From assembly GCA_017412645.1 (NCBI GenBank), contig JAFPWX010000001.1, positions 34,160 to 98,159 of the forward strand: a stretch of DNA of 64,000 bases, given 5' to 3'. This DNA comes from Bacteroidales bacterium (lineage in GTDB: Bacteria > Bacteroidota > Bacteroidia > Bacteroidales > UBA932). This document shows, piece after piece, positions 1 through 64,000 of this stretch. The notes under the pieces are model-generated. The model was not told the DNA's origin, searched no databases, and saw only the letters and a program-made list of their open reading frames with translations. Every line of letters starts with the position of its first letter. Position 1 is the stretch's first letter. Made by a program: the position numbers and the translations under genes.

Positions 1-1056
1 CAGATAAAAGACCTCAAGGCCCGGCTGGATACTCTGGAAAAGGTGCTTCGTATAGCGGAGCGTCGTGAACAGGTGGCGGACATGGCCGCGCAGAGCCAGG
101 CCCCCGGTTTCTGGGACGATCCCAAGGCGGCCGAGGCCTTCCTAAAGAAAGCCAGCGGTGTAAAGGCCTGGGTGGCAGATTATGAAGCTGCCTGCGGTGC
201 TGCGGCCGATGTGGACGTGCTGCAGGAACTCGAACCGGAAGGGGAAGACATCGACAAGGCGTTCGGCGATGCGCTCGCCAAGGTGGAAGACCTCGAATTC
301 CGCAACATGCTCGGGGCCGAAGGCGACAATCTGGGCGCTGTGCTCACCATCAACTCCGGCGCCGGCGGCACCGAGGCCAACGACTGGAGCGCCATGCTCA
401 TGCGCATGTATCTGCGCTGGGGCGAGCGCCGTGGCTACAAGACCACCGTCACGGAGTTAATCGAGGGCGACGAAGCCGGCATCAAGAGCTGCACCATCCA
501 GTACGAGGGCGACTATGCCTACGGCTGGCTCAAGGCCGAGAGCGGCGTGCACCGTCTGGTGCGCATCTCTCCGTTCAATGCCCAGGGCAAGCGTCAGACA
601 ACCTTCAGCAGCGTCTTCGTCTACCCGCTTGTAGACGACTCCATAAACATCGAAATCAATCCGTCCGACCTCGAGTGGGACACCTTCCGCAGCGGCGGCC
701 ACGGCGGCCAGAACGTGAACAAGGTGGAAACGGGGGTGCGTGTGCGGCATCTGCCCACCGGCATCATGGTGGAGAACACCGAGACCCGAAGCCAGCAGGA
801 CAACCGCCAAAGGGCCCTCCTCATCCTCAAGAGCCGCCTGTACGACATCGAACTCAAGAAACGCCAGGCCAAGCAGGCCGAGCTTGAGGGCCAGAAGAAA
901 AAGATAGAGTGGGGCAGCCAGATCCGCTCCTACGTGCTTCACCCCTACAAGATGGTGAAAGATGTCCGCACCGGCGTGGAAACCGCCGACACCCAGGGTG
1001 TGCTCGACGGCGACCTCGACGCCTTCATGAAGTCGTTCCTGATGACAAATAATTGA
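1..1056 (+). CDS. prfB: Peptide chain release factor 2 (5' end outside window)
   Basis: Class I release factor that recognises UAA and UGA and triggers peptidyl-tRNA hydrolysis on the ribosome. The reading frame is open from base 1, so the true start lies upstream; the GTG at 43 is internal. The RF2-specific anticodon tripeptide SPF is encoded at 568-576 and the catalytic GGQ at 703-711, in the context [16 protein letters not shown]. The part equivalent to the usual programmed +1 frameshift site reads straight through (ctt cgt ata) with no in-frame TGA, so no frameshift is visible here. The gene ends one base before the fumarase start, which suggests co-transcription. The RF2 identity is secure; only the N-terminus is missing. 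Confidence 0.96.
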
Positions 1057-1057
1057 T

Positions 1058-2683
1058 ATGGCAGAATTCAAATACGCCCCCATGTTCCAGCTTGGGGAAG
1101 ACACTACGGAATACTATAAGATTCCCGGTTCCGAGAAATTGGTGAGCACTTCGGAATTCGAAGGGCACAAGATCCTCAAGGTGGCCCCTGAAGCCCTTAC
1201 ACTTGTGGCAAGGCAGAGCTTCCACGATTGCCAGTTCATGCTGCGCCGGGCGCATAACGAGCAGGTGGCGGCTATCCTGAAGGATCCGGAAGCCTCTGAC
1301 AACGACCGCTACGTGGCCCTGCAGTTCCTCCGCAATGCCGAAACTGCCGCCAAGGGCGTGCTCCCGTTCTGTCAGGACACCGGTACCGCCATCATCCATG
1401 GCGAAAAGGGCCAGGCGGTGTGGACCGGTTTCGACGACGAGGAGGCCCTGTCCAAAGGCGTATTCGACACCTACACGCAGGAGAATCTCCGCTACAGCCA
1501 GAACGCTCCGCTGAACATGTACGACGAGGTGAACACCCGTTGCAATCTTCCAGCCCAGATCGACATTGAGGCCACGGAGGGAGGGGAGTACCGCTTCATC
1601 ATGGTGGCGAAGGGCGGCGGCAGTGCCAACAAGACCTACTTCTACCCCATGACCAAGGCCACCATCCAGAACGAAGGCACCCTGCTGCCCTTCCTGGTGG
1701 AGAAGATGAAGAGCCTCGGCACCGCGGCCTGCCCGCCCTACCACATCGCTTTCGTGATTGGCGGCACCAGCGCGGAGAAGAACCTGCTCACGGTTAAGCT
1801 GGCAAGCATCAAGTATTACGACGGTCTGCCCACTACGGGCGACGAAACCGGCCGTGCGTTCAGAGATATCGACCTCGAAGCCAAGCTCCTGAAAGAAGCT
1901 CAGAAGATAGGACTCGGCGCCCAGTTCGGCGGCAAGTACCTGGCCCACGACATCCGCGTGGTGCGTCTGCCGCGCCACGGCGCCAGCTGCCCCATAGGCA
2001 TGGGCGTGAGCTGCTCGGCCGACCGCAACGTGAAGAGCAAAATCAACGCGGACGGTGTTTGGATAGAAAAACTGGACACCAATCCTTCCGAACTCATACC
2101 CGAAGAGTACCGCCGCCCGGGTGAAGGCCCGAAGGGCATCGAGATAGACCTCGACCGCGGCATCGACGCGGTGCGGGGCGAGCTCACGAAGTATCCTGTA
2201 GGCACTCGCGTGAACCTCAAGGGCACTATCATCGTAGCCCGTGACATCGCCCATGCAAAGCTCAAGGCGCGCATCGATTCCGGCGAACCCATGCCGGCGT
2301 ATTTCAAGGATCACCCGGTGCTCTACGCCGGTCCGGCAAAGACTCCGGAGGGTTATCCCTGCGGCAGCATGGGCCCCACCACGGCAAACCGTATGGATCC
2401 CTATGTGGACGAGTTCCAAAGCCTGGGCGCTTCGCTGGTGATGATAGCCAAGGGCAACCGTGGACAGGTTGTGACCGACGCCTGCAAGGCTCACGGCGGC
2501 TTCTATCTGGGAACCATAGGCGGCGTGGCTGCAGTGCTCTCGCAGAGCAGCATACGCAGCATCGAGTGCGTGGAATTCCCCGAACTCGGCATGGAGGCCG
2601 TGTGGAAGATTACCGTCGAGGATTTCCCGGCTTTCATTCTTGTTGACGACAAGGGTAACGACTTCTTCAAACAGTTCAAATAA
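1058..2683 (+). CDS. fum: Fumarate hydratase, class I (iron-sulfur, FumA/FumB type)
   Basis: Interconverts fumarate and malate in the cytoplasm, using an oxygen-sensitive [4Fe-4S] cluster. The 541-residue length is normal for single-chain class I enzymes that fuse the alpha and beta parts. Likely cluster cysteines are C105 (LPFCQDTG), C225 (AACPPYH) and C319 (GVSCSADRN), spaced like those of E. coli FumA. The C-terminal beta part carries the conserved GPTTANRMD segment. An anaerobic Bacteroidales cell would use it in the reductive branch from oxaloacetate to succinate. It starts one base after prfB and ends two bases before the AsmA-like gene. A bacterial tartrate dehydratase is the main alternative within the family but is usually split into two subunits. 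Confidence 0.95.
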
Positions 2684-2685
2684 CG

Positions 2686-5600
2686 ATGTCAAAAGCTGCG
2701 AAAAGGCTCATCAGGGTGCTGGCCATAGTGGCCGGAGTGGTCCTGATTATAATGACCGCCCTGCAGATTGTGCTCAACTCCCGCAAAGTACGGCAGATAG
2801 TGGACGACGCGGCCGCCGAGGCTATCGACGGCACTCTGGCCTATTCGCGCCTGCACTTCGACGTCTTCAGGAGTTTCCCGCGCCTGCGGGTAACGCTTGA
2901 CAGCCTTTCGCTTACCTATCCCCACGATCGTTTCGCCGCCTACGACGGTCTTGGCCCGGAGAGCCCGCTTCTCGCTGCTGGCCGCGGCGCCGATGCGGAT
3001 ACGCTCGCAGCCTTCGACCGCTTCACGGCGGCCGTGAACATCTGGCGCATTTTCCGCTGGCAGCTCCGTCTTTCCGATGCGTCTCTGCACGGCCTTCGCG
3101 TGGCCGCGCATGCTTATCCGGATTCGTCGGCCAACTGGAACGTCTTCAAGCCTTCCGACAAGGAAAAGGATACCACTTCGAAATCTTTCCCGCTGCCCCC
3201 TATCAGCATCGGCCCCGTTCGCATGGGCGGCCCGGTGGTAGTGTACACTTCGCTTCCGGATACCCTCTACGCCCATGCTGGCATGAAGGCCATGGCGCTG
3301 CAGGGAAAGCTTCGTCTGCCCGGAACCAGGCGCGGTCTGGAATTCAGCAAGTTGCGCTTCGACATCGACTCCCTCGGCGTCTCCGGCCGTCTCCCCGCCG
3401 ATACGGTGGGCGTGCTGCTGGAGCATCTCCACGTGAAGTCTCCCAAGAAGAACACAGTGGACCTGAACGCCGCCGTGAAGACGCTGATGGTGAGCGGTAA
3501 GCTCGGCTATCTGCATGTACCTTTCGGGCTCGACACTCGCGTGTCCTACGACCAGAAGCCGGAGGAGACAGTGGTCGACGTACCGCATCTGGACCTCGAC
3601 CTTGCCTATATCCCCGTTCATGCGGAGGGTCTGCTCCGTATGCTGCCGGACAGCAATTATGTGCGCGCGGCCCTGAATATCAAGGACTGCGACCTGGGGA
3701 AGGTGCTGCGGGCCTACGCCGACGGTATCGTCCCAGCCGCTTCCGACCTTACTACCGACGCCCGGCTCTCCCTTGCCGCCAATGCAGACGGCTGGCTCTC
3801 GGAGACTTCCGTGCCCGCGGTGGACTTTTCGCTTAAACTGCCCCGCAGCGGGCTGCAGTACCGGCCGATGGATCTGCGTGCCAGGCTGGCGCTCGACGTA
3901 GACGGTTCCATGACTCCCTCTAAGATGCTTTCGGCAGCGGTGAACCGTTTCGAAGCGTCTACCGACGGACTCGACCTTTCGCTCTCGGGCCGCGGCAGCG
4001 ACCTGCTCGGTGCGGATCCCGGAGTGGCGGCCCATCTGGCGGGAAACGCCGACCTCACGTCGCTCAGCCGCTTCCTTTCGGACAGCCTCGCGCTCGGAGG
4101 CCTTCTGGATGTTCTGGTCGATGCCGACGTGCATCTCTCCGAAATCAAGGCCATGCAGTTCCGAAGCGGCAAGCTGTCCGGAAAAATCACTTCCCCGAAG
4201 CTCACTGCCTCCATGCCTTACGATACTCTGTCGGCCAGGCTGGAGCAGACTAAGGTGCTGCTCTCCTCGGCCAGAGGCGGCCTGCAGGCGAACATCTTAT
4301 TTGATACCGTCGCCTTCCGGAAGGGCGACGCGATGAGGGCCCGCATTGCCGGAATGACGAACAGGGCTGAAATCTCGCAGGTGAGCTCCCACGGGCGCAG
4401 GGTGCCGCGAGTGTCGTTCAAATCAGACAACGCGAGGGTGTATTTCCGCACCGGGGACAACCGTATGGGTGTGCGGGAACTTCAGATTTCCGCCGCTCTC
4501 CAGCAGAGGGTCAAAGGCTCCGGAGCCCGCCGCAAGCATTTCCTGGATTCTCTCCAGCGTATCTATCCGGGCATCCCGCGCGATTCGCTATTCAGGCACG
4601 ATCGCCGTATGAATCCGAGGCCTCTGCCGTCTTACCTTTCCGACCGCGACTTCGCGAAGAAGGATATCCGGGTGGATCTGGGACCGGAGGTGGTGGATTT
4701 CCTGCGCGAATGGGCGCCTTCGGCCGGCATCACTGCGTCGCGCGCATTCATCGCAACGCCACGTCTTCCGCTGCGCAATACAGCCAGCGAAGTGGACATC
4801 AAGTACGATGACGACGCCTTCAATATCAATTCCCTGAAAGTCAAATCCGGACGTTCCGACCTCGCGGTAAGCGGAAGCCTGAAGGGAATACGCCGTACCC
4901 TTCTGGGACGCGGCTTCCTCAAAGGAGACTTTGATATCAAGTCCACACGTCTGAATCTCAATGAGATGCTCACTGCCATGCAGGTGGGCAAGGACAGTAC
5001 TCTGGTGGATGACGGCGATGAGGAAGGGTCCAGCTTTGTGATCGACAGTCTGGCGGTTGCCGACGTGAAACCGGAGATGTCGGTTTTCGTGATTCCCGCC
5101 AATATCGACGCCACCGTGCGTCTGCATGCCAAGAGGGTGAACTACAGCGACCTCTGGATCCTGCCCCTGGACGCCACTTTGAATGTGGGCAAACGCTGCG
5201 CTCAGCTCCTTGGAACCAAGCTCCAGACCAATCTGGGAGTGGTGAAGCTGGACGCTTTCTATGCCACCCGAACCAAGGAAGACATACAGCTGGGAGCGGA
5301 TCTGCAGCTCATAGACATGTCGGCGGAGGGCATCATCCATATGCTGCCCATGGTGGACGATCTCATGCCCGCCCTCAAGAGTTTCCAGGGAAAGCTGGGC
5401 TGCCGGGTTTCGGTGACTGGCCAGCTGGACACCATGATGAACGTCATCATGCCTTCTTTGGACGGACTTATCCGCATCACCGGCAACGATTTGGAAATCA
5501 CGGATGTGGGCGAGCTGCGCAAGGTTACCCGCTTCCTTTTCAAAGACCCGAACATAGGCCACATCGACGATCTTGCGGTGGATGCCATCGTGGAGAACAA

Positions 5601-6144
5601 TCAGTTGGAAATCTATCCTTTCCTTCTGGGAGTGGACCGCTATCAGCTGGCTCTCATGGGAGTTCAGGGGCTTGACGGCAAAATGCGCTACAACGCTTCG
5701 ATCATCAAGGCGCCGCTGCTGCCGATCAAGTTCGGCGTGAACGTATTCGGAAAGACCGACGACATGCATTTCTCGATAGGGCGCTCCAAGTACCGCAACG
5801 GGAAGGTGCCGGTCTTCACCGAGGAACTGGACGATATCCAGATCAATATCGGTGATGCCATACGCCGTATCTTCGAAACAGGTGTGGACAAGGCGGTTAA
5901 GGCTACGGGAGACGGCTATGCGGCTCTGGAGAAGCGCAAGAAAGAGCTTGGGTATAACAACCGGCTCCCGGACGGCTTCCTTTCCAATTTCGAGTACCAG
6001 CAGCTGGAGGCCGTGTCATATGAGGAAGACATGAAGGGTTATAACGCCGCGGTGGATGCCGAGGTGGACGCCGCCCTGGATGCCGCCTTGAACGAGTCGC
6101 TTGCCGCAAGCTCCGGAAAGAGCGGGCGCAAATCGAAAAAATAG
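2686..6144 (+). CDS. AsmA-like family envelope protein
   Basis: A 1152-residue protein with one N-terminal membrane helix (about residues 9-29) followed by a very long periplasmic region. It opens like AsmA/TamB-type proteins: helix, then a short 'NSRKVRQIVDDAAAEAIDGTLAYSRL' type segment (not quoted in full here), then repeating beta-rich stretches. The C-terminal third (about 880-1090) has the AsmA_2-type pattern with 'MPALKSFQGKLGCRVSVTGQLD'-like wording. AsmA-like proteins are thought to bridge inner and outer membranes in phospholipid transport. It ends with a basic SGKSGRKSKK tail. It follows fumarase by two bases. The family call is good; the precise cargo and role are unknown. Confidence 0.75.
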   Translation: MSKAAKRLIRVLAIVAGVVLIIMTALQIVLNSRKVRQIVDDAAAEAIDGTLAYSRLHFDVFRSFPRLRVTLDSLSLTYPHDRFAAYDGLGPESPLLAAGRGADADTLAAFDRFTAAVNIWRIFRWQLRLSDASLHGLRVAAHAYPDSSANWNVFKPSDKEKDTTSKSFPLPPISIGPVRMGGPVVVYTSLPDTLYAHAGMKAMALQGKLRLPGTRRGLEFSKLRFDIDSLGVSGRLPADTVGVLLEHLHVKSPKKNTVDLNAAVKTLMVSGKLGYLHVPFGLDTRVSYDQKPEETVVDVPHLDLDLAYIPVHAEGLLRMLPDSNYVRAALNIKDCDLGKVLRAYADGIVPAASDLTTDARLSLAANADGWLSETSVPAVDFSLKLPRSGLQYRPMDLRARLALDVDGSMTPSKMLSAAVNRFEASTDGLDLSLSGRGSDLLGADPGVAAHLAGNADLTSLSRFLSDSLALGGLLDVLVDADVHLSEIKAMQFRSGKLSGKITSPKLTASMPYDTLSARLEQTKVLLSSARGGLQANILFDTVAFRKGDAMRARIAGMTNRAEISQVSSHGRRVPRVSFKSDNARVYFRTGDNRMGVRELQISAALQQRVKGSGARRKHFLDSLQRIYPGIPRDSLFRHDRRMNPRPLPSYLSDRDFAKKDIRVDLGPEVVDFLREWAPSAGITASRAFIATPRLPLRNTASEVDIKYDDDAFNINSLKVKSGRSDLAVSGSLKGIRRTLLGRGFLKGDFDIKSTRLNLNEMLTAMQVGKDSTLVDDGDEEGSSFVIDSLAVADVKPEMSVFVIPANIDATVRLHAKRVNYSDLWILPLDATLNVGKRCAQLLGTKLQTNLGVVKLDAFYATRTKEDIQLGADLQLIDMSAEGIIHMLPMVDDLMPALKSFQGKLGCRVSVTGQLDTMMNVIMPSLDGLIRITGNDLEITDVGELRKVTRFLFKDPNIGHIDDLAVDAIVENNQLEIYPFLLGVDRYQLALMGVQGLDGKMRYNASIIKAPLLPIKFGVNVFGKTDDMHFSIGRSKYRNGKVPVFTEELDDIQINIGDAIRRIFETGVDKAVKATGDGYAALEKRKKELGYNNRLPDGFLSNFEYQQLEAVSYEEDMKGYNAAVDAEVDAALDAALNESLAASSGKSGRKSKK

Positions 6145-6146
6145 AG

Positions 6147-6154
6147 TATCTTTG
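6147..6154 (+). promoter_or_regulatory. -7 box (TATCTTTG) of the tRNA-Leu promoter
   Basis: A perfect match to the Bacteroidales -7 consensus TAnnTTTG, just after the AsmA-like stop codon and about 40 bases before the tRNA. I see no convincing TTTG at the -33 distance. Confidence 0.6.
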
Positions 6155-6195
6155 CAGTCCTTCTGCGGGTTACGCCCGGCTTCGGGCCTCCCATC

Positions 6196-6276
6196 GCGGG
6201 TGTGTTGGAATGGTAGACAAGCCAGACTTAGGATCTGGTGCTGCAAGGCGTGAGGGTTCGAGTCCCTCCACCCGCA
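6196..6276 (+). tRNA. tRNA-Leu, anticodon UAG
   Basis: An 81-nt class II tRNA. The acceptor stem pairs GCGGGTG (6196-6202) with CACCCGC (6269-6275), discriminator A at 6276; the 3' CCA is not encoded. The anticodon stem CCAGA/TCTGG closes a loop CTTAGGA with anticodon TAG at 6229-6231, reading CUA and other CUN leucine codons. The T arm is GAGGG-TTCGAGT-CCCTC and there is a long variable arm, as expected for leucine. Confidence 0.97.
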
Positions 6277-6292
6277 CAGAATAATTGAAACT

Positions 6293-6948
6293 CTAGATAT
6301 CCGCTTCGAAGCAGATTTTCTGGCCCTTCACAAGATGGTCGCATTCGATACTGAGAACGCTGGAGACAGAGAGCTTCGGAACGGTGATTTGCAGCCATTT
6401 GCTCTCGCCAGGCATGAGGCCGGCAAGGCTCCAGTCGGAACGCACTCCGTCCACGGCCACCCAGGCGTCGCGGTAGATGGGGGCCACGCCGACATTGGAA
6501 ATCTTCACTGCCGCAGTGTCGTCGCAGATCTGGAAGTCGTCGATACGGAACTTGTATCCCATTGATAGTGAGGCCTGGCGGATGCGGCTCCAGCTCTGGT
6601 ATTCCGGTTGGTCGGCACCGATGATGTAGGTCATGTGGAACTTTGCCACCTCGTCCAGAAGTCTTTCCATCGGAGTCCAGTCATAGACGTCTTTTTTTTG
6701 CAGACTTCGTTGTATAGCATGTATGCGAATTCCAGCTGCACGTTGTCGGTATCGTATTTTGAATCCCGCCATGTGACGATGCCGGTCATGGGTTGCACCT
6801 TGCTCACGCTGCTCTTCAGGGGTACTCTGGTGAAACCGCTGAGGTCCGGAGCAGCTTCTTCCTGCTGGTCGGATTTGTCATCTGGAGCTGGCTTGACTGA
6901 GCATGCGCAGGCCAGGATAAGCATCATGAAAAACCAGATTTTTTTCAT
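6293..6948 (-). pseudogene. Decayed DUF4874/DUF4832-type lipoprotein (frameshift plus internal deletion)
   Basis: The frame starts at ATG 6948-6946 with a lipoprotein signal (MKKIWFFMMLILACAC). It continues with text typical of the start of DUF4874 proteins: GIVTWRDS, then LEFAYMLYNEVCKKK. At an A8 run (T8 on the + strand, 6692-6699) the frame shifts and resumes as KDVYDWTPMERLLDEVAKF. It then jumps to a C-terminal DUF4832-like segment (MGYKFRIDDFQI ... NVGVAPIYRDAW) and stops at 6293. Intact relatives are, from memory, well over 400 residues, so the catalytic middle appears deleted and only about 218 codons remain. The family recognition is from memory and should be checked. The A8 shift alone could be a sequencing error, but the missing middle could not. 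Confidence 0.6.
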
Positions 6949-6952
6949 ATTC

Positions 6953-6981
6953 CAAAGGTAATGATATATTTGGTATCTTTG
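6953..6981. promoter_or_regulatory. Divergent promoter pair with two -7 boxes
   Basis: Two opposed TAnnTTTG boxes lie 13 bases apart: TACCTTTG on the minus strand (6960-6953) and TATCTTTG on the plus strand (6974-6981). The minus box ends 4 bases before the ATG of the decayed lipoprotein at 6948. The plus box ends 9 bases before the ATG at 6991. Both transcripts would therefore have almost no leader, and the -33 region of each overlaps the other gene's promoter. Confidence 0.6.
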
Positions 6982-6990
6982 CAAGTGGTT

Positions 6991-7635
6991 ATGAAACAAC
7001 TCGAAACGTTTTTCGCAGTTCTGCTGCTTCTCTTTGCAGGCTGCACGCCCAAGGTTCAGACCGGTGACCTTCTTTTCATAGGTATCCCGGCCGACTATTC
7101 CATTGCCGAAGACGACATGGCTGGAGCCATCTCCGCGTCTACCGGAACAGGCGATTTGAACATCATCCATGTGGCCATACTGGAGGTTGATGAAGGGGAA
7201 ACCTATATCATCGACGCCACCCTCGCCCACGGAGTGGACCGTCATCCTATGGACACGATGAAGGCGGATTTCACCCTGAAGGATGGGTCGCTGCCGGAAT
7301 TCATCGTGATGCGAATGAAGGACAACGCCCGCGCGGAAGAGTGGATTGCGAAGGCCAAGACCTTCTGCGGCCAGCCGTACGACGTGGCCTTCCTTCCCGA
7401 TAACGGAGCGCTCTACTGTTCCGAGCTGGTGCGGGAGAGCTATCTGGGCCCGGAAGGGGAGTATCTATTCGATGATGCGCCCATGAATTTCCTGAACGCG
7501 GAGGGCGAGATGCCGATGTACTGGACACAGCTTTTCGCCATCCTTGGAATGGACGTCCCGCAGGGCGAACCCGGCACGAATCCGGCCGCCATGTCGGAAT
7601 CGAAACTCCTCAAAAGGATTAATTGCAAGTTTTAA
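6991..7635 (+). CDS. YiiX/YebB-like NlpC/P60-superfamily lipoprotein
   Basis: A 214-residue predicted lipoprotein (signal MKQLETFFAVLLLLFAGC, lipid-bearing Cys18). The fold is the permuted papain-like type seen in YiiX/YebB proteins: GDLLF near residue 25, the catalytic His in NIIHVAI (H60) first, and the catalytic Cys later in ALYCSELV (C143). Members of this group are thought to cleave amide or thioester bonds in cell wall or lipid substrates; the substrate is unknown. I chose the ATG at 6991 because it begins the signal peptide directly; the upstream in-frame ATG at 6961 lies across the -7 box. Confidence 0.75.
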   Translation: MKQLETFFAVLLLLFAGCTPKVQTGDLLFIGIPADYSIAEDDMAGAISASTGTGDLNIIHVAILEVDEGETYIIDATLAHGVDRHPMDTMKADFTLKDGSLPEFIVMRMKDNARAEEWIAKAKTFCGQPYDVAFLPDNGALYCSELVRESYLGPEGEYLFDDAPMNFLNAEGEMPMYWTQLFAILGMDVPQGEPGTNPAAMSESKLLKRINCKF

Positions 7636-7680
7636 CACTTTTGGTGTAACATTTGCAAGGCGAGTCGGTCCTATTAGTGT

Positions 7681-10146
7681 ATGAAAAAGTTCGTGGTTTT
7701 TTTGGCCATGGCGTTGGTTAGCGCACAGGCCTTCTCTCAGACAGTAGTCAAAGGTAAGATTCTTGATTCAGCAAGCCGTGAGCCAGAAGTGGGTGCGGTG
7801 GTGCAGGTGTTCGACGGTCCCGCAGCGGACGGTCGCGCCGTGGGCTATGCGATGAGCGATTCGCTCGGAGCATTCTCGGTGCGAGTGCCCGACGGCCGCA
7901 TCGTTTCGGAAGGCACGGTGCAAATCATGAATCTTGGACGCAAGACTCTGGAATTCATCATCAAACCCGCCCCGGAAGTGAATCTGGGCGAGGTTCTCAT
8001 GTCCGATGAAGTGGAAACCCTGCAGGGCTCCACTGTCACCGCCCTCAAAACTCTCGTACGTATCGACGCCGACCGTCTCACCTATGACATCGAGGCCGAT
8101 ACCGACTCCAAGACCATGACCGTTCTGGATATGCTCCGCAAGGTGCCTATGGTAACCGTAGACGCCCAGGACAATATTACCGTGAACGGCAGTTCTTCCT
8201 TTAAGGTATACGTGGACGGCCGTCCCAACCAGATGCTCAGCACCAACCCGTCGCAGATCTTCAAGCTCATGCCGGCCAGCAACATCAAGAGCATAGAGGT
8301 CGTCACCAACCCGGGCGCCAAGTACGATGCGGAGGGAACCGGCGGCATCCTGGAACTCAAGACCAAGTCCGGAGCCGGCAGCAAGGTCGTCTCTGACGGC
8401 GTGTACGGAACCGTCACGGCAGAAGTGAACACCCGTCTGGGCGTGGACGGTGGCCTGAATCTGAATGCGCAGAAAGGCAAATGGACCTTCGGCGCCGATA
8501 TCAATTTGGGAACTGACCCCTTCAACGGAGTGCTTCAGGAGAGTATCCAGATTAACAAAAACGCCGCTCCCGGTGATGTAGCCAAGACTGTCTCCAGCTA
8601 CACAGGCAATGCAGACCAGCGCTATGTCTGGGCCGATATCAACGCCAGCTACGAACTGGACAGCCTTAACCTCTTCACGGCATATTTCGGCGGCAACCGT
8701 TTCTACAACGCCAGCTATATCGTGGACGGTACCATGACTATGTACGACAACGCCGGAAACCTCTTGTCCGAGATAGCGCAGGGAGGTGTGCATGAGGGCT
8801 CATGGAACGGAATCAACGGCAGTATCGACTATCAGCATCGTTTCGCGGGCCAGCAGAACAAGTATGTGACCCTGTCGTATCAGTATACCGGCAATCCTCA
8901 CGGAAGCGATGCCGAAATGACCTACGGCTCCAAGGTGCGCCGCTCCCTTACGGACGACGACAGCCAGGAACATACCTTCCAGGCCGACTATACCACGCCC
9001 CTCTGGAGCGATAAGCACAACCTTAGCACCGGTTTCAAGTACATCCTCCGAAAGAACGTGGCGAATGATATTCAGGACGTGGACCTGCCCACCATGCAGG
9101 CTTCTGTGTACGACTACCGCAACGATATCGGCGCGGCCTATGCGGAGTACACCGGCACTTTCGGTAAGGTCATAGGCAAGGCAGGTCTGCGCTACGAGCA
9201 CACCTGGGTGGATGTGGACTATGCCACCAATCCTTCTATGAATTTCAGCACCAACTATCCGGTAGTGGTGCCCAACATAAGCCTGCAATACAACCTGGGC
9301 ATGGCGAGCAATGTGAGCTTCAGCTACAACATGCGAATCAGCAGGCCTGGTATCACTTACCTTAATCCTTACGTGGAGCAGTTGAGCGATATCTCCGTCT
9401 ATTACGGTAACACTGCCATAGAGGCGGAAAAGAGCCACCGCTTCCAGCTGGCCTACAACATGGCCAGTCCCAAGTGGGTGCTCAGCCTCAGGCTCATTGA
9501 GAACTTCGGTGAAGGTGGCATCGGCAGTTATTCGTTCTACCCTGATTCAGGCCCGTACACTGGTCTGCTGAACACCACTTACGGCAATATCCAGAACAGC
9601 AGCCGCACTTCTCTCAACGTGTACGTGAACTGGAATGCCAGCAACAAAACCCGTATCTACGCCTTTGGCGACGGCGGTTACGAATACTACCTGAATACCC
9701 TCGACAACCTCTCCAACGGAGGCTGGACCGCCCGCGGAGGCATGGGAGCACAGCATACCCTGCCATGGGACCTGCGCCTCAGCGGCAACCTGTTCATGAA
9801 TTCAGGAGGATACAGCCTGCAGGGTTCCCGCTCGGGCTTCGGCTTTGTCTCTCTTGGTATCACCAAGACTTTCCTTCAGGACCGCTTGAACCTTTCGCTC
9901 CGCGGCCAGAGCAATCTCGGCCTGGGAAGGCTTGAGTTCCGCAACCGTAGCGAGAGCGGCAGCTTCGTTCAGGAGAACTCCCAGCTCATTCCCATCCGCA
10001 GCGCTTCGTTCAGCATAAGCTACACCTTCGGCAAGGCTCAGAACATCCAGCGTAAGCACACCGTCCGTTCCATCACCAACGACGACCTCGTGGGAGGCGG
10101 CAGCGGCGGCGGTGGAATATCGAGTCAGGTTTCGGGAGGAATGTAG
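7681..10146 (+). CDS. Outer-membrane beta-barrel receptor (TonB-dependent-receptor-like)
   Basis: An 821-residue outer-membrane protein. After a signal peptide (cleavage near AFSQ, residue 20) comes a carboxypeptidase-regulatory-like domain (about 23-105). A plug domain follows (about 115-245, with VDGRPNQML and the plug-end motif GTGGILELKTKSG). The rest is an 'OMP_b-brl_3' type barrel. The end is unusual: a glycine-rich GGGSGGGGISSQVSGGM tail instead of a terminal aromatic residue. The group may import unknown ligands or act as a TonB-linked channel; there is no SusD partner next to it. It ends 5 bases from the convergent aldehyde dehydrogenase gene, with no clear terminator between. Confidence 0.82.
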   Translation: MKKFVVFLAMALVSAQAFSQTVVKGKILDSASREPEVGAVVQVFDGPAADGRAVGYAMSDSLGAFSVRVPDGRIVSEGTVQIMNLGRKTLEFIIKPAPEVNLGEVLMSDEVETLQGSTVTALKTLVRIDADRLTYDIEADTDSKTMTVLDMLRKVPMVTVDAQDNITVNGSSSFKVYVDGRPNQMLSTNPSQIFKLMPASNIKSIEVVTNPGAKYDAEGTGGILELKTKSGAGSKVVSDGVYGTVTAEVNTRLGVDGGLNLNAQKGKWTFGADINLGTDPFNGVLQESIQINKNAAPGDVAKTVSSYTGNADQRYVWADINASYELDSLNLFTAYFGGNRFYNASYIVDGTMTMYDNAGNLLSEIAQGGVHEGSWNGINGSIDYQHRFAGQQNKYVTLSYQYTGNPHGSDAEMTYGSKVRRSLTDDDSQEHTFQADYTTPLWSDKHNLSTGFKYILRKNVANDIQDVDLPTMQASVYDYRNDIGAAYAEYTGTFGKVIGKAGLRYEHTWVDVDYATNPSMNFSTNYPVVVPNISLQYNLGMASNVSFSYNMRISRPGITYLNPYVEQLSDISVYYGNTAIEAEKSHRFQLAYNMASPKWVLSLRLIENFGEGGIGSYSFYPDSGPYTGLLNTTYGNIQNSSRTSLNVYVNWNASNKTRIYAFGDGGYEYYLNTLDNLSNGGWTARGGMGAQHTLPWDLRLSGNLFMNSGGYSLQGSRSGFGFVSLGITKTFLQDRLNLSLRGQSNLGLGRLEFRNRSESGSFVQENSQLIPIRSASFSISYTFGKAQNIQRKHTVRSITNDDLVGGGSGGGGISSQVSGGM

Positions 10147-10151
10147 GCCCT

Positions 10152-11465
10152 CTATCCAAGCATTCTCTTCACAAGTCCGAAAAGCTTGTATGGCATATAC
10201 CGGAACTTGAGGTCCGGATGCAGGGGGGTCGCTATGACGGCCCTCTCGTGCGTGAAGGCTAGGAAGCTGCGCACTCCGTGGTAGCTGCCCATGCCGGAAT
10301 TGCCCACGCCGCCGAAGGGGAGGTGTGGATTGGCCACGTGCATTATCACGTCGTTGATGCAGGCACCGCCTGAAGTGGTGCGGGAAATGATGTCCCAGCC
10401 GTCCGCCTTCTTTCCGAAATAGTAGAACGCCAGCGGCTTTTCGCGGCCGTTCACGAAGTCTTCCACTTCTTTCCGGTCTTTGAAAGTGAGTATCGGGAAG
10501 ACGGGGCCGAAGATCTCTTCGGTCATTACGGGGGAGTCGGGCGACACTCCGTCCAGCAGCGTCGGCTCGATCCAGCGGGTGGCGGGATTGCTGCGGCCTC
10601 CGGCTACTACGGTGCCGTCTTTCAGATAGCCTGTAACCCTTTCGAACGCTGCGTCCCGAACCATATGGACATAGTAGCCGCTATTCTCGGTTCCCTCGGG
10701 GTAGAGGCCGGCGAGTTGCTTCTTGAACTCTTCGATGAAGGCGTCCTTGATGTCTTCGTGAAGGAAGAGATAATCCGGGGCGATGCATGTCTGGCCGCTG
10801 TTGAGGCATTTGCCCCAGACTATGCGGCGGGCGGCGATGGTGAGGTCGGCGTCCTTGTCCACGATGCATGGACTCTTGCCACCGAGCTCCAGAACCATGG
10901 GGGTGAGATACTTCGCCTGGGCAGCGGCGAGAATCTTTGCCAGGGCCGGACTGCCGGTGAAGAACACCATGTCCCAGCGGCGGGCGAAGAGCTCGGCGTT
11001 CACATCGCGGTTGCCCTGGACCACGGTGATGTAGTCTGCGGGGAAGGTGTCCGCAATGAAGTCCGCCAGAGTTTGGGAGACGGTGGGAACGTAGGGCGAT
11101 GGCTTTAGCACGGCAGTGCAGCCTGCGGCGATGGCGCCCACAAGCGGGTTCAGCAGCAGCTGGACCGGATAGTTCCATGGCGATACGATGAGCACGTGTC
11201 CCAGGGGTTCGCGCACTATGTAACTGCTCGAGGGTATTCCTGTAAGGGGAGTGCGTACCCGGCGGGTGCGGGTCCAGCGCCGGAGATGCCTGAGGGCATC
11301 CCGTATCTCTCCGTAGATGAGGCCGATCTCGGTCATATATGCCTCTTCGTAACTCTTGTGGAGGTCTGTCCAAAGGGCATCGCAAAGGGGCTTTTCCCAT
11401 TTGTGGAGGCCTTTTTCGAAACGCCGGAGCATTTCGCGGCGGAAGGGGATGTCGCGCGCTGTCAT
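10152..11465 (-). CDS. Aldehyde dehydrogenase (class 3-like)
   Basis: NAD(P)-dependent oxidation of an aldehyde to its acid. The 437-residue product matches the short class 3/fatty-aldehyde dehydrogenase type, ending in a hydrophobic tail (YKLFGLVKRMLG). The catalytic Cys227 is in GQTCIAP and the general base Glu193 in LELGGKSP. The cofactor loop is FFTGSPALAK, and the substrate loop is PHLPFGGVGNSGMG. I chose ATG 11465-11463 because it overlaps the TGA of the upstream esterase gene as ATGA, a typical coupled junction; longer in-frame starts would lie inside that gene. The substrate is not determinable from sequence. Confidence 0.9.
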   Translation of the reverse strand: MTARDIPFRREMLRRFEKGLHKWEKPLCDALWTDLHKSYEEAYMTEIGLIYGEIRDALRHLRRWTRTRRVRTPLTGIPSSSYIVREPLGHVLIVSPWNYPVQLLLNPLVGAIAAGCTAVLKPSPYVPTVSQTLADFIADTFPADYITVVQGNRDVNAELFARRWDMVFFTGSPALAKILAAAQAKYLTPMVLELGGKSPCIVDKDADLTIAARRIVWGKCLNSGQTCIAPDYLFLHEDIKDAFIEEFKKQLAGLYPEGTENSGYYVHMVRDAAFERVTGYLKDGTVVAGGRSNPATRWIEPTLLDGVSPDSPVMTEEIFGPVFPILTFKDRKEVEDFVNGREKPLAFYYFGKKADGWDIISRTTSGGACINDVIMHVANPHLPFGGVGNSGMGSYHGVRSFLAFTHERAVIATPLHPDLKFRYMPYKLFGLVKRMLG

Positions 11466-12538
11466 TTGATTCCGTATTTTTTGAGAATCTTCAAGATGGG
11501 CTTGCGTATGGACTTGGCCCATACCTCGTAGCCGTAGTCGTCTGGATGTACGCCGTCCACCTGATGGTTGTGGCCGGGAGTGGAGGCGTCGGACTTGACC
11601 CAGTACACGTCGTTATACTTCTTGCAGGCGATCTTCATGAGGCTGTCTGCCACGTGCATCTTGGCCATCTCGCTTTCGTAGGACTTGGTGTCGAAGTTGT
11701 TGCGCTCGCGCCAGATGCTGCTGATGAAGATAATCGGAGTGTCGGGTTTCTTTTCGCGAATCTTTTCGATGTAGGGGAAGAGGCGCTCCTTGATCATGTC
11801 GGCCTCGGGATTGGAGAAACTGTCGAAGATGTAGGCGTCCACGTCGGCCTCGCGAAGAGCATCGGCATAGTAGGGCTGAAGTCTGCTGTTGCCGCTGCAC
11901 GCGATGCTGAGTATCTGTATGCCGGTCATGCGGGTGAACTGGGCGGGCACGGCCATGCCGCTGCGGGAGGTTGAGGCTCCGTGCATGTAGGACGATCCGA
12001 ACAGACCTACCCTGTGACGGAAGGGAGGCTCGGCGGCGCGGATGATGCTCCCGGGAGCGGTGCCTATGAGTATGGAGTTCTCTTCACTGAAAGTGGGAAG
12101 GTACATGAGGCACTCGTGGTCCTTCTTTTCCATGTTCGTCACAATGCGCACTTCGCGGTCGAGCCCGTTCCAGGCCGGTCCGGAACATCCTGCCCAGAGC
12201 CACTCCCCGTCCTTCTTTATATAAAGGTCGTAGCCTCTGGAGGAGTTGCCGGTTATGTTCACGCCATTCGCTGGATTGGCGTAGTCCGTCTTGACATAGA
12301 TGTACGGGGAATCAGTGACAAAGCAAACGGCTAAACCCGAAGACATTCTCACCTGGGCGTTCTCCTTGGGGGTGAAGCCTTTGAAACGCACCGTGTCGAT
12401 ACGGTGGTACGGGTTGGGGGTGTCGGGGAAGAGTTTGCCGATGAGGGTGAGGGACGATGCTTCCGTCCACTGCCTGTCCTGACCGTAGACCGGAAGAGCG
12501 AGGACCAGGATTGCGATTGCGAGAATGATTCGTTTCAT
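11462..12538 (-). CDS. Secreted SGNH/GDSL-type esterase with GxDLY N-terminal domain
   Basis: A 358-residue exported hydrolase (signal MKRIILAIAILVLALPVYG). Residues about 25-165 form the N-terminal beta domain that carries the GYDLY motif. Residues about 175-355 form the SGNH hydrolase: the Ser block GSSYMHGAS, the glycine block ACSGNSRL, the Asn block FDSFSNP, and the C-terminal Asp/His block DGVHPDDYGY. Related enzymes deacylate sugars or small esters. It is translationally coupled to the aldehyde dehydrogenase downstream, but no shared pathway is evident. Confidence 0.82.
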   Translation of the reverse strand: MKRIILAIAILVLALPVYGQDRQWTEASSLTLIGKLFPDTPNPYHRIDTVRFKGFTPKENAQVRMSSGLAVCFVTDSPYIYVKTDYANPANGVNITGNSSRGYDLYIKKDGEWLWAGCSGPAWNGLDREVRIVTNMEKKDHECLMYLPTFSEENSILIGTAPGSIIRAAEPPFRHRVGLFGSSYMHGASTSRSGMAVPAQFTRMTGIQILSIACSGNSRLQPYYADALREADVDAYIFDSFSNPEADMIKERLFPYIEKIREKKPDTPIIFISSIWRERNNFDTKSYESEMAKMHVADSLMKIACKKYNDVYWVKSDASTPGHNHQVDGVHPDDYGYEVWAKSIRKPILKILKKYGIK

Positions 12539-12552
12539 AACTCACAAAATTA

Positions 12553-12582
12553 CAAAAAAAATCGCAACCCTTGCGGGCTGCG
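12553..12582 (-). terminator. Intrinsic terminator after rpsU
   Basis: On the minus strand an 8-bp stem (CGCAGCCC / GGGTTGCG, one G-T pair) with loop GCAA is followed by an eight-base T run (A run at 12554-12561 on +). It lies 25 bases past the rpsU stop and just before the esterase gene start. Confidence 0.85.
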
Positions 12583-12606
12583 GTTCGTAGCATACTGCCT
12601 TTTGGA

Positions 12607-12801
12607 TTATTCACCCTCGAGGACGCGGAGGTGCTGTACGTAGATAGCCTTTTCCTTGGCCATTCTCTTCTTGACGGAAGGCTTCTCGAAGTTCTTGCGT
12701 GCGCGAAGCTCGCGGACTGCACCCGTCTTCTCGAATTTACGCTTGAAGCGCTTCAGTGCGCGTTCAATGTTGTCGCCGTCTTTTACTGGTACGATAATCA
12801 T
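12607..12801 (-). CDS. rpsU: 30S ribosomal protein bS21
   Basis: A 64-residue basic protein with the bS21 pattern: MIIVPVKDGDNIERALKRFK, then RELRARKNFEKPS, then KKRMAKEKAIY. It binds the platform of the small subunit near the 3' end of 16S rRNA. In Bacteroidota this protein helps bury the anti-Shine-Dalgarno sequence, which explains why most genes there lack Shine-Dalgarno signals. This gene itself has an exceptionally long one (see the ribosome-binding-site entry). It has its own promoter and terminator, so it is monocistronic. Confidence 0.95.
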   Translation of the reverse strand: MIIVPVKDGDNIERALKRFKRKFEKTGAVRELRARKNFEKPSVKKRMAKEKAIYVQHLRVLEGE

Positions 12802-12808
12802 GCTTTAA

Positions 12809-12820
12809 ATCACCTCCTTT
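12809..12820 (-). promoter_or_regulatory. Extended Shine-Dalgarno sequence of rpsU
   Basis: The minus strand reads AAAGGAGGTGAT, a 12-base perfect complement of the usual bacterial 16S rRNA 3' end, 7 bases before the ATG. Almost no other gene in the window has a comparable signal; the susD-like gene has a plain AGGAGG at 29082-29087. In Flavobacterium, rpsU has been reported to use such a strong signal for feedback by ribosomes lacking bS21. Confidence 0.85.
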
Positions 12821-12834
12821 TTCTTTTGGGACGG

Positions 12835-12864
12835 CAAAGGTATAAAATATTTTTGAAATGCAAA
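12835..12864 (-). promoter_or_regulatory. rpsU promoter (TTTG-N18-TACCTTTG)
   Basis: On the minus strand TTTG (12864-12861) is followed after 18 bases by TACCTTTG (12842-12835), a full match to the Bacteroidales -33/-7 pattern. The predicted leader is about 25-30 bases and consists mainly of the Shine-Dalgarno region. Confidence 0.75.
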
Positions 12865-12916
12865 CAATAATCGCCTAAACTTTAGTAATTTCGCGTGAAA
12901 TTAATAACTAAAAACT

Positions 12917-13861
12917 ATGAACAAGGTTTTTGCCCTGCTTGGTACGTGGAAGTTCTGGAAGGAGCTTATTATTATGACGGTCGGTATGTTCATCGGAGCC
13001 GCCGCGGTAAACTACTTCCTGGTTCCGAGCCACCTGGTAATCGGTTCCATCTCCGGTCTTTCCATAGTGCTTTCCCAGCTGCTGCCCATCAAGGTGTCGG
13101 TCATGATATTCATAATCAACGCCATCCTGCTGCTAATGGCATGGTTGCTCATAGGCAAGGAGTTCGGGGCAAAAACGGTGTACACCGCTCTCATTCTCGG
13201 TCCACTCATGGATGTCTGGGAGGCCATAATGCCGTCCGCGAAGCTGGCGGAAATGCGTCTTGCGAGCGATATGCCCATCAACACCGCGAATCTCAGTTCG
13301 GTAATGGGTGACCCGCTGCTGGACCTCATCTGCTTCGTGCTCATGCTCAGCATCTCGCAGGCCATCCTGTTCAACATCAACGCCTCTACAGGCGGACTGG
13401 ATATAATTGCCAAGATCATCAACAAGTACACCCATCTGGATATTGGTTTTAGCGTCACGGTGGGAGGTGCCATAATCTGCTGCACCGCCTTCCTCATCAA
13501 CCCGGTGCATCTGGTCATAATCGGCCTTGTGGGTACCTGGGTGAACGGAATCGTGGTGGACTATTTCATGGCCAGCATCAACCAGCGCAAGCGCGTGTGC
13601 GTGATTTCCGAAGAGCATGAGCGTCTGCGCGACTTCATAGTGAACAAGCTCAACCGAGGCTGCAGCCTTTACAAGGTGGAAGGTGGCTTCTCGAAAGCAG
13701 AACATGTGGAAATTCAGTCCCTGCTTACGAAAGACGAATTCGCGGCCCTGCTCGAGTTCATCAGGGTGGAAAAGATAGAGCACTTCATTACCGCTGGCAA
13801 CGTGAGCGAAGTATACGGTTTGTGGCATCACGCCCGTCACGGCAGGAATGCAAAGGCATGA
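12917..13861 (+). CDS. YitT family membrane protein
   Basis: A 314-residue inner-membrane protein of the YitT/DUF161 family. Five or six hydrophobic helices cover about residues 15-215, including the family pattern FLVPSHLVIGSISGLSIVLSQL and NASTGGLDIIAKIINKY. A soluble C-terminal DUF2179 domain (about 225-300; HVEIQSLLTKDEFAALLEFI) resembles a small regulatory domain. Its function is not established, although transport has been proposed. It ends in an ATGA overlap with the epimerase gene, so the two are probably translated together. Confidence 0.85.
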   Translation: MNKVFALLGTWKFWKELIIMTVGMFIGAAAVNYFLVPSHLVIGSISGLSIVLSQLLPIKVSVMIFIINAILLLMAWLLIGKEFGAKTVYTALILGPLMDVWEAIMPSAKLAEMRLASDMPINTANLSSVMGDPLLDLICFVLMLSISQAILFNINASTGGLDIIAKIINKYTHLDIGFSVTVGGAIICCTAFLINPVHLVIIGLVGTWVNGIVVDYFMASINQRKRVCVISEEHERLRDFIVNKLNRGCSLYKVEGGFSKAEHVEIQSLLTKDEFAALLEFIRVEKIEHFITAGNVSEVYGLWHHARHGRNAKA

Positions 13862-15090
13862 AGAGGCGCGAATTCTTAAAAGGTGCAGCGGCGGTAGCTG
13901 CGGGCGCAGCTGTTACGGCATGCGGCTTCAAGGGCTTCAAGAGCGAGGAGGCGGCAAAGGCCGAGGCCGACTCGCTGGCGAGGGCCGACAGTATCGCGGC
14001 TGCGGAAGCCCGTAAGCCTCGCGCCTATCAGTCTCTTCCGGGCAGCCGTCTCTCCCTCAGCTGGGAGCCGTACGAGCTCCAGCTCCGCCATACCTTCTCC
14101 GTGTCCGGCAGCTCCCGCAACTCCACTCCGGGAGTGCAGGTTCGCATCGGGTACGACGGCTTCGTCGGCTATGGCGAAGCCAGCATGCCTCCCTATCTCG
14201 GCCATACGGTTGCCAGCGTGCAGGCATTCCTTTCAAAGCTGCGTCTCGGCCGTTTCGGCGACCCGTTCCAGCTAGAGGAAATCATGGCCTACGTAGACTC
14301 CTGCGCTGTAAGGCTCTCCGACGGCAACCTCTCCGACGGTCCGGCCCGCGCCGCTGTGGACATCGCCCTTCACGACCTCTTCGGCAAGCTCCTCGGCCAG
14401 CCGCTATGGAGGGTGTTCGGGCTCAATCCGGCCAAGGCTCCGGCTACCAGTTTCACCATCGGCATGGACACGCCCGAAGTGATGGCGGAAAAGACGCGCG
14501 AGGTAGCAGGCCGCTTCAAGGTGCTCAAGGTCAAAGTCGGCCAGCCGAACGACCTCGAAATGATAGACGCTGTTCGCAGCGCCTCCAGCCTTCCCATTGT
14601 GGTAGACGCCAACCAGGGTTGGACCGACCGCATCGCCGCGCTCAATGAGATCTACGCGCTTGCCGATCGCGGTGTGAAGATGGTCGAGCAGCCCATGCCG
14701 CGCGAGCGAATCGACGACATCGCCTGGCTCTCCGAGCGCAGCCCCCTTCCGATCTTCGCCGACGAGGCGGTGCAGGGGATGGCGGACCTTCGTCGCATCA
14801 AGGGCGCCTATAACGGCGTGAACATCAAGCTAATGAAATGCGGCGGCCTGCTCGAGGCCCGTCGAATGCAGAGCTACGCCCGCGCCGAAGGCATGAAGGT
14901 GATGCTCGGCTGCATGACCGAAACTTCCTGCGCCGTATCGGCCGCAGCGCAGATTTCTCCGGGGGTGGATTTTGCCGATCTGGACGGCAATCTGCTCATC
15001 TCCAACGACCCGTTCGAAGGAGTGGGGGTTTCCGAAGGAAAAATTGTCCTGCGAAATCTTCCGGGACTGGGCTTGAATATTCGAAAATAA
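13858..15090 (+). CDS. Exported dipeptide epimerase (enolase superfamily)
   Basis: A 410-residue enzyme of the muconate-lactonizing/dipeptide-epimerase group, probably epimerising L-Ala-D/L-Glu type dipeptides from peptidoglycan. The barrel residues are all visible: the KxK motif K224-V-K226, metal ligands D250 (VVDANQGW), E277 (EQPM) and D302 (ADEAV), and the second base K324 (NIKLMKCGG). The N-terminus is unusual for the family: a twin-arginine motif (KRREFLKG), a hydrophobic stretch and a lipobox ending at Cys22. It is followed by an Ala/Glu-rich linker to about residue 55. This predicts a Tat-exported lipoprotein. The start at 13858 overlaps the yitT stop. Specificity is inferred from the family only. 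Confidence 0.85.
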   Translation: MKRREFLKGAAAVAAGAAVTACGFKGFKSEEAAKAEADSLARADSIAAAEARKPRAYQSLPGSRLSLSWEPYELQLRHTFSVSGSSRNSTPGVQVRIGYDGFVGYGEASMPPYLGHTVASVQAFLSKLRLGRFGDPFQLEEIMAYVDSCAVRLSDGNLSDGPARAAVDIALHDLFGKLLGQPLWRVFGLNPAKAPATSFTIGMDTPEVMAEKTREVAGRFKVLKVKVGQPNDLEMIDAVRSASSLPIVVDANQGWTDRIAALNEIYALADRGVKMVEQPMPRERIDDIAWLSERSPLPIFADEAVQGMADLRRIKGAYNGVNIKLMKCGGLLEARRMQSYARAEGMKVMLGCMTETSCAVSAAAQISPGVDFADLDGNLLISNDPFEGVGVSEGKIVLRNLPGLGLNIRK

Positions 15091-15180
15091 TTCTTACCTT
15101 TGCCCCGCTTTTCGCCGAAGGCGGGACCCATTGCGATTCCACCCTTGACGGGAAGACTTCCGGGAAAGCCCCGGAAGTTC
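15073..15180 (+). promoter_or_regulatory. rpsO promoter and structured leader
   Basis: TTG (15073-15075), 19 bases, then TACCTTTG (15095-15102) form a good promoter. The leader of roughly 95 bases holds two hairpins. The first is CCCGCTTT/GAAGCGGG-like (15104-15111 with 15118-15125), which can alternatively fold as CGCC-GAA-GGCG. The second is a perfect 9-bp stem ACTTCCGGG (15156-15164) / CCCGGAAGT (15170-15178) with loop AAAGC. No T run follows, so this is not a terminator. S15 commonly represses its own mRNA through leader structures, which makes this a candidate autoregulatory site. Confidence 0.6.
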
Positions 15181-15205
15181 CTAGCAATTAAACATTTAAG
15201 AAAAA

Positions 15206-15481
15206 ATGGCAGAGTATTTACAGCCTGAAAAGAAGCAGGAGCTTTTCGAAAAGTATGGCAAGACCGCGGCCGACACCGGTTCTCCTGAAAGCCAGGTGGC
15301 ACTGTTCACCTACCGTATCGCTCACCTCACCGAGCACGTTAAGCAGAACAAGAAAGACGTGGTTACCCGTCGCGCCCTCCTCCGTCTCGTTGGCAAGCGC
15401 CGTCAGATCCTCGACTATCTCAAGGAAATCGATATCGAGCGCTACCGTAAGATCATCAAGGAGCTTGGCCTGCGCCGCTAA
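15206..15481 (+). CDS. rpsO: 30S ribosomal protein uS15
   Basis: A 91-residue primary 16S rRNA-binding protein. It carries the hallmark segments TGSPESQVALFTYRI, HLTEHVKQNKKD, and RRALLRLVGKRRQILDYL near the C-terminal half. It precedes pnp, the usual bacterial order. The start ATG at 15206 follows an A-rich stretch with no Shine-Dalgarno. Confidence 0.97.
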   Translation: MAEYLQPEKKQELFEKYGKTAADTGSPESQVALFTYRIAHLTEHVKQNKKDVVTRRALLRLVGKRRQILDYLKEIDIERYRKIIKELGLRR

Positions 15482-15492
15482 GCCGGAAATTC

Positions 15493-15531
15493 AAAAGGGA
15501 TGGGGCTGGAACAAAGCACCGTCCCTTTTTT
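15493..15531 (+). terminator. Intrinsic terminator between rpsO and pnp
   Basis: AAAAGGGA (15493-15500) pairs with TCCCTTTT (15522-15529), extended inside by TGG/CCG, and the 3' arm runs into a T tract. It is 33 bases before the pnp start, so pnp expression would depend on read-through or a promoter within this short gap. Confidence 0.7.
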
Positions 15532-15563
15532 CGTACGCACTCAAGACGTAACGCAACACAATA

Positions 15564-17951
15564 ATGAACGTAATCACCAAGAAAATCGAATTGCCCGACG
15601 GTCGGGTAATCGAAATCGAGACCGGTAAGTTGGCCAAGCAGGCCGCCGGTTCTGCCGTCGTACGTATGGGCGGCACAGTGCTGCTCGCCACCGTGACGGC
15701 AGCTGACGAAGTCAAGGAAGGAACGGATTTCCTTCCCCTCTCTGTAGACTACAGGGAAAAGTATTACTCCGCAGGGCGTTTCCCCGGAGGATTCATGAAG
15801 CGCGAGAGCAAGCCCTCCGACTATGAGGTTCTCATCGCCCGTCTCGTGGACAGGCCCATCCGTCCTCTCTGGCCGGAAGACTTCCACAATGAAATCTTTG
15901 TTTACATCAACCTCATCTCCGCCGAGAAGGATATCCAGCCCGATGCACTCGCAGGCCTCGCCGCCTCCGCAGCCCTCGCATCCAGCGACCTTCCGTTCGG
16001 CGGCCCCATCTCCGAGGTCCGCGTCTCCCGTATCAACGGGCAGTGGCGCATCAACCCCAACTTCTCCGAAATGAAGAACTCCGACCTCGAACTCATGGTC
16101 GCAGCAACTGAGGAGAACATCATGATGGTGGAGGGCGAAATGAATGAAGTCTCTGAGCACGACATGCTCGAGGCCATCAAGTTCGCCCACGAAGAGATAA
16201 AGAAGCACTGCCGCATCCAGAAGGAGCTCATGCACGAGCTCGGAACCGACGGCACCAAGCGTGACTATCCTCACGACGAGGAAGACGAAGACCTCCGCAA
16301 GGCCGTTCACGAAGCCTGCTACGGCAAGTGCTACGAACTGGCAAAGGCTGCAAAGCCCAAGAAGGAGCGCGAGGCCGGCTTCAAGGCCATCAAGGAAGAG
16401 TTCCTCGCCACCATTCCGGAGGAAGAACTCGAACTCAAGACCCCGATGGTCGAGCGTTACTACGCCGCCGTCGAGAAGGAAGCCATGCGTAACCTCATCC
16501 TCGACGAAGGCCGCCGTCTCGACGGTCGTGCCACCGACGAGGTCCGCCCGATCTGGTGCGAGACCGATGTTCTGCCCTGCGTGCACGGCAGCGCCATCTT
16601 CACCCGCGGCGAAACCCAGAGCCTTGCCACCGTCACCCTCGGAACCAAGATGGACATGAAGGAGATGGACGAGGTTCTCATCCAGGAAGACCAGCAGTTC
16701 GTGCTGCACTACAACTTCCCGCCCTTCGCCACCGGCGAAGCCAAGCCTATCCGCGCCACCGGCCGCCGCGAAATCGGTCACGGCAACCTGGCCATGCGTG
16801 CTCTCAAGCCCGTGGTTCCTCTGGCACCCGAGAATCCCTACGCAGTTCGCGTGGTTTCCGATATCCTCGAAAGCAACGGTTCTTCTTCCATGGCCTCCGT
16901 CTGCGGTGGCTGCCTCGCCCTCATGGACGCAGGTGTGAAGATCAAGAAGCCCGTGGCCGGTGTGGCTATGGGTCTCATCACCGACGCAGAGCGCCCGAAC
17001 GACCGTTATGCCATCCTCACCGATATCCTCGGCGACGAGGATCACCTCGGCGACATGGACTTCAAGGTCACCGGTACCGCCGACGGTATCACCGCCACCC
17101 AGATGGATATCAAGGTCGACGGCCTCAGCTATGAGGTCCTCGAGAAGGCTCTCGAGCAGGCTCGTCAGGGCCGCATGCACATCATGGGCGAAATGCTTAA
17201 GGTGCAGCCCGCCCCGCGTGAGGACTACAAGCCCTTCGTTCCCCGTATCGAGGAAATCCGCATCCCGGCCGAGTTCATCGGCGCCGTTATCGGCAAGGGA
17301 GGCGAGACCATCCAGAAGATCCAGAAGGAAACCGGCGCCGTCATCAACATCGACGAGGTGCCCATCGAGGGAACCAACCTCACCGAAGGCGTGGTGGACA
17401 TCGCCACCAACGATGCCGAGGCAATGCAGAAGGCCCTCGAGTGGATCAAGGGTATCTGCGCCAAGCCCGAGGCCGGTACCGTATATCACGGCAAGGTCGT
17501 GAGCATCCTGGACTTCGGTGCTTTCATCGAAATCCTCCCCGGTAAGGAAGGCCTGCTCCACGTGAGCGAGATTGCCTGGGGCAAGACCGAAAAGGTCGAG
17601 GACGTGCTGAAGGTTGGCGACGAGGTGGATGTTAAACTCCTCGAGTACGATGACAAGTCCGGCAAGATGCGCCTTTCCATGCGCGCTCTCACCGAGAAGC
17701 CCGAAGGCTATGTAGAGCCCGAGCGCAGCCGTGGACCACGCCGCGAAGGTGGTGACCGCGATCGCCGCGACCGTGGTTCCGACCGTGGCGAGCGCCGTGG
17801 TGAGCGTCGTGACGGAGATCGTCGCGAACGCCGCGATGGTGACCGTCGTGAGCGCCGTGATGGCGAACGCCGCCGCTTCGGAGTGCGCCACGAGGACGCT
17901 CCCGCCCCCGCTGCCGACGACTTCAAGGAGCCCGTCGACGAACTCTTCTAG
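15564..17951 (+). CDS. pnp: Polyribonucleotide nucleotidyltransferase (PNPase)
   Basis: A 3'-to-5' phosphorolytic exoribonuclease of RNA turnover, 795 residues. It has two RNase PH-like domains (about 1-220 and 310-550; second-core motifs [27 protein letters not shown]). A KH domain follows (about 560-625, [21 protein letters not shown]), then an S1 domain (about 635-705, [20 protein letters not shown]). After S1 comes an unusual tail (about 717-770) made almost entirely of Arg, Asp, Glu and Gly in repeating RRDGDRRER units. An acidic/proline end ([18 protein letters not shown]) finishes it. The tail probably adds RNA or partner binding and could be disordered. Strong codon bias suggests high expression. 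Confidence 0.97.
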
Positions 17952-17964
17952 GAGTAGGCGATTG

Positions 17965-18000
17965 AAAAAGCCCTGGCCACAACGGTCAGGGCTTTTTTTT
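17965..18000 (+). terminator. Intrinsic terminator after pnp
   Basis: AAAAAGCCCTGGCC pairs with GGTCAGGGCTTTTT over 14 bp (one G-T) around loop ACAAC, ending in eight T. The A run on the left also makes it usable in the opposite direction. Confidence 0.9.
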
Positions 18001-18037
18001 GTTAAAGTCTCCCCAAAAAAGCATTGCAAAACAAATA

Positions 18038-18082
18038 TTTGGATAATTTATTTGGATAATTAAATCGTTTTAGCTAAATTTG
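18038..18082 (+). promoter_or_regulatory. Kinase-operon promoter with LacI-type operator and direct repeat
   Basis: TTTG (18051-18054), 20 bases, then TAAATTTG (18075-18082) form a full promoter. The 16-bp operator candidate ATTAAATCGTTTTAGC (18059-18074) fills the space between the two boxes, which predicts repression by steric block. It matches the consensus GYTAAAWYGWTTTAGC shared with 20759-20774, 25905-25920 and 25953-25968. The sequence TTTGGATAATT occurs twice with a 13-base period (18038-18048 and 18051-18061) and may be a second protein site. Confidence 0.65.
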
Positions 18083-18105
18083 CGAAAGGGTAAAGTGCGC
18101 AAAAC

Positions 18106-19071
18106 ATGAATAATCAACCAAGAATACTTGTTGTAGGGAGCTTCATGATGGATCTTGTGGCTCTCGCAGAAAGAGCTCCCGAACTGGGAGAAACTGTTGT
18201 TGGATCCGGTTTCAGAACCGCACCCGGCGGAAAGGGTGCCAACCAGGCCGTCCAGGCTGCCCGTCTTGGAGTCGAAACCCATATGGCAGGCTGCGTCGGA
18301 GACGACTCTTTCGGCCGGGAAATGGTCAAAGCTCTCAAAGATTCGGGGGTGGACACATCCCATGTCAAGATCAGCGGGGAGCATCCATCCGGGGTCGGGC
18401 ACATTGAAATCCAGTCCGGCGCTTCCGGTGTCCAGAACAGAATAATCGTGGTCCCTGGAGCAAACTACGATCTTGCACCCGCGGATCTCGTATGGCTCAA
18501 AGAAGGCATCAAGGCATACAATATCGTAATAATGCAGCTCGAGCTCAAGATGGAAACCATTGAGTATGTAGCACGAGTGGCGCACGACGCCGGAGTGCCG
18601 GTTATGCTCAATCCTGCTCCTGCCGCCCCTCTGTCCGACGAACTCCTGTCCTGCGTCACCTTCCTGTCTCCCAACGAAACCGAGGCTGCAATGCTTTCCG
18701 GAGTCAAAACAGATTCCGAAGGTCGCCTTTCAGAAGAGGCTCTCAAAGCCGCCAGCAAGGTTCTCATGAGTAAGGGCGTTCCCAATGTAATTATTACCCT
18801 TGGTGACAAGGGTGCGGCAATTTGCACCGCTGAAGGGGTTAAACACGTGCCATGCGTTAAGATGACAAATGTCGTGGATCCCACTGCGGCAGGCGATTCC
18901 TTTGTAGGTGCTTTCTGCGCAGGCTACGCTTCGGGCCTTTCAATCGAAGATTCGCTGAATCTGGCCGTTCATGCTTCCGCCATAACGGTATGCGGCTACG
19001 GCGCCATTCCCTCGCTCCCCACAAAGGATAAAGTTGAGAAACTCATGGTTGAAAGGAGGGCTGCAATATGA
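18106..19071 (+). CDS. Ribokinase-family (PfkB) sugar kinase, predicted D-arabinose/pentose kinase
   Basis: A 321-residue cytoplasmic kinase. It aligns along its length with E. coli RbsK: D16 (GSFMMDL), the GGKGANQ loop with G42, K43 and N46, the LNPAPA segment, TPNETEA-like SPNETEA, and the anion-hole/base motif DPTAAGDSF. Ribokinases phosphorylate O5 of a pentofuranose. One pocket position differs: Asn14 of RbsK is Met14 here, which may alter selectivity for the sugar. The gene is first in an operon with an arabinose-5-phosphate-isomerase-like protein (ATGA overlap) and a LacI regulator, next to a GH172/DUF4185 locus. I infer D-arabinose 5-kinase activity; plain ribokinase or fructokinase remain possible. 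Confidence 0.8.
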   Translation: MNNQPRILVVGSFMMDLVALAERAPELGETVVGSGFRTAPGGKGANQAVQAARLGVETHMAGCVGDDSFGREMVKALKDSGVDTSHVKISGEHPSGVGHIEIQSGASGVQNRIIVVPGANYDLAPADLVWLKEGIKAYNIVIMQLELKMETIEYVARVAHDAGVPVMLNPAPAAPLSDELLSCVTFLSPNETEAAMLSGVKTDSEGRLSEEALKAASKVLMSKGVPNVIITLGDKGAAICTAEGVKHVPCVKMTNVVDPTAAGDSFVGAFCAGYASGLSIEDSLNLAVHASAITVCGYGAIPSLPTKDKVEKLMVERRAAI

Positions 19072-19676
19072 TACAGGAAAAGAGTATAAAGGCCGTCGAG
19101 TATTTCCTTGATTCGGCAAAGAAGAGTTTCACCTCTTATATAAATAGTATTGATATCGCATCCTGCAGCAAGGCGGCGGAGCTGATCCTTGCCTCGCAGG
19201 CTGCTGGTGGAAGGCTTCATGTTACGGGCATAGGCAAGCCGGGGCATGTAGCCACCTATGCGGCATCGCTCCTGTCGTCTACAGGAAATCCGGCGACTTT
19301 CCTTCACGGAACGGAGGCGGTTCACGGGTCCTGCGGCCAGTTGGTAGCCGGAGACGTTGTAATCGCCATATCCAATTCCGGAGAAACTGCGGAACTGAAG
19401 GCAACAGTGAATGCGATTCACATGAACGGCTGCAAGGTGATTGCCGTAACCGGTAATCCGGAAAGCTGGCTTTCCAGGAACTCCGAATGCACCCTTCTTG
19501 CCGGCGTGAGTGAAGAGGGAGGTCCGCTGAACCGGGCTCCCCGCAACTCGGTAAATGCCGAAATGCTTATCCTCCAGGCCCTCAGTGTGATGCTACAGGT
19601 AGAGAAAGACTGGAATCCCGAGAAATACGTCAGGTGCCATCCGGGAGGTAAGCTTGGAGAAAGAGGTTTGGCCTAG
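19068..19676 (+). CDS. SIS-domain sugar isomerase, D-arabinose-5-phosphate isomerase type
   Basis: A 202-residue single SIS domain without the CBS pair found in E. coli KdsD/GutQ. The four catalytic residues described for KdsD (K59, E111, E152, H193) have counterparts at identical spacing: K57 (GIGKPGHV), E109 (SNSGETAEL), E150 (SEEGGPL) and H191 (CHPGGKLGE). This supports interconversion of D-arabinose 5-phosphate and D-ribulose 5-phosphate. Homologues usually serve Kdo synthesis; a short form of that kind is known in Bacteroides. Here it is coupled by ATGA overlap to a sugar kinase and followed by a LacI regulator. A catabolic role downstream of D-arabinose phosphorylation is therefore the better inference. 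A different phosphosugar substrate is possible. Confidence 0.8.
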   Translation: MIQEKSIKAVEYFLDSAKKSFTSYINSIDIASCSKAAELILASQAAGGRLHVTGIGKPGHVATYAASLLSSTGNPATFLHGTEAVHGSCGQLVAGDVVIAISNSGETAELKATVNAIHMNGCKVIAVTGNPESWLSRNSECTLLAGVSEEGGPLNRAPRNSVNAEMLILQALSVMLQVEKDWNPEKYVRCHPGGKLGERGLA

Positions 19677-19691
19677 TTACAATAACGGTTG

Positions 19692-20717
19692 ATGGACAAG
19701 AATAAGAAAAAAGCTTCGCTGAAGGATGTCGCCTCCTACGTAGGGGTTTCCACATCGCTGGTCTCCTTTGTGCTCAATGGCAAGGGAAGGCTTCATCGCG
19801 TAAGTGAGGAAACAATCGCCAAGATCAAGAAAGCGGCCGAAAAACTCAACTACCAGCCCAATTCTTTCGCGAAGAGTCTCAGGGAAGGAAAGAGCCGCGT
19901 GATTGGAGTTGTCCTGTCCGATATCTCCAACCCGTTCTTCTCCATGATTGCACGCTATCTGGAAGATGAGGCGGAGAAGTATGGGTATTCAATTCTGTTC
20001 GCGAGTTCCGACGAAAACCGTGACCGCGCGGAAAAACAGATAGCGCATCTCGTAAGCAGGGGAGCCGACGGCATCATTTTAGTGCCTTGTGAAAAGTCCG
20101 AAAAAACTGTGGAGGCGGTTCTGGAAACCGGGAAGCCCCTTATCCTGATAGACCGTTATTTCCCGACCATCCGCACCAACTATGTCTGCCTGAACAACAG
20201 GGAAGTAAGTCGTCTTGCCACAGAGCATCTCCTGACTCATGGTTTCAGCCATCCCGGCGTCATCGCATACGATACCACCCTGCAGCATATGCAGGACAGG
20301 GTCAACGGTTATAAGCAGGCCATGACAGAAGCTGGAAAAGCCGGTCTTATAAGCGAAAGCCGCGTCAAGGAAGCCAATCTTCACAACGCTATAAGCGGAT
20401 CCATCTCCAGAATGCTCGCCGAAGGTGTGGATTCTCTCCTTTTTGCAACCAATAACATCGCCACCGAGGCGCTCAAGGTAATTAAGGGCAAAGGCATACG
20501 GATTCCCGAAGATCTGGGAATCATAGGATTCGACGGAGGCAATGCTTTCGAACTGTTCCATGTCCCTGTCTCTTATATCCGTCAGCCCATCTCTCTGCTT
20601 GCCCAAAAGGCAGTGGAAATCATCATGGACGAAATTCTGATGGGGGAGAAAATGACCCATCAGGTAGAAGTCCAGGGGTCTCTCGTTATCACAGAATCAT
20701 CGATTAAGTCCTGTTAG
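19692..20717 (+). CDS. LacI-family transcriptional regulator
   Basis: A 341-residue repressor. The N-terminal helix-turn-helix (about residues 8-30: SLKDVASYVGVSTSLVSFVL) and hinge helix region (NYQPNSFAKSLR) precede a periplasmic-binding-protein-like effector domain. That domain runs from about residue 60, with IGVVLSDISNPFF, the GADGIILVP strand and the LGIIGFDGG segment. I prefer ATG 19692 over the adjacent TTG 19689. It lies in the operon with the sugar kinase and isomerase. Four matching 16-bp palindromes in the locus promoters are its likely targets, with a free or phosphorylated pentose as the likely effector. Confidence 0.92.
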   Translation: MDKNKKKASLKDVASYVGVSTSLVSFVLNGKGRLHRVSEETIAKIKKAAEKLNYQPNSFAKSLREGKSRVIGVVLSDISNPFFSMIARYLEDEAEKYGYSILFASSDENRDRAEKQIAHLVSRGADGIILVPCEKSEKTVEAVLETGKPLILIDRYFPTIRTNYVCLNNREVSRLATEHLLTHGFSHPGVIAYDTTLQHMQDRVNGYKQAMTEAGKAGLISESRVKEANLHNAISGSISRMLAEGVDSLLFATNNIATEALKVIKGKGIRIPEDLGIIGFDGGNAFELFHVPVSYIRQPISLLAQKAVEIIMDEILMGEKMTHQVEVQGSLVITESSIKSC

Positions 20718-20749
20718 AAGACGGTCGATAATATTTTTCAAATCAATTA

Positions 20750-20781
20750 TTTGCAAATGCTAAATTAATTTAGCACCTTTG
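20750..20781 (+). promoter_or_regulatory. GH172-operon promoter with perfect LacI-type operator
   Basis: TTTG (20750-20753), 20 bases, then CACCTTTG (20774-20781) resemble a Bacteroidales promoter with one mismatch at -7. Between them lies the perfect palindrome TGCTAAATTAATTTAGCA (20758-20775), whose 16-bp core is GCTAAATTAATTTAGC. It covers the spacer and touches the -7 box, as expected for a repressor site. Confidence 0.7.
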
Positions 20782-20808
20782 TTCCCAAGAGAATAAAATT
20801 ATCCGCAT

Positions 20809-21969
20809 ATGAAAAAAAGACTCCTCCTTTCCGCAGCAGCCATGCTTATGGCGCTTACCGTTAGCTATGCCCAGAATTTCAATGGATTAGACATGAATCT
20901 GGGTAATCTCTCCAGGCTTTCAGATGCCAAAACCCGTTCCATCTCCCCGGAAAACTTCACCGGCGAAAAGGGCAAGGGCGGAATGGCCGAGCCGAATCTT
21001 CCCAATACGAGGAATGTAAACAACGCCTCGTGGGCTGCCAGGGATCTTGGAAAAACCTGGAAGGTGAATCCCTTTATCACCATCAATCCCGGTGAAACCA
21101 TCACCATAGCGGAGATGGAAGGCCCCGGCGCTATCCAGCATATCTGGATGACTCCCACAGGAGTGTGGCGTTGGACCATAATCCGCATCTACTGGGACGA
21201 TGAATCCACCCCGTCAGTCGAATGTCCTATCGCAGACTTTTTCTGCATGGGCTGGAACGAATATGCCCCGCTCGTATCGCTTCCCGTCTGCGTTAACCCC
21301 GGAAGCGCATTCAACTGCTACTGGCAGATGCCTTTCCGCAAGAAATGCAAGATCACGATGGAGAACGTGAACGACAGAGACGCCATGAATCTGTACTACC
21401 AGATCGATTACACCCTCACCGAGGTCCCGGAAGACGCGGCATATTTCCACGCCCAGTTCCGCCGTACTCCCTATAACGAGAGTTCCGATTTCACCCTGAT
21501 CGACGGTATCAAGGGCAAGGGCCACTATGTGGGAGTATATATCGCCCTTGGAGTTCACAACAATGGCTGGTGGGGTGAAGGCGAAATCAAGTTCTTCATC
21601 GACGGCGACAAGGACTATCCCACCATTTGCGGCACCGGCACCGAAGATTATTTCTGTGGTTCCTACAATTTCGACCGTGGCGGTCGCTTCACCGAGTACT
21701 GCACTCCATACGCCGGTCTCTGCCAGGTGATCAGGCCCGACGGAACCTATCGTTCCCAGGAACGTTTTGGTATGTACCGCTGGCATATAATGGATCCCAT
21801 CCGCTTCGAGAAGAACCTCAAGGTCACCCTTCAGGATCTTGGATGGAGGCACGATGGGCGTTATCTTGAGCAGCATTCGGATATTGCCGCCACTGTGTTC
21901 TGGTATCAGGCCGAGCCTCATGCCAAATTCCCCAAGTTCCCCACCTGGCGTGAACTCGAAGTCAACTAG
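20809..21969 (+). CDS. GH172 family (DUF2961) glycoside hydrolase, predicted exo-D-arabinofuranosidase
   Basis: A 386-residue exported protein (signal peptide to about SYAQ, residue 22). The DUF2961 pattern is clear: ETITIAEMEGPGAIQHIWMT, the strand IIRIYWDDESTPSVECPIADFF, then a jelly-roll with LPVCVNPG, GVYIALGVHNNGWWGEGEIKFFIDG and the family signature GTGTEDYFCGSYNF. Known members cleave alpha-D-fructofuranosides or alpha-D-arabinofuranosides. Its neighbours are DUF4185 proteins and an arabinose-5-phosphate-isomerase-like gene, which favours D-arabinofuranose. It lacks a lipobox, so it is probably periplasmic and trims imported oligosaccharides. It is first in a four-gene run with gaps of 2 bases or overlaps. 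Confidence 0.85.
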   Translation: MKKRLLLSAAAMLMALTVSYAQNFNGLDMNLGNLSRLSDAKTRSISPENFTGEKGKGGMAEPNLPNTRNVNNASWAARDLGKTWKVNPFITINPGETITIAEMEGPGAIQHIWMTPTGVWRWTIIRIYWDDESTPSVECPIADFFCMGWNEYAPLVSLPVCVNPGSAFNCYWQMPFRKKCKITMENVNDRDAMNLYYQIDYTLTEVPEDAAYFHAQFRRTPYNESSDFTLIDGIKGKGHYVGVYIALGVHNNGWWGEGEIKFFIDGDKDYPTICGTGTEDYFCGSYNFDRGGRFTEYCTPYAGLCQVIRPDGTYRSQERFGMYRWHIMDPIRFEKNLKVTLQDLGWRHDGRYLEQHSDIAATVFWYQAEPHAKFPKFPTWRELEVN

Positions 21970-21971
21970 TC

Positions 21972-23042
21972 ATGAAAAGGCTTTTACTGGCACTCCTGTG
22001 CCTCACTTTGTTTGGCACTGTGGCATCCGCCCAGTTCGTCATTGATGGGCAGCGTCTTCAGCCGCCCGTCGAGGACGACATCTGGGTGCGTCCTGCCGCC
22101 GATGTGCCTTCAATGGCAGTCTGGGGCTTTAAGGACGGTATCCGGGTCGGGATTAACCCTCCCGGCCGCCCGAGAGGCCTACTGTACATGCTTTGCCCAT
22201 ACCTTAAGGAATCCGCCGACCGCTGGTTCGACATTGTGAACTATGTGGCGATGGAGCCGGTAGATGCCATCACGCATCGTCGGGGGCTTTCGGAACTGGA
22301 GCATAGCGCTCTAGATGGAGTGCCGGGAAAGCGTTTTGTGAGCAGCGATACTCCCCAGAAGCCGTCTGTCTACGACAATCTTCATCCGGCCCGCGGCGTA
22401 GTGGCCGTTGAGGACGGAAAGAAAACCCTTACGGTGTGGGTGTTCTGCGAGAAGTTCGAAAATGGGGCAGACGTGTACGTTCGCCTTCGTTTCATAGAGG
22501 GAAAACCCTATGAGTTCGAGCTTCAGTCTTTCGCCACCGAGGAATCGGCTCCGCTGGATCAGTTCGTTTTGTCGGCCACAATGGGCAACAAGATGCGTCT
22601 CAGGGAGCTCTATGCCGCCAACGGAGTAAAGAAGCTGTCTACCGACATCTGGCCGGATTACAAGGAAAAGTGGTTCAGCCCGTATGACATCACTCCTCTG
22701 AAGGAAATGATACGCGACCGCAAGGGTGGAGCCTGGGTGCTTGCTCATCCTAACGAAACAGACTACTCCAACGTGGAGTTCGAAGAGGGTACCTCCAAGG
22801 GGTGGAAGTACAACGGTATCCCGGCCACCCAGTATTGGTATTCACCCCTCCCGCACCCCGAAATGGTTGTACATGTGAACGGACGCTATACATACTGGGC
22901 TATCTTCAAGAAGATTCCAGGCGGCATAGCCTACGAGAATTTCGAGCTTTTCGAGCCGTTCCGCCAGGGTGCCGTGTACTACTTCGGCATCGACCCTGCA
23001 AAACCGAAAGACATTATTAAACGGATAAATAAGATCAAATGA
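21972..23042 (+). CDS. Secreted protein of unknown function in the D-arabinan locus
   Basis: I do not recognise this 356-residue protein. It has a signal peptide (MKRLLLALLCLTLFGTVASAQ). The mature chain is beta-rich with many aromatic residues, and includes WGFKDGIRVGINPPGRPRGL, FIEGKPYEFELQSFATEES, and GWKYNGIPATQYWYSPLPHPEM. No lipobox and no obvious catalytic motif are visible. The all-beta, Trp/Tyr-rich character would fit a supersandwich fold (mutarotase-like) or a binding protein, but this is a guess. It starts 2 bases after the GH172 stop and overlaps the next gene by ATGA. It is thus locked into the operon and probably acts on the same glycan in the periplasm. Confidence 0.6.
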   Translation: MKRLLLALLCLTLFGTVASAQFVIDGQRLQPPVEDDIWVRPAADVPSMAVWGFKDGIRVGINPPGRPRGLLYMLCPYLKESADRWFDIVNYVAMEPVDAITHRRGLSELEHSALDGVPGKRFVSSDTPQKPSVYDNLHPARGVVAVEDGKKTLTVWVFCEKFENGADVYVRLRFIEGKPYEFELQSFATEESAPLDQFVLSATMGNKMRLRELYAANGVKKLSTDIWPDYKEKWFSPYDITPLKEMIRDRKGGAWVLAHPNETDYSNVEFEEGTSKGWKYNGIPATQYWYSPLPHPEMVVHVNGRYTYWAIFKKIPGGIAYENFELFEPFRQGAVYYFGIDPAKPKDIIKRINKIK

Positions 23043-24484
23043 AGCTATTAAAGCTATTATTCCCTCTTGCCTTTGCCGTACTTGTAGCATGGGCCTGCTC
23101 AAAGGAACCGGATGGGCCTGAAACCCCGCCCGAGGATCTTCTGATAGAGCCGGTGTCGCAGACTGTGAAGCCTGCCGACGGTAAACTCACAATCAGTATG
23201 ACCCTCTATGGCCTGGAGCAGACCAAGTATATGACCATCGAAAAGATCAACTCCGCGGGAACCCAGAGCGTGAATTATTATCCGCGGGTGCTTCAGAAGG
23301 ATTACACGTACAACTATACCATGCTCCCGACCGACGATGAGGAATTCACATTCTCTTTTACCCTTGTGGGCAACGATGGGTCCGTGAGCAATACGGCAAC
23401 AGCCACTGTGGACAATTCCAGGGCTGATGGGGAAGCCAAATACAGAACCCTTGCAATCTCTAATCTGAGGGTTATGTCCAGGGTTACCGGCAAGGAAGAC
23501 AACGGTCACGACGGTCTTCCGGCGGTAAAGTACACGGTAAATAACAACACGCACACCAAGTACAATGTGGGTGGAACCGATTTGGGTATCGTCTGGGAGA
23601 TTTCCCCGGGTTACTATGGCCTTTTCTTCGGCGATACATTCGGTTCCGATTTCAATCCCAACTTTAGCGCTCCGGGGCCTAATGGTGGCTCGTGGAGGAG
23701 TAATGTACTGCTGTTTTCAGAAGATACAGAGCTGGAAGACGGAATGAAGATTACCGGTGCTGCTCTAGATGCTGGGGGCAATGCCCGGCAGATAGTGTAC
23801 AGTGCTCATGTCACCAATGGCAATGGAGACTATACCTCCATTCCCACAGCTGCGGTTCATGCCAACGGGAAAGAATACGTGCATTACTTCAATATCAGAA
23901 CCTGGGACGGTTGGGTTACCAACTATTCCGGGATGTACCGTTCTTCGGATATGGGCGGCAACTGGGAAAAGGTTTCCGGAATCAGATGGGGAGGGGAGAG
24001 TTACTTTGGTCAGGTTGGCTTCTGTAACATAGGCGACGGATGGGTGTATGTGATAGGCACTCAGTCCGGACGAGATTCAAAACCGAAATTGGCGAGAGTT
24101 GCCGAAGCGAACATAGAGAAGCAATCCAAATATGAATTCTGGAACGGAGTTTCCTGGGTGGAAGGCAGTGAGTACGAGGCGGTGATTCTCTTTGATGATA
24201 AAGCTGGCGAACTGTCTTTCGAGTATCTGCCCGAATTCAAAAAATGGGTAATTCTCTACTTCAACGGCCCCCGTTACGAAATCACTATGCGCTATGCCGA
24301 CAAGGTAACCGGCCCGTGGAGCGACCCAATTACAGTCGCTTCAGGAAGGAATTATCCTCAGTTATACGGTTCCTTCATTCATCCACTTTCCAAGCAGGAG
24401 GGAGGTAAACTGTACTTTATAATGTCAATGTGGTTGCCCTACAACACATATCTTATGTGTGTAGATGTTAAAGGATACAGATAA
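23039..24484 (+). CDS. DUF4185 (GH183-type) lipoprotein, predicted endo-D-arabinanase, copy 1
   Basis: A 481-residue lipoprotein (lipid Cys20, MKLLKLLFPLAFAVLVAWAC). An Ig-like domain (about 35-130) precedes a five-bladed-propeller-type DUF4185 domain (about 140-480). The latter contains TGKEDNGHDGLP, VGGTDLGIVWEISPGYYGLFFGDTFG, GKEYVHYFNIRTW, and the closing SFIHPLSK ... YFIMSMW. DUF4185 proteins from a gut Dysgonomonas were shown to be endo-acting D-arabinanases (CAZy GH183, from memory). The lipid anchor suggests surface or outer-membrane location, where the polymer is cut before import. It overlaps the previous gene (ATGA) and the next (TAATG). Confidence 0.82.
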   Translation: MKLLKLLFPLAFAVLVAWACSKEPDGPETPPEDLLIEPVSQTVKPADGKLTISMTLYGLEQTKYMTIEKINSAGTQSVNYYPRVLQKDYTYNYTMLPTDDEEFTFSFTLVGNDGSVSNTATATVDNSRADGEAKYRTLAISNLRVMSRVTGKEDNGHDGLPAVKYTVNNNTHTKYNVGGTDLGIVWEISPGYYGLFFGDTFGSDFNPNFSAPGPNGGSWRSNVLLFSEDTELEDGMKITGAALDAGGNARQIVYSAHVTNGNGDYTSIPTAAVHANGKEYVHYFNIRTWDGWVTNYSGMYRSSDMGGNWEKVSGIRWGGESYFGQVGFCNIGDGWVYVIGTQSGRDSKPKLARVAEANIEKQSKYEFWNGVSWVEGSEYEAVILFDDKAGELSFEYLPEFKKWVILYFNGPRYEITMRYADKVTGPWSDPITVASGRNYPQLYGSFIHPLSKQEGGKLYFIMSMWLPYNTYLMCVDVKGYR

Positions 24485-25905
24485 TGAAACTTTTCTTACC
24501 TGTACTGATATCCATGATGGCGATTGCCTGTTCTGCTACTCCTACCCAGGAAGAGCAGAACGAAAATCCATTTCTTAAAGTTTCCGTTTCACAGACAAAC
24601 GCGCTGCCGGACGAACAGGGTCTGGTGAGTGCAGACATCACTTTAGAAGGGCTGCTCAGAGCAACATCTTTCAATATCGTGAAGAAAACTAATGAAGGAG
24701 AGACTTTGAAAAAATACGGAAAAGCAATCCTCAAGGAAAAATTCGCTTTCCAGTATGCGGTCGCTTCCACGGATCCTGCCAGAATTGAATTCGAATTCTA
24801 CTTGCAGGCATCCGACGGCTCCCGTTCTAATGTAGAGAAACTGATCGTGGATAATTCCGCAGGGTTTAAATCGTCACCGTTAACCTTCAGCGGTTTCGAA
24901 GTGATGAATCGGATCACAGGTAAGGAAGACAATGGTCATGACGGTCTTCCCAAAGTGAAATATCTCCTGTACAACAACACTGATACGCGTTTCGATGTGG
25001 GCGGAACCGACCTGGGAATCACCTGGGAAATTGCGCCCGGCAAGTACGGGATGTTTTTTGGCGATACCTTCGGCAAGGATTTCACACCCAATCTTACAAA
25101 TCCTTCCCCTGGGGGGTCCAACTGGCGCGGCAACGTGTTGCTGTTCAGCGAAGATACCGATCTCTCTAACGGCCTTTCAATAACTGGTGCTGCAATGGAC
25201 TATTATGGCAGGGCCAGGGAGATATGCTATAGCGCTCATATCACCGACGGAAATAATGACTATACTTCCATCCCCACAGGAGCAGTTCACGCAGCCGGAA
25301 AGGAATACGTTCACTATATGAACATCAAAACTTGGTACGGCTGGGTGTCTAATTTCTCCAGTTACTTCACTTCGGCGGATGGGGGAGAAACATGGAACCG
25401 GGTCAGGAGCATCTCCTTCGCGTCCCGCAGCAATTTCGGTCAAGTTGGGATGTTTAATAAAGACGGTTACGTGTACATTGTCGGAACTGTGACCGGTCGT
25501 TCATCCCAGCCGCGTCTGGCAAGGGTCGCAGAAGAAAACATGGAAGTACAGACCGAATATGAGTTCTGGAACGGCTACGGCTGGGTCAAGGATGCAGAAG
25601 AGGGTGCCGCTCCACTTTTCGACGATTTTAGCGGCGAACTCTCGTTCGCATGGTTCCCACAGCACCGCAAATGGGTGCTGCTATATCTTAACGAACAGCG
25701 TAACGACCAAATCACCATGCGTTACGCCGACAACATCATTGGCCCGTGGAGTGCCCCGCAGGTGCTCACCGATGGGACCTCATTCTGGCGTCCATACGGC
25801 AGTTTCATCCACCCGCTATCCCTTAAAGGCGGAGATGACATCTACTTCGTAATGTCCGCCTGGAATGCGTACAATACCTATCTTATTCACGGAAAATTGA
25901 AGTAG
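24484..25905 (+). CDS. DUF4185 (GH183-type) lipoprotein, predicted endo-D-arabinanase, copy 2
   Basis: A 473-residue paralogue of the preceding protein with the same layout: lipid Cys16 (MKLFLPVLISMMAIAC), an Ig-like domain (about 30-125), and a DUF4185 domain (about 135-473). Conserved blocks include TGKEDNGHDGLPKVKY, VGGTDLGITWEIAPGKYGMFFGDTFG, GKEYVHYMNIKTW, and GSFIHPLSL ... YFVMSAWNAYNTYL. The N-terminal domains diverge more than the catalytic domains. Tandem duplication with divergence suggests different cleavage sites or chain lengths. It shares the TAATG junction with copy 1 and ends the operon; the operator of the next operon begins at its stop codon. Confidence 0.82.
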   Translation: MKLFLPVLISMMAIACSATPTQEEQNENPFLKVSVSQTNALPDEQGLVSADITLEGLLRATSFNIVKKTNEGETLKKYGKAILKEKFAFQYAVASTDPARIEFEFYLQASDGSRSNVEKLIVDNSAGFKSSPLTFSGFEVMNRITGKEDNGHDGLPKVKYLLYNNTDTRFDVGGTDLGITWEIAPGKYGMFFGDTFGKDFTPNLTNPSPGGSNWRGNVLLFSEDTDLSNGLSITGAAMDYYGRAREICYSAHITDGNNDYTSIPTGAVHAAGKEYVHYMNIKTWYGWVSNFSSYFTSADGGETWNRVRSISFASRSNFGQVGMFNKDGYVYIVGTVTGRSSQPRLARVAEENMEVQTEYEFWNGYGWVKDAEEGAAPLFDDFSGELSFAWFPQHRKWVLLYLNEQRNDQITMRYADNIIGPWSAPQVLTDGTSFWRPYGSFIHPLSLKGGDDIYFVMSAWNAYNTYLIHGKLK

Positions 25906-25968
25906 TTAAATTGTTTTAGCTATTTTACAAAATAAATCTTATCTTTGCCATTAGCTAAAACGATTCAG
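25905..25968 (+). promoter_or_regulatory. susC-operon promoter flanked by two LacI-type operators
   Basis: The -7 box TATCTTTG (25940-25947) has only a weak -33 match (TTAG near 25916). Upstream operator GTTAAATTGTTTTAGC (25905-25920) covers the -33 region. Downstream operator GCTAAAACGATTCAGC (25953-25968) lies just past the predicted start of transcription. Their centres are 48 bp apart. Two operators could allow DNA looping or stepwise repression. Confidence 0.65.
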
Positions 25969-26004
25969 CGTTGAATTTATTAATCAATTCTAAATTCTAA
26001 TCAT

Positions 26005-29000
26005 ATGTCATTCAGAACCAGATTGTTCCTGCTAGTATTGATACTGGTTCTCCCAGTAGGGCTTTCGGCGCAGAGCCGTAAGTCCCTCACCGTTTCCGGC
26101 GTCGTGAAGGAAGCGGGTACCGGTGAACCCATCGTCGCGGCAGGCGTCATGCAGAAGGCAACCAATATCGGTGCAATCACCGATTTAGACGGTTCCTACC
26201 TCATCAAGGTGAACGACGCAAACGGAGTCCTCGTGGTGTCCGCCATCGGATACAAAAGCATAGAGGTTCCCATTAACGGTCGTTCCACTATCGACTTTGT
26301 GCTGGAATCCGATTCCGAATCTCTTGAAGATGCAGTGGTGATTGGTTACGGTACTCAGAAGAAAGCTACGGTTACCGGAGCTCTCACTGTCGTCAACACG
26401 GAACTCGTGGGCAAGGCTGTAACACCCACTCTTGCCAATGCATTGGGCGGTACTGTTCCCGGTATCATCTCTCGTCAGCGTTCCGGTGAACCGGGTTACG
26501 ATGGAGCAACTCTGCTCATCCGCGGAGCGGGAACCTGGCTCAACTCCAATCCCCTCGTGTTGGTAGATGGTATCGAACGCGACATCAACCTTATCAATAA
26601 CGACGAAATCGAGTCCTTCTCCATCCTCAAGGATGCTTCCGCCACCGCAGTTTATGGTATGCGAGGCGCTAACGGCGTTATCCTCATTAACACGAAGAAG
26701 GGTAGCCTTGGCAAGCCCAAGGTAACGTTCCGTTCGGAAACTTCACTGCTTCACGGTCTCCGTTTCCCCAACTACATCGAGGGCTGGGAATTCGCAACGC
26801 TTATGAACGAGGCCTGCGAAACCGGAGGCGTGGTTTTGCCATGGTCCGACGAAGAAATTGAAACCTTCAGGGACGGTTCCGATCCGTACAATTATCCCAG
26901 TGTGAACTGGACTGATCTTGTGCTTAAAAAGAACGCCTTCCAGACCATCAACACTATATCCGTGAGCGGCGGTAATGAAATTGTCCGTTACTACGTAAGC
27001 GCCGGATTCTCTTCCCAGAGCGGTCTGTTCAAGGAGGACCCAACCTACGATTATCGTACAAATTCCCTGTCCCAGAGGTATAATTTTCGCTCTAATGTAG
27101 ACGTGAATGTCACCAAGAACTTCACTCTTAATCTCGGTTTGGCGGAAATTGTAGAGAATCGCACATATCCCGGCACTCCCGCAGCCGATATCTTCTGGTC
27201 CCTCAAGGTTGTGAATCCTATCACCTATCCGGTGAGGAACCCCGATGGCTCTTTCGGTTCGTCCAACACCTCCTACGAAAAGAACAGCCCCTATGTGCTG
27301 GCCACTAACAACGGTTTCTCAAAGCAGTTCCGTTCCACCACTCAGGGCACCTTCGGCGCCAAGTGGGATCTCGGTACAGTGATCACCCCGGGGCTGATGA
27401 TTGAGGGTAATTTCGCATACGATCACTACTACAGCATGGAGGCTACCCGCCGTAAACAGCCTGAACTCAAGAAATATCTCGGCCCCGATCCCGTTACCGG
27501 TGAGGACCGTTATACCACGATTCAGGATGAAGGAACTATGGGATACTTCATCGCGTATAACGTGTCCAATCGTGCGTACTACGGAGATGTCCGTATCAAT
27601 TACAACCGTTCCTTCGAGAGTCACAACGTTTCCGCCCTCTTAATGGCGAATCTGCGCGACTATTCTGACCTCACTGCCGGTAACACTACTGCCCAGCTGC
27701 CGTATCGCCGTCAGGGCTTTGCCGGTCGTGTTTCTTATAACTACAAGCAGCGTTATCTGATTGAACTCAACGCCGGTTACAACGGTTCCGAAAACTTCGC
27801 TCCCGGCCATCGTTACGGTTTCTTCCCTGCGGTGTCCGCGGGTTGGGTTCCTTCCGAAGAACCATGGTGGGGAATAGGATTCATCAACCACCTGAAGTTG
27901 AGAGGCTCCTACGGTACTGTGGGTAACGATGCACTTAACGCTCAGCGTTTCTTCTACATGTCCACGGTGAATAAGACTGCCGGCGGTTATAATTTCGCTT
28001 TCGACCAGTCGGGCGGCGGAAATGTCGGAGGAATGTCGGAGCTCCGTATGGGTTCGCCCAATGCATCGTGGGAAATATCTCATAAAACGGATATCGGTAT
28101 CGATATGGAAATGTTCGACCGTAAACTTCGCATTGGTGCCGACTGGTTCTATGAACACCGTACAAATATCCTCCTCGAGAGACATTCGGTGCCCAGTACA
28201 ATTGGTCTGGCAGCGGGTCAGCTTGCGCTGTCCAACATCGGTATTATGGACAATACCGGATTCGACGCTAACATCGAATTCACCAATACCACATCCAGCG
28301 GATTCTATTATCAAATTCGCGGAAACATGACATACGCTCACAATACCGTTATCGAAGACGATTCGGCTCCAGCTCTTTGGAGTTATCAGAACACTCGCGG
28401 CAAGTCGTATGGAATTCCGCTCGGTTATGTAGCTCTTGGACTGTTCCAGTCTCAGGAAGAGATAGATTCCAGTCCCAAGCAGGAACTTGGAACCTACACC
28501 GTAGGTGACATCAAGTACAAGGATATCAATCATGACAATGTGATCAACGCCTATGACCGCGTGTATCTCGGCTACGCCCGTGAGCCTGAAATCATGTTTG
28601 GTTTTGGTTTCACCACTGCATGGAGGGGAGTGGACTTCTCGGTGAACTTCACCGGTGCCGCTAATACCACCATACTCCTCGATGCCGCCGGTATGTGGCC
28701 GTTCCAGTTGGACTATCCTGGCTACAACGTTTATCGGGAATACTACGACCACCGCTTTATTCCCGGAGCGGACAACACCAATGCCAAGTATCCGGTAGTT
28801 CATAACGGTACTTCCAGCAACAACTACCAGATCAGCAGTCTCTACCTTCACGATGCGTCCTACATCAAACTCAAAACAGCTGAACTTGGTTACACGATTC
28901 CAAAGCGCGCATCCGCGAAAATTGGTCTCGAAAGGTTGCGTTTCTTCGTGAACGGCAACAATCTGCTTTGCCTCGACAACCTTAACGGAATGGTAGATCC

Positions 29001-29076
29001 GGAATCCAACCACCTTGGAGCCAGTACCTATCCGACCCAGATGGCAATTACGCTTGGTGTAGATGTGGGATTCTAA
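26005..29076 (+). CDS. SusC/RagA-family TonB-dependent outer-membrane transporter
   Basis: A 1023-residue oligosaccharide importer. After a signal peptide (to about SAQ, residue 23) comes a carboxypeptidase-regulatory-like domain (about 28-110) with the SusC signature GVVKEAGTGEPIVAAGV. The plug follows (about 115-230): ALGGTVPGIISRQRSGEPG, the conserved LLIRGAGTW and VDGIERDI, and ASATAVYGMRGANGVILINTKKG. The rest is the 22-stranded barrel. It pairs with the SusD-like gene 19 bases downstream. Two LacI-type operators around its promoter tie its expression to the kinase-isomerase operon. The likely cargo, from context, is D-arabino-oligosaccharides. Confidence 0.95.
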   Translation: MSFRTRLFLLVLILVLPVGLSAQSRKSLTVSGVVKEAGTGEPIVAAGVMQKATNIGAITDLDGSYLIKVNDANGVLVVSAIGYKSIEVPINGRSTIDFVLESDSESLEDAVVIGYGTQKKATVTGALTVVNTELVGKAVTPTLANALGGTVPGIISRQRSGEPGYDGATLLIRGAGTWLNSNPLVLVDGIERDINLINNDEIESFSILKDASATAVYGMRGANGVILINTKKGSLGKPKVTFRSETSLLHGLRFPNYIEGWEFATLMNEACETGGVVLPWSDEEIETFRDGSDPYNYPSVNWTDLVLKKNAFQTINTISVSGGNEIVRYYVSAGFSSQSGLFKEDPTYDYRTNSLSQRYNFRSNVDVNVTKNFTLNLGLAEIVENRTYPGTPAADIFWSLKVVNPITYPVRNPDGSFGSSNTSYEKNSPYVLATNNGFSKQFRSTTQGTFGAKWDLGTVITPGLMIEGNFAYDHYYSMEATRRKQPELKKYLGPDPVTGEDRYTTIQDEGTMGYFIAYNVSNRAYYGDVRINYNRSFESHNVSALLMANLRDYSDLTAGNTTAQLPYRRQGFAGRVSYNYKQRYLIELNAGYNGSENFAPGHRYGFFPAVSAGWVPSEEPWWGIGFINHLKLRGSYGTVGNDALNAQRFFYMSTVNKTAGGYNFAFDQSGGGNVGGMSELRMGSPNASWEISHKTDIGIDMEMFDRKLRIGADWFYEHRTNILLERHSVPSTIGLAAGQLALSNIGIMDNTGFDANIEFTNTTSSGFYYQIRGNMTYAHNTVIEDDSAPALWSYQNTRGKSYGIPLGYVALGLFQSQEEIDSSPKQELGTYTVGDIKYKDINHDNVINAYDRVYLGYAREPEIMFGFGFTTAWRGVDFSVNFTGAANTTILLDAAGMWPFQLDYPGYNVYREYYDHRFIPGADNTNAKYPVVHNGTSSNNYQISSLYLHDASYIKLKTAELGYTIPKRASAKIGLERLRFFVNGNNLLCLDNLNGMVDPESNHLGASTYPTQMAITLGVDVGF

Positions 29077-29095
29077 AGAACAGGAGGAAACAAGT

Positions 29096-30943
29096 ATGAA
29101 AAAAATATTATACATAGTATTCGCAGCACTGGTGCTTGCATCGGCAGTTTCCTGTGAAAAGTTCCTGAATATGGCTCCGGACGAAAACCTTACTCTGGAC
29201 GACGTGTTCAAGAACCGCCTCAATACCAGGGCGTTCCTGGCAAACGCATACTCCTATATGCCATACCACGCAGATCAGAACTGGGACAACAACTTTACCG
29301 GTTCCTGCGATGAAGAGGAGATTGCATATGGCGCCCACTACACTCACGCCATGTCTAGTGGTGCATGGGCTCCGACCGACGGTAGTGTGTCTCCTATCTG
29401 GACATCCATGTACGAAGGCATACGTAAAGTCAACCTTGTGATAGAGAATGCGGATCGCTGCTCCGACGCTACGGCTGATGAAATCCGCTGGTGGAAGGGA
29501 GAAGCCTATTTCCTGCGTGCCTTCTATCATTTCCTGATATTCCGCGCTTATGGTCCCATTCCTATAGTGGACCACGTGGTGGACATTAACGAAGACATCG
29601 CCTCTATAGTGCGTGCTACCGCTGACGAGGTGGCGGCATTCATAGCTGCCGACTGCGATCGTGCAGCTGAATATCTCGTGGACAAAGACGAATGGCCTTC
29701 GCTCGACTATGCCCGTGCCACTCCGGTAGCAGCGCTTGCACTCAAGAGCAGAGTGCTCCTGTACGTGGCTTCGCCTCTTTACAACGGCAATCCGGTCTTC
29801 GCGGATCTCAAAGACCCGATCAGCGGCAAGAACCTTATTTCCCAGACATACGATCCTGAGAAATGGAAGAAAGCTGCCGATGCGGCAAAGGCATGTATCG
29901 ACGCTGCAGAAGCAATCGGCCACGGTCTTTACACTGCAGAACTTGCAACAGATCCTGTGAAGAACTATCAGAACATCTTCAATGTTAATTGGAACAAGGA
30001 AGTGCTCTGGGGCCGTAACAACGGAGCCGGGGACCACTGGCTCAACTGCTCCGATCCCACCTCCTTCGGATGCTACGCCATCTTCGATCCTACTCAGGAA
30101 ATGGTGGATGCGTATGAGATGGAAGACGGAAGCACCCCGATTACGGGCTATGCGGCCGACGGTATTACTCCCATAATCAATCCGGCTTCGGGATACACTG
30201 AGACAGGATTCACCACTAGCGGCGTGGAAGGCCGCTGGACGGCTAATGTCTCCAATATGTACGCACATCGCGAGCCCCGTTTCTATGCTTCCATCAATTT
30301 CGCAGGAGGTATCTGGAAGACTACACGTGCCAGTAACTGGACAGTTCCTCACGTGAATGAATTCTGGTACTACGGTATAGACGGTAAGAATAATGCCGGT
30401 TCCGACTACTGCAAGACGGGATACCTGATGAAGAAGCTTCATTATCCCACACGTGTTCCATGGCAGTCAACCCCGCTCCAGGTATGGATTTACTTCCGAC
30501 TGGGAGAGATTTATCTGAACTATGCAGAGGCTCTGAATGAGTATTCCGGCCCCGTGGCAGACGTCTATACTTATGTGGATGCCATACGTACACGTGCCGC
30601 TCTTCCCGGTCTTGCCGCTGGTCTGACGAAGGATCAGATGAGGGAAAGGATACACCACGAGCGTCGTATCGAACTGGCCTTTGAAACCCATCGCTGGTTC
30701 GATGTTCGCCGCTGGATGGAAGGTGAAAGCCAGAACAAGCCTATTCACTCGATGAATATCTGGGAGGGTACCAACCAGACTGATCCCGCCTTCTACAAGA
30801 GAATCGAGGTCGAGAAGCGCGTTTTTGAAACGCCCAAACACTATTTTTACCCAATCCCACAGAGTGAAGTGGACAAGAACGTCAAGCACTATCTGGTCCA
30901 GAATCTCGGATGGATAACGGCAACAGCCGGAGATGGAGAATAA
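29096..30943 (+). CDS. SusD/RagB-family nutrient-binding lipoprotein
   Basis: A 615-residue surface glycan-binding lipoprotein (MKKILYIVFAALVLASAVSC, lipid Cys20) that caps the SusC barrel. SusD hallmarks are FLNMAPDENLTLDDVFKN, EAYFLRAFYHFLIFRAYGPIPIV, and the C-terminal HERRIELAFETHRWFDVRRW with YFYPIPQSEVDKN. I chose ATG 29096, where the signal peptide begins; a plain AGGAGG (29082-29087) precedes it by 8 bases, which is rare in this window. The nearest fit is the large SusD type with an insert around residues 340-430. Confidence 0.94.
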   Translation: MKKILYIVFAALVLASAVSCEKFLNMAPDENLTLDDVFKNRLNTRAFLANAYSYMPYHADQNWDNNFTGSCDEEEIAYGAHYTHAMSSGAWAPTDGSVSPIWTSMYEGIRKVNLVIENADRCSDATADEIRWWKGEAYFLRAFYHFLIFRAYGPIPIVDHVVDINEDIASIVRATADEVAAFIAADCDRAAEYLVDKDEWPSLDYARATPVAALALKSRVLLYVASPLYNGNPVFADLKDPISGKNLISQTYDPEKWKKAADAAKACIDAAEAIGHGLYTAELATDPVKNYQNIFNVNWNKEVLWGRNNGAGDHWLNCSDPTSFGCYAIFDPTQEMVDAYEMEDGSTPITGYAADGITPIINPASGYTETGFTTSGVEGRWTANVSNMYAHREPRFYASINFAGGIWKTTRASNWTVPHVNEFWYYGIDGKNNAGSDYCKTGYLMKKLHYPTRVPWQSTPLQVWIYFRLGEIYLNYAEALNEYSGPVADVYTYVDAIRTRAALPGLAAGLTKDQMRERIHHERRIELAFETHRWFDVRRWMEGESQNKPIHSMNIWEGTNQTDPAFYKRIEVEKRVFETPKHYFYPIPQSEVDKNVKHYLVQNLGWITATAGDGE

Positions 30944-30944
30944 A

Positions 30945-32156
30945 ATGAAACAAACAATATTATGCATTGCCCTTGGGGCCGCCTTGCTCGGCGGCCTTCA
31001 GGGCTGTAACAGGACTTACATTATGGGAACTTACGGTTATGATGCGGCCTATTTCGCAAAGCACGGAATCAAGACTGTTGAACTTGTGGACGGCCGTTCG
31101 AAAGTGATGGTAATCCCTGCGTGGCAGGGAAGGGTACAAACCTCAACCACAGACGGAAACGAAGGAACGAGCTATGGATGGACAAACTACCGTTTTATCG
31201 ACGCGGGTGAGGTAAGTCCCCAGTTCAATCCCTTCGGAGGAGAGGAACGATTCTGGATCGGCCCGGAAGGCGGTCCGTTCTCCTGGTATTTCAAAAAGGG
31301 AGAAGAGCAGGTATATGCTAATTGGAAAGTTCCTTCATATATCGATACCGATGCCTACGACGTAGTGGAAAAGAACTCCTCAAAAGTTGTTCTTGCCAAG
31401 GAATTCGATGCCGAGAATGCCTCTGGTAACCAGTTCCGCATCGGAGTTCGCAGAACTGTTGCCCTGGTTGGTGGCGAAGAGCTCAAGGCCCTTCTTGGTG
31501 TGGAAATCCCGTCGAACCTCAAGGCCCTTGCCTACAAAACAGAGAATACTCTCATAAACAAGGGCGAGGCTGCCTGGACCAAGACTACCGGACTTCCTTC
31601 GGTTTGGCTTCTCGGATCCTTCAACCCCACCCCCACAACCACGGTTTTTATCCCCTGCAATAAGGACTTTGCCGGTAAGAGAATCAACGACGAGTACTTT
31701 GGAAAGGTTCCGGCCGACCGTCTGATCTATGACGATGGAATGTTCTATTTCAAGATTGACGGCGAATACCGCTCGAAGATTGGCCTTCCCGCCGGCAGTG
31801 CAAAGGACATCTGCGGCAGCTACGATAGCGCCGCCGGTGTGCTCAATATCCTCAAGTACACTGTTCCAGAGGGAGACGTAGATTATGTGAACGGCCAGTG
31901 GGGCCCGCAGGAAAATCCCTTCGGAGGAGATGTAATCAACTCCTACAATGACGGTCCCACCGAGACAGGTTTCGTCCAGGGTCCGTTCTATGAGATTGAG
32001 ACTTCTTCCCCAGGAGCAGCTCTTGCTCCAGGAGAGAGCCTTACCCATGTTCAGTACACAATCCACATCCAGGGCAATCCCGAACAGCTTTCTGCTATAG
32101 CAGAGGCCGTATTCGGAGTAAAGCTCGACAAGATTGCAGGCATGTTCGCTAAATAG
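30945..32156 (+). CDS. DUF6786-like (mutarotase-fold) lipoprotein
   Basis: A 403-residue lipoprotein (lipid Cys21, LLGGLQGC). It shows the DUF6786 features I recall: FNPFGGEERFWIGPEGGPFSWYFKKG near residue 95, and a C-terminal part with GQWGPQENPFGGDVINSYNDGP and SLTHVQYTIHIQG. These resemble galactose-mutarotase-like supersandwich proteins, which may equilibrate sugar anomers or bind sugars; the activity of this family is not established. It begins one base after the SusD stop (TAAAATG) and lies 8 bases before the permease gene. A role in anomer conversion of released D-arabinose is possible but speculative. Confidence 0.65.
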   Translation: MKQTILCIALGAALLGGLQGCNRTYIMGTYGYDAAYFAKHGIKTVELVDGRSKVMVIPAWQGRVQTSTTDGNEGTSYGWTNYRFIDAGEVSPQFNPFGGEERFWIGPEGGPFSWYFKKGEEQVYANWKVPSYIDTDAYDVVEKNSSKVVLAKEFDAENASGNQFRIGVRRTVALVGGEELKALLGVEIPSNLKALAYKTENTLINKGEAAWTKTTGLPSVWLLGSFNPTPTTTVFIPCNKDFAGKRINDEYFGKVPADRLIYDDGMFYFKIDGEYRSKIGLPAGSAKDICGSYDSAAGVLNILKYTVPEGDVDYVNGQWGPQENPFGGDVINSYNDGPTETGFVQGPFYEIETSSPGAALAPGESLTHVQYTIHIQGNPEQLSAIAEAVFGVKLDKIAGMFAK

Positions 32157-32164
32157 TAAGGACT

Positions 32165-33607
32165 ATGGCAGAAAAATCAAGACTTGTCCCCAAAGGCATC
32201 GTGTGGCCGTTCATATTGCTCACGCTGCTCTTCTTCGCATGGGCTGTGCCGAACAACCTCACCGACACCATGCTGGCCGCGTTTAAGCGCATCATGAGCC
32301 TGTCCGACTCCAAGACTGCGTGGATTCAGGTGGTTTGCTATCTTCTCGGATACGGCTGCTTCGCAATCCCTGGAGCAATCTTTATCAAGAGGTACAGCTA
32401 TAAAAGCGGAGTTCTGCTTGGCCTCGGGCTTTATTCTCTCGGCACCTTCCTGTTCTATCCGGCATCGAAGGTAGCTGTAGTGAACAATTCCTTCGGGTAT
32501 ATCATGTTCCTCTTTGCGATACTGGTGCTGTTCGCTGGTCTTTCAATCCTGGAAACCTCCACGAACTCCTATGTGCTCGCGCTCGGTCCATCTGACACGG
32601 CAACCCGCAGGCTTAATTTCGCCCAGTCCTTCAATCCCTTCGGTGCAATCACTGGAGTTGTGATTTCCCAGATTTTCATCCTTTCCCAGCTGAATACCAT
32701 GACGGCCTCGCAGAGGGCTAACCTCACAGATGCCGACCTTCAGGCCATCCAGATGGGTGAACTGAATGCCGTTACCACAACTTATATGATTCTGGGAGCG
32801 GTGATGCTTGTGATACTCCTCGCCATCTTCCTCACCAAGATGCCGAATCTTAAGGAAGAAGGCGGCCCGATGGATCTCAAGGGATCATTCAAACGCCTCA
32901 CCCATAACAAGAATTATGTTTGGGGTGTGGTAGCACAGTTCTTCGATATCGGCGCTCAGATAGCGGTATGGTCCTATACTATACGTTATGCGATGCACAA
33001 TCTCCGTTTCGACAGCGTCATCGCTTCTCTCGGTCCGGACGCATCTTCCGATACCATTATCTCCGCTCTTCGCGGAATGGAGCCGCTTGCGGCAGGATTC
33101 TATAACGTGTGTGATGCCGTAGGCCTCGACGTGCTTCTGCCTCGAACCGCTGAACAGGCCGGTGCCACCTATTATATCATGTCGCTGGTACTCTTTGTAA
33201 TCATGAGATTCGTGTGCACCTGGCTCATGAAATGGATTAATCCCCGCAAGCTCCTTGCAACCATGGCTGGCCTGGGCGTGCTCTTCTGCCTTGGAACAGT
33301 GTTCGGAAAGGGTTTCTTCGGAGTGTACTGCCTGATGTGCATCAGCGGATGTCTCTCACTCATGTTCCCCACTATTTATGGATTGGGAGTCAACGGACTT
33401 GGCGAAGACACCAAGCTGGGCGGTTCCGGTATGGTTATGGCTATAGCCGGTGCGAGCGTGCTCACCCAGATCGAGGGCATCGTATCCGACCAGTCCGGCA
33501 ACATAGCAATCGCATACATCGTTCCTGCAATTGCTTTTGCAGTAATACTTTACTATGCGGCAATTTTCTGTCGTAAACAGGAAAAGAAACAATCACTAAA
33601 TATCTAA
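32165..33607 (+). CDS. MFS permease, FucP type (predicted D-arabinose/L-fucose:H+ symporter)
   Basis: A 480-residue inner-membrane transporter with about 12 helices. It shares the FucP core: FFAWAVPNNLTDTML (D34, equivalent to the proton-coupling Asp46 of E. coli FucP), LSILETSTNSY (E130, equivalent to Glu135), and RRLNFAQSFNPFGAI. A loop insert of about 60 residues lies around 280-345. E. coli FucP imports L-fucose and also D-arabinose, which has the same ring stereochemistry without the methyl group. In this locus, with no fucose genes, D-arabinose import to the cytoplasmic kinase is the natural inference. Confidence 0.85.
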   Translation: MAEKSRLVPKGIVWPFILLTLLFFAWAVPNNLTDTMLAAFKRIMSLSDSKTAWIQVVCYLLGYGCFAIPGAIFIKRYSYKSGVLLGLGLYSLGTFLFYPASKVAVVNNSFGYIMFLFAILVLFAGLSILETSTNSYVLALGPSDTATRRLNFAQSFNPFGAITGVVISQIFILSQLNTMTASQRANLTDADLQAIQMGELNAVTTTYMILGAVMLVILLAIFLTKMPNLKEEGGPMDLKGSFKRLTHNKNYVWGVVAQFFDIGAQIAVWSYTIRYAMHNLRFDSVIASLGPDASSDTIISALRGMEPLAAGFYNVCDAVGLDVLLPRTAEQAGATYYIMSLVLFVIMRFVCTWLMKWINPRKLLATMAGLGVLFCLGTVFGKGFFGVYCLMCISGCLSLMFPTIYGLGVNGLGEDTKLGGSGMVMAIAGASVLTQIEGIVSDQSGNIAIAYIVPAIAFAVILYYAAIFCRKQEKKQSLNI

Positions 33608-33644
33608 ACAATTACTACTTTTTTATTAATCAACACTAACAACA

Positions 33645-35945
33645 ATGAAAGCAAAAGTTTTGTTAATCATTGCGGCAATCGCAATCCCGATGGCCTCTTG
33701 TAAGAAGCCGGCTGAAGACACTCCGACCGGCCCCGACTACCAGGAGCTCACCTTTACTGCGAATGCTGCTAGCGTTGAAGGCTTGAATCTGAGCTTCAGC
33801 GTCGGTGACAAAGTCTCCATCTTCGATGGTAAGGCCAATCAGAAGTTTACTGCGACCACGGCCACCTCGATCACGGGAACTGCTAATGCAAAGGCTGAGG
33901 CTTTTGCCGCCCTCTATCCCTACAACGCGGAGTATAAACGCGCGTCAGGTAAAGTATCTGTGACTATCCCTTCAGCTCAGAACCCTGAAGCAGGAAAAGT
34001 TGCCGCTAATGCCAACTATCAGGTTGCCTATGTCACATCTGCAAAGGACGCACTGGACTTCGCCTTTATGCCGGCTCTGCTTAAGTTGAATGTCGCGACG
34101 GAAAAGACCATTGTTTCCGTAACCATTACGGCCGACGGCAATGAGGCACTTACCGGCACCTGCAACCTTGAGCTTTCCGCCACACCCAAATGCGAGAAAC
34201 TCGGAGAAGGCGCAAGCAAGGTTACGATTGCCAATGCCAATATCTCTGGTGCCTATTATGCGGCTGTTATTCCTGGAAACGTATCCGGTTTCACCGTTGC
34301 ATTCACCGCTGCAGATGACTATCATGCGGAAGTGAAGGTTGACGGTGCCGAGCTTAAGAGCGGCGTTGTCGCAGACCTCGGAACTTTCAGCGAACTTAAT
34401 TGGGTGGAACCCGTAAACCCCAACCCCACTGATGTGGTAGGTGCTGTAATCGTGAAGGCTTCTTTCGAAGCTGCAGATTTCAACCTTATCGGTGACGGCG
34501 GATTCGAAGATTTCCCGAGGGACGGATGGAAATGGGATAATCCCAAGAATGTGGAGTTTACGCTGATTCAGGGACGTAACTCCGAGAAGGCTCTCCGTAT
34601 GGTAAGAACCATAGATGACGGCATGACCAACCTTTGCCAGGGTGTCGTATATACGAACTTGGTGGCGGAAGGTGACGTAAGGTGGATTATGGAATTCGAT
34701 GCACGCGTGTCAGAAAACACCAATGTTGACTTCTATTCCGGATTTGGATTCTATGACGACTTAGGCGTCTGGTTCAAGGAAGTCAACGGAAGGGCGGATA
34801 ATCCTAATCCCGTTGAAGAGAATGGAAGAAAATTCTTCAATGACGGACAGTGGCATCACTATGTGCTTGATGATACCAACTATCCAACCCAGGCATGGGG
34901 ATTCGTTCACGTTGGCATGTGGGGTGCAAATCCCGAAGCTGATTCTCACTGGTCTGAGTACGACAACATAGTTGTTTATCCCAAGGGGATGGATATCAAT
35001 GGCATTTCAACAGCTCCCAAATCTGCAACTGTCCTCGGAGCCATTACCAATGCCACTTACGACCAGGTCGACGGACTTGGACGTGTTGTCGCTTGGATGG
35101 ATACGGAAGGAAAGGTTAAACTCGCTTTCTCTGATGTTGTCATAAACGGAACCAATGTTGCGACGGCAGTGGCAGAGACCGAATCCGCCGATCCTTCATC
35201 TATCGAGATTAAAAAGTTCTACAAGAGCGAGGGCACCTTTACGGAGATTCTCCCCCTGGACGAAGGTGAAATTGCCGTTGTGCCGGATGACGTATTCATC
35301 CAGGACGGCAAGACCTACCTGCACTATTATGGTATGACTTTCTTCAATCCTGAATTCACTCTCAACTGGCGTACAGACAAATCCGGCTTCGCTGTTTCCG
35401 AAGACAATGGCAAGACCTGGACTGCAGCCCCCAAGACTTGGGCACCAAGTGCATGGGCAGCCAACAACGATGGCAAATTCGCAGGTGCTTCGTTCGTGAA
35501 TCACGACGGTTACACCTATATGATCGGTTCGCATGCCGGCCGTGACAACTGGCTGTGGGGTAAGTCTTATGCCGCACGCGTTGCCGATGGAAAGGACATT
35601 ACCGATCCTAATGCATATCAGTACTGGACGAATCCCGGATGGGTTGACGGCGCAGAACAAGGAGAATGGTCAATAGCATTCAATAAGCACATCCTTATGG
35701 GAGACCGAGGAACCTATGATCTGATTTGGAATCCGAAGTTTGAAGTTTACCAGCTGTTCTACCGTGCAGATGCAGCACAGGGCATCGTGTATCGCGACTC
35801 CAAGGGTCCTGATGCAGACGGCAGGTGGTACTGGTCCGGTGCCAAACTCCTCACCAAGGATGAAGATACCGGTGTTCTTGGTCACGTCTCCGTGCTCAAG
35901 GTCGAAGAAGACGGCTCTGTGATCTTCGTAGGCTCTAAGATTTAA
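33645..35945 (+). CDS. Fusion lipoprotein: fimbrillin-like + carbohydrate-binding-like + DUF4185-like domains
   Basis: A 766-residue lipoprotein (MKAKVLLIIAAIAIPMASC, lipid Cys19). Residues about 30-255 look like a fimbrillin/Mfa-like domain (FSVGDKVSIFDGKANQKF, FAALYPYNAEY, YQVAYVTSAKDALDFAFMPALLKL). Residues about 275-445 look like a CBM4/9-type jelly-roll starting NLIGDGGFEDF and ending DSHWSEYDNIVVYP. Residues about 470-766 resemble the propeller of the two DUF4185 proteins: GKTYLHYYGMTFF, FAVSEDNGKTW, YTYMIGSHAGRDN...LWGKSYAARV (split), and NAYQYWTNPGWVDG. It follows the permease by 37 bases. It is probably a surface enzyme or binding protein held away from the membrane by the fimbrillin-like part. 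Confidence 0.65.
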   Translation: MKAKVLLIIAAIAIPMASCKKPAEDTPTGPDYQELTFTANAASVEGLNLSFSVGDKVSIFDGKANQKFTATTATSITGTANAKAEAFAALYPYNAEYKRASGKVSVTIPSAQNPEAGKVAANANYQVAYVTSAKDALDFAFMPALLKLNVATEKTIVSVTITADGNEALTGTCNLELSATPKCEKLGEGASKVTIANANISGAYYAAVIPGNVSGFTVAFTAADDYHAEVKVDGAELKSGVVADLGTFSELNWVEPVNPNPTDVVGAVIVKASFEAADFNLIGDGGFEDFPRDGWKWDNPKNVEFTLIQGRNSEKALRMVRTIDDGMTNLCQGVVYTNLVAEGDVRWIMEFDARVSENTNVDFYSGFGFYDDLGVWFKEVNGRADNPNPVEENGRKFFNDGQWHHYVLDDTNYPTQAWGFVHVGMWGANPEADSHWSEYDNIVVYPKGMDINGISTAPKSATVLGAITNATYDQVDGLGRVVAWMDTEGKVKLAFSDVVINGTNVATAVAETESADPSSIEIKKFYKSEGTFTEILPLDEGEIAVVPDDVFIQDGKTYLHYYGMTFFNPEFTLNWRTDKSGFAVSEDNGKTWTAAPKTWAPSAWAANNDGKFAGASFVNHDGYTYMIGSHAGRDNWLWGKSYAARVADGKDITDPNAYQYWTNPGWVDGAEQGEWSIAFNKHILMGDRGTYDLIWNPKFEVYQLFYRADAAQGIVYRDSKGPDADGRWYWSGAKLLTKDEDTGVLGHVSVLKVEEDGSVIFVGSKI

Positions 35946-35958
35946 AAGTTTTTGCGTT

Positions 35959-37857
35959 ATTCATAAGATTCGCAAAATACTTGCAATTATATTATTCATC
36001 CTTCCGGCGTTTTCCTGCGTCCGGAAGGATGAATTTGACTATAATGGTAATCCTTCCGAAAAACCATACTTTTTCACAAAACTGATAGATGCGGTCCAAG
36101 CTGGACTCTGGTATGATAAAGCCGAGGACTGCGGAGATTATCTCGCCGTTTTTTTCGACGACGGAACTGTTGTGAACGTTCCACACGACGAATTAAAGAT
36201 AATAAACGGCAACATTTTAGATGAGCCTGTGGTTTCCCGTGATAGGGGGAGCGAAAAGTGGCTCATTAACCTTGTTGATACGGGCCTTTCTTTCGAGAAG
36301 GTCAAAGATGATAAATCATATCCGCTATGCCTGTGGTATGATGTAAATCTTATAAAAATATACCTTTGCAACGGTTCCGTAATAACACGCGCCTGCAATC
36401 CGAGAAGTGTTTTCAAGACGTTCTCGTTTCTTGTTTCGGATAACAAATCTCTTTCTGCTGATATCCATTGTTCCATCAGTGATTTGGAGATTAGCGGCAC
36501 GCGCCCGCAATTCTATGCGAACCTTCGTCTGCGGCCTCGTTTCGAGAGCCGTGCAGTAAAAGTCTCAGTTGGCGGTGAACCCCAGACAAGCGGAGAATCC
36601 GTTCAGGATTTTTCAGTGCCGGTAGTTTACGACGTGGAGCTTTACGACGGCTCTTCGGTCTCTTATACCGTTACGCTGAAGTGTTATGGAGATTTTCCTT
36701 CGGTTTATATCACCACAGATGGAGGCAGACCCGTCCTAGATAAAGTGAATTACGTTCCCGGGACAATCAGAGTGGATGACCCGTTCAATGAACACAGCGC
36801 TACAAGCTCTTTTCAATCAAGAATGAAGATTAGGGGACGAGGCAATTCCACCTGGTCGTTTTTCCCAAAAAAGCCTTATCGCATCAAGCTGGACGAGAAG
36901 TCAGAGGTGCTTGGAATCAAGTCCGACAAGGATTGGATTTTACTCGCCAATTACGATGATAAAGCACTGATGCGCAATGCTATTGCCTTCGAGCTTTCCC
37001 GCATTTGCGGCTTTTCCTGGACCCCGACTTTCTATCCTGTCGAGCTCTACTTCAATAACGCCTATATGGGGGTCTATGAGTTCGGCGAACACAAGGAAGT
37101 GAGCAAAAACAAAGTGAATATTAATCCTGATGCCGGAGATGTATATCTCGAGCTTGAGTGCTATCCTGACGAGCCTTACAATTTCTGGACATCAATGTCC
37201 ATACCTCTTACATACAAGGATCCAGAAGCCCCGAGCAAAGAGTTTCGTCGCGAGGTTGAGGGATTCTTCCAGGACTTTGAAACTGCTCTTCAATCGGATT
37301 ACTTTACAGATCCTTACCGGGGATATGCGGCCTACATCGACATCAAATCTTTCGTGGACAACTATATAATTCAGGAACTCACAAAGAACTACGACGGAAA
37401 TCTCCATAAGAGTACATTCTTTTCAAAAAAGAAGGAAGGAAAACTGGAATTCTGTCATGTCTGGGATTTCGATCTTTCGTTGGGTAATTGCAGTTTCTTT
37501 GGAGATATTGGCGGCGGAAACGGCCCGGAGGGTTTCTATGTAAAAGACTATGGATTCCAGGGATACGGATGGGGCTGGTACTATCGCCTTTTCCAGGACC
37601 CTGCCTTCCGTACTAAAGTGAAGAATCGTTGGAACGAACTCAAACCCCAATTGGAAACAATTCCAGCCTTCATTGATGAAAGGGCCGAGTATCTGAATAG
37701 AGTAGCCTCTAATAATTTCAAGAGGTGGAACATCCTGGGCACGAATGTATGGTCCCAGGTGGTTATTCCGGGCTCCTATGCCGGAGAAATCAACTATCTT
37801 AAGGACTTTTATAACAAGCGCCTTAAATGGCTTGACCAAGAGATTAATAAATGGTAA
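35959..37857 (+). CDS. CotH-kinase-family lipoprotein with apparent ATT start
   Basis: About 632 residues. The lower half is CotH-like (PF08757): MKIRGRGNSTWSFFPKKPYR, then LLANYDDKALMRNAIAFEL, then MGVYEFGEHKEV and a metal-site-like HVWDFDLSLGN. CotH proteins are atypical kinases that phosphorylate secreted proteins; in Bacteroidales they often sit in glycan loci. The frame is open upstream of the first GTG (36172) and encodes a clear lipoprotein signal (HKIRKILAIILFILPAFSC). Its only plausible start is ATT at 35959, since no ATG, GTG or TTG occurs there after the stop at 35929. Either a rare ATT start is used or a start codon was lost. Base composition looks more AT-rich than its neighbours. 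Confidence 0.75.
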   Translation: MHKIRKILAIILFILPAFSCVRKDEFDYNGNPSEKPYFFTKLIDAVQAGLWYDKAEDCGDYLAVFFDDGTVVNVPHDELKIINGNILDEPVVSRDRGSEKWLINLVDTGLSFEKVKDDKSYPLCLWYDVNLIKIYLCNGSVITRACNPRSVFKTFSFLVSDNKSLSADIHCSISDLEISGTRPQFYANLRLRPRFESRAVKVSVGGEPQTSGESVQDFSVPVVYDVELYDGSSVSYTVTLKCYGDFPSVYITTDGGRPVLDKVNYVPGTIRVDDPFNEHSATSSFQSRMKIRGRGNSTWSFFPKKPYRIKLDEKSEVLGIKSDKDWILLANYDDKALMRNAIAFELSRICGFSWTPTFYPVELYFNNAYMGVYEFGEHKEVSKNKVNINPDAGDVYLELECYPDEPYNFWTSMSIPLTYKDPEAPSKEFRREVEGFFQDFETALQSDYFTDPYRGYAAYIDIKSFVDNYIIQELTKNYDGNLHKSTFFSKKKEGKLEFCHVWDFDLSLGNCSFFGDIGGGNGPEGFYVKDYGFQGYGWGWYYRLFQDPAFRTKVKNRWNELKPQLETIPAFIDERAEYLNRVASNNFKRWNILGTNVWSQVVIPGSYAGEINYLKDFYNKRLKWLDQEINKW

Positions 37858-37876
37858 ATAAGAACCACGATAGTAT

Positions 37877-39823
37877 ATGAAGAAGTTTCTGTCTTTTCTC
37901 CTGCAGGTCCTGATTGTCTGTCTTCCTGCCACTGCTGCCGCTCTCAAATCTCCCGACGGAAAGCTGGCCATAGACCTTTCCCTGCAAAAGGGGAAACCCG
38001 TCTACAGCATCAGCTATTCCGGAAAAACAGTAGTGACACCTTCTGCCATAGGATTCGACCTGGCGGATGGCTACTTTGGCGAGGATATCAAGCTGGGAAG
38101 GACTACCAGAAGGGCTGTCGTGGACGAATATGACCTGCCGGTTGGAAAAAGCTCCCATGTCAGGATTCAGAGTAACGAAATGCGTGTCCCGCTAATTGAG
38201 AAGAGCGGGCTGAAAAGACGGGTCGACGTGGTTGTGCGGGCCTTCAACGAGGCGGTGGCTTTCCGCTATGAGTTCCCTGGCGAAGGTGCACTGGCGATTA
38301 AGAATGAGATCCTTGATATCAATCCGCTGGGGGACCCGGTTATTACGGCTCTCCCGCTTCCCGGCTTCCACAACACTCACGAAGGACGCTACAAGATAGG
38401 TCCTCTTGCAGGTCTTGAAGGGGGGAAGATAATGGATATGCCTCTTACGATGGAGTTCCCCGGGCACATTATCCTTACAGTAACCGAGGCGAATCTTGTG
38501 GATTATGCGGGAATGTATCTGGTACGCAACGGTGGCAGGCTCACATCGCGCCTCTCCCCGCGTCTGGACTATCCCGAGTTCAGCGTCCTTGCCGACCTTC
38601 CGCACAAAACCCCGTGGAGAGTTTTCTTTGTGAGCAAGAAGGCGGGCGACATCATAGCCTCCAACGTTCTAACCACTCTCTGCGAACCCTGCTCCGCTAC
38701 TGATCTGTCGTGGCTCAAACCCGGCAAGACCACCTTCCCATGGTGGTGCGATACTCCGGTTCCAGATACCACTTTCCAGGCGGGGAACAACTTCCTCACA
38801 GCAAAGTACTATATAGATTTTGCAGCAGACGCTGGCCTCGACTATCATTCGGTGTATGGCTACGGCGACATGCCCTGGTACTTCGACGACGGCCCTTCCT
38901 TCGGCTGGGCCGGCCCCAATGCCGACCTTACCCGTCCCGTGGGGCAGCTGGACTTCCCGGCGGTCTGCCGTTATGCTCGCAGCCGCGGAGTCGACATCCA
39001 CGTTTGGCTGAACTGGGCAGCTCTCTATAAGGACATCGACCGGGTGTTCGACAAGTTCAATGAGTGGGGCGTGAAGGGAATGATGGTGGATTTCATGGAT
39101 CGCGACGATCAGGAAATGATACTCATTCAGGAAGACATACTCCGCAAGGCTCTGGAGCATAAACTCTTCATTCAGTTCCACGGAGCAAGCAAGCCCTCTG
39201 GCCTGGTGCGTACCTATCCGAACGAGTTCACTCGCGAGGGCACCTTGAACTACGAGGTTTATAAATGGGACGGCTGGCAGCTCGGTGCCGACCACGACAT
39301 CAGCATGCCGTTTACCCGCCTCGTCGCCGGTGCGGCTGACTACCATCTCGGCGGATTTCGGGCAGTGCCGCTGAAGGATTATAAGCCGCGTTTCCATCGT
39401 CCGCTGGTAACCAACACCCGAGCCCACATGCTCGGAATGTACATAGTTCTGGAAAGCTACCTTCAGATGGTTTGTGACGACCCCGAGGCCTACCGCAACC
39501 AGCCGGGATTCAAGTTCCTCTGCGGCATCCCTACCAACTGGGACGAGACCGTCGTGCCTCTGGCGGAGGTGAACCGGTTCGCTGTGGTGGCTCGCCGTCA
39601 CGGAAACGAATGGTTCCTGGGGGCCATCAACAATTCGGAGGCACGGACTCTCGAAATACCGTTGGACTTCCTCGGTCCAGGTTCCTGGACCATAGACCTT
39701 TGCCGTGACGCCTCCGACTCCTTCGACAATCCCAACCATTTGATTGAAGAAACCCTCATCGCAGGTAAAACCCTTACAATCAACCTCGCCTCCGGCGGCG
39801 GCTTCGCTGCAAAGATCCGATAA
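37877..39823 (+). CDS. Glycoside hydrolase family 97
   Basis: A 648-residue exported enzyme (signal to about residue 21). GH97 layout: an N-terminal beta-sandwich (about 22-270, starting SPDGKLAIDLSLQKGKPVYSI), a catalytic barrel (about 280-555) and a C-terminal beta domain. Barrel motifs include YYIDFAADAGLDYHSVYGYG, DIHVWLNW, GVKGMMVDFMDRDDQEM and FHGASKPSGLVRTYPNEFTREG. The Asp in VDFMDRDD fits the retaining subgroup (alpha-galactosidase or beta-L-arabinopyranosidase type) rather than the inverting SusB alpha-glucosidases. It starts 19 bases after the CotH gene and may close the locus operon. Whether its substrate is part of the D-arabinan-containing glycan is unknown. Confidence 0.85.
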   Translation: MKKFLSFLLQVLIVCLPATAAALKSPDGKLAIDLSLQKGKPVYSISYSGKTVVTPSAIGFDLADGYFGEDIKLGRTTRRAVVDEYDLPVGKSSHVRIQSNEMRVPLIEKSGLKRRVDVVVRAFNEAVAFRYEFPGEGALAIKNEILDINPLGDPVITALPLPGFHNTHEGRYKIGPLAGLEGGKIMDMPLTMEFPGHIILTVTEANLVDYAGMYLVRNGGRLTSRLSPRLDYPEFSVLADLPHKTPWRVFFVSKKAGDIIASNVLTTLCEPCSATDLSWLKPGKTTFPWWCDTPVPDTTFQAGNNFLTAKYYIDFAADAGLDYHSVYGYGDMPWYFDDGPSFGWAGPNADLTRPVGQLDFPAVCRYARSRGVDIHVWLNWAALYKDIDRVFDKFNEWGVKGMMVDFMDRDDQEMILIQEDILRKALEHKLFIQFHGASKPSGLVRTYPNEFTREGTLNYEVYKWDGWQLGADHDISMPFTRLVAGAADYHLGGFRAVPLKDYKPRFHRPLVTNTRAHMLGMYIVLESYLQMVCDDPEAYRNQPGFKFLCGIPTNWDETVVPLAEVNRFAVVARRHGNEWFLGAINNSEARTLEIPLDFLGPGSWTIDLCRDASDSFDNPNHLIEETLIAGKTLTINLASGGGFAAKIR

Positions 39824-39825
39824 GC

Positions 39826-39888
39826 TTGAGGGAGATCGGAGAAGTAATCGGGGTCAGTACAGGTACAGTGAGCCGTGAGATCCATTAG
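39826..39888 (+). pseudogene. Remnant of an IS30-type helix-turn-helix
   Basis: Just after the GH97 stop, one frame reads LREIGEVIGVSTGTVSREIH and then stops. This closely resembles the N-terminal helix-turn-helix of IS30-type transposases (REIA..LG.S.STVSREI). No start codon and no catalytic part remain. It could also be a chance or regulator-derived fragment, but it lies exactly at the border between the predicted D-arabinan locus and the next enzyme cluster. Confidence 0.4.
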
Positions 39889-39924
39889 AATTCACCGATT
39901 TATAACCAAATAAACCGACACGAT

Positions 39925-42045
39925 ATGAAAAAGTTGTCACTTATCCTTCTGGCCTTGCTTGCAATAGCGTGCGAAGAAGAAAAGAACTCCAAACCGATAG
40001 ATTCCATCGAGTTCAAGTCGACAAAGGCTTTCTCTTTCGACAATAAGGGAGGGGACAAGACCATCTCCTTCACCGCTTCCGGCGAGTGGACTTCGAGCAC
40101 CTCTGCCGGCTGGATCACCTTGTCGCCCGCATCCGGCAAGGAGGGCGCTGCAATGCCCGTGCTTTCCGTATCCGAGAATACCGGTTCTTCGGCCAGAAAG
40201 GGTTATGCGATCATTCAGTGCGGCACAGCGAAGGATACCGTCAGCGTGTCTCAATCGGCAAAGAACTTCGTTAGTGTAGAACCCGGTTTCTTTTCTGTAG
40301 GTAACGCCGGAGGAGTTTATCCTTCCAAAGTCAGCGCGAACGTAGATATAAAAATGCAGCTGAATCCGTCCTCGGCATCGGAATGGATCCGTGCCGACCT
40401 GGGCCAGGCGGACTCCCGTGGCGACAGGACACTGATGATTACGGTTGCAAAGAACGATGATGTGCATTCCCGGGAGGCCAAAATAGAATTCGTGTCGTCC
40501 GGCCTGTCGGCAGAGATCGGCATCTCCCAGAACGGCCAGGATCCTGTATTATCCGTCACCGCAAAGGATGTGCAGAGCCCTGCCGCCGGAACATCCTTCT
40601 CGGTGCCCGTTACCACCAACCTGGAGGTGACTGCCAGCACACCTTCCTGGATTACCTCCACCCGCACGGCCGAGGGCTTCACCTTCACCGTTTCCGCGAA
40701 TACGGGAGATGCCCTCCGAACAGGTAGCGTCGTCATCTCCAACACCGAATTCAGCAAGAGTGCCAGTTTCAAAGTCAGCCAGAAATCTCCCAAGTCCCTG
40801 TATATCCTCGCGATAGGCAACAGTTTCTCGTGGGATGCCATGGAGTATCTCTATCAGATTCTGCAGGAACTCGGCTACAAGGATATATTCCTCGGCAACC
40901 TTTATATCGGCGGATGTACCCTGGCGACCCATGCCAACAATATCACCAATGATTCCGGAGCATATGAATACCGCACCAATTCCACCGGGACCTGGAGCTC
41001 CACCAACGGCTTCAGAGCTAATACCGCCATGAAAGAACGTGACTGGGACTATGTGAGCATGCAGCAGGCCAGCGGTTCTTCCGGCATGGCGGACACCTAC
41101 GAGCCCTATCTGTCCACGATCGTCGAGGCCGTCAAGAAGAACTGCCCCAACGCGAAGCGTATGTGGCACATGACCTGGGCATATCAGGGCAACTCCACAC
41201 ACAGCGAGTTCTCTAAATATGGCAAGAACCAGATGGCCATGTACGGAGCCATCGTGAACTGCGTGAAGACCAAGGTCGTGGCTCGCGGAGATTTCAATAT
41301 CGTCATCCCCTGCGGTACCGCCGTGCAGAATCTGCGCACCAGCTATCTGGGAGATAACATCACCCGTGACGGCTTTCACATGTCCTACAATAACGGACGC
41401 CTCCTCACCGGCCTGATGTGGGCCCGCCAGATTACGGGAAAGAGCATCGAAGGCATCACCTACAAGCCGTCTTCCTATACTTACACTGAAGATCAGATCA
41501 CCGTCATAAAGGATGCAGTGGAGAAAGCCTACACCAAACCTTACGAGGTTACGGAATCCGTTATCCCTCCCGCTCCTCCGGAGTATGTATATCCTACAGA
41601 TGAGTTGAAGTCTCTGTTTACCGGCGCCGGCTATTCGCTGGATGCCTATGAGGCTGTGCCGCTGATTATCGAGAACAAGGCGTACTACGCTTCGACCAGT
41701 AACTCGGCTTTGATCTGTGCTGCCTACGGAAGCACGGCAGGCAACCTGGTGCAGTTCGCTGCCACGCAGATCTTCACCAAGAGCGAGATTCCTAACGGTT
41801 CTGTAATCGTGCTCAAGAGCGGATATCAGTACCGCCCCGAAGGCTGGACTGATTTGACGACCATGAATGCTTCCGGCGCCCGTCCGGGCAACGTGACGAC
41901 TTCGATTGTTGTGGTGAACGACAGCTGGTGGGGGAGTTGGAATTACCGTGCCTTCAATCTGGCCAAGGCGGGTAATCCTCCTTTGACCGATGCTGAGCAG
42001 GAGACTCTTAGGAGTTGCTTTGCCATCTTCAAGCCCAAGCAATGA
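39925..42045 (+). CDS. BACON-domain lipoprotein with DUF4886-type SGNH esterase
   Basis: A 706-residue lipoprotein (MKKLSLILLALLAIAC, lipid Cys16, followed by acidic EEE that fits a Bacteroidota surface-export signal). Three BACON-like beta domains follow (about 30-112, 115-203, 208-290; e.g. [25 protein letters not shown]). The catalytic SGNH domain (about 292-520) has the Ser motif AIGNSFSWDAMEYL and the His region RDGFHMSYNNG. A C-terminal beta domain (about 555-706) is unassigned. BACON domains probably bind mucin or other glycans, so a surface carbohydrate esterase is likely. It overlaps the GH2 gene by ATGA. Confidence 0.75.
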   Translation: MKKLSLILLALLAIACEEEKNSKPIDSIEFKSTKAFSFDNKGGDKTISFTASGEWTSSTSAGWITLSPASGKEGAAMPVLSVSENTGSSARKGYAIIQCGTAKDTVSVSQSAKNFVSVEPGFFSVGNAGGVYPSKVSANVDIKMQLNPSSASEWIRADLGQADSRGDRTLMITVAKNDDVHSREAKIEFVSSGLSAEIGISQNGQDPVLSVTAKDVQSPAAGTSFSVPVTTNLEVTASTPSWITSTRTAEGFTFTVSANTGDALRTGSVVISNTEFSKSASFKVSQKSPKSLYILAIGNSFSWDAMEYLYQILQELGYKDIFLGNLYIGGCTLATHANNITNDSGAYEYRTNSTGTWSSTNGFRANTAMKERDWDYVSMQQASGSSGMADTYEPYLSTIVEAVKKNCPNAKRMWHMTWAYQGNSTHSEFSKYGKNQMAMYGAIVNCVKTKVVARGDFNIVIPCGTAVQNLRTSYLGDNITRDGFHMSYNNGRLLTGLMWARQITGKSIEGITYKPSSYTYTEDQITVIKDAVEKAYTKPYEVTESVIPPAPPEYVYPTDELKSLFTGAGYSLDAYEAVPLIIENKAYYASTSNSALICAAYGSTAGNLVQFAATQIFTKSEIPNGSVIVLKSGYQYRPEGWTDLTTMNASGARPGNVTTSIVVVNDSWWGSWNYRAFNLAKAGNPPLTDAEQETLRSCFAIFKPKQ

Positions 42046-44435
42046 GAAGGCTTGTGATAATTGCCGCATTTGTCCTAGGCTTGACAATCCCCGCAGCGGC
42101 TCAGAGACAGAAGGTCAATATTGACTTTGACTGGAACTTCAGGAAGGATGGTGAGATTCAGTGGCGCCGGATCGATGTGCCTCACGATTTCAGCATTGAG
42201 GGTCCGTATTCTGAAAGTAATCCGGCGACCCTTCAGATGGGTTATCTTCCCGGAGGTATCGGATGGTACACCCGTACGATAGCGTGGGACCCTGCCTGGG
42301 AGGGCAAGAGAGTCAGTATTGTCTTCGACGGAGTGTTTATGAACAGCACGCTGTGGGTTAACGGACAGCAGGTTGGTTTCCGCCCGAACGGGTACCTTAC
42401 CATCCGCTATGACATCACGTCGTTCTTGAAAACAGGAGACAATGAGATAAAGGTGAAAGTGGACAACAGCCTACAGCCTGCGGCGCGTTGGTATACAGGA
42501 TCCGGTATTTACCGTCCCGTGAATCTGATAATTACCGACCCTGTGCATGTGGCGCACGATGGCACACATGTCTGGACTGTCGATGTCTCGGCTGCTTCAG
42601 CGGAGGTTAAGGTTGAAGTCATGCTGTGCAACGAGACAGGTTCTCCTGCGAGTATTGTCGTAAAGAATATTGTCAGGGATCCCGCCGGTGAGACATTGTC
42701 TAAGACAAGTATGGAGACGTTGGCTGCACCGGGCAGCTGTTGTGTGGAAACAACTCAGACGGTGAAGACCCCATCACTCTGGTCTCCCGACTCGCCCGCT
42801 ATGTACTCGCTTGTGACGGAGGTATACCGGGATGGCGTCCTGGTGGATGATTATCACACCCCGCTTGGTTTCAGGACTTTGGAGTTCTCCGCCGAAGATG
42901 GGTTCAAACTGAATGGCGAGAAAATGCTCATCAAGGGAATCTGTATGCACCAGGACGATGAGCCTGCCGGGATAGCCGTATATCCGGATATGCTCCGCAG
43001 GCGTCTGAAGATCTTGAAGGAAATGGGCTGCAATGCTATCCGGACGACTCATCACGCCTTCTCTCCGGAGTTTTATGACCTGTGCGACGAAATGGGCTTC
43101 CTGGTGATGGACGAGCTTTTCGACGGATGGTTCCAGTGGAAGGGAAATGGCAAGGCCGCTTACGATTATGGATACTATTTTCTGGATTGGTGGGAACAGG
43201 ACCTGACTGAATTTATCAAGCGGGACCGCAATCATCCATGCATCTTCATGTGGAGCATGGGGAATGAGGTATGGAAGTGGGAGAACCACCAGTATCTGCA
43301 GTGGAAAATCAATGATATATTCCATAAACTTGATCCGACGCGGCCGACTACCCAGGCGTGGGCCTTGGGCGAATATCTGGATGTCGCCGGATTCAATATG
43401 AACGGTGAGGGCAGGGGAGATATCGAAAAGTTCCACCAGAGCCAACCGTCAAAGGTGTCTATCGGTACCGAGATTCCGCATACACGTGCCACCAGGGGCG
43501 TCTATAAGACCATCGGGGCTGTCCGCCCCTGGATAGCCCCGGAGACCATAAAGGAAAAAGACCAGCCTGGTTACTACCCCATAGACAGCTACTCCGAAGA
43601 GGAAGTCTTTCCTGAATTCGATGCACGCTACGCCTCAGGCTATGACAATCAACCCCGCAAGGCGACCTGCCGCGAAGAGTGGAAGCAAGTATTACGTTAT
43701 CCGTATTTCATCGGGGAGTTCCGATGGACGGCATTCGATTATCTGGGTGAATCCTGGGGGAACGGCTCCCGTACGAATAACTACGGTGTCATTGACCTGG
43801 CTTGTTTTCCGAAGGATCCGTATTATCTATATCAAAGCCTGTGGACGCATGCGCCTATGGTTCATATCCTGCCGCACTGGACCTGGCCGGGTAAGGAAGG
43901 GAAAGAAATTCCGGTGGTCGCATGGACAAACTGTGACGAGGTGGAATTGTTCCTGAACGGGAAATCGCTTGGCCGAAAGTCTATGGATGAAGAAGCATTG
44001 CAGATCCTGTGGCAGGTGCGCTATACTCCCGGTACCCTTAAGGCCGTAGGCTATAGAAATGGTGTAAAGGTGGCGCAGGACGTGCATTATACCGCTTCCA
44101 AGCCTGCTGCCATACGCCTGACGGTGGACCGCAAGGTTATGAAAGCGAATCGTAAAGACATAGTGTTCCTCACCGTGGACATTCTGGATAAATCATCGCA
44201 CTTCTGCCCATCTGCCGCCTGTGGTATAAACTTCGAAGTCTCTGGTCCTTACACATTGGTTGGCGTGGAAAACGGCGATATCCTGGACTGGAACCCTCAG
44301 CAGTCCCTTTCAAGCAAGACCTTCATGGGCAAGACCCTGCTGGTGCTGAAGGCGACTGGAGAGGGCGGACAAATCAGGGTGAAGGCGACAAGTCCCGGTC
44401 TTAAATCTGCTACAATAAATATCGATGTATTATAA
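42042..44435 (+). CDS. Glycoside hydrolase family 2 (beta-galactosidase-like)
   Basis: A 797-residue exported enzyme (signal MRRLVIIAAFVLGLTIPAAAQ). GH2 order is clear: sugar-binding domain (about 25-175, GGIGWYTRTI, FDGVFMNSTLWVNG), Ig-like domain (about 180-285) and the barrel (about 290-590). The acid/base is E409 (WSMGNEVWKW) and the nucleophile E559 (FIGEFRWTAFDYLGE). Two further beta domains (DUF4982-like and Ig-like) close the chain. I chose ATG 42042 because it starts the signal peptide and overlaps the previous stop. Substrate could be a beta-galactoside, beta-glucuronide or beta-mannoside; beta-galactosidase is the likeliest. Confidence 0.88.
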   Translation: MRRLVIIAAFVLGLTIPAAAQRQKVNIDFDWNFRKDGEIQWRRIDVPHDFSIEGPYSESNPATLQMGYLPGGIGWYTRTIAWDPAWEGKRVSIVFDGVFMNSTLWVNGQQVGFRPNGYLTIRYDITSFLKTGDNEIKVKVDNSLQPAARWYTGSGIYRPVNLIITDPVHVAHDGTHVWTVDVSAASAEVKVEVMLCNETGSPASIVVKNIVRDPAGETLSKTSMETLAAPGSCCVETTQTVKTPSLWSPDSPAMYSLVTEVYRDGVLVDDYHTPLGFRTLEFSAEDGFKLNGEKMLIKGICMHQDDEPAGIAVYPDMLRRRLKILKEMGCNAIRTTHHAFSPEFYDLCDEMGFLVMDELFDGWFQWKGNGKAAYDYGYYFLDWWEQDLTEFIKRDRNHPCIFMWSMGNEVWKWENHQYLQWKINDIFHKLDPTRPTTQAWALGEYLDVAGFNMNGEGRGDIEKFHQSQPSKVSIGTEIPHTRATRGVYKTIGAVRPWIAPETIKEKDQPGYYPIDSYSEEEVFPEFDARYASGYDNQPRKATCREEWKQVLRYPYFIGEFRWTAFDYLGESWGNGSRTNNYGVIDLACFPKDPYYLYQSLWTHAPMVHILPHWTWPGKEGKEIPVVAWTNCDEVELFLNGKSLGRKSMDEEALQILWQVRYTPGTLKAVGYRNGVKVAQDVHYTASKPAAIRLTVDRKVMKANRKDIVFLTVDILDKSSHFCPSAACGINFEVSGPYTLVGVENGDILDWNPQQSLSSKTFMGKTLLVLKATGEGGQIRVKATSPGLKSATINIDVL

Positions 44436-44511
44436 GAGACCTACGTCACTCCGATCTGCTAGGCGCAGGCCATGGAGACCGAACAGGTACTCCAAATCAG
44501 CACCTGATGAT

Positions 44512-44519
44512 TATATTTG
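44512..44519 (+). promoter_or_regulatory. -7 box (TATATTTG) of the GH38 gene
   Basis: TATATTTG ends 5 bases before the ATG at 44525, so transcription would start at or next to the start codon. No clear -33 element is visible. The 89-base gap 44436-44524 holds nothing else I can identify. Confidence 0.55.
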
Positions 44520-44524
44520 CATCT

Positions 44525-47500
44525 ATGAAAAGATTCCATTTGCTAGTCGTAGCGCTTCTGGCTGCTGCGACTCTCGCTGCCCAGGAGCAGCCCAAGGTTT
44601 ATATGGTGGCGAACGCGCACATGGACACCCAGTGGCGGTGGACCATTCAGCGCACGATAGGGGAGTATATCCCCAATACGCTGCTGCAGAACTTCGCCCT
44701 CATGGAGCAGTATCCCGACTATGTGTTCAATTTCGAGGGGGCCGACAAATACGCTTGGGCCAAGGAGTACTATCCGGAGCAGTTTGAAAAACTCAAAGGC
44801 TATGTGGCTAAGGGTCAGTGGCACATCAGCGGTGGGTCCTGGGACGCCAACGACCACAACATGCCTTCGGTCGAATCCTGCATCCGCAACTATCTGCAGG
44901 GACATCTTTTCTATAAAGAGGAGTTCGGCATCCGCAGCGTTGACGTGATGCTGCCGGACTGCTTCGGATTCGGAGCCACACTTCCTTCTATCGCATCCCA
45001 TTGCGGACTCATCGGCTTCGCGACCCAGAAGCTCCATTGGAGAGCCAGGCCTTTCTATGAAAACGGCCGCAAGATACCTTTCCGTTTCGGTATCTGGGAG
45101 GGCATCGACGGCAGCCGTATCATGGCTGTGATGGACGGTGAAGACTACTTCTGGTGTCCCGACTCCGACGTGTCGGACCTCGCGGAAATCAAGGGCCTCG
45201 TGGCCGACAACGCACAGTACGGCGTAAATGCCGCCTTCCGTTATTTCGGCACCCGTTCCTCCAGGCTCCAGGGCGACCAGGGCGGTTCTCCCACTCCTCT
45301 GGCGGTATCGCTCGTGGAAGATGCCGTTCGCAATCCCAAGGACTACGCGATGCATTTCGCGGGTTCCGACGAGATGATGAAGGACTACTATATGAAGAAA
45401 GGACTGCCGGTATACAAGGGAGAGCTTCTCATGGATATCCATGCTACCGGCTGCTACACCTCTCATTCGGAGATGAAGCGTGTAAACCGTGTAAACGAAG
45501 GCCTGCTTACCGGAGCCGAGAGCGCCGGCGTGCTCGCCGAGTGGACGGGCGCCATGCAGTATCCTTCTTACACCATTTCAGAGAGTTGGAAGCGGGTGCT
45601 TTCGCATCAGTTCCACGATGACCTCACCGGAACGAGCATTCCCGAAGTCTACCAGTTCTCCTATAGCGACGAATTTGCGGTCCGCAGCCAGATGGAAACC
45701 ATTCTGGACAAGGAGATGGAGGCCGTCTCGCGCGGACTGGATACAAAGGTTCGCGGCATCCCGGTAGTAGTGTGGAATCCCGTATCCGGAGCTAACAAAG
45801 ACTATGTGCGCACCCGCATCGCCCTTCCAAAGGGTTACAAGGGGGTTGAGGTTTACGGCCCCGACGGCAAGAAGGTCGCTTCTCAGATGGGAGACGACGG
45901 CGAAGTGCTTTTCGCCGGCACGGTACCGTCGCTCGGAATGGCGGTATACGATGTGCGTCCGATGCGCAAGGCTTCAGCGAAATCGGCCCTCAAAGCCTCC
46001 AGAAAGACAATCCAGAACCGTCTTTACTCCATTACGCTGAATGACGACGGCGACATCTGCTCACTCATCGACAAACGTATTGGAAAGGAAATGGTGCGTC
46101 CGGGAGAGGCCTTCTCGCTGCTTTGCTGGGACGACAACTGGTCCGGAAACTGGCCCGCCTGGGAAATCTTCAAGTTCGTCATGGACCGCGAGCCCGGCAA
46201 GGTGAATGAAGACGTACGCATTTCGGTCGAGGAGAACGGCCCCCTCCGTGCTTCGTTGCGGGTGGAACGCCGCCTCGGCCCCTCCGTCTTCGTGCAGCAC
46301 ATCCGTCTTACCGACGGCGCCATGGACGAGAGGATAGACATACTTTGCGAGTTCGACTGGCAGAGCCGCGAATCCCTGCTCAAAGCGTCTTTCCCCACTC
46401 CGTTCGAGCCGGAAACCGCCTCTTACGACCTTGGAATGGCCCATATCGAGCGCGGAGTGAACACCGAGATCGCCTATGAGGTGTATGCCCATGGCTGGGC
46501 CGATGTGAGCGCTCCCGACGGATCCGCCGGCCTAACGATCATGAACGATGGCAAGTACGGCTGGGACCATCCCGATGCCGGTACGCTTCGCCTCACTCTT
46601 CTGCATACCCCTAAGACAGACCGCGCATGGGATACTTTCCAGACCTCCATGGATCTTGGGAAACACAGTTTTACATATTCGCTCATGCCTCACGGTGGTC
46701 AGCTCGATGCAGCCGCCGCAACGCTTGCATCAGACTGCCTGAATAAGCCCAAGAGGGCTTTGGCGGTGGAGGCCCATTCAGGAGTGGCCGGCAAGCAACT
46801 CTCAATAGCCCGCAGCACCAATCCTTCCCTCAAAATAGGCGCCCTCAAAAAGGCTGAACGGGGCGACGAATATGTGGTGCGCGTATACGAACTCTCGGGC
46901 AAAGGAGCTACCGGCAGGATAGAGTTCCCCGTTCCCATACTCTCTGCCCAGGAGGTGGATGGTGTAGAAGAGCCCAAGGGAGCTGCGTCCTTCAGCGGCA
47001 ACGCCCTGGTGGTGGACTCCAAGCCTTTCCAGCTCCGCACCTTCAAAGTAAAACTGGCAGCCCCCAAAAAGACCATACCGGCTCCTCAGTACGACACGGT
47101 GGAACTGCCATACAATACGGTAGCTATATCATCGGATGCGTTCTCGGCCTTTGGCCATATGGACGGAATCCCGGGCGAATGGCGCTCCTACGCCGCTGAA
47201 ATCCTCCCGAACGACTTCGTTTTCGCCGGCATCCCGTTCCGTTTAGCCAAGGCCGATCTGGACAATGCAGTGCGCTGCGCAGGGCAGGAACTTGCCGTCC
47301 CGGAAGGAACGACGAAACTGTATCTGCTGGCGGCATCGTCCGGAGAAGACAAGGAGGTGCAGTTCGGGAATGAATCCCTTCTTGTGGAAAACTGGACCGG
47401 GAAGTTCGGAGCATATGGCTGGCAGGGTGTTTACGACAGCTTCTGCCGCAGTGGAATGCTGGCCTACATGGGCACTCACAGCCATGGTTCGTCGCGTCGC

Positions 47501-47626
47501 AACCTCATCTATGAGTGCTCCTACATGTATCTGCTGGAAGTGCCTGTCACCGGAACTGGTTTCAAGCTGCCCGACGATAAGGAGATAGTGGTCTTTGCCG
47601 TAACCGCCTGTAACCCTGGAAAATAA
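44525..47626 (+). CDS. Glycoside hydrolase family 38 alpha-mannosidase
   Basis: A 1033-residue exported enzyme (signal to about AAQ, residue 20). The zinc ligands H32 and D34 are in VANAHMDTQWRW and the nucleophile D145 in VMLPDCFGFGATLPS. A mid-domain SHQFHDDLTGTS carries a further zinc His. The C-terminal half is the GH38 beta-sandwich. It probably trims alpha-mannose from N-glycans or fungal mannans in the periplasm. I chose ATG 44525 over an upstream in-frame ATG (44507) because the signal peptide and the promoter spacing both fit. The sialidase-fold gene follows after 6 bases. Confidence 0.92.
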   Translation: MKRFHLLVVALLAAATLAAQEQPKVYMVANAHMDTQWRWTIQRTIGEYIPNTLLQNFALMEQYPDYVFNFEGADKYAWAKEYYPEQFEKLKGYVAKGQWHISGGSWDANDHNMPSVESCIRNYLQGHLFYKEEFGIRSVDVMLPDCFGFGATLPSIASHCGLIGFATQKLHWRARPFYENGRKIPFRFGIWEGIDGSRIMAVMDGEDYFWCPDSDVSDLAEIKGLVADNAQYGVNAAFRYFGTRSSRLQGDQGGSPTPLAVSLVEDAVRNPKDYAMHFAGSDEMMKDYYMKKGLPVYKGELLMDIHATGCYTSHSEMKRVNRVNEGLLTGAESAGVLAEWTGAMQYPSYTISESWKRVLSHQFHDDLTGTSIPEVYQFSYSDEFAVRSQMETILDKEMEAVSRGLDTKVRGIPVVVWNPVSGANKDYVRTRIALPKGYKGVEVYGPDGKKVASQMGDDGEVLFAGTVPSLGMAVYDVRPMRKASAKSALKASRKTIQNRLYSITLNDDGDICSLIDKRIGKEMVRPGEAFSLLCWDDNWSGNWPAWEIFKFVMDREPGKVNEDVRISVEENGPLRASLRVERRLGPSVFVQHIRLTDGAMDERIDILCEFDWQSRESLLKASFPTPFEPETASYDLGMAHIERGVNTEIAYEVYAHGWADVSAPDGSAGLTIMNDGKYGWDHPDAGTLRLTLLHTPKTDRAWDTFQTSMDLGKHSFTYSLMPHGGQLDAAAATLASDCLNKPKRALAVEAHSGVAGKQLSIARSTNPSLKIGALKKAERGDEYVVRVYELSGKGATGRIEFPVPILSAQEVDGVEEPKGAASFSGNALVVDSKPFQLRTFKVKLAAPKKTIPAPQYDTVELPYNTVAISSDAFSAFGHMDGIPGEWRSYAAEILPNDFVFAGIPFRLAKADLDNAVRCAGQELAVPEGTTKLYLLAASSGEDKEVQFGNESLLVENWTGKFGAYGWQGVYDSFCRSGMLAYMGTHSHGSSRRNLIYECSYMYLLEVPVTGTGFKLPDDKEIVVFAVTACNPGK

Positions 47627-47632
47627 ATTGAT

Positions 47633-48766
47633 ATGCGCAAATATCTGATACTGCTGGCCAGTGCGCTGCTGATGCTGTCATTGCTTCACTGCAAGGGAAC
47701 GGACAATAAAAAAGAGGAAGAGATACATTTCGATTATCCGAAAAAGGGTATCGTATGGAAAGGGGATCCGGTGAAGCTCGCCCCCAGAGGCTGTTATGCC
47801 CGAATTATCCGGGCCGGCGAAGGAAAGTGGCTGGCGGCCTATGAAGATGGTCTGGGCGATGTGTCTGTCTCCAGAACCAGTGATGGTTCTTCCTGGAAAG
47901 CAAGGCGCACAGTGATTCCCGGGGTTATCAGGGAAGGCGTGAAAGTTAATGCGGCAAATGCCGAGATATGCATGCTCAAGGATGGAACTCTTCTGTGCGC
48001 GGCAAATTACCGTCCGGAAACGGAGGGAAAAGTGCCGTTTTCCATTGCACTGTCGCGTAGTCTGGACGGCGGCGACAGCTGGAGCACTCCGCAGATTCTT
48101 TATTCCGCAGGAAGCTATTTCCGGGACGGTTGCTGGGAACCCTCATTTCTCGAACTTCCTGATGGAACAGTGCATATCTATTTCGCCGATGAAGGCCCTT
48201 ACACTTCCTCTTCGGAGCAGCAGATATCTTTCATCTCCTCTTCGGACAAAGGCGTCAACTGGTCGGAGCCGGCTATGGTCTCTTTCCGTAAGGGGCGCCG
48301 CGACGGAATGCCCGTTGCGGCCATCTTTGGTGATGAGATAGTAGTGGCGATTGAAGACAATGGCGACGGTGCTTTCAAACCATACACCGTGCGCACATCT
48401 TTGAGTAATCCATGGGCGGAGCCTGTGCTCGCTGATTCTCCTGGCCGGGATTATGCCCTTGCCACTCCTGTCCCGGCATCCTACTACGTCGGAGCGCCGT
48501 ATCTGATCAAGCTCCCGAACGGGGAATCCCTGCTGAGCTATCAGATTGCAGATAATGGAGATCTCGGATCAGCCATAATGGAGGTTGCGATTGGGGACTC
48601 GGAAGCCAGGTCCTTCACCTTGCGCTCAAAGCCGTTCGGCAATTCCCACGCGCTCTGGAACTCCATCGCCGTGTGGAACGACTCCACCGTGGTGGCCGTA
48701 GCCTCCGCCTCACTGGACGGCCTTGCCGATGCCCCCTGGATTCGTTTCGGGGAGATCCTGCATTAA
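47633..48766 (+). CDS. Sialidase-superfamily beta-propeller lipoprotein (GH33/GH93-like)
   Basis: A 377-residue lipoprotein (lipid Cys20, MLSLLHC). The mature part is a predicted six-bladed propeller with Asp-box repeats: TSDGSSWK, SLDGGDSWSTP and SSDKGVNWSEP. Candidate catalytic segments are NAEICMLKDGTLL and CWEPSFLELPDG. The classical sialidase arginine triad is not obvious, so exo-arabinanase-like GH93 or an uncharacterised BNR family are alternatives. It is likely co-transcribed with the GH38 gene. Its stop overlaps the stop of convergent truB by four bases (48763-48766, TTAA). Confidence 0.65.
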   Translation: MRKYLILLASALLMLSLLHCKGTDNKKEEEIHFDYPKKGIVWKGDPVKLAPRGCYARIIRAGEGKWLAAYEDGLGDVSVSRTSDGSSWKARRTVIPGVIREGVKVNAANAEICMLKDGTLLCAANYRPETEGKVPFSIALSRSLDGGDSWSTPQILYSAGSYFRDGCWEPSFLELPDGTVHIYFADEGPYTSSSEQQISFISSSDKGVNWSEPAMVSFRKGRRDGMPVAAIFGDEIVVAIEDNGDGAFKPYTVRTSLSNPWAEPVLADSPGRDYALATPVPASYYVGAPYLIKLPNGESLLSYQIADNGDLGSAIMEVAIGDSEARSFTLRSKPFGNSHALWNSIAVWNDSTVVAVASASLDGLADAPWIRFGEILH

Positions 48767-49578
48767 TCGCGCTTCAGGCAGTAATTAACGTCTTCGATAC
48801 TGAGGGCATCCTCCACTGCAAAACCACCATTCTTTGTGCGGCGCAGGCTATGAAGGAAGGCGCCGCTCCCAAGCGCTTCGCCAAGGTCGCGAGCCAGGGC
48901 CCGGATGTAGGTACCCTTGGAGCAGTCCACGAGAATATCAGCTTGGGGGAGTCCGGCCGGCATGGCGGCAACATGAATTTTGCCTTCTAATTCATCGGAG
49001 GAAACACTCTTTCCGAACGCCTCCAACATTAAATCATAGATAGTGATATGCGACGCCTGCAATAGCCCGGGCTCTTCCACGGGCAGCCCGGCCTTGTAAC
49101 GCTTGCGGGCAAGTTCGTACACGCGAACGCCGTCGACGCTTTTGGCGCTGAAGAGCGGCGCCACCTGCTCCTGTTCGCCGATGAATCCCGGCAACACACG
49201 GCGCAGCGCCTCTTCCGATACGCCGTCCAGGGGATAGCGTGTATCCACGTCCTTTTCCAGGTCGTACGAGGCCGTGGTGGCGCCGAAGGTAACCCCGGCA
49301 AGATATTGCTTAGGGGCTTTCTGGAACTCTTCTGCCAGTTTGGTCGCCTTGCCTATACACACCAACAGCACTCCGGTGGCCAGCGGATCAAGGGTTCCGG
49401 CGTGGCCAACTTTCAGGTTCTTCTTGCCGAAGTGCTTCACCGCCATCCACTTTACCTTCCGGATAACATCAGCCGAGGTCCAGCGGTAGGGCTTGTCCAC
49501 TGGGACGACTATGCCCTCGGGATAATCATCAATGGAATGGCTCAGGACCATGCCGGGTTTTAATACCAGATAGCTCAT
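48763..49578 (-). CDS. truB: tRNA pseudouridine(55) synthase
   Basis: Makes the universally conserved pseudouridine 55 in the tRNA T loop. The 271-residue protein has the TruB signature VGHAGTLDPLATGVL with catalytic Asp64, and downstream VDCSKGTYIRALARDLG. The N-terminus VPVDKPYRWTSADVIRKVK is typical. It starts 10 bases after the alpha-2-macroglobulin-like gene, so it is probably the last gene of a folC-A2M-truB operon. No own promoter is visible. Confidence 0.95.
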   Translation of the reverse strand: MSYLVLKPGMVLSHSIDDYPEGIVVPVDKPYRWTSADVIRKVKWMAVKHFGKKNLKVGHAGTLDPLATGVLLVCIGKATKLAEEFQKAPKQYLAGVTFGATTASYDLEKDVDTRYPLDGVSEEALRRVLPGFIGEQEQVAPLFSAKSVDGVRVYELARKRYKAGLPVEEPGLLQASHITIYDLMLEAFGKSVSSDELEGKIHVAAMPAGLPQADILVDCSKGTYIRALARDLGEALGSGAFLHSLRRTKNGGFAVEDALSIEDVNYCLKRD

Positions 49579-49588
49579 ACGGTGAAAA

Positions 49589-52500
49589 TCAGTTATAGCC
49601 GGCAGTCATGGCGGCTTCGGGCTGGATATCGAGGCGCCCCTTCCAGGCATCGTTCGCCCGGTAATGGGGTGCGTATTCACAAACTATGGTTGCCACTGGA
49701 GCCTGGAACGAACCGGCGCGTGTGGCGTAGAACTCTTCCACGATCTCGGTCTTCTCTTCCGGGAACACCTCGTACCAAAGCTCGATGCGGTCGGAAAGCA
49801 CGTTGCGGTAGTATCCCCAGCGATATCCGGAAATCTGGTTCACGGGAACCAGACCAGCTCCAAAGGGGATAGTTACCTTCACGAAGCTGCGGTTCTCCAC
49901 GCTGGTAAGGGTGGCGCGAACCTGAACCCGGTCGCCGATTGCAATCACCGAGGGGCTCTCGCCGGCCTCGACCTCCCCGGCCACCCCGGCTTTCTGCCCG
50001 CCGCCCTGCACCCGTACCGCAATACTCATCTCATTCCCAGCGGCCTTCACATCTTCGAACGGCACAGTGTACTCGGCCTTCAGCGCCAGAACCTTGGTAT
50101 CAAGCACCTCGGCCGGACCGTTCATCACTGCGGCCAGGGCTTCCAGATAGCCGGATCCGGACTTCCAGTCCTGGGTCTCCTTCTGGAGCATGATCCACAG
50201 ACGGATTCCGTTGGAAATCTCCGGATGTCCGAACTTATCCATGATGGCCATCAGGGCGCAGTGGGCATCGAGTTCGGTTTCAAGCAGACCGCGCCAAGGC
50301 ATCACGGCATCGGGGTAGTAAACCCCTCCGTGCCTGTGAGGCTGAGCGTATTCCACGAGCGAGGCCACGTCGGCCACCAGGGATTTGCGGAGCCTTGAAA
50401 CGGTGCCCAGCCGCACGCCCATCTTCGAGGCCAGCTGAACGCCGCCTTCGAGCGACAGGAAGTTATCGAGCGTCTGCACCCTGCGGGCCTTAGCAGCGAT
50501 ATAGCCGTTCAGTCCGCGTGCCTTCTTCGGAACCAGATATGCGCGGGCCGCCTTGCGGAAGTCTGCGGAAGTCTTTTCTGTGAACGAAACCTCCGGGAAG
50601 AAGCTGCGGGTGTGCAGATACTGCTCCATCGAGAGGCAGCGCCACCAGCTGTACTTTCCGCTGAAGTACTCCTTGTCGATATAATGCACTGCTGCCGCCT
50701 CGTCGATAATGCCGAGTCCGTGCATCAGACGCAGCACAATCGCGGTAACTATTGGCGAAGACGGCATGCCGGCGAACCATGCGAAGCCGCCTTCGTCGTC
50801 CCGGCAGGCAAGGAGCTTGGAAATCGCGCTCTCCCGGTCGAACGAAGGCTCAGCGGCTCCGGGAATTCTGGCCATCAGCGAATAGGCGTACAGCGCGCGG
50901 GCGAGGGAGATGGCGTTGGGGCGCGGAACCTCCAGCTCGGAAGGAATGGCCTCGAGCAGCATTTGGCGGATGTCGCGCACTTCCATGGCAGGCAGCGAAC
51001 CGTCGACGTTCACGAAGAGCGCACGCAGTTGCGCTTCCAGAGCGGCCTTGTCGGCCCCGGGCAGCAGCACCGCCGAATGGGCTTCGGTAAGAGTCTGAAC
51101 CGCCGGATGCACCGGCGCGCTCACGAACACTCCGTCGGCGGCGGTGGCGATGCGGTTGGGTGTGAAGCTCACCAGCACTCCGAGGTCTTTCTGGCCGACG
51201 GGAACGGCTACCTCGAAGTCGAAGTTGGTGGATGCGCCGCCGGGAACGGTGATGCGCTGAACGGAAGAGCTCAGCACGGCGGCGCTATGACGGTCGGCTC
51301 CGTCGAGAATGCCGATCTTCAGTGTGCCGTCGACGTCGCCCACGAGGCTGCTGGAAAGGCCGATGCGGACGTTCCAGACATCGCCTTCATAGAGGAACTG
51401 CGGCTCCACGAGGCTGATTTTGACCGGTATTGTGACCACCATCTCGCGACGCAGGACGGCGTTACGCATGCTCGCATCGTGCGCGAACACCTGTACGTAA
51501 TAGGTGGATAGCTTGTCGGAATTGGTGAAGCTGAAGCTCACGTTTCCGGCCTTGTCGCTCTTCAGGAACGGTTCCCATGCGAGCGTGGTGGCGAAGTCTT
51601 CGCGGATCACGATGTCGGAAGCGATCTCTTCGGCAGTTGAGGCTCCGGCGGCCACGTCACTAAGTGCGGCCTCTTCCACCATGGCTTCAGGCGCAGCGGA
51701 ATCCAAGGCGATCATGTTCACCGAGGCGGACTTGGTCATAAGACGCACATTCCCGCCTAGGCTGTAGAAGGGTATGTAACGCGAGGAACCGGAATCCTGT
51801 CCGCAGATTGCGTTGAAATACACGCTCGGCCTAGGCCTGTTCTGCCCGGCGAAGGAGCTCCAGGAATTGCCCATGAAGCGTTCGGTGCTCTTGTCGAACA
51901 CGGCCACTGCTACTTCCGCGCCGGCCAGCGTCTTAAGATTAAATGTATACTGCGCACCTGGCGAGGTGGTGTCGAGGAAACGCTCGAAGCTGAGCGGCAG
52001 GTCGAGGGTATGGTTCTCGCGGCTACGGGTAAGCGTATGCTGATGGGCCTTACCGTCCTGGAAATACAGAATAAGGAGCGAGAGCCCTTCCGGCCAGCTG
52101 TCGGGCCAATCGTAGCGAAGGGTGGTCTCAGCGGGGGCGACGCCGGCGGTGGAGCCTGATGCGGCTGCCGAGCCTGGCGCGGGGGCGAACTGCAGCAACC
52201 GGCGGTCCAGCAGCACGTTGCCGGTACCGTACAGCTCGGCGACCGCCCATGTGCGGACGCTGCCGGCCACTATCCGCGTGCCGAAGGCGTCTTCCAAATC
52301 CTCAAAGAAGAACTCCTTGGGCGGACGAACCGGTTCCTGACGGCCGGCCACGTGTATCCATTTCTGGAACTCCATGGTTTCGCCGGTTGCGTCTATCACC
52401 TTGATTGTGAGGGCGTAAGACGAGCCCCAGCTGCCTGCATCGGTGCTGTCGGTGGGGAAGGATAGGGCGAAGCGGTCCTTTTTCGGTTCGAGTTTTCCTT

Positions 52501-54445
52501 CCGCCCAGGGCTCTCCGTTATGCTCGACCTTCCAGACGATGTCGGCGCCCGCGAGCGAATGCCCGGAGTAGGCCTTCACGGAGCCTTTCACATCTACGGC
52601 AGCCAGAGGGAAACGGAGTTCTGGCGTGCGGTCGAACACGAGGTCGAAGGTGGGCAGCACGAAGTCGTCGACCAGTATATGTTTGCTGCTGAGCAGTTTA
52701 TCGCTGCTGCGGATTTCAAGGCAGTAGTTTCCCAGACGTTCGCGACGGGGGAGGAGGAACTCTCCGGAGACGCTGCCGTTCGCACTGGTTGTGAGGGCGA
52801 GTTCTTCGATGGTGCGGCCCTGCACGTCTTTCAGTATCGCCTTGATTTTCAGTCCGGAAGACGCCTTCACGGAGTAGCGTCCCTGCCAGACGATGGCCTT
52901 GAAATGAACGGTTTCCTCCGGCTGGAAGGCGCTGCGGTCGGTGAGAATGGTGCAGTGCATTTCGTCGGGCCGGTCGGAGATATCGGGGCTGCGGTAGCTG
53001 ACGGGGTATACCTCCCTGGACGCGCGTTCGCCGCTGCGGACCTGAAGGCTCCAACGGTGCTTGTAGTCGCTGTCGTTGAAGAGGTTCGAGGCCTCCTTCG
53101 GAAGGGTGGTAATGCCGCTGAGCGTGAGGCCGTTGAAGCTCCGGTAGACTTTACCGTCGCGTAGCACGTCCACGTCGACCTTCCCTATCGGTTCGCCGCT
53201 GATGTAGTCGACCGCCCAGATTCCGAGGCCGTCGCCGTTCCAGCGGCTGGCAGTCGAAATGGTGTATTTTTCCCAGAGGCAACTCTCGGAGGTGTCGCCG
53301 TTTACGCATTTTACCGTGTAGGTTCCGTCGGGAAGTTTTGGAAGGTCGAGCAGAAGATCATCGGGGACGTAGTAGCTGCAAATCGGGTTGCGCTGCAGGT
53401 ATTCCCAGACTTTTTCGGCCTTCTTTTCGGCCTTCTCGTCGAACTGCACGTCTCCTTTATATATGCGTACGCTCACGTATTCGAGGTTGCGAAGGCTGAG
53501 GGAGAGCTTGCTTCGCTTGATGTCCATGGAGACGGAGGCGGCGTCCATTTCGGCGATGAGAAAATCCGCCTCGACGCAGCAGTCGGCAATCTTCTTTTCG
53601 TCGCCCTTGAATGCTTTGGCCTTGGTGCGAAAGGCCTGGCAGTCGGCGCGGAGGGCCTTGAAATCTTCCGAGCGGCCCTTTTCCTGAAGGGCGTTGAAGC
53701 GCCGCTGGAGCAGGTCTTCTTCGGCCATTAATGCCGCGGCCTTGCTGTTCCATTTTTGTGCGTATGCCTTGAGGGCCTTTTCTTCAGAGCTGTTTTTTTC
53801 CGAGCAGGCCAGCTGATACTCCACGAAGGCGTTCATGGGGTAGGACTTGTATTCCTGTTCCATGAGCTTTTCCGGGAAGAGGCTCCAGAGACAGTAGTCC
53901 CAGTCGCTCTTGAACTGGGCCCTGAGGGCAGGGGAGAACTTGTAATGCCCCAGTCTCCAGTCCCTGGTCCAGAATTCTTCGTGGCTGGCCGCCTTGAGAG
54001 CTTTCTTATTGGTTTCCAGATATTTGAGAAGATCCTCGGGAGATTCGCCCCTGCGCATATAGTAAACTGCCACCGGTTCACCGAAGGCTTCGATCTCCGC
54101 GCGGAACGCCTTGTATAGCGAGTCGCGGAGCTTCCAGTTGCTGCGGGTGCCTACGCTAACGTACTTTTCGGCCGCGTCATAATAGTCCCAGCAGAGATGC
54201 TGACGCTTTGCTTCGGCCTTGATTATCTGCAGGGCAGCGGCCGCGGTGGCCGGTTTGTCGGCAGCTTCCGCCTTGGAATAATCCTGCCAGAGTTTTATCA
54301 GGACGTGGCCGTCGTCGTCGGTTTTCGCGACCTTCTTCGCGCAGGCGGCCGGTGCTGCGGCGGGATCCCCGGCATTGGGGGTCTCGGCGGGGAGGAGGTT
54401 CGGGATAAGTACAATCGTCAGGAGAAGGGAAAGGATACGTTTCAT
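49589..54445 (-). CDS. Alpha-2-macroglobulin family protein lacking the thioester motif
   Basis: A 1618-residue exported protein (signal MKRILSLLLTIVLIPNLLPA). After a long helical N-terminal region (about 40-480) come macroglobulin domains (MG2-like around 520-620: ILTDRSAFQPEETVHFKAIVW). The A2M core domain is around 1010-1110 (TTLAWEPFLKSDKAGNVSFSFTNSDKLSTYYVQVFAHD). A C-terminal thioester-like helical barrel follows (RDDEGGFAWFAGMPSSPIVTA). The CxEQ thioester motif of trap-type proteins is not found, so covalent trapping is unlikely. Such proteins occur widely in Bacteroidota and may be structural or protease-related. Its ATG overlaps the folC stop (ATGA). Confidence 0.82.
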   Translation of the reverse strand: MKRILSLLLTIVLIPNLLPAETPNAGDPAAAPAACAKKVAKTDDDGHVLIKLWQDYSKAEAADKPATAAAALQIIKAEAKRQHLCWDYYDAAEKYVSVGTRSNWKLRDSLYKAFRAEIEAFGEPVAVYYMRRGESPEDLLKYLETNKKALKAASHEEFWTRDWRLGHYKFSPALRAQFKSDWDYCLWSLFPEKLMEQEYKSYPMNAFVEYQLACSEKNSSEEKALKAYAQKWNSKAAALMAEEDLLQRRFNALQEKGRSEDFKALRADCQAFRTKAKAFKGDEKKIADCCVEADFLIAEMDAASVSMDIKRSKLSLSLRNLEYVSVRIYKGDVQFDEKAEKKAEKVWEYLQRNPICSYYVPDDLLLDLPKLPDGTYTVKCVNGDTSESCLWEKYTISTASRWNGDGLGIWAVDYISGEPIGKVDVDVLRDGKVYRSFNGLTLSGITTLPKEASNLFNDSDYKHRWSLQVRSGERASREVYPVSYRSPDISDRPDEMHCTILTDRSAFQPEETVHFKAIVWQGRYSVKASSGLKIKAILKDVQGRTIEELALTTSANGSVSGEFLLPRRERLGNYCLEIRSSDKLLSSKHILVDDFVLPTFDLVFDRTPELRFPLAAVDVKGSVKAYSGHSLAGADIVWKVEHNGEPWAEGKLEPKKDRFALSFPTDSTDAGSWGSSYALTIKVIDATGETMEFQKWIHVAGRQEPVRPPKEFFFEDLEDAFGTRIVAGSVRTWAVAELYGTGNVLLDRRLLQFAPAPGSAAASGSTAGVAPAETTLRYDWPDSWPEGLSLLILYFQDGKAHQHTLTRSRENHTLDLPLSFERFLDTTSPGAQYTFNLKTLAGAEVAVAVFDKSTERFMGNSWSSFAGQNRPRPSVYFNAICGQDSGSSRYIPFYSLGGNVRLMTKSASVNMIALDSAAPEAMVEEAALSDVAAGASTAEEIASDIVIREDFATTLAWEPFLKSDKAGNVSFSFTNSDKLSTYYVQVFAHDASMRNAVLRREMVVTIPVKISLVEPQFLYEGDVWNVRIGLSSSLVGDVDGTLKIGILDGADRHSAAVLSSSVQRITVPGGASTNFDFEVAVPVGQKDLGVLVSFTPNRIATAADGVFVSAPVHPAVQTLTEAHSAVLLPGADKAALEAQLRALFVNVDGSLPAMEVRDIRQMLLEAIPSELEVPRPNAISLARALYAYSLMARIPGAAEPSFDRESAISKLLACRDDEGGFAWFAGMPSSPIVTAIVLRLMHGLGIIDEAAAVHYIDKEYFSGKYSWWRCLSMEQYLHTRSFFPEVSFTEKTSADFRKAARAYLVPKKARGLNGYIAAKARRVQTLDNFLSLEGGVQLASKMGVRLGTVSRLRKSLVADVASLVEYAQPHRHGGVYYPDAVMPWRGLLETELDAHCALMAIMDKFGHPEISNGIRLWIMLQKETQDWKSGSGYLEALAAVMNGPAEVLDTKVLALKAEYTVPFEDVKAAGNEMSIAVRVQGGGQKAGVAGEVEAGESPSVIAIGDRVQVRATLTSVENRSFVKVTIPFGAGLVPVNQISGYRWGYYRNVLSDRIELWYEVFPEEKTEIVEEFYATRAGSFQAPVATIVCEYAPHYRANDAWKGRLDIQPEAAMTAGYN

Positions 54446-55827
54446 TTCTTCCGGGCGTTAAAGTATTCGATGGCTTCGGTAACTACAAACGTCGAGCCAC
54501 CGATATAAATGAAGGGGTTGATTGAAGATTCCGCTATCTCCAGGGCCCTTTCCACTGCGGAGGCTACACTGGGGGCGGTTTCCATGGCGAGGTCGGGCCG
54601 GAGTTCCGAGAGCTGGGCCTTGAGGTCTTCTGCCGGGAGAGCCCTCGGAATCGCCGGCGCAGCCAGGATGTATCGGGCGCCTTCTGGCATGAGCGGGGCG
54701 ATTCCCGCCAGGTCCTTGTCGGCCATGATCCCGTAAACGATGATGAGTGGGCGGGCCGGGCCGTCTGCGCCGCGCCCCTGCTGCAATTCCCGGAGCCGCG
54801 CGAAGTTCACCTCCAGCGCCGGGGGATTGTGGGCGATGTCGCATACCACCTCCGGTTTGTCACAGAGCCTTTCCCAGCGACCTCGCAGCCCGGTAAGTTC
54901 GGCCGTCCGTTCAATGGCTTCAAGCGTGGAAGGTCCCTTTAAATCTACCCCTACTTTCCACGTTTTCGCCAAAATGTCCAGGGCCACGAGAACGGTATGA
55001 AGGTTCTGCTCCTGACAGGGGCCGCGGAGGTCCATACCGGAAAGGATTTCAGCTTCGGTGGCAATTGGCAGTTCAGAAGTAGGATAACGATGGGCAGCCG
55101 AGATGCCCTCTGCTTGAATAACCGGGATAATGGAATCCGCGAAATACAGGGGCGCGTCCACACGGGCGGCGGCCTTGCGGAAAACCGAAGCGGTTTCGGG
55201 ATCTTCGGAGGCAACCAATGCGGGGACGCCGGGCTTAAAGATTCCGGCCTTTTCACCGGCGATTGCGGCGCGGGTGGATCCCAGCAGGGCGCAGTGGTCC
55301 AGACCTATTGAGGTGATGATGGAAATCTCAGGGGTGATGATATTAGTGCTGTCCAGCCTGCCGCCAAGGCCGGCCTCGATCACGGCCCAGTCCACTCCCT
55401 GGCGGGCGAACCACCAGAATGCCAGGCCGGTAGTCATCTCGAAGAAAGACAGCCCGCTGGTGTCGAAGGTCTGGAAGAACTCCCAAACCTCTTCTTTAGA
55501 AGGCATGGTCCAGCCGTCGGCGGTGACGACCTTCATCCTCTCGCGGAAGTCCACCAGATGGGGCGAGGTGTACAATCCCACGCGGGTTCCCGCAGCCAGC
55601 GCCGCGGCTATCATGCTGGCCACGCTGCCCTTGCCGTTGGTGCCGGCGACATGTATGCAGCGGTAATGCTCCCAGGGCTTCCCGAGGCGCTCTCCGAAGG
55701 CTTTCATCCCGGCCAGGCCGGGCTTGTAGGAATCCTGGTTGAAGCCTGCCGTCTGCACCGACGGGGTGATGGAATAAATCCGCTCCAACAGGGCGGAATA
55801 TGCATTTTCGTCAAACTTCGTTTGCAT
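54442..55827 (-). CDS. folC: Folylpolyglutamate/dihydrofolate synthase
   Basis: Adds glutamate to dihydropteroate or tetrahydrofolates in the cytoplasm. The 461-residue chain carries the Mur-ligase-type P-loop HVAGTNGKGSVASMI, the TSPHLVDFRERM motif, the VIEAGLGGRLDSTNI magnesium-site block, and the C-terminal LIIVYGIMADKD. It starts at ATG 55827, 7 bases after a TATTTTTG -7 box on its own strand. It heads the operon with the A2M-like gene and truB. Confidence 0.95.
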   Translation of the reverse strand: MQTKFDENAYSALLERIYSITPSVQTAGFNQDSYKPGLAGMKAFGERLGKPWEHYRCIHVAGTNGKGSVASMIAAALAAGTRVGLYTSPHLVDFRERMKVVTADGWTMPSKEEVWEFFQTFDTSGLSFFEMTTGLAFWWFARQGVDWAVIEAGLGGRLDSTNIITPEISIITSIGLDHCALLGSTRAAIAGEKAGIFKPGVPALVASEDPETASVFRKAAARVDAPLYFADSIIPVIQAEGISAAHRYPTSELPIATEAEILSGMDLRGPCQEQNLHTVLVALDILAKTWKVGVDLKGPSTLEAIERTAELTGLRGRWERLCDKPEVVCDIAHNPPALEVNFARLRELQQGRGADGPARPLIIVYGIMADKDLAGIAPLMPEGARYILAAPAIPRALPAEDLKAQLSELRPDLAMETAPSVASAVERALEIAESSINPFIYIGGSTFVVTEAIEYFNARKK

Positions 55828-55852
55828 CTGTTTCCAAAAATAGTTAAATTTG
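55821..55852. promoter_or_regulatory. Divergent promoters of folC and the PurL-like gene
   Basis: Plus strand: TTTG (55821-55824), 20 bases, TAAATTTG (55845-55852), a full match. Minus strand: TATTTTTG (55842-55835), ending 7 bases before the folC ATG. The two -7 boxes are only 2 bases apart, and the plus -33 element lies inside the first codons of folC. The two genes would compete for polymerase. Confidence 0.6.
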
Positions 55853-55870
55853 ACGGAATTCGTTCAGACT

Positions 55871-56983
55871 ATGAAGGAAAAACTCTCAGTTCTGCGTTCG
55901 AAGTATATCATCGACGGTATCCAGCAGGAACTCACTCCCGCTGAGATTCTGGAGAGCGTCGGGGCCCGAATCTCGGAAGAGAATGCCGGCATACCCGGAC
56001 GCATAGCGGACGAGAGCTCCTGGCCGGGCCCCTCGGTAGCAGGAACCGATCCCACAAAGATCGACCGTTATCTCTCAAAGGTGCTGGCGGCCAAAAAGCA
56101 TCCTTCCATGGTATTCCCGGCGGAATTCACCCGTACAAAACTCGAGCAGGCCCTTCTGGACTGCATCTGGCGGGTCGGGCATTTCAAGCTTGAGGACCTC
56201 TGCGTGGATGCCCGCTGGACCTGGAACTCCCGCAAAATAGGCAACATGGCCGCGCTCTACTCTTCGGTGAGCTCCATGGCCGAATTCGCCGACTCCCTCG
56301 GAATAGGCATACGCAGTTGCTCTGAGGCTGAGGGCGACTGCGAACTGTCCGTAACCCCATATCTTCGGGCCGACGAAGCTGCCGGCGGGGCCGAGGAAGC
56401 CCTTTCCGAAGAGCAGCCTCTCCGTCTCGGCCCTGCGAGCATCTCCTCCGTCCTTGCGCCGGACCCCGAGAGCTGGGTCGTCTACATCCCCTTCGACACG
56501 TCGTCCTACCGTTTCGGCGGTTCGCTCTTCGCCCAGGTGATGAAGGGCTCGCACGGCGTGGCCCCTGCAGTGAACGATCCCGACTACTTCATCGACTGCT
56601 ACGAAGTGGTTCGCGAACTTGTGGAAGACGGCATCGTGCTTGCCGGCGCCACCGTGGCAGACGGCGGCCTTCTGGCGGCCCTGAGCGGCATGACCACCGG
56701 CAAAACGGGTGTTTCGGCCGACCTCAGCGGCCTGCGTCGCGCCACCGGCGAAGACGATCCGGTACGCCTGCTCTTCGCCGAGGTACCCGGTGCCCTGGTG
56801 CAGATTCGCGACATCGACTTCGATTATCTCGACGCCGAGCTGCTGCTGCAGGACATCGCCTTCTATCCGCTCGGCCATCCCACCGAGGGAGGCGAGGTGA
56901 AGCTGCATTCATCGGCCAGATCGGGCATACAGAATATTCTCGAATCCCTCATCCGCAATCAGGGCGGGGAAGGGGAGGACTAA
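55871..56983 (+). CDS. Orphan PurL-like (AIR synthase-related) protein
   Basis: A 370-residue protein similar in outline to the second half of large FGAM synthase (PurL). GNMAALYSSVSSMAEFADSLGIGI (about 124-147) fits the PurL segment before the GKDS loop, although that loop is missing here. FGGSLFAQVMKGS (215-227) and CYEVVRELVEDGIVLAGATVADGGLLAALSGM (243-274; quoted in pieces elsewhere) fit the AIR-synthase C domain. No glutaminase domain or complete ATP site is visible. It may be a catalytically dead paralogue, a regulator or a partner; I cannot assign a function. The start is ATG 55871, 18 bases after a strong -7 box; a TTG at 55850 overlaps that box. phoH follows after 12 bases. Confidence 0.6.
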   Translation: MKEKLSVLRSKYIIDGIQQELTPAEILESVGARISEENAGIPGRIADESSWPGPSVAGTDPTKIDRYLSKVLAAKKHPSMVFPAEFTRTKLEQALLDCIWRVGHFKLEDLCVDARWTWNSRKIGNMAALYSSVSSMAEFADSLGIGIRSCSEAEGDCELSVTPYLRADEAAGGAEEALSEEQPLRLGPASISSVLAPDPESWVVYIPFDTSSYRFGGSLFAQVMKGSHGVAPAVNDPDYFIDCYEVVRELVEDGIVLAGATVADGGLLAALSGMTTGKTGVSADLSGLRRATGEDDPVRLLFAEVPGALVQIRDIDFDYLDAELLLQDIAFYPLGHPTEGGEVKLHSSARSGIQNILESLIRNQGGEGED

Positions 56984-56995
56984 AGCAAATAACCA

Positions 56996-58294
56996 ATGGG
57001 TAAACCCAAAATCTTCGTCCTCGATACCAATGTGATCCTGCACGACCACAACGCGATTCACAAGTTTCAGGACAACTACCTCGTCATTCCCGTGGCCGTC
57101 ATCGAGGAGGCCGACAAGTTCAAGAAGGGCAACGACACCCTTTCATACAACGCGCGCCATTTCATGCGCGACATGGACCGCCTCAAGGACGATCATATAA
57201 AGATTGAGCCCAACCATCCCTTCGCGCCGGAGTTCGCGGAGCTTTTCCGTGACGACATCCAGGACCACCGCATCCTGGCCACAGCCATGTGGGTGCGGGA
57301 CAACAATCCAGGAACCTTCGTGGCCCTTGTCTCCAAAGACGTGAACCTCCGTCTAAAGGCAAAGGCTGCCGGAATGGAGTGCCAGGACTATCTGACCGAT
57401 CGCGTGGAAGAGGAAAAGATAGAAAGGGCGAATGCCGAAGTACAGTTCCGCACGCTTCCGCAGGAGACGATGCAGGCCCTGTGCTACGGCCCCGAAACCG
57501 CTATTCCATGGGACGCCGTGGACGACAAGGAACCCGAACCGAACCGTCTCTACAAACTTCGCTGGCAGGGAGACAAGAGCCGGGAGACCGTATGCGCCCG
57601 TTATCACGCTGACAGCCGCAAGGTGGTTCTGGTGAAGGCGCACGAGGCCTTCGGCATACGTCCCCGTAATGACGAGCAGAAGATGGCCCTCGACGCCCTG
57701 CTGGACCCGAAGATCTCCCTGGTGTCGCTCACAGGCGGTGCCGGAACCGGGAAGACGCTGCTGGCGCTTGCGGCCGCGCTCGAACAGGAGAGGGAGTACG
57801 ACCAGATCATCGTCTCCCGTCCCACTGTGATCCTTGGAAATCAGGATATCGGCTTCCTTCCCGGAGACCAGAAAACCAAGATGGGGCCCTTCCTGCAGCC
57901 GCTGATGGACAACCTGAACGTGATCAAGGGGCAGTTCAAGCCTACGTCGCGCGAAGCGCAGCACATCGAAGGCATGCTCAAGGAAGAGAAGATACTCATC
58001 GAGCCGCTGGCATACATCCGCGGCAGGAGCCTCGGCCGCTGCTTCTTCATTATCGACGAAGCCCAGAACCTTACCCCGCTGGAAATGAAGACCATAATCA
58101 CCCGTGCGGGAGAGGGAACAAAGATAGTGTGCACCGGCGATATCTTCCAGATCGACCAGCCATACCTGGACCAGTGGTCCAACGGCCTGAGCCATCTCGG
58201 GGAGAAGCTCACAGGGCAGAAAATTTTCCAGCATGTCTTCCTACGGAAGGGTGAAAGGAGCGAACTGTCAGAATTGGCAGCGAAGCTGCTTTAA
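56996..58294 (+). CDS. PhoH-family ATPase with N-terminal PIN domain
   Basis: A 432-residue PhoH2-type protein. The PIN-like RNase domain covers about 1-140 (IFVLDTNVILHD with acidic D10, IPVAVIEEADKFK, and VALVSKDVNLRLKA). The PhoH ATPase domain covers about 225-430, with Walker A LTGGAGTGKTLLALA, the switch SRPTVILGNQDIGFLPGD and Walker B CFFIIDEAQNLTPLEMK. Such proteins are proposed RNA helicase-RNases; some act as toxins or in RNA turnover. It lies 12 bases after the PurL-like gene and may share its promoter. Confidence 0.92.
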   Translation: MGKPKIFVLDTNVILHDHNAIHKFQDNYLVIPVAVIEEADKFKKGNDTLSYNARHFMRDMDRLKDDHIKIEPNHPFAPEFAELFRDDIQDHRILATAMWVRDNNPGTFVALVSKDVNLRLKAKAAGMECQDYLTDRVEEEKIERANAEVQFRTLPQETMQALCYGPETAIPWDAVDDKEPEPNRLYKLRWQGDKSRETVCARYHADSRKVVLVKAHEAFGIRPRNDEQKMALDALLDPKISLVSLTGGAGTGKTLLALAAALEQEREYDQIIVSRPTVILGNQDIGFLPGDQKTKMGPFLQPLMDNLNVIKGQFKPTSREAQHIEGMLKEEKILIEPLAYIRGRSLGRCFFIIDEAQNLTPLEMKTIITRAGEGTKIVCTGDIFQIDQPYLDQWSNGLSHLGEKLTGQKIFQHVFLRKGERSELSELAAKLL

Positions 58295-58311
58295 TTGTCG
58301 GGAAAATTGAG

Positions 58312-58319
58312 TATATTTG
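58312..58319 (+). promoter_or_regulatory. -7 box (TATATTTG) of ppdK
   Basis: TATATTTG lies 36 bases before the ppdK ATG and 17 bases after the phoH stop, giving a leader of about 30 bases that is A-rich near the start. No clean -33 element at the usual distance. Confidence 0.55.
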
Positions 58320-58355
58320 CAGGTTCGAAAAGTTATAATAAAACACATAAGTTAA

Positions 58356-61062
<2,707 letters not shown>

Positions 61063-61082
<20 letters not shown>

Positions 61083-61620
61083 CAAATAGAACGATTCCCA
61101 CCGTCACGGCAACGTTGAGCGAATGCTTAGTGCCGTGCTGGGGGATCTCCAGACAGAAGTCGGAGGCGTCTACAACACTCTGTTGTACGCCTTCGACTTC
61201 GTTTCCGAATATAAAGGCGTATTTGGCGCGGCCGAGGGTGGCACGGGTCTCAGGGGGTACACCCCGGACCGCTCCATCCAACTTTACCGAATTTTCCGTC
61301 TGTTCGACTGCGACTACCGTGTAGCCTTCTGCCTTAAGGGTAGCTACAGCTTCGAGGGTGTCCGCGAAGTGTCGCCACGGAACGGCCTCTTCGGCTCCGA
61401 GGGCGGTTTTATGGATTTCGGCCGACGGGGGCACGGCGCAGATTCCGCAGAGGTAAACCCTGCTGGCGCCGAACGCATCGGCGCTGCGGAAAGCGCTTCC
61501 CACGTTGTATGCGCTGCGTACGTTGTCGAGTACCACTACGGTTCCGGAGGCGTTGCGGCTGCAGTATTCTTCCGGTGAAATGCGCCCCATTTCGGCGGCT
61601 GTGAGTTTTCGGTTTTTCAT
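61063..61620 (-). CDS. SpoU-family (TrmH-type) RNA 2'-O-methyltransferase
   Basis: A 185-residue SAM-dependent ribose methylase with the knotted SPOUT fold. Motif 1 is VVVLDNVRSAYNVGSAFRSADAFG; motif 2 is KYAFIFGNEVEGVQQ; motif 3 is LEIPQHGTKHSLNVAVTVGIVLF. The target RNA (tRNA or rRNA) cannot be read from sequence. ATG 61620 is chosen because the SPOUT domain begins shortly after it and a TATCTTTG -7 box (61634-61627) ends 6 bases upstream; the frame is open further but without family similarity. Confidence 0.88.
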
Positions 61621-61626
61621 GTGTGG

Positions 61627-61663
61627 CAAAGATAGGAAATTCGGTTTGTTTTGGCTATATTTG
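61627..61663. promoter_or_regulatory. Divergent -7 boxes of the SpoU methylase and glyA
   Basis: Minus strand TATCTTTG (61634-61627) ends 6 bases before the methylase ATG. Plus strand TATATTTG (61656-61663) ends 21 bases before the glyA ATG. No certain -33 elements. Confidence 0.55.
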
Positions 61664-61684
61664 TAATCCATTATTCTCATCATC

Positions 61685-63037
61685 ATGAAAAAGGACACCC
61701 AGATTTTCGACCTCATCGCGCAGGAGGAAGCCCGCCAGAAAAACGGCCTCGAGCTCATCGCCAGCGAAAACTATGTTACGCCCGAAGTGCTTCAGGCAAT
61801 GGGCAGCATCTGCACCAACAAATACGCCGAAGGCTATCCCGGCAAGCGCTACTACGGCGGCTGCCAGGTGGTAGATAAAATCGAGCAGCTCGCAATCGAC
61901 CGTCTCAAGGCTCTCTACGGAGCCTGCTGGGCCAATGTGCAGCCCCATTCCGGGGCGCAGGCCAACCTTGCCGTGGAAATGTCGGTCTTGAATCCCGGCG
62001 ACACTTTCATGGGTCTGGATCTTTCGCAGGGCGGCCACCTCACCCACGGCTCTCCCGTGAACGCTTCCGGTATCCTCTATAACGCAGTGGCCTACGGTCT
62101 GAATCCGGAAACAGGTACCATCGACTACGACGCCATGGAGCGCACGGCAAAGGAATGCAAGCCGAAGCTCATCATCGGCGGCGCTTCCGCCTATTCCCGC
62201 GAATGGGACTACGAGCGCATGCGCAAGATAGCGGACGAGGTGGGAGCCATCCTCTGGATAGACATGGCCCACACTGCCGGCCTCATCGCCGCAGGTCTGC
62301 TCAAGAACCCGGTCAAATACGCGCATATCGTAACCAGCACCACTCACAAGACCCTCCGCGGTCCGCGTGGAGGTATCATTCTCCTCGGCGAAGATTTCCC
62401 GAATCCCAAGGGTCTCACCACCCCCAAGGGCGAAATCAAGCCCATGAGCGCCGTGCTCGACTCCGCCGTCTTCCCGGGAGAACAGGGAGGCCCGCTGGAG
62501 CACATCATTGCGGCCAAGGCAGTCGCCTTCTGGGAGGCAGCACAGCCCGAATATGTGGAGTATCAGAAGCAGGTGAAGGCCAATGCGGCTGCAATGTGCA
62601 AGGAGTTCATCCGTCTGGGCTACAAGGTGGTATCCGGCGGCACCGACAATCACCTTATGCTCATCGACCTCCGTACCCGTTTCCCGGAAGTCACCGGCCG
62701 CATAGCCGAAAAGCAGCTGGAGCTCTCCGACATCACCGTGAACAAGAACATGGTGCCCTTCGATACCCGTAATCCGTTCCAGACCAGCGGTCTGCGTATC
62801 GGCACCCCGGCCATAACCTCCCGCGGTTTCGTGGAGGCCGACATGCCGAAGATCGTGGATCTCATCGACACCGTGCTTCAGTCGTGCAATGCCCATGCGG
62901 AGGCGCTGAGCCTCAAGAAGGCGGACGTGCCCACTCCCGCTCAGGAAGCGGAACTCGCAGAGCATGCCAAGGTGCGTGAGGCGGTGGCCGCAAAGGTCCA
63001 CGCCCTCACCGAAGGCAAACCACTCAATCGCTACTAG
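61685..63037 (+). CDS. glyA: Serine hydroxymethyltransferase
   Basis: PLP enzyme that interconverts serine and glycine with tetrahydrofolate, the main source of one-carbon units. The 450 residues include the N-terminal [21 protein letters not shown] block, the [12 protein letters not shown] segment and the PLP lysine K222 in [15 protein letters not shown]. The length is slightly over the common 415-430. The stop codon TAG ends at 63037, where a terminal-inverted-repeat element begins. Confidence 0.97.
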
Positions 63038-63198
63038 AAGCTGTTTGTATTTTATCAGCTTCGGTCTGCAGGGTCTGTTTTGGCCAGTTTCCCGCCTGTC
63101 ATCAGTCACGTAGCTACTGCTACGCTCCTTCTTCCAGCCGAAAAACTGCCTCAAAACATTTTCCTGCATCCTCTCGCTAACAAAATACAAACAGCTTC
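63037..63198. repeat. 162-bp element with 17-bp perfect terminal inverted repeats (MITE-like)
   Basis: GAAGCTGTTTGTATTTT (63037-63053) is the exact reverse complement of AAAATACAAACAGCTTC (63182-63198). The inside contains a small hairpin CGTAGC-TACT-GCTACG and no reading frame of note. The left end starts on the last base of the glyA stop codon. I see no target-site duplication. It could be a small non-autonomous mobile element, a dispersed intergenic repeat or a structured 3' RNA. Confidence 0.6.
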
Positions 63199-63201
63199 TT
63201 G

Positions 63202-63231
63202 GTGACAAATTGTCACTGGCACGCGGGTTGA
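63202..63231 (+). promoter_or_regulatory. groES control region: 15-bp palindrome and sigma-54-like box
   Basis: GTGACAAATTGTCAC (63202-63216) has perfect 7-bp arms around a central A. It abuts TGGCACG-CGGG-TTGA (63217-63231 approximately), close to the sigma-54 pattern TGGCACG-N4-TTGC but with A for the key C. No TAnnTTTG box and no CIRCE element are seen in this gap. The palindrome is a plausible regulator site for the chaperonin operon. Confidence 0.4.
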
Positions 63232-63241
63232 TTAAGCTTAA

Positions 63242-63271
63242 GGCGTCTCCGGCAGCGGAGGCGCCTTTTTT
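63242..63271 (+). terminator. Intrinsic terminator or attenuator upstream of groES
   Basis: GGCGTCTCCG (63242-63251) pairs with CGGAGGCGCC (63256-63265) over 10 bp (one T-G) with loop GCAG, followed by six T. It ends 22 bases before the groES ATG, leaving no room for a normal promoter after it. It either ends glyA transcription or lies within the groES leader. Confidence 0.75.
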
Positions 63272-63293
63272 GAAACAACTAAAACGAAACAAT

Positions 63294-63560
63294 ATGATCA
63301 AACCATTGGCAGACAGAGTCCTCATTGAGCCCCAGGAGGCCCAGACGAAGACAGCAGGCGGAATCTACATTCCCGATACGGCAAAGGAAAAGCCCCAGCA
63401 GGGTAAGGTTATAGCGGTCGGTCCCGGCAAAAAAGACGAACCCATGGAGGTTAAGGCCGGCGACGTCGTTCTCTATGGCAAGTATGCCGGCACAGAGGTA
63501 ACCGTAGAAGACAAGAAGTTCCTCATCGTCAAGCAGCAGGACATTTTGGCAATCTTATAA
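63294..63560 (+). CDS. groES: Co-chaperonin GroES
   Basis: An 88-residue lid protein of the GroEL folding chamber. It starts [13 protein letters not shown] and has the mobile-loop segment [29 protein letters not shown], then [13 protein letters not shown] and a C-terminal ILAIL. An ATG at 63294 agrees with the family start. groEL follows after 12 bases. Confidence 0.97.

Positions 63561-64000
<440 letters not shown>

What the first reader, a model, noticed from the sequence alone, without database searches (positions are those of the whole stretch)
18106..35945. Predicted D-arabinan utilisation locus with a kinase-isomerase route for D-arabinose
Seen: GH172 (DUF2961), two DUF4185 lipoproteins plus a DUF4185-like fusion, SusC/SusD, a FucP-type permease, a ribokinase-family kinase, an arabinose-5-phosphate-isomerase-type SIS protein and a LacI regulator, all in one run. 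Known: DUF2961 and DUF4185 (GH183) proteins cleave D-arabinan, the arabinogalactan core of mycobacterial walls; FucP also carries D-arabinose. Inferred: polymer is cut at the surface, imported, trimmed to D-arabinose, phosphorylated at O5, and isomerised to D-ribulose 5-phosphate for the pentose phosphate pathway. This bypasses the usual fucose-type enzymes (isomerase, ribulokinase, aldolase). I am not aware of this catabolic pairing being described.
Basis: partly seen in the sequence, partly recalled or inferred. Interest (0 to 1): 0.9.

Follow-up and report, generated by a model that had tools for sequence, protein, structure and literature searches.

The report
Kinase-first D-arabinose route in arabinan locus
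An uncultured bacterium carries a gene set that appears to digest D-arabinan, a sugar polymer of mycobacterial cell walls, and to use the released D-arabinose by phosphorylating it first and isomerising it afterwards, where close relatives keep a fucose-type isomerase in the same gene cluster.

Summary
In detail: every protein named is there, and the locus probably runs on to about 48.8 kb. GH172 and two GH183 proteins are closest to proven D-arabinan enzymes and keep the residues that exclude fructose (GH172) and catalyse (GH183). The transporter is FucP.

The kinase-isomerase reading gains four supports. (1) In four relatives the kinase-SIS pair sits between SusD and DUF6786, the slot that holds fucose isomerase in five other versions of the locus; of 15 GH183 genomes 7 have the pair, 6 FucI, none both. 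(2) All 13 kinases carry Gly at the site of the published A98G change that raised E. coli ribokinase kcat on D-arabinose 15-fold; the genome's ordinary ribokinase keeps Ala98. (3) An operator-like palindrome stands before kinase, GH172 and SusC. (4) The genome has no FucI match and no KDO-8-P synthase over cut-off, so the SIS is unlikely to serve KDO synthesis.

In four other genomes the same pair follows a DHDPS-family lyase and a symporter, which may mean KDO breakdown to pyruvate and D-arabinose. No enzyme was assayed. My searches of open-licence papers found no description of the route.

The parts
18059..18074 (.). operator-like palindrome (GCTAAA-N4-TTTAGC, 2 mismatches), 32 bp before the kinase start
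18106..19071 (+). ribokinase-family kinase, predicted D-arabinose 5-kinase; Gly at the E. coli A98 site, Met at the N14 site
19068..19676 (+). single-domain SIS protein, predicted D-arabinose-5-phosphate isomerase; overlaps the kinase by 4 bp
19689..20717 (+). LacI-family regulator, predicted regulator of the locus
20759..20774 (.). perfect operator-like palindrome, 35 bp before GH172
20809..21969 (+). GH172 (DUF2961), predicted exo-alpha-D-arabinofuranosidase; Asn287 at the ExoMA1 Asn253 position
21972..23042 (+). secreted protein without Pfam match or credible PDB relative
23039..24484 (+). GH183 (DUF4185) protein, predicted endo-D-arabinanase; Asp199 at the EndoMA1 Asp51 position; lipobox seen by eye
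24484..25905 (+). second GH183 protein, 52% identical to the first; Asp194 in the FGDTFG motif; lipobox seen by eye
25905..25920 (.). operator-like palindrome (1 mismatch), 85 bp before SusC
25954..25969 (.). operator-like palindrome (1 mismatch), 36 bp before SusC
26005..29076 (+). SusC/RagA TonB-dependent outer-membrane transporter
29063..30943 (+). SusD/RagB glycan-binding protein
30933..32156 (+). DUF6786 protein, function unknown, present in kinase-SIS and FucI versions
32165..33607 (+). FucP-type sugar:proton symporter, predicted D-arabinose importer
33645..35945 (+). protein with a C-terminal DUF4185 domain that lacks the FGDTFG motif
36172..37857 (+). CotH protein, probable downstream extension of the locus
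37877..39823 (+). GH97, probable downstream extension
39925..42045 (+). BACON + DUF4886 protein, possible downstream extension
42015..44435 (+). GH2, possible downstream extension
44507..47626 (+). GH38 alpha-mannosidase family, also beside FucI-type loci L024 and L025
47633..48766 (+). BNR-repeat protein, also beside FucI-type loci L024, L025 and L064

Best explanation
This is a D-arabinan utilisation locus of an uncultured Bacteroidales species in which the fucose-isomerase/ribulokinase branch seen in sister loci is replaced by a kinase-first branch. Surface GH183 proteins cut D-arabinan, SusC/SusD import oligosaccharides, periplasmic GH172 trims them to D-arabinose, FucP brings it in, the ribokinase-like kinase makes D-arabinose 5-phosphate, the SIS protein makes D-ribulose 5-phosphate, and Rpe feeds it into the pentose phosphate pathway. 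A LacI regulator probably controls the kinase, GH172 and SusC promoters together. Shown by sequence: family membership, specificity residues, gene order, absence of a FucI match, shared promoter motif. Inferred: localisation, transport, both enzyme activities, regulation.
For: GH172/GH183 identity and residues. FucP over cut-off. Slot replacement: SusD-[kin-SIS]-DUF6786 in L054-L057, 4 genomes; SusD-[FucI]-DUF6786 in L064, L067, L069, L071 and L027; L071 (G783) is otherwise close to the window's locus (GH172 91%, SusC 75%, MFS 82%, LacI 66%; it lacks the 21972-23042 gene). GH183 genomes at E<=1e-40: of 15, 7 pair, 6 FucI, 2 neither, 0 both; pair genomes with FucI 0 of 12 vs 118 of 388. The two genes are adjacent at 13 of 13 loci where both are seen (the SIS gene is cut by the contig end in L058) and take three positions in the PUL. 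Kinase clade 100/100; Gly98 in 13 of 13, against 2 of 17 other ribokinase-type rows, both of which also lack Asp16; A98G raised E. coli kcat on D-arabinose 15-fold (PMC9604405, abstract and passages). The own genome keeps a separate ribokinase with N14 and A98. The SIS protein keeps the Lys, Glu, His motifs of KdsD. No FucI match and no KDO-8-P synthase over cut-off (best 33.9 vs 314 bits) in a genome of 96.4% estimated completeness; Rpe present. Operator-like motif.
Against: No assay. A98G alone left E. coli ribokinase with KM 310 mM for D-arabinose, so Gly98 is not sufficient; Met at position 14 occurs in 4 of the 17 other rows and in PDB chain 5byc, so it says little. The 13 kinases are one clade, so their residues count as one event. 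Five of the 12 pair-bearing genomes have no GH183 at E<=1e-40, so the pair is not specific to D-arabinan. Avoidance of FucI by pair genomes is p=0.02 without correction for relatedness or genome completeness. API equilibrium favours A5P, Keq [Ru5P]/[A5P] 0.48-0.5 (PMC11591822 passage). No GH116 (exo-beta-D-arabinofuranosidase family) among the 22 window proteins scanned. The operator pattern was derived from these same promoters; by count alone 7 of 100 shuffles reach 4 matches, and no site was found near the kinase in L049, L051 or L058.
Confidence: 0.8

Rival explanations
1. Fructan or difructose locus: GH172 acts as alpha-D-fructofuranosidase, the kinase is a fructokinase, the SIS protein a 6-phospho-3-hexuloisomerase-like enzyme.
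For: GH172 includes alphaFFase1 (162.3 bits), and the SIS protein has a weak HxlB match (36.6 bits vs cut-off 160).
Against: Asn287 at the position said to block fructofuranose in ExoMA1; two GH183 proteins close to an endo-D-arabinanase; the kinase is over the ribokinase cut-off while the fructokinase model gives 79.7 vs 450; API-type models give 114-130 bits against 36.6 for HxlB.
Confidence: 0.03
2. The SIS protein is the cell's housekeeping arabinose-5-phosphate isomerase for KDO synthesis and sits here by chance; the kinase serves ribose.
For: It is the only KpsF/GutQ-like SIS protein found in the genome (the other two SIS matches share one 378-aa frame), and the kinase is over the ribokinase cut-off.
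Against: No KDO-8-P synthase over cut-off; only 15 of 400 genus genomes have any relative at E<=1e-10; phylum relatives found at E<=1e-30 lie in 318-400-aa frames at 36-43% identity, while the window's is 202 aa and 57.5% identical to a PTS-linked clostridial protein; a separate canonical ribokinase exists; kinase and SIS genes are adjacent wherever both are seen.
Confidence: 0.04
3. The pair is a general salvage module for D-arabinose or A5P from several sources, and its place in this locus is recent and not essential for growth on D-arabinan.
For: LacI-DHDPS lyase-SSF symporter-kinase-SIS in 4 genomes without GH183 at E<=1e-40; two further contexts, L049 and L051; variable position in the PUL.
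Against: In four PULs it occupies the FucI slot; in the window and L050 its promoter shares the motif with GH172 and SusC; the genome has no FucI match.
Confidence: 0.1
4. The locus degrades another D-arabinose-containing glycan with the same kinase-first chemistry, not mycobacterial arabinogalactan (compatible with the best explanation, so the odds overlap).
For: GH38, GH97 and GH2 downstream; D-Araf also occurs on a Pseudomonas pilin (title in the reference list of PMC10115798).
Against: Nothing here separates the sources of D-arabinan.
Confidence: 0.35

Closest known systems
Dysgonomonas gadei PUL42 (PMC10115798, abstract and passages)
   Same: GH172 and paired GH183 enzymes in a Bacteroidota PUL for D-arabinan
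   Different: its most abundant carbohydrate enzyme on D-arabinan was a predicted fucose isomerase; the window has a kinase-SIS pair and its genome no FucI match
FucI-type version of the same locus in the same genus (G783/L071; also G596, G528, G467)
   Same: in G783: LacI, GH172, two GH183, SusC, SusD, DUF6786, FucP in the same order
   Different: FucI instead of kinase-SIS, no 21972-23042 homologue in G783; FGGY kinase after FucP in L064, L067, L069 and L027 (L071 ends within FucP)
Microbacterium arabinogalactanolyticum D-arabinan cluster (PMC10509167, passages)
   Same: GH183, GH172 and a putative isomerase and kinase leading to D-ribulose 5-phosphate
   Different: ABC transporter, GH116, exo-enzymes without signal sequence; type and order of isomerase and kinase not given in the passages read
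KdsD/GutQ/KpsF and single-domain phosphosugar isomerases (PDB 5uqi, 3etn, 2xhz)
   Same: SIS domain and active-site motifs
   Different: catabolic direction predicted here; no CBS domains; nearest relatives found outside the genus are PTS-linked proteins on plasmids of Bacillota
Ribokinase RbsK
   Same: fold and contacts D16, G42, K43, N46, E143, D255
   Different: N14 is Met and A98 is Gly

Membership tests
GH172 | DUF2961 model over cut-off | tested here: met
   323.8 vs 27 bits
GH172 | alpha-D-Araf rather than alpha-D-Fruf preference (Asn at ExoMA1 253) | tested here: met
   Asn287 aligned; role from a PMC10509167 passage; that 8ic8 is ExoMA1 is inferred from name and numbering
GH172 | hydrolysis of alpha-D-arabinofuranosides | not testable with these tools
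   needs an assay
GH183 | DUF4185 model over cut-off | tested here: met
   294.3 and 280.3 vs 39.5 bits
GH183 | catalytic Asp (EndoMA1 D51) | tested here: met
   Asp199 and Asp194 in FGDTFG; the fused protein at 33645-35945 lacks this motif
D-arabinose-5-phosphate isomerase | SIS domain with the KdsD active-site motifs | tested here: met
   residue roles recalled
D-arabinose-5-phosphate isomerase | full-length KdsD/GutQ model | tested here: not met
   114.1 bits vs 481 (GutQ) and 505 (KdsD); that single-domain proteins such as 3etn and 5uqi are APIs is recalled
D-arabinose-5-phosphate isomerase | A5P-Ru5P activity | not testable with these tools
   needs an assay
ribokinase RbsK | TIGR02152 over cut-off | tested here: met
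   310.8 vs 299.65
ribokinase RbsK | ribose-contact Asn14 and lid residue Ala98 | tested here: not met
   Met and Gly; Asn14 varies among other ribokinase-type rows too (10 of 17 have Asn)
FucI/ribulokinase D-arabinose route | fucose isomerase in the genome | tested here: not met
   0 matches to PF07881; genome 96.4% complete by estimate
Bacteroidota PUL | adjacent SusC and SusD | tested here: met

The most novel reading that the evidence does not exclude
The kinase-SIS pair is a mobile cassette for a new D-arabinose pathway (D-arabinose to A5P to Ru5P) that has replaced fucose isomerase in D-arabinan loci and, beside a DHDPS-family lyase and a sodium symporter, forms a KDO-catabolic pathway (KDO to pyruvate plus D-arabinose, then to Ru5P), so that both mycobacterial arabinan and KDO from LPS or plants enter central metabolism through D-arabinose 5-phosphate, which I know mainly as a biosynthetic intermediate.
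Probability: 0.45. Interest if true: 0.78.

Novelty: new variant of a known kind. Interest (0 to 1): 0.66.

Why it matters
The D-arabinose catabolism described in the papers I saw runs through fucose enzymes, or through oxidative (non-phosphorylative) routes (abstract listing). A dedicated kinase plus A5P isomerase would be a second phosphorylative route, would give D-arabinose 5-phosphate a catabolic role, and would supply a natural counterpart of the D-arabinose-active ribokinase that engineers have made from the E. coli enzyme. The FucI-for-pair swap in sister genomes makes the claim directly testable, and the second gene context offers candidate genes for KDO breakdown.

Tried and rejected
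Fructan/hexuloisomerase reading: rejected on the GH172 Asn and model scores. KDO-synthesis reading of the SIS protein: rejected on the lack of a KDO-8-P synthase over cut-off and its rarity in the genus. SIS survey of the order at E<=1e-50 found only the window genome, 1 of 393. Phylum survey: 62 of 296 at E<=1e-30; apart from the window's own, all are 36-43% identical and in 318-400-aa frames; weaker, shorter relatives were below that threshold and not seen. Structure predictions of the unassigned protein (21972-23042) and of DUF6786 were never accepted, so their folds are untested; profiles of both found no credible PDB relative. Rfam found nothing at gathering scores in 15000-50000. In the kinase residue table I used 10 of the 30 plasmid rows listed (of 353 records); I left out of the count two other PfkB paralogs of the genome (L017, L018) and one duplicate of the own ribokinase (L078). 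A first reading of the ribokinase paralog used wrong frames and was corrected. The KDO reading of the DHDPS operon is a guess from chemistry and has evidence against it: the lyase's best solved relative is named dihydrodipicolinate synthase (4xky, 279.6 bits), and the Clostridioides neighbour is over the dapA cut-off (240.1 vs 206.15), though the L048 lyase is below it (185.1).

Full report
What is there. The window lies in a 1.80-Mb, 26-contig assembly of 96.4% estimated completeness. The closest named records (72-75% on GH183a) are Bacteroidales or Bacteroidia MAGs, two of them titled as buffalo rumen and goat omasum; the genus holds more than 400 of the genomes on hand. From 18106 to 35945 the + strand encodes, in order, a ribokinase-family kinase, a single-domain SIS protein (4-bp overlap with the kinase), a LacI regulator, GH172, an unassigned secreted protein, two GH183 proteins (52% identical), SusC, SusD, DUF6786, FucP and a protein with a C-terminal DUF4185 domain. 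Signal peptides and lipoboxes were read by eye. CotH, GH97, DUF4886/BACON, GH2, GH38 and BNR genes continue on the same strand to 48766; CotH, GH38 and BNR relatives also follow the locus in L024 and L025, and a GH97 relative lies in L067 and L069.

Target polymer. GH172 matches the exo-alpha-D-arabinofuranosidase 8ic8 at 383.8 bits and the fructosidase alphaFFase1 at 162.3 bits. PMC10509167 (passages) says Asn253 of ExoMA1 blocks alpha-D-fructofuranose where alphaFFase1 has Gly; residue 253 of 8ic8 is an Asn, and the window has Asn287 there. GH183a matches the endo-alpha-D-arabinanase 8hhv at 190.1 bits; residue 51, mutated as D51N in the EndoMA1 study, is an Asp aligned with Asp199, and GH183b has Asp194 in the same motif. 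That 8ic8 and 8hhv are ExoMA1 and EndoMA1 is inferred from names and numbering. The fused DUF4185 protein lacks the FGDTFG motif and may be non-catalytic. These are family-level inferences; nothing was assayed. PMC10115798 (abstract and passages) established GH172 and GH183 activities from Dysgonomonas gadei PUL42.

The FucI swap. In D. gadei a predicted fucose isomerase of PUL42 was the most abundant carbohydrate enzyme on D-arabinan. The window genome has no match to the fucose isomerase N1 domain. In a sample of 400 genomes of the genus, 12 carry a close relative (79% identity or more, own genome included) of the SIS protein and 3 more a distant one (29-33%); 15 carry GH183 at E<=1e-40; 118 carry FucI at E<=1e-20. 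Of the 15 GH183 genomes 7 have the SIS gene, 6 have FucI, 2 have neither (G515, G627, whose GH183s are about 30-32% identical to the window's), none has both. SIS and GH183 are associated (7 of 12 against 8 of 388, p=1.5e-8), SIS and FucI avoid each other (0 of 12 against 118 of 388, p=0.022), and GH183 genomes have one or the other more often than the rest (13 of 15 against 117 of 385, p=1.6e-5); FucI alone is not enriched in GH183 genomes (6 of 15, p=0.39; all). These tests ignore relatedness and incomplete genomes.

Gene order is more telling. In L054-L057 (four genomes) the kinase-SIS pair lies between SusD and DUF6786; in L064, L067, L069, L071 and L027 FucI lies there. L071 (G783) is otherwise close to the window's locus: LacI 66%, GH172 91%, GH183a 71%, GH183b 65%, SusC 75%, SusD 76%, DUF6786 74%, MFS 82% identical, in the same order, but without a homologue of 21972-23042. 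An FGGY kinase follows FucP in L064, L067 (=L025), L069 (=L024) and L027, and also in Bacteroides oleiciplenus (L023), whose fetched stretch begins within FucP and shows no FucI; the L024 kinase is over a ribulokinase cut-off (690.1 vs 428 bits). In G494 FucI and GH183 are on different contigs. The pair stands before LacI in the window and L050, after SusD in four genomes, and after CotH in L058, where the SIS gene is cut by the contig end. In all 13 loci where both genes are seen they are adjacent; L074 holds only a SIS fragment at a contig start.

The kinase. It is over the ribokinase cut-off, but the genome has another ribokinase (362.6 bits) that is 41% identical to it. PMC9604405 (abstract and passages) lists the E. 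coli ribose contacts as Asn14, Asp16, Gly42, Lys43, Asn46, Glu143 and Asp255, argues that Ala98 clashes with the 2'-OH of arabinose, and shows that A98G raises kcat on D-arabinose 15-fold, lowers KM 1.5-fold and about halves ribose kcat. All 13 pair kinases have Gly at position 98 and Met, Val or Ile at position 14 while keeping the other contacts; they form one clade with 100/100 support. Among 17 other ribokinase-type rows (E. coli, the own paralog, five phylum relatives, ten plasmid records) 15 have Ala98 and two Gly; those two also lack Asp16. Position 14 in these rows is Asn in 10, Met in 4, Ala in 2, Ser in 1, so only position 98 is telling. The two best PDB matches (8cqx, 6znx) differ in the printed alignment at this site, Gly against Ala, and the Gly chain scores slightly higher (194.8 vs 192.2 bits). 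PDB chain 5byc (human ribokinase, as I recall) has Met at the Asn14 site and Ala at 98. In PMC6452873 (passages) mutations at Asn14 of RbsK appeared in selection on 2-deoxyribose, and a model prediction of rbsK for D-arabinose growth was not borne out: the evolved strains used fucose enzymes. Against over-reading: E. coli A98G still has KM 310 mM. Human ribokinase was used to make A5P from D-arabinose in PMC11591822 (passages).

The SIS protein. Its best solved relatives are named phosphosugar isomerases or arabinose 5-phosphate isomerase (5uqi, 3etn, 2xhz). The Lys, Glu and His motifs of KdsD are conserved (catalytic roles recalled). In the phylum sample, relatives at E<=1e-30 (62 of 296 genomes, own included) apart from the own are 36-43% identical and lie in frames of 318-400 aa, whereas the window's protein is 57.5% identical to a PTS-linked SIS protein of a Clostridioides plasmid and 50.5% to one of Enterococcus. 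KDO-8-P synthase has no match over cut-off in the own genome (best 33.9 bits against 314), so KDO synthesis is an unlikely job.

Regulation. A 17-mer blended from two promoter stretches matches before the kinase (1 mismatch) and before SusC (2 mismatches) and nowhere else in the window at up to 3 mismatches; none of 100 shuffles had 2 matches. The palindrome GCTAAA-N4-TTTAGC with up to two mismatches has 4 matches in 64 kb, all of them 32-85 bp before kinase, GH172 or SusC. By number alone this is weak (7 of 100 shuffles reach 4) and both patterns came from these promoters; but the motif recurs before kinase, GH172 and SusC in L050, before GH172 and/or SusC in L054-L057 and L071, before SusC in L067 and L069, and near LacI or the lyase in L047, L052 and L053 (with three mismatches in L048, where some gene starts in relatives were estimated). 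No site was found near the kinase in L049, L051 or L058.

A second context. In four genomes without GH183 at E<=1e-40 (L047, L048, L052, L053) the order is LacI, DHDPS-family lyase, SSF symporter, kinase, SIS. NAL enzymes of the same superfamily make KDO from pyruvate plus D-arabinose, at about 1-1.5% of their main activity (PMC4016182 passages). KDO is the natural acid I can name whose cleavage would feed D-arabinose to this pair. The Bacillota relatives also sit beside a DHDPS-family gene, with PTS genes and no annotated sugar kinase in the stretch, which would fit phosphorylated KDO giving A5P directly. Against this, the best solved relative of the L048 lyase is named dihydrodipicolinate synthase (4xky) and the Clostridioides protein is over the dapA cut-off, while the L048 and Enterococcus proteins are below it (185.1 and 204.9 vs 206.15). 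This part is inference. Two further contexts (L049 with a NAGLU gene, L051 with an FG-GAP/esterase protein) are unexplained.

Literature. Ten searches of open-licence PMC papers showed no description of a ribokinase plus A5P isomerase route for D-arabinose breakdown in their listings; subscription papers are mostly not held, and the paper on the Clostridium tetani A5P isomerase that I wanted was not. PMC10509167 mentions a putative isomerase and kinase in an actinobacterial locus (passages; type and order not stated). PMC9947464 (passages) ran KdsD from A5P towards Ru5P in an engineered pathway, so the direction is feasible.

Verdict. It is a new variant of a known kind of locus with a probably undescribed pair of catabolic steps.

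Noticed in passing
L047:3476-6796, L048:12242-15598, L052:10433-13741, L053:764-4063: LacI - DHDPS-family lyase - SSF symporter - kinase - SIS operons in four genomes without GH183 at E<=1e-40: candidate KDO-catabolism genes.
   Followed up: partly
L010:7337-11227 and L011:7732-11148: Clostridioides and Enterococcus plasmid operons with PTS genes, a SIS protein (57.5% and 50.5% to the window's), a DHDPS-family protein and a KDPG-type aldolase; substrate unknown.
   Followed up: partly
genome G000 and genus sample: No KDO-8-P synthase over cut-off in the own genome, and 385 of 400 genus genomes have no relative of the SIS protein at E<=1e-10: the genus may make an envelope without KDO.
   Followed up: no
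window 36172-48766: CotH, GH97, GH2, GH38 and BNR genes probably extend the locus; GH38 could point to mannose-bearing lipoarabinomannan.
   Followed up: partly
window 21972-23042 and 30933-32156: Two secreted families (one without Pfam match, one DUF6786) recur in these loci (the first is missing in L071) and have no credible PDB relative; either could be the missing exo-beta-D-arabinofuranosidase.
   Followed up: partly
window 33645-35945: DUF4185 domain without the FGDTFG motif at the end of a longer protein; possibly a binding protein.
   Followed up: no
L066 and L070 (G515, G627): A divergent GH183/GH172 locus (about 27-32% identity) in two genomes with neither a close SIS relative nor a FucI match; perhaps another substrate.
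   Followed up: no
L049:458-9733: Kinase-SIS pair downstream of a NAGLU gene, three proteins without Pfam match and a SASA esterase: a third unexplained context.
   Followed up: no
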